Origin: Bryopsis sp. KO-2023
Taxonomy: Eukaryota; Chlorophyta; Ulvophyceae; Bryopsidales; Bryopsidaceae
DNA: 64,000 nucleotides
Assembly (NCBI GenBank): GCA_030272585.1
Contig: BSYQ01000006.1
Location: 955,001-1,019,000 of the forward strand
Direction of reading: 5' to 3'
Positions 1 through 64,000 of this stretch are shown in pieces (the first letter of the stretch is position 1; each line of letters starts with the position of its first letter). The notes under the pieces are model-generated. The model was not told where the DNA came from. It saw only the letters and a program-made list of their open reading frames with translations, and searched no databases. The position numbers were made by a program, and so were the translations under genes.

Positions 1-1095
1 TCAGTGATTGCGGGTCATCTTTTTCGTCGCGATAAGCTCGTTCCCCCCCCTTCTCTCCGACAAAGTTTGCTTTTCGCCGCCCATGATCTTCGATGTCATT
101 TTGGAGTACGCCGGACGCTGGCTCATTTGAGGCAACATTTTACGTGGAGGAGTATGGACAGGGAGGTGCAGTTGTATTGCTCTTCCTGTGACGTTTGTCA
201 ACGTTGTCGCCCCGCCCCCTTGGCCCCTGCCCGTTATATCTTCGACTATGTTCCTTGTGCCGGGTGGAAACTGGCATGCGATCTAGCTGTTTTGCCTGGA
301 GACGCCTTTGGTGCCCGTTATATTTTGGTCGTGATCGACCTTTTCAGTAAGTGGCTCTATGTCATGCCATTACGTTCCCGAGCTTCGTTGGAGGTAGCTC
401 GTGCGTTTACCCCGGTCCTGCAGGTGTTTCCCAGGGTCCGGGAAGTATTATCGGATAATGGATCCGAATTTATGTCCCATTTTTCGGACCTTTTGGCGTC
501 TCGGAACATTGTTCACAGGCATTCCAGGGTATATCATCCTCAGTCGAATGGATCAGCGGAGAGGGCGGTGCAGACAGTGAAAAATGCGTTGAGAAGGCTT
601 ACAACGCAATATGTTACGGTGCCTTGGAGTTTATTGCTTCCTCGAATTCCCCCGATTTATAATTCGGGACCCCACTCGGATCTGGGCGTTTCTCCGTTAC
701 AAATCATCGCTGCTGGCGGTGGGTTGGATAATTTGGTACGTCGTCGGCGTTTGGAAGCTCATTGTCGAAGATCGGATCGTATGCAACGGCGCACTCGAGA
801 ATTGGGTTCAGTGTCGGCAATCTCGGTCGGAAGTTGGGTATTAGTTCTGCGGTATTACCCGCGTATCACTTGGCCGGAAGTTTCGGGGCCCTTTCAAGTC
901 GTTCGGATTCCAAACGATGGGTGTGGTGTTTGGATTAATAAGAGTGATCGTGTTGAATATGTTGCGATGGATTCGTTGGCGTTATATCATGTTCGGGCTT
1001 GATTTGATGGTTGTTCTTTTTTCCAGTTGGTTTGGAACTTTGGTGACGTCGGTGTCGATTATTGTACTTTTCGACACTTTTTGTAAGGTTTTAAT
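1..1095 (+). mobile_element. Ty3/gypsy-type retroelement, 3' end (integrase)
   Basis: A reading frame at 4-1002 encodes the C-terminal part of a retroelement integrase. It carries an HHCC zinc-finger arrangement (paired His near residues 27-45, CSSC and CQRC near 59-67), a DDE-type catalytic core (LACDLAV, SDNGSEF, and the AERAVQTVKNAL helix) and a chromodomain-like or SH3-like tail. This is the Ty3/gypsy order at the end of pol. The element continues beyond the left edge of the window. On its right it passes within about 100 bases into the coding sequence of a Pmp-family C-terminal exon, so it sits in, or is joined to, that host gene. I see no clear long terminal repeat between the two. The element is treated as a fossil and only partly visible, so overall integrity cannot be judged. 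Confidence 0.85.
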
Positions 1096-1798
1096 TTTGA
1101 CCTTTACACTCCTTGTTTTCTTGGTTGGGCTGCCTGGCTTCTTGTTCATATCGATAGGGTTCCCAGCTTGGTTGCTCTACAAACTCACGCGATCCGACAC
1201 CCTCGATCAGGAACAGGTGATCGTTCGATACGGATTCTTGTATAAACTGTACAAGAGCAACACCGCTGCTTGGGAGGTGGTTATTTTGGTCCGGAAAGCT
1301 TTGTTTTCCGCGATCGTTGTGTTTGGGCGACCGTTGGGAGGTGGAACCCAGAGTTGTCTTGCATTGTTCATCATGATGGCTTCCATACTTCTCCAAATGC
1401 ATTTCCAACCATTCCTGGAATCAAAGCTGAATATTTTGGAATTGGGATCGTTGGTGATCTCTACATTTGCCTTCATCGTTGGAAATCTGGCAAGCCAGCC
1501 TGAAATAGATGATGGGGGGATAGCGGCCATATCCATCATCTTTATGTGCATGGCTGGGATCTACACTGCATACACTGTGAAGCAAATTTTTGATGTGCTT
1601 TTTTCTGGGTTGGAAGAATGGGTGGAAAAAGAGAATCCAGGAAGTGAATTGCCGACCACCAAATATGGACTTTTAGCCGAGGCAGCTAATAGCTTGTCCA
1701 AAAAGTCCAAGGCGGTTTTGATTCGGAAGAAGGAGGCTTATATGGAGAAAATCTCTTCTCGTTTTCTCAAAAGCTCTCCTGTTGAATCGAAGTGTTGA
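1096..1798 (+). pseudogene. P0: orphan C-terminal fragment of a Pmp/multi-pass membrane protein
   Basis: From about 1100 to the stop at 1798 the translation matches the last exon of P2, P3 and P4: the loop GFPAWLLYKLTRSD, the signature YGFLYKLYKSNTAAWEVVIL, the helix pair RKALFSAIVVFG and ILLQMHFQPFLESKLNILE, then ELGSLVISTFAFIVGNLASQ and a charged cytoplasmic tail ending PVESKC. About four membrane helices remain. Everything upstream (signal peptide, beta-helix, Cys-rich stalk, first helices) is absent, replaced by the integrase end of a gypsy-type element. The frame of the remaining exon is open to its stop and the residues are well conserved, which suggests loss of the 5' part was fairly recent. 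I read it as the remnant of a once complete family member; expression from a new start cannot be excluded. Confidence 0.8.
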
Positions 1799-3942
1799 AA
1801 GCAGAAAGACCTTTTGGGTCTAGCATTGATGGCAATTTTCCTTTTTGCACCGTAGACGTATATGTATTTTTTTCCTTTTTTTTTTTTTGGGGGGGGGGGA
1901 AGTTGTGGGTCGGTGGCGACATTTTAGCATTTTTGATACTTTTTTTTGATACCATTTTTGATACTTTTTTTTGATACCATTTTTGATACTTTTTTCTTTT
2001 AATCTTTCAGTTGTGGGTGATGTCAATTTTCCTGGTATGACTCAGCAGACTCCGACAATTGAGCTCTTCTGTTTTTTTCTTGTTGGGATAAACACATAAT
2101 AACCCAAACATTCTTGAAAATGGATCCAGATTATTTTCTTGACGAGGTGATTGCTGGTGCAAAAGGTTAGGGCTGGTGAAGTGTTGATGAGTCTCCAAAA
2201 TTTTGCTTAACTACCTTAAGTGTTGGTATGTTGGTGGTTGGCTTTTTTCCTGACAAGGTTTTCAGCTCGAATGGACGATACCACTCTGGTACAGTAGACA
2301 CCGCTTTGTTCACCACCGGATAACGAACAAAATTGCATTCTAAGCCGAAATCGCCAGGAACGGAATTTTCGGGGGGGGGGGACCCCATCGTTTAATTGGC
2401 CCGACCATCGGCTAATCGACCAAGCCACTCGCGAATTTTGTTCGCGAATGGTGGAACGAAGAACGCGCAGGGCAAAGGGAATGCGAGCCGGTCGAACAAA
2501 ATGAACGGACTGCAAACAGAATACAAAATGGTCAAAGTTTTGTCTGTTTCTGGACGTCATATTCGTTGCGATGATAGTCGACCTGGAGCGCCGAGGCTGT
2601 GACAAGATGGAGGAGTACGAGAACAGCAAGGACGGGCCCGGATGTGCCGGATAATGCGGTGTCTACCGTATTCCCAACTGAAATAGGTGGTCAGCGGCGG
2701 CTGCCTCTCAAATGTAATTAATGATTGATTGATTGATTGATCCCAACTGAAACACAACCTTGGAGAGAAGCTCCACACAGGGATAGAGGAGGGGCTGGCA
2801 CCTCCACCTCCGATCCAAGGTGGAGGTTGAGTGACAATCAATGGAGCTGGTACATTGACTACTCCCCATCTGTTTCGACCTGGTTCAATAATTTGTAGAA
2901 AATAAGTATGAAAAGTCAAGAAATAATTTCTCACTGATGTGTTTATTCAAACTTACGCCTTTCTGATTGTTGGAAAGTTGCAGTGGCACAGAGGTACATT
3001 CATTGCCTCTTTTCTTTGATTTTTTCCAAGCATCGATTTATCTCCTTGTAACGACATAAATCGATGATTGAAAAAAAAGGAAAAAAAAGATGCATCTATT
3101 CTGTTCTGCATGATTTCATGTAAAAAAAGGGAAATAAAGAGACTCTCGATCATCTTGTTATAATTCTACATAGAATCTGACAAAAAAATATTATGAAAAG
3201 TATGTGCACTTTTCTTTGGGGACTGGCGAGTTATAGCTTTTAACTAAGAATGTACCACCAGTTTCAAAGAGGAAAACCACAATACCAGTTATTTATGATT
3301 TGAATCCACTATTTTTTTATTTTTTTTCTGCCAGCAGATTAATCGTCTTTTGGATTATATTTTGGAACAATCGATCTTCGTGCGGTATCCTGAACATGTA
3401 CCACTTCCTAATTTGTTTTGTTCCTTCGAAAGCCTTGATCCATATGGAGTTTCCAATTAGAAACGTAAATCTTACGTAAGAAAAGAAGAAAACGAGGTGG
3501 TGGGAGGGAGAACGAGGTGGGTTTTTTTCCCTTTCAATTAAGACAACCTGGTTGATCTGTACCCATCGAATAGGCCATAGGGGATGGCAGAGGGGTTGGG
3601 GGGGGTGGATCCTCTCTCAGTCTTGCAACTCACTGTTCCAGGTACTACCTAGTCTAGCAGACCTATCCAATTCTGAGCATTGCCCAACCAAAAAAACAAA
3701 CATCGAATTACATTGTGACAGAGCACTCTATTACCCAACCAACCTTCACTGTCAAGCAACCTGTGATAACGACATCTGGGACCTCGTACAAAGATACAAG
3801 ACACCACAGTGCAGAGTACAAGAACAGTCTTGTTCGTCTGCGGGCGTCTTGTCAAAGAACGACTCCACACCAAGCAGAAAGCAAGTAAATGTTCTCTCTG
3901 AGATTGAAAGTTACTGAAGCCCCTCAAGCGGCGACTATAACA
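1799..3942. other. intergenic region, no supported gene
   Basis: Between P0 and P1 I see no frame with recognisable domain content. The stretch holds homopolymer runs (T, G), the TTTTTGATAC tandem repeat, a short ATTG microsatellite near 2721-2740, and scattered open frames on both strands without family resemblance. One ATG at 2120 opens a 15-codon frame ending in a possible splice donor, but nothing downstream supports a gene. The promoter and 5' UTR of P1 should lie in the last few hundred bases. Confidence 0.5.
1930..1996 (+). repeat. 25-bp tandem repeat, about 2.6 copies
   Basis: A unit of TTTTTGATAC followed by a T run and GATACCA is repeated in tandem just downstream of the P0 stop. 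Copies are nearly exact. It is non-coding. Confidence 0.8.
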
Positions 3943-6900
3943 ATGTGGAGGAAATTCGTGTTGGCCGCGCTGTTGGCCGCCGCACAGATCGCAACTGGTG
4001 GAGCCCAGAACGATCCTGGTGAATGAGGATAGCGAAAGGGTTGGCTTGATCTTCATGAACGGAAAGGACAGCAGCGTTGAACTCGCTGAACATTCATTGC
4101 GACGTGAGGGCGGCGCTGTTTCGATGCAGGAAATGCGGCTGCACGATGCAAAAACGTCCGAAAGCGATTGGAATCTACGAAATTGATACGACTGGATGCT
4201 GATGCCCTCGCTGCAATCGAAGGGGGGCTTCAGCGCGTTCTGGATTGCCTACCTCGGCGTGCAGTTGTCCAAATCGATATCTCAGAGCTGGAGGTGAAGC
4301 ATACTCTCCAAATCAAGCAATCGGTTTCCATCCAAGGATCATCCACCTTCATTTCCTGTCTGGCTGAAAAAAACCGGCCAAGCATTAATATCAGGTAGGC
4401 TGGACAGTTGGAATGGCTTTCAATCTGCCAGTGTGGATCACTGCAGCTCACTCATCTGCAGTCTAGAAATCACACATTTATGTTCAACATCAATAAATCG
4501 AGGGGTAGGGGTGGAGAATTTAATTTGTTTTGGGGCGTACCTGTGGAGTGAATTATAAGCCGTGTGTTCTTTTGTGGCTTTCCTTCCAGGTCCAATGATG
4601 TGCTGCTTTCTGGGTTCTCCTTTGTTAGGTGCAATCTCAACAGCACATCAGGGCTAATCCAAGTGAAAGGAGCTGAAAATGTGACTTTGACAGACATGGT
4701 ATTCCAAAGCAATGTGAATATCAAGGGACCTTCATGCATTTCGGCGATAAATTCTACCATTGAGATAGAAAATACCACTGCAAAAAACAATACGGGTCTG
4801 TATGGAGGTGTCCTGTCCATTGTGGAGGGATCTGCAATTGCTGTTGTGGAATCGTTTTTGGAAGGCAACCATGCTACTCAGCAAGGCGGAGCCATTCATG
4901 TACACAATTCCAGTCTTGATTTATCAAATTCTCTCTTCTTAGAAAACCTTGCATTCGACGATGGAGGAGCAATCTTTGCTGAGGTAATAATAATTATTAT
5001 TATTCTTGGTAATCATGTTTCTTTGCTGAGGTATACCATTGTACGTACAATGGGGGCGGGGATGGACATGTCCTGTATCAATCTAGATTGATTTGATTAG
5101 TACATCTAAAAATCATGCATTTTTAAACAAGCATTGGATTTTTTACGTCTCAAGGGGAGTACACTGAGATATCCAAGTGTGGATATCCAGTCATCGAGCG
5201 CAAAAAAAAAATCCCCTAGAAATCTGTAACCAACCGAGTTGTTTTCTCCCCCCCAAAAAAAAATTGGGCCCCCCCAAAAAGTATTTTGCCCCCCCTTTCC
5301 TGAAATCCTGGTTGCGCCTATGTGGACATCTAATGCTAGGGTGAGGAGGGGTCTCAAGTGAATATGAGGGATGTGGAGTTTTTTGGAAACCGGGTCTATG
5401 GCGAGTATAAGAATGATTCCAACTGGAGAGCAGGAGGGGGGATAGCTCTCCTTGGACCGAAATTGAATGCTGAAATTTCTGGCTCGACTTTTGTGAATAA
5501 TTCCGCAACAAACTTGGGAGGTGCTATCCATGCAAAAGAGGGAGCCAAAGTTTTCATTCAGGATGGCATTTTCATTCAAAATATTGCTTTTCAGGGTGGA
5601 GCTATTTATATGGAGGTGAGAATTTCTCCCGGTTTTGGCAGAAGTTGATATTTGATGCTACCATTTTTGCCTTTTGTTCATGTCAGAAGGGTTGTGAAGT
5701 TTTTTCCATAGTTGTTTGCAATAGTCTTTTTTTTTTCTTTTTTTTTTTCTATAGGGCTCCCTCCCCAATGTGACCAGTGTGGAACTGGATATGTGCAACT
5801 TTGAAAAAAATCGTGCCAAAGGCAATGTCACCGGTTTGATTCCAGCGGGAGGTGCAATCATAATTTCTGAAAATGGAACTGAAGCCATGGTTGCAAACAG
5901 CACTTTTCTTCAAAATGAAGCAGGAGTGTTGGGAGGAGCTGTAGCAGCCGTTCAAACGAGAAAGATTAACATTTTGAAGTCTAGTTTTAGAGATAATCAT
6001 GTGGGTCACTTGGGAGTGGTACAGGTGAGGAAAACTTGAGTATTGCTGTTTAAAATAAAAGTTTCCTGGAGGGGGGGGGTTAAGCAACTACATCTTGATT
6101 GACACTTCTGACAAAATATTGTGCGATTATTTAAGAAGAATTACCACTTTTGATTATTATGTAGTTGTATCCTGTGTTACATCCCCTTGCATCTTGTTTT
6201 GGCTTGTTAATGCTGGGGAAGGTTACGGAGCTGTTTCAATTCGCAGGGTAATTTTTCTGAGAAAGCCAAAACTTCAAAAGGCCTCGCGAAGGGAGGGGGA
6301 GTGGTATTGATGAGGGTGCTCAATATTGCTATTTTGGAATCCAACTTTACCAAAAATTATGCAGAAGTTGGTGGGGCGCTTGTTGTGGAGGTAATTGTAG
6401 TCAGTCTTGGTCAGGTACTTTCTTTATCAAAAGTAAGTATTATTTAGCTTCGGATATGTTTGCAAACATGAATTCAAGACATAAGGAATTGATACTGTCT
6501 AAATTTAGAAGATCTTTTTGAACACTTTTTCGTAGCATTGTCTTCTTTCCTGACTTGGAAAAATATAATTTTCTCTTTTAGATTCTGAGAATGTGGCTGG
6601 TCAGCGTCAAGAATTAAACTACTGGTGTATCAGTCGTTAAACTTCTCTTGAAAGAGCAAAAAGAGGTCTTTGTGGGACGAAGGACAAAACCAGATGGCTT
6701 TGCTTTAAGTACTACGCAAGGATTCACCTAAAGAAAACTAACACTGTACTTTATCTGCTGGCTGCAAGAATCCCGATCTGGAGAGCTCGATTTTAAACAT
6801 TCGTGGTTCAAAATTTGAAGAAAATTATGCCTTTGGAAACCCAACTCGCTCGGATGGAGGTGCAGTGGCTCTGTTTGGGGAAAAGTTGAACTGTACCATA

Positions 6901-9378
6901 AACAACACGATTTTCCAAAAGAACGAGGCTGTTGTTATGGGAGGTGGCCTGTTCGGAGTGAATCTTGGCCATTTGAATCTCTTGAATTCTTCTTTTTTGG
7001 AAAATGCTTGTGGAGTGCACTTGTCCCGGCGCCAAATACAGCAGCCCTTTGAGGTAACCCAGTCCACCAGCATTTTTCTTTCCGCTCGGTTGCCTTAGTC
7101 ATACGCACAGCCTTTCTGAGAAATACCCGATTCGATCTATCTATTCCACAGTTCTCAGAGGTGAAAAGCTTTCATTAATTCAAACTATGATCAGCCATCA
7201 AGGCCCCCCAAATTTTCCTTGGTTTCCACCAAACATAGTTGCTTCGTTTGGTATCCAGAAAGCAGGAAATTCAGTCCCCAAAATATCCATACTGATTGTG
7301 ATATTTTTTGCTGTGAGGAAGCAAACTACAGAGGTCTGATCAGACAACTTCACAGTTGAATCTTGTTTTTTCAAATTGCAGATTTCTGCAGTGGCAACCA
7401 ATGATACCAATAATCTGGCAAGGGGAGGGGGAGTGTATGTTTTTTCAGGACCCCTGAAGTTCTGATTTCAAAAACCAAATTTGTGAAAAACCATGCGACG
7501 AGAGGTGGAGGACTACTGCTGGATGTGGGTAGTAACCGAGCTCTGATAATAGTTGTGTGCATGAAATACATCTGGCACATTGATTTTAAGAAAACAAGAA
7601 GCATTTCTTTGCTTTCAAAAGGCTGAAATTTGTTCAGGGGGAATTAGATGGAAATCTGACAACAAAACTGCTACTGACAGCTTTTTTTTATGTTTCTTTG
7701 GTTGGAAGGGCGGGAAATTGGAGAAACCAACCCTGAACATCACTGGATCAACCTTCGAAGAAAATAGTGCTGTTGGACATAATTCTCATTCAGATGGAGG
7801 AGCTTTGGCTTTGTTTGGTGCAAATTTGACGTGTTCCGTGAGAAAAACAGTTTTTCGAGAGAATGAGGCTGGGGTATTTGGAGGTGCCATTTTCGGTGCT
7901 GGCTTCGCTTCCTTGGAGCTTTCCTATTCTTTGTTTTTGGAAAATGTTTGTGGGGTGAAGATGTCGAATCAAATTCAAACACTCCTGGTGAGAACCGAAC
8001 CACAATAAAGTCGTTCGTTCTATCTTACATTAGATTGGGAAATCTGTTGCTGAATTTGGCATGAAACCCTTCAGAAAATACGAAAGAGACAATTCTAGCA
8101 CTTCTGTGAGCACACATTGTCTGTGAAATCGATTGATTGTAGGGGTCTTCTATGGAAATTGGAGACAGCCCAGGTCGTACAGAAGGAGGGGGAGTGTACG
8201 TGTGGAGTGTGTCAGACATCTCGATCGTTGAATCCAACTTCACCAGAAACCTGGCACAGGAGGGGGGTGGTCTATCCATGGCTGTGAGTTGCTTTCCAAA
8301 CTGTTGCAATGAACGGAACAAAGATACAAGGATTAAAATTGCAATGAAAAAAAAAAAAGAGCAAAAGAGCAAGCAGTTGACGCCAATCTCCTTTTTCGAT
8401 CATTGTTTTGCTCCTGAATTTTTTTTTGATTTCACATCAGGTATTACAATTTGCCGGAGCTCGTTTGAGAATCAGGGCTTCGGCATTTGTTGAAAATCGA
8501 GCTGAAGGTGCTTTTAATAATTCAGTTGGAGGTGGGGTGGCTTTGTCTGGAAATGATTCATTTTGCCACATCGAAAACACGGTGTTCCAAAGCAATTCCT
8601 GTGGAGGATTCGGTGGGGCTGTGTGCTTGGAGGTAAAAAAAAACAAAAAAAGACGTCAATACTTGCTGCTCCACTGCAATATATCGAGGAAATCATTCGG
8701 GATGGAGTCATAGATCTAGGACTCCAATCTAGATTGGTTTAGGCCCACAGTCAGAAATCCATCCACTCGACTGATCAAAATATCTGAGTACAGGTATTTA
8801 GATATATTTATATTGATTTTTTTTATATTTATATTTGTTTACTTAGACATATTTTTATTGATTTTCGTAGGGAATTCCGTACAAAATTTACGATGTTCGA
8901 ACGTCACATTTGCATGTATGCATGCATGCAGTATTTCTTTCAAATTCAGATTCACTGAACATGGATGGTATACCAGTGCCATCAGAAGGCAGTACAAGAG
9001 CATTTGAACTCAAGAGAATCAGCATCCCTTGTCTGACATGGAGGACATGTCTTTCTCTTCTTTTCAAACTTCGCAATCACACCTCCCGAGTCAGTCATGC
9101 AGTATGTTTTTTCTTTTTCCCTGATTAGAGGCTTGATGTTCCAGGATGTCACCGTGAATGCCACAGATGCACACTTCAGCAATAATATTGCCCATGGAAG
9201 GGCACTGCCATTGGATTTGATGGGGAAAAAGCTGGCCCAGGAAGTCGGGGGTGGTGGGGCGATAATGATGAACAGCTCGCATCCCTCCATTATGAATTCC
9301 ACATTCACAAACAACACAGCCTTTTTTGGTGGTGCAATCGACCTCAGCCCTAATGTCTTTGACACTGTTTTGCTCTTT
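3943..9378 (+). pseudogene. P1: 5' two thirds of a Pmp-repeat surface-protein gene, truncated
   Basis: Exons by homology with P3/P4 and splice sites: 3943-4018 (signal peptide MWRKFVLAALLAAAQIATGG), 4130-4394 (N-terminal module), 4590-4983, 5340-5615, 5755-6024, 6247-6390, 6769-7053, about 7381-7519, 7709-7987, 8143-8283, 8441-8632, and about 9145-9370. Exons 1 to 3 have exactly the lengths of the intact paralogues (76, 265, 394 nt), and most others keep phase 0 with GGA[IV]..E ends. Repeat motifs include GGAIHVHNS, FLENLAF and GGAIYME. The exon near 7381-7519 needs a one-base shift near 7440-7450 to continue the family sequence, and 8870-9130 no longer reads as repeat. The gene stops at 9378, where the inverted-duplication arm begins; the long repeat exon, Cys-rich stalk and membrane domain are missing. 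It is a truncated, decaying copy, though the 5' part could still be transcribed. Confidence 0.8.
5211..5330. repeat. homopolymer-rich insert in P1 intron 3, possibly a short transposon copy
   Basis: The intron between the exons ending at 4983 and starting at 5340 holds alternating C and A runs followed by TTTCCTGAAATCCTGGTTGC. The corresponding introns of P2 and P3 are short and lack it. It resembles a low-complexity tail plus body of a dispersed element, but I see no terminal repeats or target duplication, so this is tentative. Confidence 0.3.
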
Positions 9379-10274
9379 TACTGCAACTGGGCCTTTTTTT
9401 CTTCTTCAGAAGGGGCTCCCATGCATGGAAACGCTTTCGGAAAGCTGTTCATGCTTTCCAACTTATAGTTTCATTCTTTCCAAGGTACTCTGCCAACTCG
9501 CAACTATCTGAAGATTTTCGTGCTGCGGCGTTTTTTCACCCCTTTTTATAGTTTTGTTTGTTTGTATATCCCAGATCACTCATAGTACGCTTTGTGTGAT
9601 GGGTTCGCATCCCACGATCTCACCCAAAAGATTCCACATTGCCAAGCAAAAAAAATTCTCCCCCCAAAAGAAGGAAACCCGAAGCCCAAGGGCACACGAT
9701 GCGAAAAAAAAAAGTTGAGACAAAGTTCTCGGATTGAATACGTTCATAAATACGAAAGGAACTTATTATTTTTTAATTAATTCTTTTACAACAGAGAAAA
9801 GAGTCAAACTTAGTCACCCACAGCGCCGTCAAATACTTTCGGTCCATCCATAACTGTTCTAACCAACTGTACAGCGTCATAACCATGCACTGATACCCAT
9901 CCAACTAATCCAAACCACAACAATACCAATCACGTGTTCAAGAACTGTTCCCAACTCACATAAAACTGACTAACCCAAGGTCAGCCGCCTTGTATCCAAC
10001 ACACAAATATGACTCATTCATGATGAACAGAATAAGTGCCTTCTACAATTCTTTTTTTCTAAAAAAGAGAAACAAAAAACAAGAGATCAACTGCCAAAAT
10101 GCTTTCTGGACTATCAAGGAAAAAATGGCAAAACTTACAGCTTCAAAGTCAAAGTCGCAACACACACGTGCATCCACAATCCAAAAAAAAACACCTCAAA
10201 GACCAATCGTCAAAACCCTTTTGGAGTGTTGAGAAAGAAAAACAAAAAACAAAAACAAAATGGTAAAACACATC
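9379..10274. other. 3' flank of P2, no gene seen
   Basis: AT-rich and homopolymer-rich DNA between the outer end of the arm and the P2 stop codon. The same sequence occurs in reverse orientation after P3 (43129-44040). I see no conserved reading frame; the shared part presumably holds the 3' UTR and polyadenylation signals. Confidence 0.55.
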
Positions 10275-13200
10275 TCAAGACCAACATGAAGAAAAGCTTT
10301 TCGCAACTGCATCTTTTTTTATATTCAAGGCAGTGTTTGTCTTTTTCCTCTGGGTCTTGATTGCAATTTTTAGCAGTCCAATATTGCCAGTTGGCAATGG
10401 ACACCCTAAATTTGCATTTTCCATCCATTCACGCAACTCCACAAAAAACACATCAACGATCTCCTTCAACATGTATGCAATATAAATGACAGCTGTCATG
10501 ATAAATATAATCGACACGACCACTCTCCCTCCATGAGTCATTTCTGGCTGGTCCACTAAATTCCCAATGATGAATGCCAAGGTGGAAATCGCCAAAGATC
10601 CCAGCTCCAGAATATTAAGCTTCGGTTGCATGAACGGCTGAAAATACATCTGGAGAATAATGGAACCCATCATTGTAAAAATTGCAAGGTTTCCTTGAAT
10701 TCCAGTCCCCAAAGTCCGCCCAAACACCACGACTGCAGCAAGCAAGGCTTTCCTGAGCAAGATCACCACTTCCCAGGCTGCCGTATTCTTTTTGTATGCT
10801 TGATACAAGAATCCATATCGCCTGATCACCTCCTCTTGTTCCAGAACATCTGTGCTCCGTGTGAGTTTGTAAAGCAGCCATCCAGGGAATCCTAAGGAAA
10901 TTAAAAGCAACCCAGGCACCCCAACGAAACCGACAAGGAATGCATGAGATCCTCTGTAGCAAACCACACCGGTGTCTTGAACCCACAGCAAGCCTCCCAC
11001 AGGGCTGGCACTCACACAGTAGAAAATCCGAACAAGCGTCCTCGTCATGCTGTACGCATACACAGACAGTCATAAACTGCGATGCATCAATAGCCATGGT
11101 CTGTTGCAGTATGAAATATACTGTGAATTATTTGCTTAAAGGGAAACATGCCCTTCACCAATCATGCAACAGAAAAAGACCTCTCGGCTTTCATTATCCA
11201 AAAATGCTCACCTGATGTAAGACGCTTGCTGGACAGCCGAAAGGGCAACACCTGACCAAAGCATGATATCCTGGAATGATTTTTTGCTCCTCAATGCATA
11301 GGCATAATAGACTACGACAAGCGCAGCCCAGACCATGAATGGTACAACTGCCAAGAATATTGATGTCTGGATGGATCTAGGGAGATGATTTTCCCTCAGC
11401 GAAAATGCACACTCCAATGAAAAAAAATTGCTGCTGTCGGCCACTCCTGAGATGACATCTGCATGAATTAAAAAAAACTGGAACGTTAATTCTTGGTTGA
11501 AAACAAATTCATTGTTTGGAGGAAACTTTTACCACTGTGGAAGCATACGCGAAAGATTAATTTGGTCATATGCGGACTGAAAGAAAACTCACCCCAGGAG
11601 GACAGCACCATCTGCATGCTCCGAGTCCAGCTCACATTGATGACTGCAGCAGATCCAGTCACTTGAAAAAAATTCACAAGGATCTGAAAAGACAGCACAG
11701 GGCCACGTGAATTCTCCATTTTTCTGTCTTACGAGTTGGTGGTTGGAATTTGTGCCGCTAGGCAGCTCACCTTGAAAACGTCGGAGGACCTCAATTTTCT
11801 TTGCTTGGCATTCTGGCGGGTGTTCTGATGCTCTACATCTTCATCCGGAATCGTACCGGAGATATAAGCTGTCAGGTCCAACCCACCATGTGATCCCGAC
11901 GCGAGAGCCCCACTTGCACTGGCAGCAGATGATTGTTCAGCAAGCACTCCTTGAGAATACCTTGCAGCACTTTTCACGAAGATCAGGGACAACAATGCCA
12001 ATGCCAGCATAACCACCCCGATTCCCAGCCCGGCAGGCACCCCTCCCTGACACTCTGTGCATTTGAAGCGACTTCTCCCATGCGATGTGTCGCAGCTCCC
12101 ACACAAAACGTCACTGTAACCCTGCCGCCAGAAATTAAAAAACCGTCATCTCATGTTTTTTTTCTCACCCCTAGAAATGCCCAAAACAAAGTTCTCACAT
12201 TTACCTGTGCACATTGTGGATAATCTCTCGTGGAGTTGAAGTTGGAGGCAAAAAGAAAGTTGGTGCGATTTGGATACGTGCATGCTTCTTCGGTCAAGCA
12301 TGCATGCAGCTGGGATGAGCGAGGCCCAGAGTGCCAGAACCCATCTAGAGGGGCTAACCTCCCTCCAGAGCACTTGGCTTTTTCCACCGGACATGGTGTG
12401 CAGTTCTCATCAGTCACATCAAAGGAGAAGAAATCGTCAGCACATCTGTCGCACCGCAGTCCATCCTCTCTGGACACCTCCCCGATGACACACTCTCGAA
12501 CCGCCACCGTGATGAACTCCGTCACAATCCTCTTCCCATCTTTTGAGGTCAACTTGAAGGACAGATTGTAGTTGTCCGGCAATGCCCTCAGAAACATTCC
12601 AGGCACAGTGAGAGCCCCGCTCATCAACACGCCCTCGCTGGTTACAGGGCTGCCGAACAGCTCTCCTCCAGGTGTGGTCACTCCCACTCTGAGAGTCACA
12701 TTATCCAAGGAGATCTGGCCAAACGCGTCAAGGGGGGTGACTTTGATACCTGGGAGCTCTTCACCACTGGCATGGTCAGCAATTTCAGACGGGGATATCG
12801 ACACAGATTCAAAAATTGTCCCCAAGGGAGCTGGTTTTTGCCTATCCCTTTGTGAAATTCCACCCAATCCACATTTCTGCACGCCCTCCTCCATCGCATC
12901 GGCCGCGCTCCAGCACTTGTCGTCGCAACAAATATTGTTCTTGAAGCTACTGAGAAAAATGTCTGACCCAGAATCCTCGGCTTGGTTTCCTCCAAACTTT
13001 GTGCTGTTAAGTTGCACTTGAGGTTCAGGCACCTCGGATTTCTCCAGGGAGGGCTCGCAATCTGCCAGGCGATCTTCCACAAAGAGGTCGTACCCCAAAG
13101 CTAGGCAATTTGGCTGGGTTGTCTCCTCTGCTGAAACGTGGAGTCCACCTGAATATGCACATTTTTTACATGAGTGATTTTTAATGTTCCTTTTTGGATT

Positions 13201-16200
13201 TGTCTCCACTCTTTTGGACGATGTCTCAGTCTGGTTCACCCTATTTTCATTCCATCCTCGGAAAAAATCCTCGGCACAGCATCACTTGTTACCTCCATTT
13301 TTCGCCTGGTTTCCCCGGATGTCACAGGAGCTGCATCCCCAAGGAACCGATCGGCTGCTGGCAAAGCTAGCAAAATGCATTGCAAAGCCACCTCCCTTCT
13401 CGATAGCAGCATTGTTCCTGATGATGATATTTTCACCACGGAAAATCGCATCCTCAAGGTAAACCCCACCACCAGACTGTGCTGCTGTGCAGTTGATAAT
13501 GGAGGAATTCACGAGGGTCAGATTTGTGGCTGGCAATGCTCTGATGGCACCTCCAGATGCAATTCCTTTCCCACCAAACCCAGCAGCGTTGGAATCAAAA
13601 ATGCATGATTCACACCCGAAGCTTCTCTCTTTGAGATCAACGGCCCCACCGCCTTCCAGGGCAACATTCTCCACAAACTGAACATGTTTGAGCAGCACGA
13701 GATCAAGGTTGGTTTCGAATGTTGCGGTGTCTGACTGGCCGAATGAGACGGCACCTCCAAATTTGGCCGCATTCCCAAAAAAGGATACATTATTCACCAT
13801 GACTTCGCCACTGATGACTGACAATGCTCCTCCTGTGAGTGCTGCCCCCATCCGGAAGGTGGAATCCTCCAAGGTCAATATTTTCGCATGAAAAACATAC
13901 ATAGCTCCTCCACGTGAAGCTACATTTTTAGAAAAGTGGCAGTCTTTGAATTCTGAGACCAAGCCCAAACCAGACATCACCACAGCTCCACCCTTGCTGG
14001 TGATGGATTCCACTCCTCCACTGCTCAAATTCTCACCAGCCCTGTTGCCGGTAAAGTTTGAGGAGTGCATCGTGACAATCGAGTTCTTGTTGCCTTTTAT
14101 TAGATTGAAGCTCTCATCCTTCAAAAAAAGGGTGCAAAAACAGACTGCCTTTTAAAAATATGGAACGCACTCTTGAATGGAAAGATACTTCCAACGGGTG
14201 CAGGGTTTGAACAAGTATCATGCACCAACTTTTTTTTTAATTACCTCACAAAACATTGCTCCACCCTGAAAGCGGGCAACGTTGGCTTCAAAGGCACAAC
14301 GAGACAGGGAAAGGTCAACTTGCTGAACATAAATGCCCCCACCAACATCATTAGCTCGATTCCCTAAAAAGCTCGTAGCTTTGATTGATGCGTTTGGGGA
14401 GGAAGCCTGCAAGACGGTCCAATTTGAATCACAGCAATCGAAACATTTCTAAAGCTACATTTTTGTACGAATACTATTGAATCAAACAAACAAACAAAAA
14501 TAATTACATGCGAATATGCCGCCTGTCATCTATTGCAAAAGGTTCAAAAAATGTAGCACTGTTGAAACAATACCCCTTACTTGAAATTCAATGAGATGAA
14601 TGGCTCCTCCAATCTCTGCGGAGTTGTTTTGAAACAGACTGTCCTCCATTTCCAGGTCCACACCAAGTAAACGGAGACCTCCTAAGCTCGCAGAGTTATG
14701 TTTGAATTGTACTTCCTTTGCTTCGAGATGTGCCTTTCCCTGAACATACCCAAACGAGATATCATTCGGGGACCATGGTCAAAAGACATAATAGCTGAAC
14801 AAGTTCGGATACCGACAAAAACAGCAGTGGATTATTTGGCTCATCCATGTGCTTACTTCACCAGACACTGCCACACTGGCGTCAATCGCGCCCCCTAATA
14901 ACCCAGTGTTCCTTGTGAAATTTGATTTTATAATGGTTGCATTTGTGGATGACAATCTGATTGCACCGCCTTGACTTGTCACAACATTGTCTTGGAAGCT
15001 GCTTCCTTCCAACAGCAAAATGCCACCCTGAAAGGAACAGAAAAAAAAACACCTTGAAAATAGCTTTGATTGCTATTAGGGAGGGGGGATGTCAGGTCGT
15101 GAAGAGATGGCCTATTGTCAACAGAAGGGCCCTGAAAACTATTTTGGCCAGAGAATTGGTTTGTGGACCTACACTGGCATCTATTCCTCCACCAGAATTT
15201 GCTTCATTGTGAACAAAACTGGAATCGACAATGGCAGTTTCGGGTATCTCCACCAGACGAATTGCCCCTCCAAATGTGGTGCTTTTTTCAGCGTCCTGTC
15301 CAACAAAAGGGAAAGAAAGACCTGAGAAGGGAAAACTGTATCTCCTCACATTTTATTTTTATTTTAAATATTTGCACGGTTCGAACAACTTGAAACCATA
15401 GGGAAAAATTCCCGAATTTTCTCAGGCAAACTTTGTACAAACAAGCCCATCACCATTTTGGACAGAATTGGACCAAGCGCCAAGAATCAGTTTGAGAAAG
15501 GCCCCCCCCAAATTGGTACAGACTCTCAAACTGCTGGAACCTGGGCAATGAAACAGACCACCATTCGGTGAAATATTATCTTTGCGGAGGAAGCATACCT
15601 CAAAACTGTTGTTGTCCTCGCTCTTCACCACCTTGTTTTCAGAAAAAGAACAGTGGGATATTTCAAGGCCAGAAATTCGTAAGCCATATGCAGCGCCACC
15701 AGAACTGAAACCAAAGGCATTATTCTTTGTGAAGTTTGAACCCTTGATGGATGCTCGCAAAACAGCTCCAACAAGGTAAAAGGCACCTCCAAAGGTTCCC
15801 CTTGGATCACCAACAGCTGAATTCCCATCAAATGTGCAGCCAGTGATCTTTACATCAGATCCATTGATCTCCTGCAAAAAAATAAACACACTGTCTCGTA
15901 CGGAAGCAAAAAACCAGTGTATTCCTACCATGCACTTTCTCATATGGTTTTCCTTCTTGATTTCGTGGGATATTTTTTGTTCTTGAGGGCAACAATAAAC
16001 TGTATGGATCCTGTGCGGAAGAAAAAACTGCCAAATCAAGAATACCAAACAAGCGATAGCTGTTGCAGTGTAGTGAATTTCTTCCTGCCATGCACCCTGT
16101 TTTCAATTGCCAATCTAAAAATGAATCCCACCTGTGCATGGATGGCAAGGGCCCCGCCAGAAAATTGTGCTTGGTTGTCAGTGAAAGTGGACTTCTTGAT

Positions 16201-19200
16201 CAAAATTTGAGGTAACTCTGAAATGAATAGGGCACCCCCCAAAAAAACACCTTCCTCCTGTGAAATTCACGAGTGAACGCACCTTAACCAATGGTCATCC
16301 AAAAATTGTGTTCATGCTCAAAAGGACCTCTAAGATTTGACAGGAGGGTTTGGGGCATCCAATGGGTTTTAATAATTTTAGGACAGGGTTTTGACAGCAG
16401 GTGTTTTTTTTCCTCATCAAAATGAGAAAGTGGGCGGATAACGTTAGTCATTGGGGGATCAAAAATTTATGTATGCAGAATTGCAAGTATTGTAGATTCA
16501 GGCATGATTAAAGCAAAAGCCAGGCAGAATTGTCAACAAATTCGGCAGGCGTGCATTACCGCTTTTTGTCCCATCGCTTTGTTCCTGTTGAATTTTGATC
16601 CGGAGATTTTGACACTTCTGAGGAAAGAGCCAAAGATTGCCCCTCCTCCTCCTGCTGCCTCCCCTCCACTCCCCGCCACATTGTTTGAAAATGTGACATT
16701 GTCAAGCGTGATGGACGTTCCATTACCAAGAAGTGCCATTGCACCCCCAAAGTAGGAATCGCTGAAACTGTTTCCTTCAGCCGAGTTTTTTTCGAAAGTC
16801 GTTCCTCTGACTTCAAGGTTTGTGGGACCTGATTCCAATGCCTGGATTCATACAAATAAACAGGAAAATCCAAAAAACACATGACTAGTGGGGATATGAA
16901 AACATTCGAACCTGGTTGAAATGGGAAAGAATCTGTCGAAAATTGAGTTCAATGATACGAGAAGAATTCGCCGTTCGTTAAACTGGATACTTTCCTACTG
17001 ATTTCCTTTCTTTGGTCGAGCATTTGGGGGAAACTATCGTTATTGGATAGACTGCCCAACCAAGGAACAGTCAAGTGTTTGAGAACACTGTCAAGCTTTT
17101 CTTTTTCTTTCTAGGAATAGCAATAGTTTGGTAGTCAATGTTTAATCTCACCTCCACATAAAGAGCCCCACCGATGTTTGCCTGGTTTTTGGCAAAGTTG
17201 GATTCCAGAATCGAGATCTCAGCAATGCCAACAAAATTCACTGCCCCTCCTCGTATGAGCACCGATTTGTTCTCATTTTCCACGGCAACACCCTGTGAAA
17301 AGAGCACAGAAGATTAAGAACCCCTCATTGAAATTGGATTATTCATCATTGCACTCTGAAACTGGAATAAGCTATTGTCTCCTAGCAAATATCGAATGTG
17401 GCACAAAACATGTGAAAACATATTTGTTGCAGGCCTAAAAACCTACAGATCCTTTTTCAGGGTTTCAATAATCCTCTTCCAAAAATTCGCTTTGCTCACC
17501 TCGTTCGCTGTGTGTGGATCAAAGTTCCCCACTTGGTTCCTAACAAATTCTGACCTCGAGATTTTTATCTTTTTTGATCGAGCCACATTCAGAGCACCTC
17601 CAGCGACTCCAGCTTTGTTTTTAACAAAAGTGCAGTCTTTCAATGTGGCCTCCGTTCCATTATTAAACATTGCAATAGCACCTCCCACTGCGTGAAAACC
17701 CTCATAACCAAATCTTGCATGATTTTTTCTTAAAACACATCTCTCCAACTCTAGGCTCGTCACATTGGGCAGAGAGCTCTGACATCACGGCATAAGAAAA
17801 TAAATATGAGGTTATATTCAGAAACTGTTAAAGAAAGCAAAACTTTTTGCTCCAGAATACAACCGAATACTTCCAAAAATAATCTCACCTGTACATGAAG
17901 TGCACCACCTTGAAAGGAATGATTTTCAATGAAAGTGCTCTCCTGCACGGAAATCATCGTTCCATTGAAAGCGCTAATAGCCCCTCCAACAGAGACCGCT
18001 GAATTGTTCACAAAAGTCGCTCCAAAAATCTGTGCATTTAATTTTGGTCCGAGGAACGCTATCCCCCCTCCTGGTCTCCAATTGGAGTCATTCTTGTACT
18101 CGCCATAAACCCGGTTCCCAACAAACTCCACATCCCTGATGTTCACTTCTGAACCCTTCTCACCCTAACAGAAAGTCACACTGAAAATTATATCAATGCA
18201 CTTCATACAAGGCAAAAACATGCTCCCAAATACTGCGGGATTCAGCCACTGAACATTTATTTGTCCATCCACTCACGCACCTTGACAAAGATTGCTCCTC
18301 CTTCATCAAAGGCCAGGTTTTCAATGAAGCGAGAGTCTGACAAATTGAGATCAGAGTTCTGTACATAAATAGCCCCGCCTTGCTCAGTAGCATGGTTGCT
18401 TTCAAACAAAGAGTCCATGACGACTGTAGACCCCCCTTTCGCAACAGAAATTGCCCCTCCATACACCCCCTCGTTATCCTTCGTTGTGATATTTTCCATC
18501 TGAATGGTGGAACCAATCGCTGAAACGCATGCAGGTCCCTTGGTATTTGCATTGTTTTCGAATACTATGTCCTTCAAAATCACATTTTCAGATTTTTTTA
18601 CGTGCAACAGCCCTGATGTACTATTTATATTGCACCCGACAAAGGAGAATCCAGCAAGCAACACATCATTGGCCCTGGAAGGAAAACAACAAAACCACAC
18701 AATGTGATTTCTTTTTTTTTGGAGGACATGTTGGTAAAAACTCATCAGCCAGATGTCCTTTAATGAGCATTGAGAAAGCAGATGTCAACACCATGAGCAA
18801 ACATGACTATTTAAGTGTGATGTTGTCGCGAATTGACAGTTTTCGACCTTATGTCAACGGCTGGCTGCGTTTTGTCATCCAGGCATGGAATAGTCGTCCG
18901 CGACCCTTTGATCGAAACTGCGCTCTTAATCTTCAGGGTATCATCAAGCTTCATTTCCGTGAGATCGAATTTGACCTCTGCCTTCTCAGGCAAACAGTTG
19001 AAAACCTGCTGAATGCCACCTTCGACGCCAGCAAGCGTGTCGACATCAAGCAGTATAAAACCCGTGGAACTTGATAGTTTTCGTACATCCTTGCACCCTG
19101 GAGCGGGACCACCTAAACCGTTAGTGCTTCGGGCTTAATCTACAAAGCTTTCTTCCGGACTCCAGTGCGAGCCTTGCTCGCTAACCCAAGCGATCCGACT

Positions 19201-19300
19201 AGAGTCGCAAAAAGCTGTTGTCACCAGTTTCTTCTTGGGCGGTGGTCCCTGGGCTGAGAGCGGCGGCCAGCACCACCGCCAACAAAACTCCACGCCACAT
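10275..19300 (-). CDS. P2: giant Pmp-repeat beta-helix protein with C-terminal multi-pass membrane domain
   Basis: Nineteen exons, all joined by GT-AG introns in consistent phase: 19225-19300, 18848-19112, 18281-18674, 17889-18164, 17500-17778, 17152-17292, 16560-16841, 16132-16257, 15599-15871, 15173-15295, 14857-15027, 14575-14739, 14248-14406, 13293-14118, 12205-13148, 11771-12121, 11593-11683, 11212-11458, 10275-11049. This gives about 1,987 residues with no interruption seen. Order: signal peptide (MWRGVLLAVVLAAALS), conserved 88-residue module, a long right-handed beta-helix of Pmp repeats (GGA[IV] and F..N motifs), a Cys-rich part (CDRCADDF, CTPCPVEKAKC, then LCGSCDTSHG and CTECQGG), and about nine membrane helices including YGFLYQAYKKNTAAWEVVIL. 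Pmp repeats form solenoids on cell surfaces. Receptor, adhesin or channel role is inference. It lies tail to tail with P1 and is the mirror partner of P3. Confidence 0.88.
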
Positions 19301-19596
19301 TGGACTCGAAAAGCCGCGAGTGCGCACGTTGGCTGGCCATGGCGAACCCTGTTTGACCGCGAAGTCAGTCATTCCAAACTGCAGTCTGGGGTCCTCCGCC
19401 TCCGAAAACTGACAAACTCCTCAATTGGGTCGTGTGCAGAGCTGAGCTGTGGTGTGTCCCACCGCCGAAGAGAGTGGTTGTACGAATCACGATATGATTT
19501 ACTCAGCAGAGATTATCATCCCCCGGTCCTGGTGAACGCGCGCCGGTCTGCCCCGCTGGCGAGTCACCTGACCTTTTAAAAAAGGAGGGTCCAGAT

Positions 19597-19862
19597 CAGC
19601 CTATTTTTTGTGGCCCAATGTGGCCACAGCAAATAATTAGAATGACACATTTTGTGGAACATCCACTCAAAGCTTGTAAGGCCTCGGGCCACAGCCAAGA
19701 AATCAACCGACATTCCACAAGAATCAAAACCAAGCCTTATAATTCGTATTATGAACTTGTGGCCACATTTTAGTTTTTTCGGACAAATTGGGGTCACAAC
19801 AAGATGAAATGGCCAAATTTAGGGCCACTTTGGGGCCAGTGAAATTGATAAAAAATACACTG
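19597..19862. mobile_element. hAT-like MITE, left-arm copy
   Basis: A 266-bp non-coding element with near-matching ends: CAGCCTATTTTTT at the left and AAAAAATACACTG at the right (the right-arm copy keeps CAGTGTATTTTTT at the matching end). The interior is rich in GTGGCC/GGCCAC. The flanks carry TCCAGAT on both sides, like a degenerate 7-8 bp target duplication. CAGTG ends and an about 8-bp target site are typical of hAT elements. It sits only about 38 bp from the inner breakpoint of the inverted duplication. Confidence 0.55.
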
Positions 19863-19888
19863 GACTCCAGATTACTGCCCTGCAGGCA

Positions 19889-20284
19889 TGATCGCCCCTC
19901 ATCCCGACTGAGCCCCACTCTGAATTCCCATCCGCATCAGCCACCGTATGCACTGCATTCGCTGATCATGCGAGTGCTTTTCTGAAAGAGATTGTTGAGG
20001 CCAGGGGCTTGGAGAAGGAACATCCATTCGTTTTTCCAGTCACCCCTGGGCTTGCGGACATCGTTCCGGAGGAAGTCAAGCTGATCAGGTTTGAGACTGT
20101 CCAAGAGGCGGGAAGGAACTGTGGGGAATCCAGGTTCTGGGCTGGGGTCAATTTCAAGCCTGCAGTGGCAGCTGGAGAGAAATTGGCAGAACGGGTTGGG
20201 GAAAAGTCGTATGAGTTTGTTAAGAACCTGGCCATGGGGGTGGTACCAAAAAATTGTTGGTGGTGCACTCAGGCTTCAGGGTGA
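19889..20284 (+). pseudogene. C-terminal exon fragment of a vanadium-haloperoxidase/PAP2-like protein
   Basis: The frame reads SPLIPTEPHSEFPSASATVC at its start, then TAFADHASAFLKEIVEARG, a variable loop, and SRFWAGVNFKPAVAAGEKLA followed by ERVGEKSYEFV, with a stop at 20284. In plant and algal vanadium-type haloperoxidase/PAP2 proteins the corresponding motifs are PLI.TPpHPEYPSGH and RF.aGvHF..a...G. Here the catalytic-type Gly-His of PSGH and the His of GVHF are replaced (PSAS, GVNF), so enzyme activity is doubtful. Nothing upstream encodes the rest of the protein: the 5' side is the inverted-repeat boundary. The 5' end could be a splice acceptor near 19887. Best read as an exon left stranded by the rearrangement. 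Confidence 0.6.
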
Positions 20285-21063
20285 CTCATCAAGTGATTCA
20301 TTAAGTGTGATTTGATTTAAATATGGGTGAAGTGATCGATTGAAATGTCCAGCTGATTTTTTCTCTCCAGCCAACTGGAGCGCTGGAAGTTCTATTTTTT
20401 TTTTTGTTCAAGTGTTTTGGGGCTAGTTTCGTGTTTGAAATTACTTACATGACTGTTCTTTATTACCAACATTCTTTTTTTTATTTTTTTTGTCAATTTT
20501 TTTTTCTGATCCCAAGTGATCTTTTGTTTTATTTTTTTATTATTTTGTCAACAAAAAGTGTTTTACAACATTTATTTTACAAAAGTTTCGACAAGAGTGG
20601 CTGAAAATAGTCAGTTCGTAAGATTGTATCATTTTCTACATCAAAACTTCAAGGTCCAAAACCAACATCCCTGAGGCCTGTGCACTCAGTGCTATGCCCA
20701 TCCCCACATCACCCCCTTACTTTCAGCAGCTTCAAATTTCAATTAAAATTAATGTACGCTATGACATACCTCAAGGGTCATTCATTCTCAAAACCATTGT
20801 CAAGAAAAAAAATATAATTTCACGCCTACACAGAGAACGAGTCAATACTGGCTTAATAGTTCTCATCACCCTGTGAAAATTGACACTCGTTTACTGGACT
20901 CTCAATGGCGAGCCCTCTACGCCCAATGAGAACTCACCCCTCATCCCCAACCACACCTTTCCCTGACCTTTGATTCAGTGGCGGTTACAGAGGGCGGCGC
21001 GTGTTCTTGCGTTCGTTTTTAAAGAATCTGGCGCTGAAGCCTCTACTTTCAGCAACCAGTCCC
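20285..21063. other. AT-rich stretch without a supported gene
   Basis: T-rich low-complexity DNA (20390-20600) followed by sequence without a convincing frame. It may contain the 3' flank of the haloperoxidase-like fragment and of the Cys-rich ORF on the other strand. Confidence 0.5.
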
Positions 21064-21468
21064 TCAGTATTGAAGGAGCGTACCGTCTAAAGTACAATAC
21101 CAAGCTCCACGCATATCTACGCCATAGGACGCTCCCTTATCTCGCAGGCTCTCCAAGCCATATAGATCGTATGCACTCATCGCATAGTCCTCCTTGTTGC
21201 ACCTCGGGCAACGTCGCCTGTACCTTGCGGTGTGGTAATACCAATTCTTACAAGCAAATATGTCCGTGCGCAAAGCGACGTCCATCTCGTCGGAGTGCTG
21301 GCAGTTTCCACAACGCATCTTCTGGGTGCAGTTCCCCATTCTAGATCGTCTTTGAACAGGGTTCAAGCAACTGCACAGTTCCCAGGATCCCAACCTGATG
21401 TCCGTTTCAATCAACAAATTCACTCCTCCGACTTCGAACTCTTGGCCGCGATGATGTGCAGCACTCAT
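21064..21468 (-). CDS. hypothetical Cys-rich protein, possible zinc ribbon
   Basis: A single uninterrupted 134-codon frame. Paired cysteines (CSC, CTQKMRCGNC, and CPRC about 40 residues later) are spaced like zinc-binding knuckles, with aromatic-rich sequence between them (ACKNWYYHTARYRRRC). There is no signal peptide or membrane helix. It would be divergent from the membrane-protein gene starting at 21687. I recognise no family, and an overlapping frame exists on the plus strand (20970-21344), so the call rests only on cysteine spacing and openness. Confidence 0.35.
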   Translation of the reverse strand: MSAAHHRGQEFEVGGVNLLIETDIRLGSWELCSCLNPVQRRSRMGNCTQKMRCGNCQHSDEMDVALRTDIFACKNWYYHTARYRRRCPRCNKEDYAMSAYDLYGLESLRDKGASYGVDMRGAWYCTLDGTLLQY

Positions 21469-21686
21469 TGCCCTAAGACTCTTTACCCTTCGTCCTCAGG
21501 AGGGACTATCTCGAAGATCCGACGCCAGTCAAGTACGGTGCACCGGTGAAGCTGAGCCGAAGTGTAGCGCGTACCAGTTCCTCTCGCAAGAATAGCTTTG
21601 TGCGTCTGAGTGGAAGGTCACACTTCCGACATCGGCCACTTCCGGATATTTGTTGCCCCAACAACCCACCGATACAGCGCCACGCG

Positions 21687-23300
21687 ATGTCGAAGCGCCC
21701 TTGCCTGAGGATAGTTTGGGATTTCTGCGTGGATTCTTTCTTTTTTCTGTGGTCCTACCTTCTATCCTTTTCTCTGTTCGGAAGCGTGTTGACGATTCGC
21801 AACCGGAGTGACGTCGATGTTGCCATTTTCACCAATACCCACTTTGCCGCCGCAACTGGCTGGAAGGACTGGACAGTTCCGGATAAGTCGGAGGAGAATG
21901 AATCCAAAAGAAAGGCGTGGAGGGTATCTGCTGGGCGTTTCGGAACGTTCTCTGTGCCCCCGACCGTTTCTCTGACTGTCTTGTCCACTGAAGGGCACTT
22001 CATGTTCCACTTTGGCCCGTGGAAAGATCGAACTCCAGAAGGTTTCGTACGTGGCGACTGCCCAAGCGTTCCCACTGCCGACTCCGCAAATTGTGCTGCA
22101 GCCCTGTGGACGGTTGGTTTTTGGCGTGTCCACAGGGCGACTGTCGACAGCGATCTCGGCGTGGAGACGATCCTGAAGCACGGCTGGGTCACCTCGGCGT
22201 GGGGAGAAGGAGACTCCATGGGGGTGCTTCAAAGTTCTGGAAAGTTTTCTGTGGACCCTGATCATAACTTCGATGCAACGGTGAAAGGCGGCCGTGCTCC
22301 AGGGCTCCTGATTCCTGACGTCCGCGTCAAGCTTCCCATGTGAGTGATGTGACTCATCAAATCAAATCTCCTTTCTCGATATTAGCGTTCGCACATGACT
22401 TTCGTCTTGCATGCCAGGAAAGATGAAGAGGTGGAGCAACGGGAAGCGCTCAAAACGTGCTACCTGGAACAGAGGACACCACCGATGTTCACATCCTTCC
22501 TAGTCTTCCTGCCCAACGCTTTGAATGAGCTGAGCTCTCTGATGTCCCTGATGTCTGCCAATGGTCCTCTCAAAATTGTGCTGTCGACATTCATTGTGGT
22601 GCAGCTCATGGTATGGAATGTCATGGGCGGCCCGCCTTTCAACAACAAAGCCTGGAGCGACTACCAGCACATGCGAGACTTCGATTCACGATTATTCCTT
22701 GTTTCCATGTTCGTTCCAGGTTTCCTCCAGGCATTCAGTGCCTTGGTGATAAATCCTGCGCACAGTGGCCCTGAGCTCCTCACTGCACTTCTGGCTTTTG
22801 CTAATCTGGCAGCGTTCATGGTCATTCTGTACTTTCACATTTGGCATGGCCTGCCAAAGAATCGTCGTTGTTTGAAAGCTGTGATGCTGCCATTGTTTTT
22901 CGTGTTCGTGGGGTTTTATGTACTCATGGTCTACAGTTATTACTATGGGCTCCCGGGCATCTTCCTTTGGATTGCCGGCTTGCCAGTGGTGATAGGCACC
23001 CACGTGTACTTTGCCTTCATCCCTAATCGTGTCCAATACTGTGTAAGGAACATCCTGGTGGTTAAGCTCCTCAAGGGGTTGGGAAAAATGTTGAATGCCT
23101 TGTGGAGACTCTTCATAGCTTTTGGAGTGTGGATGGTTGGGATATGCAGTCTTGCTGCTTGGGAAAAATTCGGCCATCTGGTAGCGAACGTCTGGAGGTT
23201 CTTGCCAGAGACGTTGATAGGTATCCTGGTGGTAGCTTCGGTTGGGCTCAATGCATATGTCATCTTTGGAGTACAGGGTTGGTCTATCATTAGCGACTGA
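21687..23300 (+). CDS. two-exon multi-pass membrane protein, function unknown
   Basis: Exon 1 is 21687-22339 and exon 2 is 22418-23300, joined in phase 2 across a 78-bp GT-AG intron, giving about 511 residues. The chosen ATG (MSKRPCLR) precedes a hydrophobic segment (DSFFFLWSYLLSFSLFGSVL) that looks like a signal anchor; an in-frame ATG also exists at 21546. A soluble domain of about 190 residues with repeated W, F and H follows, then a linker and six to seven strong hydrophobic helices (LKIVLSTFIVVQLMVWNVM, LFLVSMFVPGFLQAFSALV, LLAFANLAAFMVILYFHIW, AVMLPLFFVFVGFYVLMVY and others). I do not recognise the family. The layout (exposed N-domain plus helix bundle) fits a transporter- or receptor-like protein, but that is inference. 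Confidence 0.7.
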
Positions 23301-24213
23301 GTTTCCCAGGGATCTGATTTCGTCTCTTTGGTTTTGGCTGGATCAGGAAGAGGGAGGGGGGTTCTCATGTTAGTCGCATACCTTTCATGGATTGGGCATG
23401 AATATTTTTGGTATTTTCTTCGATGTTTTTTTTTGAGGGAAATAGCTGTTGCAGGCATTTTCTGAGGCAAGTCTGGCTCCTGTGGTTTCAAGAAAAGCTT
23501 TCAAGATGAATTTGGGACATTATCTGTCCAAATTCTGTCAGTTTCTTCATGACCACCCACCGCCCAATTGGAGAGCAATGTTTGTCTTCATTGGTGATTC
23601 TCTAACAATAAGCTAGGATTTTTTTCTGGCTTTGGTGGTTGTGTGGAATGGAGTGATTCAGTTAGGTAGGTGGTGGCAGTTTGTACAATTAGGACTCCAG
23701 GTTGTGATATTTGAAGGGACTTTAGTTGGAACAGGGGTTTACTTTTTACAGTGTAAGAATGTGAATTCAGCAGATGTCGACAGCCTCTAAAAATGTGGAT
23801 TGGATTGGCTACCATCATGAATCCATGTGTCATACTGAAAAGACCATGAATTTCGCCAAACTTTTAGACAAGTTCCTACTGTGACCCCACTCAAAGGACC
23901 TACTTCATTGAAACCAAGTAACATTTCAAAAGGAAAGGATATATAGATTGGGCTCTCTTACAACAACAAAAAAAAATCCAACAGCAAGCCAAACTACTGG
24001 ACTACCACCATCAGATTCAACAGTGCAATACACCCAATCCCAGAAGAACCCAAATTTTGAGAAGAACAAAAGCTAGAATCAACATCTGGTCTACCCGCAA
24101 CCCACACCACGTCCTGTCTATTTGCTTCCCCCTCCCCCCCCCATCTTTCATTTTCCTTCAAGCAATGCTGTCTTGCTTATGGAGCAAGGAAAAATCCACA
24201 ACCGAACTTTTCG
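23301..24213. other. convergent intergenic region, no gene seen
   Basis: Lies between the 3' ends of the membrane-protein gene (+) and TPRKB (-). Short open frames here have no recognisable content. It presumably holds both 3' UTRs. Confidence 0.55.
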
Positions 24214-25629
24214 TCATCTCTCCAGTTCGTGGCTTGCCACTCGACAACAAATTGCATCCACTTGCGAGCCGATCTGTAATTCTTCAGGTTGTATTTTGTG
24301 GTACTGAAATTCCAAAAACGCCAAAAACGAGAAATCAAAGCACAGCTATGTGATTTCATCAGAGGTTCCAAATGTTTGAACATAATTTCCCTTTCCGTAG
24401 ATCCCTTTCCGGTGGATGAATTGGTGTGTAAACATTTCCACTGAAAATCTGGAAAGCAGGTAGAGTGGATCTTTTGAGCAATTAATACAATGCCTGAGCC
24501 CATACTAGTTCGATCAGTGAATTTTCTCAACCCCTTACCTTTTTCAAGCCTTGAGAATCTGACAGGGAAGCAAGTGCATCCATGCTGACCTGCTTTCCTT
24601 TTATCAAGCTCTTCAGAAGAGTGGCCTATCAAAATACAGTTCAAATCAATGCTCAGATAATGTCCAAGTCAGACCTAGAAAAAGAGGAAAAGTCACCCGA
24701 TGCACACAACCATGAAAAGACAGCATTCACACATCCATGTTCCAGTTGGTGGATCGAATCGAAAGGGCTTCCTCCGTGGATAACATATCAGCAGCAAAGG
24801 TTTGGGAAAAAAGAAAAACACTTACATCTTCGGCAGTTCCATCGAATCGTGCCACCATCAAGTGTTTTGTATCGTCACTTATTCCAAACCGAGTCAGACT
24901 GTTGGAGATCTGCCAAACACACACTCCTCAATTTTTCCTCCACACTTTTTTCCAACCTTTGCTTGAATTCAAACCCCACTCCCACTACACTGCAGATCCA
25001 CCAATCCTCCAGGCCATTACCAAACTTTCAATGCAATAACTGGCATTCTTGTTTTTACTACCAAGAAGTTCCACATGCAACATTTGCCACCTTATTATTT
25101 AGTGTTATCGATTGAGAATAAAAGGAGTGACTCACGTGTTTGGACGCCGCGACGTTCACCACCAGCTCGGCGTGAAGGCTTTTGGTTCGTCGGGATCCAG
25201 CGCAGTCCGACCACAACGCTTTGCACGAAGCCAAGTGCACAACGAAGATGTCCGGGATCTGATTGTTCCCCAGCGAAAAAATGAGCAGCATTCAATAAAC
25301 CACGCACCAGAAGAAAGAGAACAGAGGGGAGTGCGCGCACAGATCGCAGGTGAGACGAATTCCGCGCGGACTGCTGGTCGTTAACCTCACCAGACTGGCG
25401 TTGAGGAAGGCAAACTCAGGTGCGATCTCCGCCTTGAGCAGTTTTTCACGAACCTCCCTGCCGCATGAAAACAGAGCCTGAATCACGCGGTGGAATCCGT
25501 GCTCACCACAGACGAAGCCGCCAATACGGAACGAAAAACGTCAACTTACTTTGCGTTTTCGACGTCCGTGAAGAGCCACAACCTTAGGCAGCGATCGGGG
25601 TGAGACTCATACCTCAAAACAGTGTCCAT
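24214..25629 (-). CDS. TPRKB: CGI121/TPRKB, KEOPS complex subunit
   Basis: Six exons with consistent phases: 25550-25629, 25391-25457, 25136-25258, 24826-24909, 24539-24625, 24214-24303. They join to a 176-residue protein; human TPRKB has 175. The start MDTVLRYESHPDRCLRLWLF is followed by TDVENAK, EVREKLLKAEIAPEFAFLNA, then TKSLHAELVVNVAASKH, ISNSLTRFGISDDTKHLMVA, QVSMDALASLSDSQGLKK and the final YHKIQPEELQIGSQVDAICC. These match the family's N-terminal strand, the E-x-N-x-S/A-x-N-x-I core helix and the C-terminal IYKL..EE..IG.L.DAI. In KEOPS, CGI121 binds the kinase Bud32 and tRNA and stimulates N6-threonylcarbamoyladenosine modification of tRNA. It is head to head with MAK16. Confidence 0.92.
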
Positions 25630-25859
25630 TTCGGAAAAGAAAAACGTCCGCAGGGAAAAAAGCGCTGCGGTTGCGGGAAAAAAGAGTGACAAGCTTTCCG
25701 CCAACGCCGATTTCGGTTTCTGTCTTTGTCAGACGAGGGCCCCAAAATATCTGTACTACAGGATGAAAAATATCGTACGCCGCCATTGAAGTTTCCATCC
25801 CGTGTTCCAACAAGAATCGTCAATCGGCGTGAACTGGTGGCGCAGCGACAGGAACCAGT
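25630..25859. promoter_or_regulatory. divergent promoter region between TPRKB and MAK16
   Basis: Only 230 bp separate the two start codons, which point away from each other. Both genes serve translation (tRNA modification, 60S ribosome assembly), so a shared bidirectional promoter is plausible. I see no clear TATA box. Confidence 0.5.
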
Positions 25860-28800
25860 ATGCAACACGACGATCTACTCTGGCAGGTGATAATCTGTTT
25901 CTGTTAGATTTTTTCTAAACCTAAAAAAACAAAACAAGCAGCGTCGCAAAAAAAACAAGCTGGGAAAAGTTTCTCGGAGCCGAAAACGATGACGTAACCG
26001 GAGGGAGGGGGTGGACGTTTTTTGTCGCGCGCAGGTGTTCAAAGGCAGGTGCATTTTCAAAGTGAAAACCGTGAAGCAGAATTTCTGTAAGAATGAGTAC
26101 AACGTCTCGGGGCTGTGCAATCGCTCGTCGTGTCCATTGGCGAACAGCCAATATGCGACAATAAAGGAAGAGGAGGCCAGGTGCTATCTTTACATGAAAA
26201 CGGTGGAGACGGCGCACACGCCCAAGAACATGTGGACGAAAGTTAAATTGAGCAAGAATTATCAAAAGGCTCTGGCTCAGATCGACGACCACCTCATGTA
26301 TTGGCCCAAAAATTTGATTCACAAAAACAAGCAGAGATTGACCAAGATCGTGCAATATTTGATCCGGATAAAGAAGTTGTCTGCTCAAGTTCGACCGAAG
26401 ATCGTCCCCATAAGGAGAAAGTGAGTGTATTTTTTATTTATTTTATTTATTTTTAGACATTTAAAAATATATAGATATATTTATTTTTATTTTTTGGGGG
26501 GGGGAGAGAAGAAGAAGAAGAAGAATAAAACTGACATGTTTGTATTGATGGTGGGAGGATTTGGTTTTCATCTGAAAAATTGCATTGAAAACAATTTTTG
26601 GGTGGCAGTCTTGAGGGCTGAGCATTCTGTGGAAAGCGAATAACAGGGAAAAAAAAAGCATGCGTTCTGTCAGATGTTCTGTGAAAGATCATTGTGGAGG
26701 AGAAAATCAAAAAAATAGATTCTCTCCACAAGCCAAAATGGAATGCCAACAATATATCCCCCAGTCTATTTAATCTGACAGAAAATTGAATTTTGCCAGT
26801 TCTGGTGCATGTATTGCAAGGAATTATTACATCTTCTTGGAAATTATTTTTTCAATGCATACCTTGGTGTTACATAAGCGATCGATATTTGATTATCAGG
26901 GAGGAGAAGCAAGAAAAGACCCGGGAGGCCAAGGCAGAAATTGCCGCTAGGTTAGACAATGCCATCGAAGCTGAGCTCCTGAAGCGATTGCAAAGCGGGA
27001 CATACGGTGATATCTACAATTTCCCAATGGAGCAGTACAACAAGGTACGCATGTCACACCAAAGTTCTCATCATTATGAGGTTTTTCGCTCAAAATTCTG
27101 TCGCCTGGCAAAATAATAAAAAAAAATTGATGATATGTATTTCTTCTTAAAGAAATGTTGTGGGAGAACATCTCCCCCAGGTTTCGAAATTCTTTTGCTC
27201 TTGTTTTGGGGCTTTTCTTTTTCTTCCTGTAAAAAAGAGTGATTGCTGGAAAATGTGTCATGTAAGCTGTTGAAAGAAACAGATGATCCATTCTTAATTT
27301 CGTTATTTCTGGTAGTCAACCTCGTTATTTGCGTATGCTTTTCCTATTTGCCCCTGCAGCGTTTACCTGGAGGGCTGCACTTGTGAATATGCACGCCTTA
27401 TTTTGATCTTTTTTCTTTTTTTTTTTGCCTGGTGTAAAACATACCAATAGAAAAAATGTACACAGTGTTGCATTAAAAAAAATGGCATCGTAGTAAACCC
27501 TGACAGATATGGTTTGGTGGTGGCTGTTTTGCATTTTTCATTATTTTTTTTCATTTTATTTTTTTTGCACTTTTTTATTTTTTTTGCATTAGGTTCTTGA
27601 ACGTGAGGTAAGAGCAGCGGTGGATGAAGAAGAAGTCGAAGCAGATCTGTATGAAGATAGTGAAGAGGAGGAGGAATTCGAGGAAGACGAGGAGGAAGAA
27701 GAAGAAGAGGTATGGTTGAGCATCGTCGAGCTCCAAAAACTATTCATTAAACCTTTAAAAAGAAATTGTATGTAGGTATGTATATATATATATATACATA
27801 GGAGCAAAATAGCCTATGTCGTGCTTTTGTCATAAAGAGTGAAGTTCGAACAAAACGTTTTTTTCTGTATCGATTGTTTTGGTTTTCGATGGGCAATCTG
27901 AGTGCAGCAGTGTTTACTTTTTCTACGTTTATACGAAAAGAAAAAAAACATCAGTTCAAGTATTCTGTGTAGTGGTGTTGTCAGTAACAAAATATCTGCA
28001 AGTGCTTGCCAGAGAGATGCATGTTTATTCATGAACTGTTTCTAATGGAAAGAATAAATGCTGATCGCTTGAATCCGACCACAAAGATTGTAGGTTTGAA
28101 TCCATCCGTCCTCATGAGCAGGCAGTCGAGAAATTGAAAACAAAAATGAAACAAAATAAATAAAATTGGAAATGTAAATGATAATAATTTCATTTGGGAT
28201 GGTAGATAAGTGAGTGCCAAAAAGACTTCGTTTAACAAGGATAGGGTTTTGACCAGTGTTTGTTTTGACGTGTTTTGACTTTTTTTTTTTCTTTTGCTCT
28301 TTTTAGGAAATTGAGTATTTGGATGGGGATGCAGTGGAAATCAGCGATGATGATATCGAAGACGTATATAGCGATGACTCTGAACTGGAAGAGCTCAGTA
28401 GCAGCGGTGCGAAGTCAACAGCCTTTGACTATCAGTATTTTTTTTTTTTTACCAACTTTTGTCCAATTTTTTTAATTGTTAATATTATAATTTTTTTTAG
28501 TGTTCTTTCTTGTTTGTTTTTGTCCAATTTTTTTGAGGAGAAAATCAGCAGTGCAAGCAATGTAAATTTTGGTCTGTTGAAAACGAGAGAAAAGCTTTCA
28601 AAAAAAAGTAAAAAACAAGTTTTTGAAAAAAGCTTTTAAGAATATCGTTGAAAAAAAAGCTTTTAAAAAAAGCTTAAAAGAAAACTTTTAAAAAAACCTT
28701 TCAAAAAAGCTTTTTGAAAATCAGACAAGGTGTCAGAAAAATGTATATTTTTGTGTTTAAAATAGGTGATGATGATGATGATGATGATGGGGAGGCTCCA

Positions 28801-29276
28801 ATGGAGAAACCGAAGAGGCCAAGGTGGGGGAATGATTTAGTTAAATTTCAGCAACTTATATTGTCACTTGGAGAAGCGAAAGCAGCAACAGGATAAAAGC
28901 TTCTTATATTCTTTCTTGTCAGTGGCATTTTGTGGTACCCTTCGCCCTCCCCCCCGAAAAATAACGAAAATGAAACCCGAAATGGAATTGCCAAATATAT
29001 GGGGAAAATAGGTATGTTTTTTTGCAGTCTAAATGTCCAGTTCGAAAAAGATGAAATAAAATAAGAAATCGCACCACCTGGGGTGAATTGCACTTGTACT
29101 TTTTTTTCCCACCGGAGTTCTTTAGTGATGATTTTGGAGACGCTGAAAGGGTCGGGGTGGGTGTGTGTGTTTTTTCCTTTTTTAGGGCTGGTGAAAAACC
29201 ATCAAAGAAAAAGAGAAGGAAACACATGGAGCTTGAATACGAAGAAGAAATCGATACTGTGCCAACTTCTAGATGA
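25860..29276 (+). CDS. MAK16: MAK16, 60S ribosome biogenesis factor
   Basis: Seven exons: 25860-25886, 26035-26420, 26900-27044, 27593-27709, 28307-28406, 28766-28823, 29186-29276, all phases consistent, giving 307 residues (human about 300). Exon 1 encodes only MQHDDLLWQ, the family's invariant N-terminus. Next come [54 protein letters not shown] and [20 protein letters not shown] (Cys-containing ribosomal-L28e-like fold), then [19 protein letters not shown], an acidic tract of Glu and Asp, and a basic end with [20 protein letters not shown]16 works in the nucleolus with RPF1 in pre-60S particles. Introns are 79 to 597 bp and T-rich. The splice from exon 6 to 7 is inferred from phase: AG at 28822-28823 joins G at 29186. 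Confidence 0.95.
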
Positions 29277-29929
29277 TAAAATTTAAGGGGTTAGAAATTT
29301 TTTGTTGTTTTTTTTCACTTTGTCTGATTTCATAGGAGAGGGGGGAATACAGAAAATGTTTCTTTTTCTTTTTTCAATATTAAAAAATGGAAAGATGGCC
29401 TGTTGACCATGACAAGACGCTCGCTTCACTGGTGGTCTGGAAAAATCATCCTGAAGGAAACCTGGGTGGAATGATTTAATTTAATCGAATTGGAATGGGT
29501 TAGTCAATGGATTATCAGATCATCGTATTTTTGGAGTGATGGTTTGCTGAGAATGAAACTGTACAGTTTGGGAGGCTGAAAACCTCCAGTTTATATTGTT
29601 CAATTAATGATGGCTCGGGTGCTCAAGGGGTTGCAGGCTCCGACTGTCATGCACCGTGTCTGGTTTGCATTGCTCCAAATAGGGAAGAAACAACAAGGGT
29701 CAGTTCTGGCAGGTGTTGTCGACCCGAATTCTGAGTAGACATAGAGAGTGTCGGGAGAAACTGGAGAAACACGACCTGAAGGCTGGTCTGAATCAAAGAC
29801 AACACAGGGAAAATAAGTATCTTAGATGGATACATACCCCATCGAAACACCTGCTATGGCTGGGACTTCTGGTGCAGAGAGATGGTACTTTTGTAGTCGT
29901 TGTGAATGCCACAACCAATGCTGAATCTT
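29277..29929. other. intergenic DNA downstream of MAK16, no gene seen
   Basis: Contains the MAK16 3' flank and sequence without a convincing coding frame. It leads into a decayed Pmp relic on the other strand. Confidence 0.45.
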
Positions 29930-30165
29930 ACATACACATAAAGTGCTCACCTCTTTCTGCCTGGTTTTTGTCAAAGTTGGATCCCACCAAAAACAAGAGT
30001 TGTTCTCCAAGATGGATTTGAATGAGTTGGTGACTTTCATGGCTGCAGGTTGGTTCTCACAGTTTCCCCGTTGTAAAAAAAGGCCCATGAACGGTTGTAA
30101 CGTGGCGTCGATCGTGGCGGAATCTACTTTGAACGATGAACCAAATGGTACTCAACATTGAGTCT
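29930..30165 (-). pseudogene. relic A: decayed Pmp-gene exons
   Basis: On the minus strand a segment reads VGSNFDKNQAERGE followed by GTGAGC, matching the short solenoid exon type (ILESNFAKNQANIGGALYVE plus donor) of P2-P4. Further upstream on the same strand a degraded long-exon start aligns with relic B (TCAATGTTGAGTACC versus TCAATATTGAGGGTC). Frames are not preserved. It lies directly upstream of SecA, as relic B lies upstream of SecB. Confidence 0.55.
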
Positions 30166-32960
30166 ACTTTCACTTGTCAGTTGGGCGACAAATGCTTGCC
30201 ATGCGCCATCACGTTGACAGCGTAGAACACACATTCCAGAGTTCACACAATTTCGGTGCTTGGCTTCCAGCTCCCGCGGCGCCGTACATGACTCCTTTCC
30301 TGCCGCCAGGCAAAGGGGTGGCGCTCGATGCGCTACGTGTGTTGGGCGAAGACAGTAACCATCCTGATTCGAAACGGGAGGTCGTGCGTTTCTTAGTCTG
30401 TTCAAGTTCGCATGAATGTTCATCGTCTTGTCTCTCCGTTACAAATATATGTTCTCCGTTGAGCATGGAGCAAAGCACTCGTGGTCTCGTCCGTAGCTAT
30501 GTCCCGTTTCCTCTTTCCTTTGCGCCTTCTGGCGCTTCTGGCGACGCTTCATATCGGCCGCTGCCAGTCAGGCTGCACAGGTGAGCTATCCATGGATATT
30601 CCCGAGTGAAGACTTCGATTATATGAAAAGTGAAAAGTGCGGCGCGTCCTCCACTGTCGCTTGGAACGGCACTCCTTCGAAAGATGACGAGCTTTGGTTG
30701 TGCAGGAGCTCCGGCGGGCTTGCAGTTTTTCGTACTGCCCTTGCAAGAGGGCGCTGAAGCTGGTTTTCCAACGATCAGTGCTGGCCAAGCAAACAGCGAC
30801 CTGAGGTGTGTATTCTGGGGAAAACAGCTTCTCGCCCCCCCACGCTCCCTCGAATACAACCTTCCAGTATATACGAACAAATAGAAAAGTATTACTGAGA
30901 ATACCCCTCGTATGCCGCTACTGCTGACACCGCATTAGCGATCATGGGGCGACAACATTTTTGAAAGACAACCGCGACTGGTGAATCGCGGTGGCGACCA
31001 TCGGTGTGATTCTGCAGAAAACAGTGTACGACAGGGTACCCCAAAATAGTATCCTTGGGGCAAGTTTCAGCGAGCCGTCCACTCCACTGAATCCCATGCA
31101 CCCATGTCCGACACGACTCTCACGAATGTTTTCGACTTCCAAGGGCATTCGATTTTCTGGAGGATGATGTCATCCTGGAACTGATCCAATCTTCAGATGC
31201 CATCTTCCGAGTGCCTCTGTCTACTCTGTCTCAGTTTTCGAGCAGCACGTGCAACATACCTCTCTCCCAAGCATGCCGCCTGTATCCATGTGGATGTGAA
31301 GTAAGCTCAGGTAAAAGAAAATGGACCAAACATAAGTGAAGGGGACTCAACCCTTGACGGACTTGGCATCATGCCAAGATCAAGATCAATAATGATTATT
31401 GATCTGGAAAATGCGGCAACTGTCAATGTTAGTTTGAAGCAAGCTGCCTTTGATAGATGAGATGACTCCTGTTCGTTTCTGATTGCCAGGACGAAGATTG
31501 TTGCAATGCTTCCCGATTTTTTTTTGTAGACGATCCAACATTGGAACAGCCCCTGGTGCGGGCTTCACGCCCATAGCGCCCATCGCCAAATTTCCGAATA
31601 CGTTGGTCGGTGTCTGTGTTGGAGGGACCTGCACCCTGTTCAAGATTGAGCAAGGCAGTTTGGGAGAATTTGAGATTGCCCTAGATATGGCGTAAGCAAA
31701 TAACACACCCTTATAGTGTGTTGTGCACAATTGCCCTTTGCTGCTCCAGTCTTGTTGGCGGATCCAGGGGCTAATTTCTGAGCGATGAAAACTTTCAAGT
31801 GAAGAAGGGCATACTTGCAAGATAAATTCTGAGGGAAGCGGACATGGAACCTCTTCTCGGGCTGACTCTTGTTCACTTCGTCATTGAAAATCATTTTGCC
31901 ATTTTTTGATGTGCTGTTTACATGTAGCCAACAACACCTCTCGGACTGGTACCAGATTGACTACTGGGGCCTACGTTTGATAGCCTAAGAGCAGCCTTGA
32001 TCACGGAATGTCTCCTTGTTGTGTTGTAGTTGTCCTGGCATCACTGCGGGGGGAGCTCCACCTGAAACCACACTGAGTGCACCGTTACTCGGATCCCCCC
32101 CTCCACCTGAAATCGCACTGACTACACCGTTGATCAGTTCCCCTCCTCCACCCCCTCTACTCAATCGTGGCCAATTGATTTCATCACTGAGGCGTAGACA
32201 GGAGGGGAGAGGTCGAGGTTTCAATCAGCAGCCGCAGGGTGTAGGAGTGGGCAATGGAAGTCGTGGACGAGGTGTAGCTCGATCAAGAATCTTTGGCTGA
32301 GAGTAATAGGATGTTGCTCAGGCTCAAATAGGGTAAGGCTATGTTCCGTCTGTTTTTGGCCTGCCAACCTGAGAAATTTCCAGAATAAACTACTGAACCA
32401 TTTATTTGCAAAATGGCATGCAAATAACGCAGTGCATGGATAGATGCAGGTCTATGTGCTATTTCGATCTGTATGTGATCCCTGACATTAAGTGCTTCTG
32501 ATTTTTGCATGCTGCCATCAACACACCACCACTCCCTCTGGCTTAATCCATGTATGCGTGCGATAGTAAATGAGATTTTTCTATCTGGATATGTTCATTT
32601 CAACAAGTTCTTGGTCACTCGATGATGGTTCTGTGTTTGTTTGCTTTTTTTTCTGAACAGGTCTTGAGACGGCTACAGTTGACCTGGAAACGCAGCCAAA
32701 GTTTAGTTTACAACTCAACCCCAGTCGAAGGGGGAGATTACACAATGAGTTCACATGTTTTATTTGAAAAATTGCCAGAATAATGTCTCGATGACAATGA
32801 CGTTCTGCAATGATGCTTGAGGATTTTATTTTATAGAATTTTTGGGAGTTTTTTGTCGTGTGTGTGTTTCTAAACATTGTAACAGGGGGTTTTTGCATTG
32901 CCTGGCACACGATGAAATTTTGAGTTGACGACCCAAACGGTATCCATGTTGTGGTGTTGT
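29980..32960 (+). repeat. direct duplication block, copy A (relic + SecA + flanks)
   Basis: Aligns in the same orientation with about 44045-47660: Pmp relic, promoter block, all five SecA/SecB exons, and several hundred bases of 3' flank (for example GTTGCTCAGGCTCAAAT just after both stops). It is more diverged than the P2/P3 inverted arms, so it appears older. Confidence 0.8.
30499..32300 (+). CDS. SecA: secreted protein of unknown family
   Basis: Five exons: 30499-30580, 30706-30805, 31144-31310, 31490-31691, 32030-32300; phases 1, 2, 1, 2 match throughout, giving about 273 residues. The start MSRFLFPLRLLALLATLHIG is a strong signal peptide ending near RCQSGC. The middle holds FFVLPLQEGAEAGF, ILELIQSSDAIFRVPLSTLS, then clustered cysteines (STCNIPLSQACRLYPCGC), RRLLQCFPIFFCRR, VGVCVGGTCTLFKIE, and CPGITAGGAPP. 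The C-terminus is a Pro-rich then Gly/Arg/Gln-rich low-complexity tail ending ARSRIFG. A second copy (SecB) keeps every exon, including the identical lengths of exons 1 to 3 (82, 100, 167 nt), so this is a real gene. I do not recognise the fold; an extracellular matrix, wall or effector-like protein is a guess. Confidence 0.75.
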
Positions 32961-33136
32961 AAAGTGGTAAAATGATCAATTTGCGTGAGTTAACGCATGG
33001 TAGATATGTATGGGTGATGAGGAGAAGAGTAGGATTGGTCATAGGCTTCGGCCGGGATAGGGTATGAGATGAGTGTACGGGACAAGTATGGTGTCAGACT
33101 GAATGGGGTTAGCCGTGGGAACTGTGGATAACGAGG
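32301..33136. other. 3' flank of SecA up to the inverted-repeat boundary
   Basis: Matches 47020-47660 downstream of SecB for about 650 bp, then unique sequence up to 33136. No coding frame with recognisable content. The shared segment likely contains the 3' UTR. Confidence 0.55.
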
Positions 33137-33166
33137 GGCGATCATGTCTGCAGGGCATCTGGAGTC

Positions 33167-33836
33167 CAGTGTATTTTTTTTCAATTTCACTGGTCCCAAA
33201 GTGGCCCTAAATTTGGCCATTTCATCTTGTTGTGACCCCAATTTGTCCGAAAAAACTAGAGTGTGGCCTCAAATTCATAAATACGAATTATAAGGCTTGG
33301 TTTTGATTCTTGTGGAATGTCGGTTGATTTCTTGGATGTGGCCCTAGGCCTCACAAGCTTTGAGTGGATGTTCCACAAAATTTGTCATTCTAATTATTTG
33401 CTGTAGCCACATTGGGCCACTGTTGAAACCACAGTTCTTACAATTGTCTTAACTCACGTTTTACAGACAAAAGTTATTTTCGGTTCCCCACTCACTTCCT
33501 AAATACACAGACTCGAACTTGACTAATAATCCATCAGCCTAGCGGCGATTCACATGCTTCTATTGAATACACTCGTTCGCAACAGCGATACCGAGTGGTG
33601 AAACGGCCGCCAAACAACGCTTTACAAAAAGTAAGCTAATGAACGACACAATGACCAGTCCCTTCACTTCCTAAATAACCTCACTGAATTCATCTTTCCT
33701 ATACTTTCCAGTCATATCAAGATCGTTCCAATGTCGGACTATCGATTGTTGCGATACACTGAATTCCACACTTCCCAAAACTGGCTAAGTCGTCCCACTT
33801 GATCCCAATGGGTTTTACACCACAAAAAATACACTG
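33167..33836. mobile_element. hAT-like MITE, right-arm copy, interrupted by a nested insertion
   Basis: Ends CAGTGTATTTTTT and AAAAAATACACTG are perfect inverted repeats of 13 bp here. Removing the nested element and one target copy (403 bp) leaves 267 bp, the size of the left-arm copy. Flanks again carry ATCTGGA, the inverted counterpart of TCCAGAT. Confidence 0.6.
33421..33819. mobile_element. 399-bp non-autonomous DNA element nested in the MITE
   Basis: The left arm preserves the empty site (GGGCCAC followed by AAAAAA). In the right arm the same site reads GGGCCAC, then 399 bp, then CCACAAAAAA, so CCAC is duplicated as a 4-bp target site. The ends are short imperfect inverted repeats: TGTTGAAACC at the left, and TGTAAAACCC as the reverse complement of the right end. 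There is no coding capacity. It inserted after the inverted duplication formed. Confidence 0.7.
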
Positions 33837-34131
33837 ATCTGGACCCTCCTTTTTTAAAAGGTCAAGTGACTCGCCAGCGGGGTAGACCGGCGCGCGTTCA
33901 CCAGACCGGGGGATGATAATCTCTGCTGAGTAAATCATAACGTGATTCGTACAACCACTCTCTTTGGTGGTGGGACACACCGCAGCTCAGCTCTGCACAC
34001 CACCCGATTGAGGAGTTTGTCAGTTTTCGGAGGCGGAGGACCCCAGACTGCAGTTTGGAATGACTGACTTCGCGGTCAAACAGGGTTCGCCATGGCCAGC
34101 CAACGTGCGCACTCGCGGCTTTTCGAGTCCA

Positions 34132-37100
34132 ATGTGGCGTGGAGTTTTGTTGGCGGTGCTGCTGGCCGCCGCTCTCAGCTCAGGCGCCAACGCCCAAGAA
34201 GAAACTGGTGACAACAGCTTTTTGCGACTCTAGTCGGATCGTTTGGGTTAGCGAGCAAGGCTCGCACTGGAGTCGGGAGGAAAGCTTTGTAGATTAAGCC
34301 CGAAGCACTAACGGTTCAGGTGGCCCCGCTCCAGGGTGCAAGGATGTGCGAAAACTATCAAGTTCCACGGGTTTTATACTGCTTGATGTCGACACGCTTG
34401 CTGGCGTCCAAGGTGGCATTCAGCAGGTTTTGGACTGTTTGCCTGAGAAGGCAGAGGTCAAATTCGATCTCACGGAAATGAAGCTTGATGATACCCTGAA
34501 GATTAAGAGCGCAGTTTCGATCAACGGGTCGCGGACGACTATTCCATGCCTGGATGACGAAACGCAGCCAGCCGTTGACATAAGGTCGAAAACTGTCAAT
34601 TCGCGACAACATCACACTTACATAGTCATGTTTGCTCATGGGGCTGACATCTGCTTTCTCAATGCTCATTAAAGAACATCTGGCGGATGAGTTTTTACCA
34701 ACATGTCCTCCAAAAAAAAAAAAGAAATCACATTGTGTGGTTTTGTTGTTTTCCTTCCAGGGCCAATGATGTGTTGCTTGCTGGATTTTCCTTTGTCGGG
34801 TGCAATATAAGTAGTACATCAGGGCTGTTGCACGTAAAAAAATCTGAAAATGTGATTTTGAAGGACATAGTATTTGAAAACAATGCAAATACCAAGGGAC
34901 CTGCATGCGTTTCAGCGATTGGTTCCACCATTCAAATGGAAAATATCACAACGAAGGATAACGAGGGGGTGTATGGAGGGGCAATTTCTGTTGCGAAAGG
35001 GGGGTCTATAGTCGGCATGGACTCTTTGTTCGAAAGTAACCATGCTACTGAGCAAGGCGGGGCTATTTATGTACAGAACTCTGATCTCAATTTGTCTGAC
35101 TCTCGCTTCATTGAAAACCTGGCCTTTGATGAAGGAGGAGCAATCTTTGTCAAGGTGCGTGAGTGGATGGACAAATAAATGTTCAGTGGCTGAATCCCGC
35201 AGTATTTGGGAGCATGTTTTTGCCTTGTGTGAAGTGCATTGATATAATTTTCAGTGTGACTTTCTGTTAGGGTGAGAAGGGTTCAGAAGTGAACATGAGG
35301 GATGTGGAGTTTGTTGGGAACCGGGTTTATGGCGAGTACAAGAATGACTCCAATTGGAGACCAGGAGGGGGGATAGCGTTCCTCGGACCAAAATTAAATG
35401 CACAGATTTTTGGAGCGACTTTTGTGAACAATTCAGCGGTCTCTGTTGGAGGGGCTATTAGCGCTTTCAATGGAACGATGATTTCCGTGCAGGAGAGCAC
35501 TTTCATTGAAAATCATTCCTTTCAAGGTGGTGCACTTCATGTACAGGTGAGATTATTTTTGGAAGTATTCGGTTGTATTCTGGAGCAAAAAGTTTTGCTT
35601 TCTTTAACAGTTTCTGAATATAACCTCATATTTATTTTCTTATGCCGTGATGTCAGAGCTCTCTGCCCAATGTGACGAGCCTAGAGTTGGAGAGATGTGT
35701 TTTAAGAAAAAATCATGCAAGAGGTAGTTTTCAGGGTTTCCACCCATTGGGAGGTGCTATTGCAATGTTTAATAATGGAACAGAGGCCACATTGAAAGAC
35801 TGCACTTTTGTTAAAAACAAAGCTGGAGTCGCTGGAGGTGCTCTGAATGTGGCTCGATCAAAAAAGATAAAAATCTCGAGGTCAGAATTTGTTAGGAACC
35901 AAGTGGGGAACTTCGATCCACACACAGCGAACGAGGTGAGCAAAGCGAATTTTTGGAAGAGGATTATTGAAACCCTGAAAAAGGATCTGTAGGTTTTTAG
36001 GCCTGCAACAAATATGTTTTCACATGTTTTGTGCCATATTCGTTATCTGCAAGGAGACAATAGCATATTCCAGTTTCAGAGTGCAATGATGAATAATCCA
36101 ATTTCAATGAGGGGTTCTTAATCTTCTGTGCTATTTTCACAGGGTGTTGCTGTGGAAAATGGGAACAAATCGGTGCTCAAACGGGGAGGGGCAGTGAATT
36201 TTTTTGGCATTGCTGAGATCTCGATTCTGGAATCCAACTTTGCCAAAAACCAGGCAAACATCGGTGGGGCTCTTTATGTGGAGGTGAGATTTAACATTGA
36301 CTACCAAACTATTGCTATTCCTAGAAAGAAAAAGAAAAGCTTGACAGTGTTCTCAAACACTTGACTGTTCCTTGGTTGGGCAGTCTATCCAATAACGATA
36401 GTTTCCCCCAAATGCTCGACCAAAGAAAGGAAATCAGTAGGAAAGTATCCAGTTTAACGAACAGCGAATTCTTCTCGTATCATTGAACTCAATTTTCGAC
36501 AGATTCTTTCCCATTTCAACCAGGTTCGAATGTTTTCATATCCCCACTAGTCATGTGTTTTTTGGATTTTCCTGTTTATTTGTATGAATCCAGGCATTGG
36601 AATCAGGTCCCACAAACCTTGAAGCCAGAGGAACGACTTTCGAAAAAAACTCGGCTGAAGGAAACAGTTTCAGCGATTCCTACTTTGGGGGTGCAATGGC
36701 ACTTCTTGGTAATGGAACGTCCATCACGCTTGACAATGTCACATTTTCAAACAATGTGGCGGGGAGTGGAGGGGAGGCAGCAGGAGGAGGAGGGGCAATC
36801 TTTGGCTCTTTCCTCAGAAGTGTCAAAATCTCCGGATCAAAATTCAACAGGAACAAAGCGATGGGACAAAAAGCGGTAATGCACGCCTGCCGAATTTGTT
36901 GACAATTCTGCCTGGCTTTTGCTTTAATCATGCCTGAATCTACAATACTTGCAATTCTGCATACATAAATTTTTGATCCCCCAATGACTAACGTGATCCG
37001 CCCACTTTCTCATTTTGATGAGGAAAAAAAACACTTGCTGTCAAAACCCTGTCCTAAAATTATTAGAACCCATTGGATGCCCCAAACCCTCCTGTCAAAT

Positions 37101-40100
37101 CTTAGAGGTCCTTCTGAGCATGAACACAATTTTTGGATGACCATTGGTTACGAGCGCTCACTCGTGAATTTCATCCCAGTTTTTTTTTTTTTTCATAGGA
37201 GGAAGGTGTATTTGTTGGGGGTGCCCTATTCATTTCAGAGTTACCTCAAATTTTGATCAAGAAGTCCACTTTCACTGACAACCAAGCAAAAGCACTTGGT
37301 GGTGCAATTTCCATCCATGCACAGGTGGGATTCATTTTTAGATTGGCAATTGAAAGCAGGGTGCATGGCAGGAAGAAATTCACTACACGGCAACAGCTAT
37401 CGCTTGTTTGGTATTCTCCTTGCTGGACGGTAGATTTTTCTTCCGCACAGGATCCATACAGTTTATTGTTGCCCTCAAGAACAAAAAACATCCCACGAAA
37501 TCAAGAGGGAAAACCATATGAGAAAGTGCATGGTAGGACTACACTGGTTTTTTGCTTCCGTACTAGACAGTGTTTTTATTTGCAGCAGACGATCAATGGA
37601 TCTGATGTAAAGATCACTGGCTGCACATTCGATGGGAATTCAGCTGTTGGTGATCCAAGGGGAACATTTGGAGGTGGCCTGCACCTTTCTGGAAATGTTT
37701 TGCGAGCATCCATCAAGGGCTCGAACTTCACAAAGAATAATGCCTTTGGTTTCAGTTCTGGTGGCGCTGCGTATGGCTCTCGAATTTCTGGCCTTGAAAT
37801 ATCCCACTGTTCTTTTTCTGAAAACAAGGTGGTGAAGAGCGAGGACAACAACAGTTTTGAGGTATGCTTCCTCCGCAAAGACAATATTTAAACAAATGGT
37901 GGTCTGTTTCATTGCCCAGGTTCCAGCAGTTTGAGAGTCTGTACCAATTTGGGGGGGGCCTTTCTCAAACTGAATCTTGGCGCTTGGTCCAATTCTGTCC
38001 AAAATGGTGATGGGCTTGTTTGTACAAAGTTTGCCTGAGAAAATTCGGGAATTTTTCACTATGGTTTCAAGTTGTTCGAACCGTGCAAAATAAAAATAAA
38101 ATGTGAGAAGATACAGTTTTCCCTTCTCAGGTCTTTCTTTCCCTTTTGTTGGACAGGACACTGAAAAAAGCACCACATCTGGAGGGGCAATTCTTCTGGT
38201 GGAGATACCCGAGACTGCCATTGTCGATTCCAGTTTTGTTCACAATGAAGCAGATGCTGGTGGAGGAATAAGTGCCAGAGTAGGTCCACAAACCAATTCT
38301 CTGGCCAAAATAGTTTTCAGGGCTCTTATGTTGACAATAGGCCATCTTTTCACAACCTGACCCCCCCCCCCCCCCTTCCCCTGCAAATGTGATGGAGAAG
38401 CAATCAAAGCTGTCTTCAAGGTGTTTTTTTCTGTTTCTTTCAGGGTGGCATTTTGCTGTTGGAAGGCAGCAGCTTTCAAGACAATGTTGGGACAGGATTT
38501 GGCGGTGCAATCAGATTGTCATCCACAAATGCAACCATTATAAAATCAAATTTCACAAGAAACACTGGGTTCTTAGGGGGCGCGATTGACGCTGGTGTGG
38601 CAGGGTCTGGTGAAGTAAGCACATGGATGAGCCAAATAATCCACTGCTGTTTTTGTCGGTATCCGAACTTGTTCAGCTATTATGTCTTTCGACCATGGTC
38701 TCCGAAAGATATCTCGTTTGGGTATGTTCAGGGAAAGGCACATCTCGAAGCAAAGGAAGTACAATTCAAACATAACTCTGCGGGCTCGAGTGGAGGAGGT
38801 CTCCGTTTAATTGGTGTGGACCTGGAAATGGAGGACAGTCTGTTTCAAAACAACTCCGCAGAGATTGGAGGAGCCATTCATCTTATTCAAGTTGAAGTAA
38901 GGGGTGTTGTTTCAACAGTGTTCGTACAAGAATGCTGCATCGAAAATGTTTCGATGGCTGTGATTCAAAGTGGACCAACTTGCAGGCTTCCTCCGCAAAC
39001 GCAACAATCAAAGCTACAACCTTCACAAGGAACCGAGCTGATACTGGTGGAGGCATTTATGTTAAAAAAGTAGACCTTTCCGTGTCTCGCTGTTCCTTTG
39101 AAGCCAACATTGCCCGCCTTGAGGGTGGAGCGATGTTTTGCCAGGTAATCTGAAAAAACTAAAAAAATTGACACTGACTGCTCCTTGAAACCCCCAACTC
39201 GATGCAAGCAACTTCCAATTCAAGAGTGCGTTCCATATTTTTAAAAGGCAGTCTGTTTTTGCACCGTTTTTTTGAAGGATGAGAGCTTGAATCTGATAAT
39301 TGCCAACAAGAACTCGAATGTCACGACGCACTCCTCAAACTTCACCGGCAACAGGGCTGGTGAGAATTTGAGCGGTGGATGGGCTGGAGGAGTGGAATCC
39401 ATTAACAGCAAGGGCGGGGCTGTGGTGATGTCTGGTTTGGGCTTGGTCTCAGAATTCAAAGACTGCCACTTTTCTAAAAATGTAGCTTCACGTGGAGGAG
39501 CTATGTATGTTTTTCATGCGAAAATATTGACCTTGGAGGATTCCACCTTCCGGATGGGGGCAGCACTCACAGGAGGAGCATTGTCAGTCATCAGTGGCGA
39601 AGTCATGGTGAATAATGTATCCTTTTTTGGGAATGCGGCCAAATTTGGAGGTGCCGTCTCATTCAGCCAGTCAGACACCGCAACATTCGAAACCAACCTT
39701 GATCTCGTGCTGCTCACACATGCTCAGTTTGTGGAGAATGTTGCCCTGGAAGGCGGAGGGGCCGTCGATCTCAAAGAGAGAAGTTTGGAGTGTGAATCGT
39801 GCATTTTTGATTCCAACAGTGCTGGGTTTGGTGGGAATGAAATCGGATCTGGAGGTGCCATAAGAGCATTGCCAGCCACAAATCTGACCCTCGTGAATTC
39901 CTCCATTATCAACTGCACAGCAGCACAGTCTGGTGGTGGGGTTTACCTTGAGGATGCGATTTTCCATGGTGAAAATATCACCATCAGGAACAATGCTGCT
40001 ATCGAAAAGGGAGGTGGCTTTGCAATGCATTTTGCTGGCTTTGCCAGCGGACAATTGATTCCTTGGGGATGCAGCTCCTGTGACATCCGGGGAAACCAGG

Positions 40101-43100
40101 CGAAAAATGGAGGTAACAAGTGATGCTGTGCCGAGGATTTTTTCCGAGGATGGAATGAAAATAGGGTGAACCAGACTGAGACATCGTCCAAAAGAGTGGA
40201 GACAAATCCAAAAAGGAACATTAAAAATCACTCATGTAAAAAATGTGCATATTCAGGTGGACTCCACATTTCAGCAGAGGAGACAACCCAGCCAAATTGC
40301 CTATCTTTGGGGTACGACCTCTTTGTGGAAGATCGCCTGGCAGATTGCGAGCCCTCCCTGGAGAAATCCGAGGTGCCTGAACCTCAAGTGCAACTTAACA
40401 GCACAAAGTTTGGAGGAAACAAAGCCGAGGATTCTGGGTCTGACATTTTTCTCAGTAGCTTCGAGAACAATATTTGTTGCGACGACAAGTGCTGGAGCGC
40501 GGCCGATGCAATGGAGGAGGGCGTGCAGAAATGTGGATTGGGTGGAATTTCACAAAGGGATAGGCAAAAACCAGCTCCCTTGGGGACAATTTTTGAATTT
40601 GTGTCGATATCTCCGTCTGAAATTGCTGACCATGCCAGCGGTGAAGAGCTCCCAGGTATCAAGGTCACCCCCCTGGACTCGTTCGGCCAGATCTCCTTGG
40701 ATAATGTGACTCTCAGAGTGGGAGTGACCACACCTGGAGGAGAGCTTTTCGGCAGCCCTGTAACCAGCGAGGGCGTGTTGATGAGCGGGGCTCTCACTGT
40801 GCCTGGAATGTTTCTGAGGGCATTGCCGGACAACTACAATCTGTCCTTCAAGTTGACCTCAAAAGATGGGAAGAGGATTGTGACGGAGTTCATCACGGTG
40901 GCGGTTCGAGAGTGTGTCATCGGGGAGGTGTCCAGAGAGGATGGGCTGCGGTGCGACAGATGCGCTGATGATTTATATAGCTTTGATGTGACCGATGAGA
41001 ACTGCACACCATGTCCGGTGGAAAAAGCCAAGTGCTCTGGAGGGAGGTTAGCCCCTCTAGATGGATTTTGGCACTCTGGGCCTCGCTCATCCCAGCTGCA
41101 TGCATGCTTGACCGAAGAAGCATGCACGTATCCGAATCGCACCAACGTTCTTTTTGCCTCCAACTTGAACTCCACTGGAGATTATCCACAATGTGCACAG
41201 GTAAATGTGAGAACTTTGTTTTGGGCATTTCTAGGGGTGAGAAAAAAAACATGAGATGACGGTTTTTTAATTTCTGGCGGCAGGGTTATAGTGACGTTTT
41301 GTGTGGGAGCTGCGACACATCGCATGGGAGAAGTCGCTTCAAATGCACAGAGTGTCAGGGAGGGGTGCCTGCCGGGCTGGGAATCGGGGTGGTTATGCTG
41401 GCATTGGCATTGTTGTCCCTGATCTTCGTGAAAAGTGCTGCAAGGTATTCTCAAGGAGTGCTTGCTGAACAATCATCTGCTGCCAGTGCAAGTGGGGCTC
41501 TTGCGTCGGGATCACATGGTGGGTTGGACCTGACTGCTTATATCTCCGGTACGATTCCGGATGAAGATGTAGAGCATCAGAACACCCGCCAGAATGCCAA
41601 GCAAAGAAAATTGAGGTCCTCCGACGTTTTCAAGGTGAGCTGCCTAGCGTCACAAATTCCGACCACCAACACGTAAGACAGAAAAATGGAGAATTCACGT
41701 GGCTCTGTGCTGTCTTTTCAGATCCTTGTGAATTTTTTTCAAGTGACTGGATCTGCTGCAGTCATCAATGTGAGCTGGACTCGGAGCATGCAGATGGTGC
41801 TGTCCTCCTGGGGTGAGTTTTCTTTCAGTCCGCATGACCAAATTAATCTTTCGCAAATGCTTTCAAGGTGGTCAAAGTTTCCTCCAAACAAAGAAACTGT
41901 TTTTAATCAAGAATTAACGTTCCAGTTTTTTTTAATTCATGCAGATGTCATCTCAGGAGTGGCCGACAGCAGCAATTTTTTTTCATTGGAGTGTGCATTT
42001 TCGCTGAGGGAAAATCATCTCCCCAGATCCATCCAGACATCAATATTCCTGGCAGTTGTACCATTCATGGTCTGGGCTGCGCTTGTCGTAGTCTATTACG
42101 CCTATGCATTGAGGAGCAAAAAATCATTCCAGGATATCATGCTTTGGTCAGGTGTTGCCCTTTCGGCTGTCCAGCAAGCGTCTTACATCAGGTGGGCATT
42201 TTTGGATAATGAAAGCCGAGAGGTCTTTTTCTGTTGCATGATTGGTGAAGGGCATGTTTCCCTTGAAGCAAATAATTCACAGTATATTTCGTACTCCAAC
42301 AGACCATGGCTGTTGATGCATCGTAGTTTATGACTGTCTGTGTATGTGTACAGCATGACGAGGACGCTTGTTCGGATTTTCTACTGTGTGAATGCCAGCC
42401 CTGTGGGAGGCTTGCTGTGGGTTCAAGACACCGGTGTGGTTTGCTACAGAGGATCTCATGCATTCCTTGTCGGTTTCGTTGGGGTGCCTGGGTTGCTTTT
42501 AATTTCCTTAGGATTCCCTGGATGGCTGCTTTACAAACTCACACGGAGCACAGATGTTCTGGAACAAGAGGAGGTGATCAGGCGATATGGATTCTTGTAT
42601 CAAGCATACAAAAAGAATACGGCAGCCTGGGAAGTGGTGATCTTGCTCAGGAAAGCCTTGCTTGCTGCAGTCGTGGTGTTTGGGCGGACTTTGGGGACTG
42701 GAATTCAAGGAAACCTTGCAATTTTTACCATGGTGGGTTCTATTATTCTCCAGATGTATTTTCAGCCGTTCATGCAACCGAAGCTGAATTTACTGGAGCT
42801 GGGATCTTTGGCGATTTCCACCTTGGCATTCATCATTGGGAATTTAGTGGACCAGCCAGAAATGACTCATGGAGGGAGAGTGGTCGTGTCGATTATATTT
42901 ATCGTGACAGCTGTCATTTATATTGCATACATGTTGAAGGAGATTGTTGATGTGTTTTTTGTGGAGTTGCGTGAATGGATAGAAAATGCAAATTTAGGGA
43001 TTCCATTGCCAACTGGCAATATTGGACTTCTAAAAATTGCAATCAAGACCCAGAGGAAAAAGACAAACACTGCCTTGAATATAAAAAAAGATGCAGTTGC

Positions 43101-43128
43101 GAAAAGCTTTTCTTCATGTTGGTCTTGA
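34132..43128 (+). CDS. P3: giant Pmp-repeat beta-helix protein with C-terminal multi-pass membrane domain
   Basis: Nineteen exons mirror P2: 34132-34207, 34320-34584, 34761-35154, 35271-35546, 35657-35935, 36143-36283, 36594-36875, 37199-37324, 37586-37861, 38157-38279, 38444-38614, 38732-38896, 38986-39144, 39278-40112, 40257-41200, 41284-41634, 41722-41812, 41945-42191, 42354-43128. Total about 1,991 residues, open throughout. Signal peptide MWRGVLLAVLLAAALSSGAN; N-terminal module with CKDVRKLSSSTGFILLDVDT; then about 1,150 residues of Pmp repeats. A stalk follows (CCDDKCW, CDRCADD, CTPCPVEKAKC, YPQCAQGYSDVLCGSC), then helices starting GIGVVMLALALLSLIFV and ending with a Lys-rich cytoplasmic tail. 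It differs from P2 mostly in residues just before the GGA motifs, plus three extra residues in exon 14 and one in exon 9. Function is inferred as a surface receptor or adhesin. Confidence 0.9.
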
Positions 43129-44040
43129 GATGTGTTTTACCATTTTGTTTTTGTTTTTTGTTTTTCTTTCTCAACACTCCAAAAGTGTTTTGACGATTGG
43201 TCTTTGAGGTGTTTTTTTTTGGATTGTGGATGCACGTGTGTGTTGCGACTTTGACTTTGAAGCTGTAAGTTTTGCCATTTTTTCCTTGATAGTCTAGAAA
43301 GTATTTTGGCAGTTGATCTCTTGTTTTTTGTTTCTCTTTTTTAGAAAAAAAAGAATTGTAGAAGGCACTTATTCTGTTCATCATGAATGAGTCATATTTG
43401 TGTGTTGGATACAAGGCGGCTGACCTTGGGTTAGTCAGTTTTATGTGAGTTGGGAACAGTTCTTGAACACGTGATTGGTATTGTTGTGGTTTGGATTAGT
43501 TGGATGGGTATCAGTGTATGGTTATGACGCTGTATAGTTGTTGGTTGGAACAGTTATGGATCGAACGAAAGTATTTGACGGCGCTGTGGGTGACCAAATT
43601 TGACTCTTTTCTCTGTTGTAAAAGACCACATTCTACAGAATTAATTTAAAAAAAATAGTTTCCTTTCGTATTTATGAACATATTCAATCCGAGAACTTTG
43701 TCTCAAGTTTTTTTTTTTTCGCATCGTGTGCCCTTGGGCTTCGGGTTTCCTTCTTTTGGGAAGACTTTTTTTTTTGCTTGGCAATGTGGAATCTTTTGGG
43801 TGAGATCGTAGGATGCGAACCCTATGTACTATGAGTGATCTGGGATATACAAACAAACAGAACTATAAAAAGGGGTGAAAAAACGTCATTGCACGAAAAT
43901 CTTCAGATAGTTGGGAGTTGGCAAAGTACCTTGGGAAGAATGAAACATAGAGTTAGAAAGCATGAACAGCTTTCCGAAAGCTTTCTCCCATGCATGGGAG
44001 CCCCCTCTGAAGAAGAAAAAAAGGCCCAGTTGCAGCAAAA
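43129..44040. other. 3' flank of P3 inside the arm
   Basis: Mirror of 9378-10274. T-rich, without a coding frame. Carries the P3 3' UTR and ends at the outer breakpoint. Confidence 0.55.
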
Positions 44041-44044
44041 GGGC

Positions 44045-44540
44045 TTACTTCAAAAGCAAGAGTTGTTCTCCAAGGTGGATGAATGGGTGATTCAGGTTCT
44101 TTCAGTTTTACTGGGCAAGTTCTTGTCAGAGAACAACAGCAATACAGTTCAAAACATCAACAAAAGTATTTAAGAGCCCACAAAAGACCCCAAACATATT
44201 TGTGTTTGTGGAGAGGTAGCAAAGCCAGCAAAATGTGGTAAATGTTCCGGCTCGCCTTGGAAAGCGACAAGCCCATCACACAAGAATTTCTAAGAAAATA
44301 AGATGTTGAAAGCTGTAGCTAGGGAATCTCAAAGCCGGAAACAGCACCTCCAAAAACAAGACCGGCCTCGTTGCTGTGGAAAGTTGATTCATCGATGGAA
44401 CACTTCAATTTCTCTCCAAGCACATCCAATCCCCCCCCTCCGAGTTGGACAAATTGCCATAAAAAGTTTCTTTTGAATCATGAACCGGTGACCCTCAATA
44501 TTGAGTTTGCTTTCATTAGTTGGTGTCAGGTATTAGGAAT
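44045..44540 (-). pseudogene. relic B: decayed Pmp-gene exons
   Basis: Minus-strand translation retains pieces of a long solenoid exon in several frames: LNIEG near the start, then a stretch equivalent to SDGGAVALFGERLKCSIKES and SLFLENSCGV of P4 (here GEKLKCSIDES, NEAGLVFGGAV, and YFLRNSCV-like remnants). Frame changes are spread through it, so it is no longer coding. It is closest in type to the P4 exon at about 56275-56546. It abuts the outer end of the right arm. Confidence 0.6.
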
Positions 44541-45150
44541 CTGATCGACTTTCGGTGGTAGGTACGCCTGCTCTAACCAAAATAGGGTGGGAATGAAGTG
44601 AATTTAGTTTCGGTGTAGTTATCCACCGTGTTTGTGGGTAGAGTGCAGAAGGACATGGGTTAGGATAGGCATGGAGTTGGGATGAACGTTTATGGCTCTG
44701 ATTGCGTGGACTGAAAGGGAGGAACGAGCGGTTGTGTAGCGAAAGAACGGTTTCCTAGTTTGTAAGTGATCATCCAAAAAGAGTAAACTCGGTGGAACAC
44801 CACAGTAACTTTACATCAGTGGCGAAAATAGTTTTCCGGTTGACGATGCAGAGCACACGTTCCGAAGATCACACTATCTGTGTCAAATTTTGGTGGTCGG
44901 GTTCCAGATCGCGCGGCATCACACATGACTCCATTCCTCCTGCGAGGCAAAGGGGTGGCGCTCGACGCGCTGCGTGTGTTGGATAGAAGCAGTAACCACT
45001 TTGATTGGAAACGGGAGGTCGTGCGCTCTCTTCCTCTGTTCAAGTTCGGGTGAATGCCCATCATGTTGTCTCTCTGTTACACACATATATACGTTCTTCG
45101 TTAAGCAGCGAGTACCAAAAGAAAGACACCCGTTGTCTATGTACGTAACT
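44541..45150 (+). promoter_or_regulatory. 5' flank and probable promoter of SecB
   Basis: From about 44860 this stretch aligns with 30220-30498 upstream of SecA. Conservation of a non-coding block ahead of both paralogues is what a promoter plus 5' UTR would give, but it may simply reflect the duplication. No TATA-like box is obvious. Confidence 0.35.
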
Positions 45151-47019
45151 ATGTCCCGTCTCATCTTTCCGTTGCGCCTATTGGCCCTTTTAGCGACGCT
45201 TCATATCGGCCTCTGCCAGTCAAGCTGTGCAGGTGAGCGATCCATGGATATTCCCGGGACAAGAATTGAAGTGCGTTAACGATCAAAAAGTGCGGCGCGG
45301 GTAACTCTTTGAAAGCTGACGCGCGCTTTGGTTGTGCTTGGCAGGACCTGGGGAGGACTTGCGGTTTTTCGTGCTGCCCTTGCAAGAGGGCGTTGAAGCT
45401 GGTTTTCAAGAGATATCACCTGGTCAAGCGGACAGCAGTCTGGGGTGTGTATTTCGGGGAAACAGCTTTCCACCCCCCCACACTCCCTCAGTGAAACCTG
45501 TAAATACATACAAATATGAGTCATTTTTGAGATTACCCCTGCTACTGCGGACAATGTATACTACGTAGTAGGGATCAATAAAAAAACACCATATTGGATA
45601 GACAGCCGCGACTGGTGAATCGCGGTGGCGACCATCTGGGGGATGGAGTCCGCGCGATCTTTCATTGTTTCGGAAATTTGCGAATTTTTTGGAAGTTTCC
45701 AGATGTTTCTGCAGAAAATAGTGCACAAAAAAATTGAATCGAATCGAATGGTATCCTTGCGGCAAGTTTCAGCGAGCCGTCCACTCCACTGAATCCCATG
45801 CACCCATGCCCGACACGACTCTCACGAATGTTTTTGATTTCCAAGGGCACTCGGTTTTCTGGATGATGAGGCCATCCTGGACCTGATCAGATCTTCAGAT
45901 GCCATCTTCCAAGTGCCTCTGTCTACTCTGTCTCAGTTTTCGAGCAGCACGTGCAACATACCTCTCTCCCAAGCATGCCGCCTGTATCCATGTGGATGTG
46001 GAGTAGGCTCAGGTTAGAAAAAAAAAAGGACCAAACATAAGTGAAGGGGACTCAACCCTTGACGGACTTGGCATTATTGATTTGGAAAATGCGGCAACTC
46101 TCAATGTTAGTTTGAAGCAAGCTGCCTTTGAAAGATGAGATGAACCTGGTTTGTTTCTGATTGCCAGGACGAAGATTGTTGCAATGCTTCCCGATATTTC
46201 GTTGTAGACCATCCACCATTGGAACAGCCCCTGGTCCAGGGGGTGTTGGGAGGGGCCCATCGTCCATCCCCAAATTTCCGAATATGTTGGCCGGTGTCTG
46301 CATTGGAGGGACCTGCACCCTGTTTAAGATTGAGCCCGACTCTTTGGAGAATTTTCAGATTCCCCTAGATATGACGTAAGCGAACAACACGTCCGTATTG
46401 TCTGTACAATTGCTCTGTACTGCTCCAATCCTGTTGGTGGATGTATCACATCCAAGGGCTCTTTCTTCTTGTGTTTCTTGTTGAGACATAAACACTATAA
46501 AGTGACATAGGCATATGTTCAAGACAAGTTCTGAGGGAAATGAACATGAACCCCTTCCCCCCCCCAAAAAAAAAAAGAGCAATCATTAAACTGTGTATCA
46601 GATTGACTGCTGGGGTGCACCTTTGCTTGTCTTAGACGAGTTGTCTATGAGCGACCTTGGAATCATTGAATGTTTGCTTGTTGTGCTGTAGCTGTCCTGG
46701 CATTACTGCAGGGGGAGCTGCACCTCGAATTGGGCTGAATTCCGGTGCATCCTCTGTAATCGGACTGCCCCCTCCACCCCGCCCAGTCACTCCTGATCAA
46801 TTGAATCAATTGCCGCCGCCACTGTTTGTAGGGAGTGGGCAATTTTTCAATCAGCAGGTGCCACCGAGTGTAGGGAGTGGGCAATTTTTCAATCAGCAGG
46901 CGCCACCGAGTGTAGGGAGTGGGCAATTTCTCAATCAGCAGGCGCCGCCGGGTGTAAGATTGAGCAATAGAAATCGTGGTGGATTTAGAAATTTCTTCAG
47001 CGGCGGCTTTTTTGGCTGA
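45151..47019 (+). CDS. SecB: secreted protein, paralogue of SecA
   Basis: Five exons: 45151-45232, 45345-45444, 45846-46012, 46168-46375, 46692-47019, about 294 residues, same phases as SecA. Signal peptide MSRLIFPLRLLALLATLHIG; an in-frame ATG at 45139 adds four residues. The cysteine pattern is kept (STCNIPLSQACRLYPCGC, RRLLQCFPIFRCR, AGVCIGGTCTLFKIE). The C-terminal tail differs sharply from SecA: three 14-residue repeats of the type VGSGQFFNQQAPPS, encoded by a 42-bp tandem array, then an Asn/Gly/Phe-rich end (GGFRNFFSGGFFG). The reading frame is open. Function unknown; a matrix or adhesive secreted protein would fit the tail, but that is inference. Confidence 0.75.
46828..46953 (+). repeat. 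42-bp coding minisatellite, 3 copies, in SecB exon 5
   Basis: Units at 46828-46869, 46870-46911 and 46912-46953 begin GTAGGGAGTGGGCAATTT; the first two differ by one base, the third by a few. Each encodes 14 residues, so copy number changes keep frame. SecA lacks the array. Confidence 0.9.
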
Positions 47020-47660
47020 GAGTAACAGAATGTTGCTCAGGCTCAAATGGGGTAAGGTCACGTTCTGTCTGTTTTTGGCCTGCCAGCCTGAGAAATTTCC
47101 AGAATAAACTACTGAACCATTGCAAAATAGCATGTAAATAACACAGTGCGTGGATAGATTCAGGTCTAAATTTTTTCGATGTGTATGTGATCCCTGACAT
47201 TAAGTGCTTCTGATTTTTGCATGCTCCCATGAGCACACCACCACTTCCTCTGGCTTAATCCATGCATGCGTGCAATAGTACATGAGATTTTTATATCTGG
47301 ATATGTTTTTTCCTGTCAGTTCCTGACCACTCGCTCATTGTTCTATGTTTGTTTGCCTTTTTTTGTGAACAGGTCTTGAGATGGTAAGATTTGATCTGGA
47401 AACGCAGCCAGGGTTTAGTTTATAGCTCATCCCCGTCGAAGGGGGAGAATAAACAATGAGTTCATATGTTGAGAATGCAAAATTGCCAGAATAATGTCTA
47501 GAAGACAATGACGTTCTGCAGTAATACTTGATGATTTTTTTTATTATTTTGGGAGGTTGTAACATGTATATGGTTTTAAACATCGTGGCAGGATTTGTAC
47601 GCCTTGCCAGGATTTTGATAAAATTTGAGCTTTGAGCTTTGGGTTGATAATCCCAATGGC

Positions 47661-48156
47661 ATTTAAGTTGTGTACATTAGGTGACGTGGAATATTAGAAA
47701 AATGTGCGGGAAAGAAACTGACACAACACTGGGCGAATTAAATGTTCTCAAAAACACAATAGTAAATTTATGCCCTGTGGCATAAATATCCCCATTAACA
47801 AACCCAGAAAAATTCAAAAATCGCCAAAATTGTTGTCTACCCCCCAAAAAAAGGAAAAGACAAAACAAATGCAGTATGATATCTCAAAGTTGCCGCTCAA
47901 ACCTTGCACGATTTCAAGTTTTTTGGGATTTTCATAGAGGGAGAATTAATTCTAGCGTTAAGATGATATCTCAATGCTTCCACCCCACAATCTTTTGAAT
48001 GAAAATCATCAAAATTCATAGAATAATCAAACTGAAAAAGGCAATACTAAAGCCAACGGGATGTTTCAGCACACCAACAGTCCGTTGCACGAACCCCACA
48101 CAATTCAATGATCATAATATTCCCTGGATTTTCAAGAAAAGAAAAAGTGACTGAAA
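47661..48156. other. convergent intergenic region, no gene seen
   Basis: Between the end of duplication block B and the P4 stop codon. No supported frame. Confidence 0.5.
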
Positions 48157-51100
48157 CTAACGGTTTGACGTCTTACAGGGAAAACATGAAGAAATGCTCT
48201 TCACAAAAGCTTCCTTTTTTTGTTCAAGATCGTGTTTTGTCTTGTTCACTTTGTTTTTCACTGCAATCATCAAAAGTTTAAAATTGCTGGTTGGCAGTGG
48301 ACTCCCTGAATTCGCGTTTTCCATTCGTTCACGAAGCTCCACAAAAGCCACGTCAAAAATCTGCTTCAGCATGTATGCGATATAAATGCCAGCTGTGCCA
48401 ATAAAGATGACTGACATGGCCACTTTCCCTCCATGAGTAATTTCCGGCTGATCCACCAGATTCCCAATGATAAATGCCAGGGTAGATATCGCCAAAGATC
48501 CCAACTCCAGAAAATTCAGTCTCGCTTCCATGAAGGGTTGAAATTGCGTCTGGAGAATAATTGAGCCAACCACAATGATAAGCGCAAGATTGGTTTGGAC
48601 TCCTTTCCCCAACGTCCGCCCAAACACCACGATCGCAGCAAGCAAAGCTTTCCTGAGCAAAATCACAACCTCCCAAGCTGCCACATTTTTCTTGTATGCT
48701 CGATACAAGAAGCCATATTGCTTCAGTGCCTCCTCCTTTTCGAGGATCTCTGCGCTCCGTGTGAGTTTGAACAGCAGCCATCCAGGGAATCCTATCGAGA
48801 TTAACAGCAGCCCAGGTGCTCCAACAAAGCCAACAAGGAATGCATGAGATCCCGTGTAGCAACGCACGCTGGTGTCTTGGACCCAGAACAAACCTTCCAC
48901 AGGGCTGACATCCACACAGTAAAAAATCCGAACAAGCGTCCTAGTCACGCTACAAGCATATGAAGAGTCATGAACTGCACACCACCTCAGCAGCAACTAT
49001 TGTTTTCTGGAGTATGGGCAAGCCAGGTAGTGCATTGCAATGGCATACCATATAAATAATTCCATGAAACAACGAAATGCATCACCCGCTACAGAATCAA
49101 CGCAAACATATCGCTCATGAGCGCATGACTGGTGATCACTAGTCATGCATGGTAACAAAAAAAAGCCTTAAGGTTCGTCATTATTGAGTGGTTTTGAATC
49201 ATCCAACAGTGTTTGCCAGACATGAAATGAACAGAAATGCCACCTGATGTAGGATGCTTGCTGCACAGCCAAGAGTGCAATATAAGACCACAACTTGATA
49301 TCCTGGAAGGGTTTTTTGCTCCTCAACGCATAGCCATAATGAACAACAACAAGCACAGCCCAGACCATGAATGGCACAAATGCTTGGAAAACTGATGTCT
49401 GGATGGATCTGGGCAGCTTTTCCCCCAATGAAAATGCACACTCCAATGAAAAAAAATTGTTGCTGTCGGTCACTCCTGATATAGAATCTACAAACAAATA
49501 AACAGAAAGCTGGTCACTTGCTGATGAACGCCATATTATTATTATTATTATTGCCAATGCTGACAGAAGATTTACCCCAGAAGGCAAACAACATCAGCAT
49601 GCTTCGAGTCCAATCCACATTGATGGCTGCAGCGGATCCAGTCACTTGAAAAAAATTCACAAGGATCTGGAAGACAACACACAGGCCACGTGAATTCTCT
49701 ATTGTTTTTCCCTCTCAGCTTGAAACTATGTGTACTGGTTGGGTTCTCACCTTGAAAATTTCGGAGGATTTTCTTCGCGGGGCATTCTGGCGTAATCTCT
49801 GTACATCTTGATTTGGAATCTCACCAAGGATGAAGGATGGAAGGTCAAACCCACCCTGGGATCCCGATTGAACAGCACTACTTGCGCTCATGCCATTTGA
49901 TGATTCACCAAGCACTCCTTGAGAATACTGTGCAGCACTCCTCACATAAATCAGGGACAAGACTGCCAATGCGAGCATAACACCACCAAGCCCCAACCCA
50001 GCATGCAGTCCTCCCTGACATTCTGTGCATTCAAAGCGCCTTTTCCCATGAGATGTGTCGCAGCTCCCACACAGCATATCACTGTACCCCTGCCGCCAAA
50101 AATTGTGAAATGTTACCTCATGCCCAAGACCACATTTATTCCCCCCCGCCCCCCCCCAATGACAACCTTGTCACATTTACCTGTGCACATTGTGGGTAAT
50201 CTCCAGGGGAGGTCCAATTGGATATAAAAAGAATGTCTGTGCGATTCGGGTATGTGCATGCTTCTTCTATCAAGCATGCATGGATTCGGGCTGAGCCAGG
50301 ACCAGAATGCCAAAACCCATTCAGGGGGGCCAGTCTGCCTCCAGAGCATTTGGCTTCTTCCACTGGACAGGGTGTGCAATTCTCATCGGTCACATCAAAG
50401 CTATAGAAATCATCAGGGCATCTGTCACACCGCAGGCCTTCCTCTCTGGAGATCTCGCGAACGACACACTCTCGAATCTCCACCGATATGTCATCTGTGA
50501 CAATCCTCTTCCCATCTTGTGAGGTCAACTTGAAAGACATGTTGTAGGTGTCAGGCAATGCCCTCATAAACACTCCAGTCACAGTGGTCGTTCCCCTCAT
50601 CAAGACGCCCTCACTAGTCACAGGGCTGCCAAACAGCTCTCCTCCAGGAGTTGTAACTTCCACTCTGAGGGTCACATTATCCATGGAAATCTGGCCAAAG
50701 GAATCAAGGGGGGTGACCTTGATTGCTGGAAGCTCCTGGTCACTGGCATGGTTTGGTACTCCATAAGGGGATATTGACACTGATTCAAATATCGTTCCGA
50801 GGGGAGCTGGGTTTTGACCATTTCGTCGCAAAGAAGTTTCACCCAGTCCACACTTCTCCACTCCCTCATCTAATGCACTGGTCTCACTCCAGCACTGATC
50901 ATCACAGCAAACACTGCTCTTGAAGTTGCTGAGAAAGATGGCAGACCCAGAATCCTCCACACTGTTGCCTTCAAACACCGTAATGTCGAGTCGCACCTGA
51001 GATTCAGGCAAATTGAATTTCTCACAGCCTGCAGCATTTTCCATCAAGGTATTGGGCCCCAATGCTTCACAATTCCTGTGGATTGTCTTATCCCCTGAAA

Positions 51101-52307
51101 CATGGAGTCCACCTGAATTTACACAATTATACATGATTAATATAGAATGTTCAATACACAAGAGAAGGAAAAGATTTGTTCAGAATGTCATCCTCTAAGA
51201 TGACTAAGCCCCATGTGTCAACACTCTTTGTATTAATTGATTGATTGATTGAATAGGTTACATCCTTTGCACAGCATCACTTGTTACCTCCTTTTTTTGC
51301 TTGGTTTTTGTGAATGTCACAGGACCTACACCTCCAAGGAACTGAATGGTTGCTGGAGAAGGTGCCGAAATGCATTGCAAAACCACCTCCATTTTCAACA
51401 GCAGTGTTGTTCCCAATGGTAATATTTTCACCGTGGAAGATCGCATCCTCAAGATACAACCCTCCACCAAAATATGCTGCTGTACAGTTGATAATGGTGG
51501 AATTGAGGAGGGTCAGATTTGAGGCTGGTAGTGCTCTGATGGCACCTCCGGATCCGATTTCATTCCCATCGATCCCAGCACTGTTGGAATGGAAAAGACA
51601 CGATTCACATCGCACACTCATCTCTCTCAGATCAATCGCTCCACCGCCCTCCATTGCAACGTTATCCAAAAACTGAGTCAGTTTGAACACCACCAATTGA
51701 GATTCGCTATTGAATCTAAAGCTTCCGGCCTGAGTGAACAAGACAGCACCTCCCAATCTGGCAGAATTTCCAATAAACTTTACGTTTTTCACACGAATTC
51801 CTGTGTTGATGATTGTCAGTGCGCCTCCATTGAGTGCTTCCCCGTTCAAAAAAGTGGAATCCTCCAAACTCAATACAAATATATCTTGAAGATGCATAGC
51901 CCCTCCACTTAGAGCCAGGTTTCTTGAAAAGTTGCAATAATTGAAGTATGCGATCAATCCCAGTCCAGATATCGCCACAGCTCCACCCTTGCCATTGACG
52001 GAATCCAGTCCAGCAGCATGAGAATCCTTAAAACCCTCACCAGCAGTGTTCTGAGTGAAGTTTGAGAAATTCACCCTGACAAATGAAGGCTTGTTGCCTT
52101 GTATCCAATTTGAGCTCAAATCCTTCATCAACATAGGAAAGAGTGCATCAAGAAATATAGATGGGTTTACACCTTGTGAAGATACTCTTCCAAGGCCTGG
52201 AAAGTGCTCATAAAAATTAAAGCAATCCCATCCAGAAAATCTTGGAAAAATCTCTTAAAACAACTCGTGAAAACACCAAAAAAGAAAGAAATTGAGTTGG
52301 TGGCAGC

Positions 52308-52348
<41 letters not shown>

Positions 52349-55300
52349 ATGATCTGGAACCATTGTCAATTTGCTGCTTTCTTTAATTACCTCACAAAAA
52401 AATGCTCCACCCTTGAAGTGGGCAATGTTTGTATCAAAGACACAATGGTAAAGGGAAAGATTTCCATTCTGCACATACATGCCTCCACCGACATCAGCTC
52501 CATTTCCTATGAAACTCGTAGTCTCGATTGCAGCATTTGGGGAGGAAGCCTGCAAGATCATTCGGTTTTGACCAGAGCCAAATAATCCCCCAAAATAATG
52601 CCCCGATTTTTTTTTTTAATGGCTCATCAGCTGAAAATACTACAACAAAAGTCCTTACTTCGAGTTGAATGAGGTAAATAGCTCCCCCAACGTCTGCAGA
52701 ATTGTTTTGACACAGACTGTTTTCCATCTCCAGGCTCACACCATATAAACGAAGACCTCCTCCATGTTTTGGTGTATAGTTGTCTTTGAATGCTACTTCC
52801 TTCATTTTGAAAAGTGACTTTCCCTGAACATACCCCATGAAAATTTATAACCCAACTTGGAAAACATTCGATGCAGCAGCCAACTTTTCAAATCAGAAAA
52901 GAACCCACAAAGCAAACAATTTGGAGAATATAGTCAAAAGACGTTCCAGTTGTTTGGTTTGCTAGGATAACAAAAGTCTGACATATTGCCAAAAAAAAGT
53001 TGGCTGTTTTTTTTCCTGCTTTTTGCATGTTCTTACTTCCCCAAGAGAGCTTCCCTGACTTGAGGAAATCGCACCCCCCCCCTGCGAACCCGCGGTATTC
53101 ATCGTGAAATTCGATTTCACAATGGTTGCATTTATGGAATTCGAATCAATTGCACCACCACTACTATTTTCTTTCGTTGCAACATTGTCTTGGAAGCTGC
53201 TCCCTTCAATGGACAACATGCTGTCCTGAAAAGCACATAAATAATAACATTCGGCACATATTGACAAATGTTTCCTCAAAAAATAAAAAAATAAAAATAA
53301 AAAATAATAATAATGTGTACCACTTCCATCACAGGGGAAGATCAAAATATGCCAGTATGAATATGTGCCTTATTTTCCTCATCATTCTTTCCAATTTTAC
53401 CAACATACTCCTCATCTGAATCCATTAAAAGAAAAGTTTCCCTGCCACCTCTGTGACAAGCCCTCTTAATTTTATCAATGCGTTGGGGGTTAACATTCCG
53501 CCGTGAATGGATTGTCTTAACAAAATTCTGAAGAGAAGTGTATTTTTTTGAACGTACCTGGATAGCTATTCCTCCACCGGATGTCGCTTCATTCTGGACA
53601 AAACTGGAGTTCACAATGACAGTTTTAACTACTTTTGCCACATAAATCGCTCCCCCACCTGTGCGAGGAATTTCAAGGTTTGTGCTTCTATTTACACTCT
53701 CCTGTCCCAAAAGACAAAAAAAAACCAACTGTCTTTCAGAAAATGAACTTTTTTTTTCTTCCAGTGAAAATTATCACATTTCTTGAAGCATGCTGACAAT
53801 ATAATGACAATTACATTCTCAGCGTGCTTCAAAAAATGTGATTACACAGAGACAGATTCCTCATTCTGTGCAAGCCTCAGGGACAGCATGTGCAAATGAG
53901 TTAACCAGTTTGGAGGGAATTAGACTAAAACACCAAGATTCAGTTGTACAGTTCCACTCCAGAGTTCAAGGGATCTCTTGAATGGAAAACAAAAGTCCAT
54001 TTTTCTTTCTATTTTCTTTCTTATTGTTTTTTTTCCACCCCCTTCTGAAGTGGGATGAGTTTCAAGATATGGGAACCCCAGCAGCAATAAAACACACCAA
54101 CATTCGGCATGCATTCTGACGAAATATACCTCGAAGCTCTTGTCGCCGCCAGTCACCGCCTTGTTTTTAACAAAAGAAGAGTCGTATATTTCGAGGCTGG
54201 CAATTGGTTCGCAGGAAACAGCCCCACCAGAATCAGTAGCATTGTTCTTTGTGAAATTTGAAGCCTTGATGATTGCTCGCAAATCATCTCCTACAAGATA
54301 GAGGGCACCTCCAAAGGTTCCTCTTGGATCACCGACAGCTGAATTCCCATCAAATGTGCAGCCCTCAATATTTACATCACATCCATCAACCCCCTACATT
54401 TGAAAAAAAAATGGCATGGGAGAGGCACAAAAAAAAACAGACATACAAACTCACGTAGAATTTAAAAAAAAATGTGCTTCTTGTTCCCAATGTCTTTTCC
54501 GTATCCAACAGCCATACAGAAATTTTATGAAAGTAACTTCAAACCAAAGCGTTTCATCTTGCTTTTTTAAGTTTTTGAGGGCAACTTTAAGAGTTGTGAC
54601 GGGTGGGGAAAAAAACAAAAAACCTTTTCCAGGGAAGAGAATATCAGACATGCAATTCTACTTGCAGTAACACTACTAATATTGTAATAACTGTAGTTTG
54701 TTCATCATGCTGTGCATCCTGCATGCAATCGTCAATCTACAAGTGAATCCTACCGTTTCCAGGATGAGAATTGCCCCGCCATATCTTGCTACTTGGTTGT
54801 CAATGAAAGCGGAATCTTCGATTGAAATTTCAGATACGTCTTCAAGAGAAACGGCACCCCCACCAATTGTGCCTTCCTGTTTCCCATCATCCTGTGGAAA
54901 ACATGAAACCTTACTTGAAATATCACAAATGTGTGCCCTTCAATGAAAACATCCAAGGAAAAATCAAAAAGTAGGAATTATATAGACGTTCAGGAATCGA
55001 TGGTAGTTGAAAAAATGACGTTCGAAGGGATTCGGAATATATTCCGAATCCACTATATAGTATGGGGGCCACGTTCAGCTGTCAATATCTAAGGAAGGTG
55101 AAAACAGGTCCAATTCGATGGATGGGGAAATCACTCAACAATAAGCTGAACACCATAATTATGGTGTTATAACTGATAACTGATCCATCAAATTAGACCA
55201 TGGCTTCACAGCAGTTCGAATTCCGTCTAAAATTTTAGGGAATTGTTCAAGAAAGATCATGAAAAATTTCTGATAAAGTATAAGTATATGATAGAAACAA

Positions 55301-58300
55301 ATTCCTGTTTAAAGTGCAGCTAATCAAAACATGTTTGCAAAAGCAAAGAAGAGGAAATCTTCAGGGAGGAGGTCTACATTACCGCTCGTCCCTCCACCGC
55401 TTGGTTCCATTTGAATATGGATCTAAATATGTTGATGCTTCTCATTTTACCCCCCCATATTGCCCCTCCTGCTGCTAGTCCATCTGTTGCTCTTTGTTTT
55501 GCTGTATTTTCCAAGAAAGTGACATTGTTGAGGATGGCTGAAGTTCCATTTCCAAAAAGTGCCATTGCACCCCCGTAGAAAGCATCACCCAGGTTTTTCC
55601 CTTCCGCAGAGTTTCTTTTAAATGTTGTTTCTCTGACTACAAGATTTGAAGTATCTGGGGCGTGTGCCTGGATTCATGGATGAAAGATATATTTCAAAAC
55701 ACACCACATATTTCTGCTTGGTGGGCAAAAATATTTTGTCGGCCACAATCGAATCCAATGAATCAACAGTGATTTACTGTTGTGTATTTTGACTAATTTC
55801 CTTTCGTGTTCCTGGATAAAAATCCCAGCCAGACAAACAATCGAGTGAGAGCACTCAATTAAGCTTTTTTCAAGGTATCTAGGAACAGCCATTGATCAAA
55901 AAACAGCACCAATGCTGGATCTTACCTCTACAAGAATGGCCCCCCCATCTTCTGCCCGATTTTGGATAAAGTTGGATTCTAAAATTGTGACCCCGGGAAC
56001 ACCCGATAAATGCACTGCCCCTCCCCATGCGGCTGCTGATTCAATTCCACCTTCCCCAGATGCACCCTGAGAAAAAAAATGGCAAAAGTGCAACATAAAC
56101 TACAAAAAAAGGTCAACTTCCGAGCGCACTTGAGTGAATGACACAGGTTCTTGCAGTTTCGATATGAGATGTTTTGTCTGGGAGCATCATGATCCACAGA
56201 GGCTCTGCAACAAACTTTTGTTTTTGGAGAGGTGGACATGCAATCCAAGAGACTGGCATTGACATTGACTCACCTTCGAGAATGGCAGGTCCACCCCACA
56301 AGAATTCTCAAGAAATAGAGATGTCGAAAGCGACAGCAAAGTGATCTTTGAGCCGAAAATAGCACCTCCTTCACTGTCTGCCTGATTCCTTTGGAAAATA
56401 GATTCCTTAATGGAACACTTCAGTCGCTCCCCAAACAGAGCTACTGCCCCTCCATCAGAAATCATCGAGTTGCCAGTGGCGGAATTTCGTTCAAATGCTG
56501 ACCCAGTAATACCTAATATTAGGTTTTCCACGCCGCCGCCCTTGCAGTCGACCAAGAATAGACATCGTCAGTTTTGCAAATGCCAAATTGCTCGGGTGTT
56601 TTGTTTTGATTTGGAAACGTTCATCAGGATTCCAACTTCACAAATATGAAAAGAAATTGACTCAGCCCTGGAATATTCAAGAGAATGTTTCACATTCTTG
56701 CAGTTTTCTATTTCCATTTTTCTTTCTTGGATTGTTCTGGGCAAGATGAAAACCAGAAAAACGCGAGATGTGATCCTCAGATTCTGTCTCCTGATAAACT
56801 TCCTAGCCAATAAACAATTGTTTAAACAATGGATTGCAATCAAGCACTCCATCAAGCCTTCAAAAATTCAAAAAAAAATGGTGATCACTAACATCTCATG
56901 TTGAATCTTACTGACACAAGAAGTGCCCCACCGCCTCCTGCCTGATTGTTGCTAAATTTGGATTTCACAATTGCGATCTCAGGAACGTCTGACAAAGACA
57001 CTGCCCCTCCCCATGTGAGTACTGATTGGTTTCCACTTCCCATAGAGGCACCCTGCGAGATAAGATTAGAATAGATTTCAAGTTCCAGAAAAGAATTGAT
57101 TTCGAGTTTTAGAAAAGAATTGATTTCAAGTTTCAGAAAAGGAGTTATTAAGGCGAACAGAGGAAGGAAGGTGTTCTTCGAACCGGACTTGATTGAATGC
57201 AAAAATTTGAAGTTGAAACTTGCATAGGATCCAAGAAATACCCCCAAACGATCTCTTGTTTTGTGGAGAGATGAACAAACAACCCAAGATGGTGTTCCCA
57301 CCGGCTCACCTTGGAGGATGGCAGATCCACCCCACAAGAATTCTCCAGAAATAAAGATGTCGAAAGCTTCAACCAACCCATCTCCAAGCCGAAAATAGCA
57401 CCTCCTTGACGGTCCGCCTCATTCCTTCGAAAAATCGATTTCTCAATGGAACACTTCAGTTGCTTACCAAGCAAAGCCATTGCGCCTCCATCAGAAAGCG
57501 TTGAGTTGCCAGTGGCGGAATTTCTTTCAAATTTTAAGCCAGTGATACTCGCTCTGTTCTCCATGATTCCATCACTCTTGCAGCCAAAAGACAAAGTACA
57601 CTATAAGTTTTGTGCATAAAACCAATTGGGTGCTTTTAAATATTTTTTTTTAGAGAGGATTTGGAAACTTGATCAAATGAAGCGTAAGAGAGCACTCAAT
57701 CAAGATTTTGGAGAATCCAAGGACAGTAGAAATAGGGAATCTTACCACCACAACAATTCCACCGCCTCTTTCTGCCTGGTTTTGAGTGAAGTTGGATTCC
57801 GCAATTGAGATGTAAGGAACATCCGACAAAGCCACTGCCCCTCCCAGTGTGAGTATTGATCTGTTCCCAGTTTCAACAGGAGTAGCCTGTAAAAACAACA
57901 CAATTGGGAATATCGAGACCAATAATTGGTTCTTTTTCCCCATTGCACTCTGAGAGAGAGAGAGAACTTGTTGTATCCCCAGAAAATGTGTGAATCATTC
58001 TTGCCGGTCCAAAATCCTCAACAACCTTTTTTAAGTGGCCACCCCAGAGCCTCTAAATTCTTTTAATTTTTTTGTAACATTATTTTCACACAGAAGACAT
58101 ACCAAGGTTCTGTCGACGCTTTTTCCCACCTTGTTTTTAACAAACGAAGAGTGGGATATTTCAATGCTGGTAACTGTTCTGCCATACACAGCCCCACCAG
58201 AATCAGTAGCATTGTTCTGTGTGAAATTTGAACCCTTGATGGTTGCTTGCAAATCATCTCCTAAAAGATTGAGGGCACCTCCAAAGGTTCCTCTTGGATC

Positions 58301-60970
58301 ACCGACGGCTGAATTCCCATCAAATGTGCAGCCCTCAATATTTGCATTACATCCATCGACCCCCTACATTTGAAAAAAAAAATGGCATGGGAGAGACACA
58401 ATAAATAAGAAAGCACAGACGATTTTAAATAAAATTTAAGAAAAACTGTGTCCTCCTATTCTACAGTTTCTGATGATCCTTTTCTGCTTTCTGACTATCA
58501 AGGAACCATGTCTGGAAATTCCCTTCTTCATTACACTTGATTTTTTTGTTCTTAATAAGGGCGACCGTGAAATGTGTTATCGGAAAGACAATGTCACAGT
58601 CTAGGAGAGAAGATATGTATTTAGATTGAGATTTATCTGCACCCTATGTTCAATTGCCAATTTTCAGGTTTATTATCCTCACCTTGGCTCCAATGAAAAT
58701 TGCCCCGCCGGAATATGATGCTTGGTTGTCAGTGAAATCAGAATTTTTGAATGATATGTCAGCCACATTTCGAAGATAAAGTGCACCTCCATAAGATGGA
58801 CCTACGTGTCCCTCATCGTCCTGTGGAAAAATATGAAACAAAAACAAAAATATAGGGCACATTTTAAGATGTTAAAATTCCCCCCTCCCCCTCTACACCA
58901 CAAACTTGTGTTTGTGGAAATCTGGACCTGCCTTGTTCTGTCTATATCACCATAAAGTTAGATTCTTGCAAATCTCGACATCTCAACATGACCCTTATCT
59001 CTGTGAGTGCTGAGTTTCTCCCACATTTTTACTGGAAAGCTACGTGAAAATTCCAGACCCCTCACTGGAATTTTTTTTCCATCATTCCACTCTGAAATGG
59101 GGAAAATGCTCTTGTATCCTGACAAAAATCAGTTGTGGAAAACGTTTGAAACATCGTTGCGGACTGTGAGATTCTGTAACTTTTTGTTTTGTTTTTTTTC
59201 CATTCCGAATTTTCTTACAAAGTACTTCTATTAAGAGAGCAAAAATTTGCTTCACTCACCCTGCTTGTCATAGGCAGACTTATATGGCCCACCCGATTAC
59301 TAAGAAATTCAGACCTCAAGATGTTCATCCTTTTTGATTCAGCAGCATACACAGCACCTCCAAACACTCTAGCTTCGTTTTCAATGAAACTGGTGTCCTT
59401 GACCGTGACCTCAGATCCATTACCAAACATTGCAATGGATCCTCCCATTGCAGAAAACCCTTCAAGATTGCCTTTTGCATGATTTTTTGTGAAATAAGAT
59501 GTACCTACTTTCAGGTGAGCCGCATTGGGAAGAGAGCTCTGCGAACATAACACAAGAGGAAAAATGTTGCCAGCAATATGTTTTTTTTTTGAGATTATGT
59601 AATGCAAAATAATTGTTGAAAATGGATCTCACCTCCACGTAGATTGCACCACCTTGAAGGGACTGATTTTCAATGAAAGCACTACCATGGATGGAAACTC
59701 TGGTTCCATTTGAAGCGCTAACGGCACCACCATAATTGGTAGCTACATTGTTCGCAAATGTGACTGCCGAGATTTCCGCATTCAATTTTGGTCCAAGGAG
59801 AGCTATCCCTCCTCCTGCTCTCCAATTCAAGTCATTCTTATACTCGCCATAGACCCGGTTTCCAAAAAACTCCACAACCCTCAGGTTGACTTCAGAACTC
59901 TTCTTCTCACCCTAGTATTGAATCACACTCAAATTATATCCATGTAACACAAATATTTGCTATGAAATCACCTCTGGAGACATGCAAAAACATGCAAAAT
60001 CTGATTATTCTTTGACGCACCACAGCAAAGATTGCTCCTCCATCATCAAAGGCCGAGTTTCCAGTGAACCGAGAATCTGACAAGTTCAAATTCGAGTTGT
60101 GCATGTGGATAGCCCCACCTTGCTCAGTAGCATGGTTGCTTTCAAAAGAAGAGTCGACAATGATGACTTCAGATCCTCTCACCAAAGACATGGCCCCACC
60201 ATAGAATCCCGTGTTGTTTTTTGCTGTGGTATTTTGTATCTCAATAGTGGAATCGATTGCCAAAACACACGAAGGTCCATCGGTGTTCATATTGCTTTTG
60301 AATACCATGTCTGTCAAAGTCACGTTTTCAGCTCCTTTCACTTGGATCAGCCCTGATGTGCTGTTCAGATTGCACCCGACAAAGGAGAACCCAGCAACCA
60401 GCACATCATTGGACCTGGAAGGAAAGCCACAACAATACATGAATGTATATGGTGCTAAAGCCATTCCGGTCGAGAAGATTTTATACATCGAGCAGTGTTA
60501 GGATCATTTCCCCACCTGATGTTAATGGTCGGCTGTGTGTTGTCCTCCAAACAGAGAACGGTGGTGCGCGATCCTACGAGTAAAACAGGGCGATCGATCT
60601 TGAGGGTATCATCGAGCTCCAATTCCGATAGGTTAAATCGGATGGCTGCGCGTTCGGGCACACAGTCCAAAACGTGCTGAAGGCCACCATCAACAGCAGC
60701 GAGTGTGTTGAGATCAAGCAGTATAGAACCCGTGGAACTCAACAGCTTTCGCACGTCCTTGCATCGTGGAGCCGCCTCATCTGAATCGAAACAGCAGCTG
60801 CTTTAGGTTTGATCTACACAGCTCCCTTCAACTCCAGTGCAATCCCAGTCCAAAACCCGTTCGCCCTCCCCATACGCAATATAACTTTGGTCACCAGACT
60901 TGTTTTGAGCTGCGGTGCCTGTAATCTGAGCAGCGGCCAGCAGCACAAGCAACGCGAATCCACTCCACAT
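48157..60970 (-). CDS. P4: largest Pmp-repeat surface protein of the cluster, about 25 exons
   Basis: First exons by splice sites: 60895-60970 (signal peptide MWSGFALLVLLAAAQITG), 60516-60780, 60021-60414, 59633-59911, 59260-59538, 58683-58820. Further solenoid exons lie at about 58096-58364, 57745-57887, 57305-57580, 56910-57055, 56275-56546, 55925-56069, 55382-55670, 54755-54893, 54131-54395, 53560-53703, 53038-53226, 52664-52825, 52393-52553, 51290-52125. The stalk and membrane exons are at about 50175-51113, 49750-50093, 49575-49667, 49242-49488, 48157-48955. Estimated length about 2,400 residues. Domain order is as in P2/P3, including CGSCDTSHGKRRFECTECQG and YGFLYRAYKKNVAAWEVVIL. It has roughly three more short-long exon pairs than P2/P3. 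No interruption seen in exons. An in-frame ATG lies upstream at 61048, but the signal peptide favours 60970. It is tail to tail with SecB. Confidence 0.85.
51236..51254. repeat. short ATTG microsatellite in a P4 intron
   Basis: About four to five copies of ATTG, non-coding, in the intron before the long repeat exon. Confidence 0.7.
52311..52347. repeat. (TG)n microsatellite in a P4 intron
   Basis: About 18 uninterrupted TG units between the exon at 52393-52553 and the long repeat exon. Read on the P4 strand it is a CA repeat inside the intron. Confidence 0.95.
55028..55051. repeat. perfect 24-bp palindrome in a P4 intron
   Basis: GGATTCGGAATA followed by its exact reverse complement, with no spacer. 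A second palindrome, CACCATAATTATGGTG, lies at about 55149-55164. Both are in the longest P4 intron (about 54894-55381), which the family otherwise lacks; a small hairpin-forming transposon is possible. Confidence 0.8.
57061..57140. repeat. about 24-bp tandem repeat, 3 copies, in a P4 intron
   Basis: Units of the form GAATTGATTTCAAGTTYCAGAA repeat three times just beside the splice acceptor side of the exon at 56910-57055. Confidence 0.75.
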
Positions 60971-61197
60971 TAGAGCGACTCCAAGGCTGCAGAGTGAAGC
61001 TTTGCGGATATTGCCTGGTGTGATGGGGGACATACTAGATAGAGTCATATTATAGGATTATAGTATGGGAAGGGACAAACATTGGTTTGTGGATAAGAGA
61101 GAGCCTGTATTCTGTTTGGGATGTAAGCAATTGTTTACTGCGTGACATGGTTTCGGAGCAGTGATTCGATTTTGGGAATACAAAAGACAAAAGGAGA
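60971..61197. other. short interval between P4 start and the gypsy-type element
   Basis: Contains the presumed P4 promoter and 5' UTR and the leader of the retroelement, which starts its gag frame on the other strand at 61198. No long terminal repeat is recognisable by eye. The element is therefore very close to, or within, the P4 promoter. Confidence 0.45.
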
Positions 61198-64000
61198 ATG
61201 TCGTGGAAAATTACTGAGTTGCCGGAAGGCGACATACAGAATGAGCACTTGTTGGCCATGGTCGGAGCGTTACGAGATCGCTGGAATAGCGAATTAGGAC
61301 CAATGGCTGCAGTGACTATGGCGTTGTTTGAGGACGTCGAAAAATTAAAAAAGGGGTCGGTCGTTTTGTCAAAAGATCTGGAAAATGTGGAGAGGGCAAT
61401 GCGGAAGAGTGCCCCAACACCTCCTTCCCCATCGGTAACCCCAGTGCCACCGTCAGGATCGAGTGGACCGAGTGGATCAGCTGGAGCGGTGCGGTGGCGG
61501 CGTAAGTTGGAAACATGGGATTATATGGGGGTGAAAGCGTTTATCGGGCAGTTCAAACAATACGTGGCGGCAGTTGGAATTGATTCGCAGGCGGCGACGG
61601 TGATTTTACTTCAGTCTCTAGAGAAAGGAGTCTTGAAGTTTGTAGAGACTCTTCCTTCTTCGTTGGTGTGGCATGAAATTTTGGATCGACTGTGGAAAAG
61701 GGCGCAGCCGAGCCAAGCCTCTTTATTTCGAATGCTGTTGGCTTGCAAACAGACAGAGCGCCAGTCGTTACAGGAGTACGTTTTGAAGTTCAGAAGTTTG
61801 GCAGACGAACTTGGGGGAGGGTTGAGCTCTGAAAAGGAACTCGCGCAAATATTGGCGGATGGATTGTCGCGAGCGTGGCGAATAACGGCCCGGTCATTTT
61901 TAGCGAGTAATCGCAATACGGGCATTGACGATTTGATCGAACAGCTGCTGGAGATTGAAGGTCCGATACCGGATACGATGGAAGTGGACCAAGTAAAACA
62001 GTGCCAGGAGGAAAGGGAATCTACTGTGGCGGCAGCAAAACTAGACCAAGCTGGTCGAGTGCAATTCCCGGCGAATTTTGCGTCCATGCGGGAGTTTTTG
62101 AGTTTGATTGAAGATGCTGTCAAGCGTAATTCCTGGTTCCGCTCGAAGGTAAAGTCTTTCGTGGACAAAAAGCCGCAAGGCGCAGGGACCAAGTTTCGTC
62201 GACCCAGGGAAGGCAATATGGTAACTTGGGATGATGATTACGCGTGCCCTCCATGGGAGGAGGTTCCAGAGGATGCGGTGGTTAGTATGGTTGCCCAGGG
62301 GGGGCAAACGTTGCTGCATGCTTCTATTTTTTTGAATGGTAACCGGGTCTCAGGGTTGGTGGACACTGGCGCGGAGGTTTCGCTGGTTAGTGTCGAATTG
62401 TGCAAAAAGCTTGGGCTGGTATATAATCGCGAGAAGACAGTGGGACTTCAAGGTTTCGATGCAGGAAGATCGCGGTCTTTGGGGGAATGCACTGTTACGG
62501 TAAAATTGGGGTCGAGTTGCCGCGAGTGGAAGTTTCAGGTGGTAAAAAGTTTGGGCCACAAAGCGTTATTGGGAAATGACCTGTTGAAGGTTTTCGGGGT
62601 TCGCGTGGATACGGCGGGCCATTGTTTACAACTGGAAGGTGATGAGGTTTTACGTTGCCAAGCGATTCAAGCTCCAAAGAAAGAGCCGCCCTGCAGCTTG
62701 GACTTATCGCAGATTCGGGTGAAGCTTCAACATGTGGATGCTATCCTTCCAGCTCGTGTGAACCCCAATACCCAGGTCTGGCAGTTTTTTGCCCCGCGGA
62801 AGGTGGTGTTGGAACCAGGCGCTCAACAAGAAATTTTGTTGGGGTTATCGTGTGTACCTGGAGACAATTTCGCACCAGCATGGTTGGCTGTTGCCCCTCA
62901 GTTGTTCAAACTGGGTGGAGATATTGCAGCTCAAGTGGTGGAGTCGGCTTGGTTTCAGCACCCGTCAGTAACTGTGGCCAATCGAGGATTGACGAAATGT
63001 ATTATTACCACTGGGATGCCCATAGCTACTGTGGCTTGGACGCCCCCTCGTATGGTTGAATGGATTTTGGATGCGCCCCTAGCAGGGCAGAACTTACCTA
63101 TGGACGGTCAGGATCAGATTCGGGTGGGCATTGTGAATTCTCCCGCAATTGTGGCTACCGGTCCTGTTACGTTTCCTCCTCGTCAAGTGGGTGATCGCGT
63201 GGCGTTACCTTTCAACCGAAGTGTGATTGTTCCACGTGGTATGTTTGTGGCGGTTCATTTACCTTTTCGCTGTGAGCAGTTTTCCGACGTAATAGATGCT
63301 ACGAGAGTACCAGGAGTTTTCTGTCATGTGAAAAGGGCCTCGAATCATAGTTTGGTTTTGTTGGTGCACAATTTGGGCACTTCGCCGGCACATTTAGCTC
63401 CTCGAATGGTGGCTGTGACGGCAAGGGTGGAAGGGGTTTCTTCTTGGCAAGCTGAGGATGGTCGGTTTTTTCCTTTGATTCGAGGTCGCGAATTCAAGCG
63501 GTAGAAGAGGAATGTTTTCCCAGGATGTTTCCCCAACTTTTTTCTGGGGGTTTAGGTACTTGTGGTCATTTTTTGGTGGGAAATTTACCCTGGTCTACAG
63601 GAGGTCCTCCGTCCAAGGGACAAGGTGTTCAATTTGGGGGGTCGACCGGGCCAGGGGAGGATTCGTTAGCCTTTCGGGAATGTGAAGCGTTAATGGCTCT
63701 GGGGGCAGTGGAGGAAGTGTGGTATCCACCTCGTGTTATAAATCCTGTGGTGGTGGTGCCTCGCCCAGGGGATACTGATCGGGTACGGTTATGTTTAGAT
63801 TTTCGGAAACTTAATTCGTACGTGGAGGCTGAACCTTTTGGTCTTTTGAATAGGGATTATTCTTTGGCCGATATTAAGGCGTTCTCGGTAGGTAGTAAAT
63901 TGGATTTGGCCAATGCCTACCATCAAGTCCGGTTGGCTCGCGACATTCAACCTTTTTTTGGTTTTCGTTTGGGCACTCGGTATTTTCAATATCGACGGTT
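61198..64000 (+). mobile_element. Ty3/gypsy-type retroelement, 5' part (gag, protease, start of reverse transcriptase)
   Basis: One long frame (61198-63504) encodes a gag-like region (helical segment around AFIGQFKQYVAAVG to FRSLADELGGGLSSEKELAQ, the Retrotrans_gag pattern). A retropepsin-like aspartic protease follows, with VDTGAEVSLVS and a downstream hydrophobic strand. After this the reverse transcriptase begins: LCLDFRKLNSYV and SKLDLANAYHQVRLA are typical palm motifs. The element continues past the right edge. The visible gag-protease part looks whole, and the element seems young. It has the same orientation as the integrase fragment at the left edge of the window and may belong to the same family. 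Confidence 0.88.

Follow-up and report, generated by a model that had tools for sequence, protein, structure and literature searches.

The window analysed here, 64,000 nucleotides of Bryopsis sp. KO-2023 contig BSYQ01000006.1, holds a gene cluster encoding very large proteins, of probable cell-surface location, in which a beta-helix like that of bacterial adhesins is fused to a TRP-like membrane part. Each of the single modules is known. The joining of a Pmp solenoid, a cysteine stalk and a PF06011 TRP-like module is undescribed among the matches listed from the open-access literature (titles and openings of abstracts). The fused architecture points to a sensory role, in which touch or extracellular binding would be converted to an intracellular signal.

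Three of the genes, here called C, D and E, were rebuilt in full (Table 1), with open reading frames and GT-AG borders at all 60 of their introns. The splice phases show only that these exons can join in one frame. Gene E starts at 61033, or at 60970 if its start is homologous to those of C and D, giving 2,429 or 2,408 aa, and the size of 2,000–2,400 residues given in the first-pass annotation agrees with the lengths found. Its count of four or more members stands only if the incomplete copies, the truncated gene B and the fragment A, are included. Gene B is considered truncated because its sequence runs into the arm of an inverted duplication at 9372, and no similarity to the stalk or membrane module was found in it. 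Exon junctions in the middle third of the genes were checked by hand, and those common to the copies were used in place of the automatic calls. In the corrected models, intron positions are shared (no more than 3 columns apart and in the same phase) at 18 of 18 sites between C and D and 17 of 18 between D and E; before correction the figures were 12 of 18 and 11 of 18. Some of the domain and PDB scans of D and E used pieces of an earlier gene model.

Table 1. Positions within the window of the gene copies, selected exons and duplication arms.
Feature	Positions	Strand	Basis or remark
Gene A, 5'-truncated, last exon only	~1107..1798	+	directly after retroelement integrase sequence
Gene B, truncated: signal-peptide-like start and run of beta-helix blocks	3943..~9440	+	3' end approximate; not spliced into full model
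Left arm of 10.5-kb inverted duplication, holds gene C	9372..19900	.	
Complete gene C (19 exons, 1,986 aa), predicted to encode a signal peptide, Pmp beta-helix, CxxC stalk and TRP-like membrane module	10275..19300	-	final model, homology, Pfam
Last exon of C: helices 5-9 of nine-helix reading and conserved segment	10275..11049	-	PF06011 match below cut-off
Exon 15 of C: post-helix region and first part of CxxC stalk	12205..13148	-	weak Ephrin_rec_like match
Exon 14 of C: large beta-helix exon	13293..14118	-	
Right arm of inverted duplication, holds gene D	33133..44044	.	
Complete gene D (19 exons, 1,991 aa), a near-copy of C in inverted orientation; protein identity 94.6%	34132..43128	+	final model, Pfam
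Remnant resembling E beta-helix exons, just outside duplication arm	44188..44438	-	
Gene E, complete, 25 exons, 2,429 aa	48157..61033	-	final model, exon lengths, Pfam
Last exon of E	48157..48949	-	PF06011 match over cut-off; scanned as 48157-48966 (few intron bases)

The proteins of C, D and E each have a signal-peptide-like N-terminus by hydropathy and by eye, as had been noted in the first reading, and a Pmp solenoid of approximately 1,160–1,600 residues. A profile search of the solenoid against Chlam_PMP (PF02415), which had been proposed as a check, gave a match in residues 1-552 of D (E 1.2e-15, 56.3 bits, cut-off 20.6). The later helix of D scores 16.0 bits, below the cut-off, and single exons of C score 37.1 and 22.4 bits, above it, and 19.4 bits, below it. 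There are 21 GGA[ILV] motifs in the C protein, where the maximum in 1,000 shuffles was 3, and for FxxN the corresponding counts are 29 and 13. By profile, motif count and structural model, a repeated FxxN and GGA[ILV] beta-helix of the PF02415 type is thus present, and the proposal of an intron-split eukaryotic Pmp solenoid is borne out. Pmp repeats in eukaryotes are already described, for example the Pmps of Trichomonas (PMC6701047), and PF02415 is reported in more than 100 non-chlamydial species, not stated to be all eukaryotes (PMC10715098).

For the large beta-helix exon of C, the D counterpart (39278-40120, including a few intron bases) was modelled with AF2 from a three-sequence alignment. 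The best of the five models (mean pLDDT 78.6, 77.3, 75.7, 64.8 and 24.0) is a beta-solenoid with a pTM of 0.83. Foldseek returned 387 matches to it at E<=10 and 0 at E<=0.001. The PL6 alginate lyase 7dmk is the top match (E 8.7e-3, probability 0.98, TMq 0.38), lower matches include pectate lyases, tailspikes and pentapeptide-repeat proteins, and these are taken as a generic beta-helix signal only.

The CxxC stalk reported previously is present in C, D and E as four CxxC pairs. All three stalk exons match Ephrin_rec_like (PF07699; best E 0.0019), and the bit scores listed lie below the cut-off of 23.1, with 13.7 in C, 14.8 in D and 15.4 in E, the last of these in a longer construct. No PDB chain was matched by a profile built from stalk exon 15 by itself. 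The single PDB match for the stalk/first-helix exon, a penicillin-binding protein at E 1.6, was taken as chance.

Past the stalk, in a membrane module of about 490 aa, there are several hydrophobic segments; a single C-terminal helix with ATPITK, as in trichomonads, was not found. The hydropathy peaks agree with the nine or so membrane helices expected, in that nine segments were picked by the analyst to fit this number. With this reading of D, lysine and arginine account for 27 of 173 inside-loop residues versus 8 of 98 outside-loop residues, and two cysteines lie in one outside loop. The last exons of C, D and E all retain the complete segment YGFLY..Y....AAWEVVIL.RKALL, first described as conserved, and A has F for the final L.

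All four last exons match the TRP family PF06011, with E (31.5 bits, best E value 1.1e-7) over the cut-off of 28.5 and D (28.0), C (27.2) and A (23.1) below it. The matches cover only profile positions ~233-398 of 426, and longer spliced constructs score lower (25.5 and 26.8 bits for E, 14.1 for D). As controls in the Pfam scan, the last exons of D and E in reversed form and a further hydrophobic ORF from the window matched no family. Of the TRP, polycystin and GPCR profiles suggested for the C-terminus, only the first was found; polycystin and GPCR families were absent from the Pfam matches of the last exons and the spliced membrane module, and these identities were therefore set aside. The statement that the C-terminus is unassigned is too strong in light of the PF06011 matches. 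It is most likely, from these profile matches, that it belongs to this family as a Flc/Pkd2-like module, S. pombe Pkd2 being presumably another member.

The D membrane module also has a sub-threshold Ion_trans_2 match (11.9 bits, cut-off 22.5), and no pore motif was identified in the module. PDB searches with the last exon and with the D module gave no matching chain, and four single exons scanned against NCBIfam matched no family. No ML or ML-like domain was found at E<=10 in the Pfam scan, which covered three pieces of D (residues 1-552 and 912 to the end). The AF2 model of the last exon, from four sequences, is all-helical at very low confidence (pLDDT 45.3) and is unusable as confirmation of the fold. 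Structure prediction had been named as a route to refutation, and with a beta-solenoid in the helix exon and low-confidence helices in the last exon it does not refute the proposed architecture.

C and D are inverted copies with a DNA identity of ~94-95% and are therefore not independent members of the family. Gene E is 64% identical to both and has six extra exons, all in the beta-helix; since it is 36% diverged from them, the family exists even were C and D alleles. Substitutions between C and E at codon positions 1/2/3 number 461/349/681, with a dN/dS of 0.38. By region, dN/dS is 0.46 in the helix, 0.23 in the stalk region and 0.27 in the membrane module for C/E, and 0.58, 0.22 and 0.20 for C/D; for D/E it is given for the membrane module only, at 0.28. 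The solenoid is thus the fastest-changing part of the proteins. A pseudogene array was set aside in view of the open frames and of dN/dS below 1.

The favoured reading, given about an even chance, is that of a TRP-like, possibly Ca2+-permeable channel at the cell surface, worked by a giant tethered solenoid; its location, conduction and gating we infer from the sequence. The solenoid would be outside the cell and the tail inside, and the membrane module would be a cation channel, probably for Ca2+. The channel would be gated when the stiff solenoid is bound or pulled, the cysteine stalk passing this on. The ectodomain may grow through duplication of phase-0 exon pairs (~270 + 140 nt) while change in the stalk and membrane module is slower, as would be expected of a sensing head that varies and an effector that stays constant. 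The original guess of a receptor, adhesin or mechanosensory channel is rated as right, with the function itself being conjectural.

It is possible, if rather less probable, that these are adhesins or recognition receptors, the solenoid binding cells, prey or matrix and the module only anchoring the protein or recruiting cytosolic partners, without ion flux. Expression of Trichomonas Pmp and BspA proteins is reported to increase adhesion, and a single membrane helix is reported for most T. vaginalis Pmps (PMC6701047). The fast change of the solenoid, six exons longer in E, is also in keeping with adhesion. However, a conserved TRP-like module of about nine helices exceeds the needs of an anchor, and its dN/dS of 0.20-0.28 indicates constraint.

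It is improbable that the proteins lie in an internal membrane, their solenoid facing the lumen, and serve Ca2+ or flavin homeostasis there as Flc-like transporters or regulators. Fungal PF06011 proteins are reported in flavin transport as well as in Ca2+ homeostasis and regulation, with one at the vacuole (PMC9600462); family membership therefore does not prove conduction, a point that counts against the surface-channel reading. A signal peptide cannot tell the plasma membrane from endomembranes. Most of the fungal members tested, however, are reported to have an ML or ML-like domain instead of a solenoid (PMC9600462), and Pmp solenoids have been described in surface proteins (PMC10715098). 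A structural protein of the cell covering, with the membrane module holding the coat in place, is very unlikely; the ectodomain is large, cysteine-containing and repetitive, but the TRP-like module is conserved and helix length differs among the copies. That C, D and E are decayed copies or an assembly artefact, such as two haplotypes joined as an inverted repeat, is scarcely credible, since in spite of the similarity of the C and D arms and the truncation of A and B the three genes are open across all of their exons, with GT-AG introns and dN/dS below 1.

If the surface channel reading is true, it would provide a testable function for eukaryotic Pmp-repeat proteins, in which extracellular binding is coupled to ion flux. 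The cluster also permits an ectodomain growing by exon pairs to be compared with a more constrained channel-like module.

No confirmed relative was found in viral contigs, where the queries were an alignment of the last exons, a 61-residue consensus and the exons for the stalk/first helix and for the beta-helix, or in bacterial and archaeal genome contigs, where only the first of these was used. Little weight can be put on this absence, as the search patterns were derived from close paralogs and the collections are viral and bacterial/archaeal. A 3,634 aa Tetrahymena thermophila 'Transmembrane protein, putative' (chain U2 of PDB entry 7w5z, a model of mitochondrial complex IV) gives a whole-sequence E of 5.7e-13, and 0.00055 with a shorter query. 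Three stretches align collinearly, of which two lie in the beta-helix (5.9e-5 and 0.043 alone) and one, ending in GY..LC..C, in the cysteine stalk (0.0019). U2 differs in that the membrane module is unmatched, with only ~240 residues past the stalk match.

The chlamydial polymorphic membrane proteins have the same FxxN/GGA[ILV] beta-helix rungs (PMC10715098). They carry a middle domain and an autotransporter barrel, whereas introns and a TRP-like C-terminus are present here. Neither of those domains is among the Pfam matches of the exons and spliced parts, and with no barrel listed a chlamydial-type autotransporter was set aside. The Pmp-like proteins of Trichomonas vaginalis are also eukaryotic FxxN/GGA repeats on a C-terminal membrane anchor, but this is reported to be usually one membrane helix with an ATPITK motif (PMC6701047), in contrast to the approximately nine helices and stalk of the present reading. 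The fungal Flc proteins, and presumably S. pombe Pkd2, are like the present proteins in PF06011 similarity, and Pkd2 has an extracellular domain and a nine-helix membrane domain (PMC11277609). The fungal Flc/Pkd2 ectodomain is reported as a small ML-like domain (PF14558; PMC9600462), in place of which the present proteins have the long Pmp solenoid and stalk.

As a more tentative proposal, these proteins might be a protist counterpart of the polycystins, in which a Pmp solenoid of the chlamydial-adhesin type would act directly as the lever of a Ca2+ channel of TRP/Pkd2 type. Inverted duplication of the clustered genes, patchy exchange and the doubling of phase-0 exon pairs would generate a repertoire of channels for recognition or mechanosensing, variable in their heads and constant in their effector. 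Compared by architecture, polycystin-1/-2 differ in their ectodomain, and no polycystin Pfam family was found in the scans made here. In polycystin-1/-2 a giant ectodomain is likewise joined to a TRP-type membrane module, and a mechanosensory role has been proposed for them.

It is evident from the sequence that three complete genes (C, D and E) encode proteins with a Pmp solenoid, a cysteine stalk and a hydrophobic membrane module similar to the TRP family (PF06011). The gene models were made with a splice-aware script and then corrected by hand at junctions common to the copies. All 60 introns of the final models are GT-AG, with a median length of 164 nt (range 83–491 nt). Intron position (within 3 columns) and phase agree at 18 of 18 sites between C and D and 17 of 18 between D and E, figures that lean towards the models because junctions were chosen partly for agreement between copies. 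Before hand correction the agreement was 12 of 18 and 11 of 18, with the mismatches mostly mid-helix. That the frames are open over so many exons is harder evidence for the models than the intron agreement. Protein identity is 94.6% for C/D, 64.1% for C/E and 63.7% for D/E. An alternative start for gene E (2,408 aa) is the ATG at 60970, which corresponds to the C and D starts and is the end point given by the first-pass annotation.

Coordinates of the Pmp family genes, the duplication and the retroelement pieces in the window
Feature	Coordinates	Strand	Description
Gene A	about 1107-1798		5'-truncated last exon; DNA similarity from 1107
Retroelement integrase	1-999		
Gene B	start 3943, to about 9440		signal-peptide-like start, stop-free beta-helix blocks; meets duplication arm at 9372
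Gene C	19300-10275	minus	19 exons, 1,986 aa
Gene D	34132-43128	plus	19 exons, 1,991 aa
Inverted duplication	9372-19900 and 33133-44044		long aligned pieces 94–95% identical; spacer ~13 kb
Remnant of family	44188-44438		
Gene E	61033-48157	minus	25 exons, 2,429 aa
Retroelement gag and aspartic protease ORF	61165-63504	opposite to gene E	just upstream of gene E start

Residues 1–552 of D match Chlam_PMP (PF02415) with an E-value of 1.2e-15 (56.3 bits, cut-off 20.6), and the part of D between residue 912 and the stalk reaches 16.0 bits, under that cut-off. When four single helix exons of C were scanned, two passed (37.1 and 22.4), one failed (19.4) and the fourth instead matched Beta_helix, below that family's cut-off. 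The C helix has 21 GGA[ILV] and 29 FxxN motifs (1,000 shuffles gave at most 3 and 13), and the E helix has 31 and 42 (shuffle maxima 4 and 15). Exon 39278-40120, aligned with its two counterparts, is predicted to be a beta-solenoid in the best of five models (pLDDT 78.6, pTM 0.83; worst pLDDT 24.0). Foldseek matched this model to generic beta-helices only, with 0 of 387 matches at E ≤0.001; PDB matches of chlamydial Pmps are likewise only generic, according to PMC10715098, which also describes PF02415 proteins in >100 non-chlamydial species and Pmp motifs in Trichomonas.

All three genes have four CxxC pairs after the helix ends and before the first membrane segment begins. The three stalk exons each match Ephrin_rec_like (best E 0.0019); the scores listed, 13.7, 14.8 and, in a longer construct, 15.4, are under the cut-off of 23.1. 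PF06011, of which we take Pkd2 to be a member, matches all four last exons in a register consistent by eye (31.5, 28.0, 27.2 and 23.1 bits; cut-off 28.5), and is weaker in longer spliced constructs (25.5 and 26.8 bits for E, 14.1 for D). No family was matched by the controls: the last exons of D and E with their residues reversed, and the hydrophobic ORF 22386-23297. In a nine-helix reading with membrane segments chosen by hand, K+R number 27 among 173 residues inside and 8 among 98 outside in D; the counts in E are 30 of 175 and 9 of 97. AF2 models the last exon as all-helical, but with a pLDDT of 45.3 the model is too uncertain for use.

The proteins most likely sit in the surface membrane, their solenoid facing outwards. 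Given the similarity of the module, the leading idea is that it would be a channel permeable to Ca2+ or a sensor resembling a channel. PF06011 is also present in fungal Flc proteins, most of which have an ML or ML-like domain; these proteins function in Ca2+ homeostasis (PMC9600462). Gating could plausibly come from a pull on the stiff solenoid, held by the cysteine-rich stalk, or from binding of a putative ligand to it. An adhesin or recognition receptor that carries no ion flux is the chief rival, and the increase in adhesion by Trichomonas Pmps (PMC6701047) is consistent with it.

Comparing the window with itself revealed related coding blocks at five places, as well as a large inverted duplication. 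In the gene A fragment, similarity begins at the identical internal point in all three comparisons, directly after the integrase ORF. Stalk or membrane similarity was sought in the truncated gene B and none was found. By Nei-Gojobori counts, taken without a significance test, dN/dS for C/D is 0.58 in the helix, 0.22 in the post-helix and stalk and 0.20 in the membrane module; for C/E it is 0.46, 0.23 and 0.27. Gene E has six exons more than C and D, every one in the helix. From exon 5 its exons are alternately about 270 and about 140 nt long, and the introns in its helix have phase 0, a pattern consistent with duplication of a unit of two exons; the closest internal repeats of exon pairs, within 54130-58363, are 80–86% identical in DNA. 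C/D divergence is patchy, with identity of 84.4% to 99.8% per 500-column block inside the gene. Of the gaps separating the 401 mismatches, 125 span ≤3 bases, where 500 random placements gave at most 61. Both fit, and the patchiness suggests, exchange between these copies. Exchange with E is unsupported, there being no strong one-sided tract matching E in a simple three-way count (largest 9 versus 4).

The DNA of the window is eukaryotic, on the basis of the long intron-split genes and the retroelement pieces at both ends. A sub-threshold reverse-transcriptase match follows the gag and aspartic protease ORF. No tRNA was found in the window by ARAGORN, run with the bacterial code, and no Rfam match at gathering scores. 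A direct repeat (30249-32886 and 44886-47592; aligned pieces 75–83% identical) is apparently not related to the Pmp genes, and the three ORFs scanned inside it (31389-31880, 46666-47199 and 32584-33093) gave no Pfam hit at E ≤0.01. A 304-residue open frame on the plus strand at 22386-23300 contains several hydrophobic stretches and is matched by no Pfam family; the sole hit of the adjoining ORF 21477-22343 is a sub-threshold Polbeta.

No description of the solenoid, stalk and PF06011 module in one protein was found in the open-access literature, among the matches listed, by title or start of abstract. Many protist proteins are named automatically, for example 'TRP C-terminal domain-containing protein', and the combination may be present in databases already, unremarked. 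Residues 1–552 of D joined to 912–1531 gave four hits in a PDB sequence search, three of them antibody chains (E 0.28–0.44) judged to be chance. The other (E 5.7e-13) is the Tetrahymena 'Transmembrane protein, putative' (PDB 7w5z chain U2, 3,634 residues), a chain with no mention in the passages available of a paper using 7W5Z. The architecture in common is supported for helix and stalk only, because no PDB chain matched the last exon or the D module and the stalk exon 15 profile had no PDB hit; within it, chain U2 matches D in three collinear stretches, two in the helix (5.9e-5 and 0.043) and one in the stalk (0.0019).
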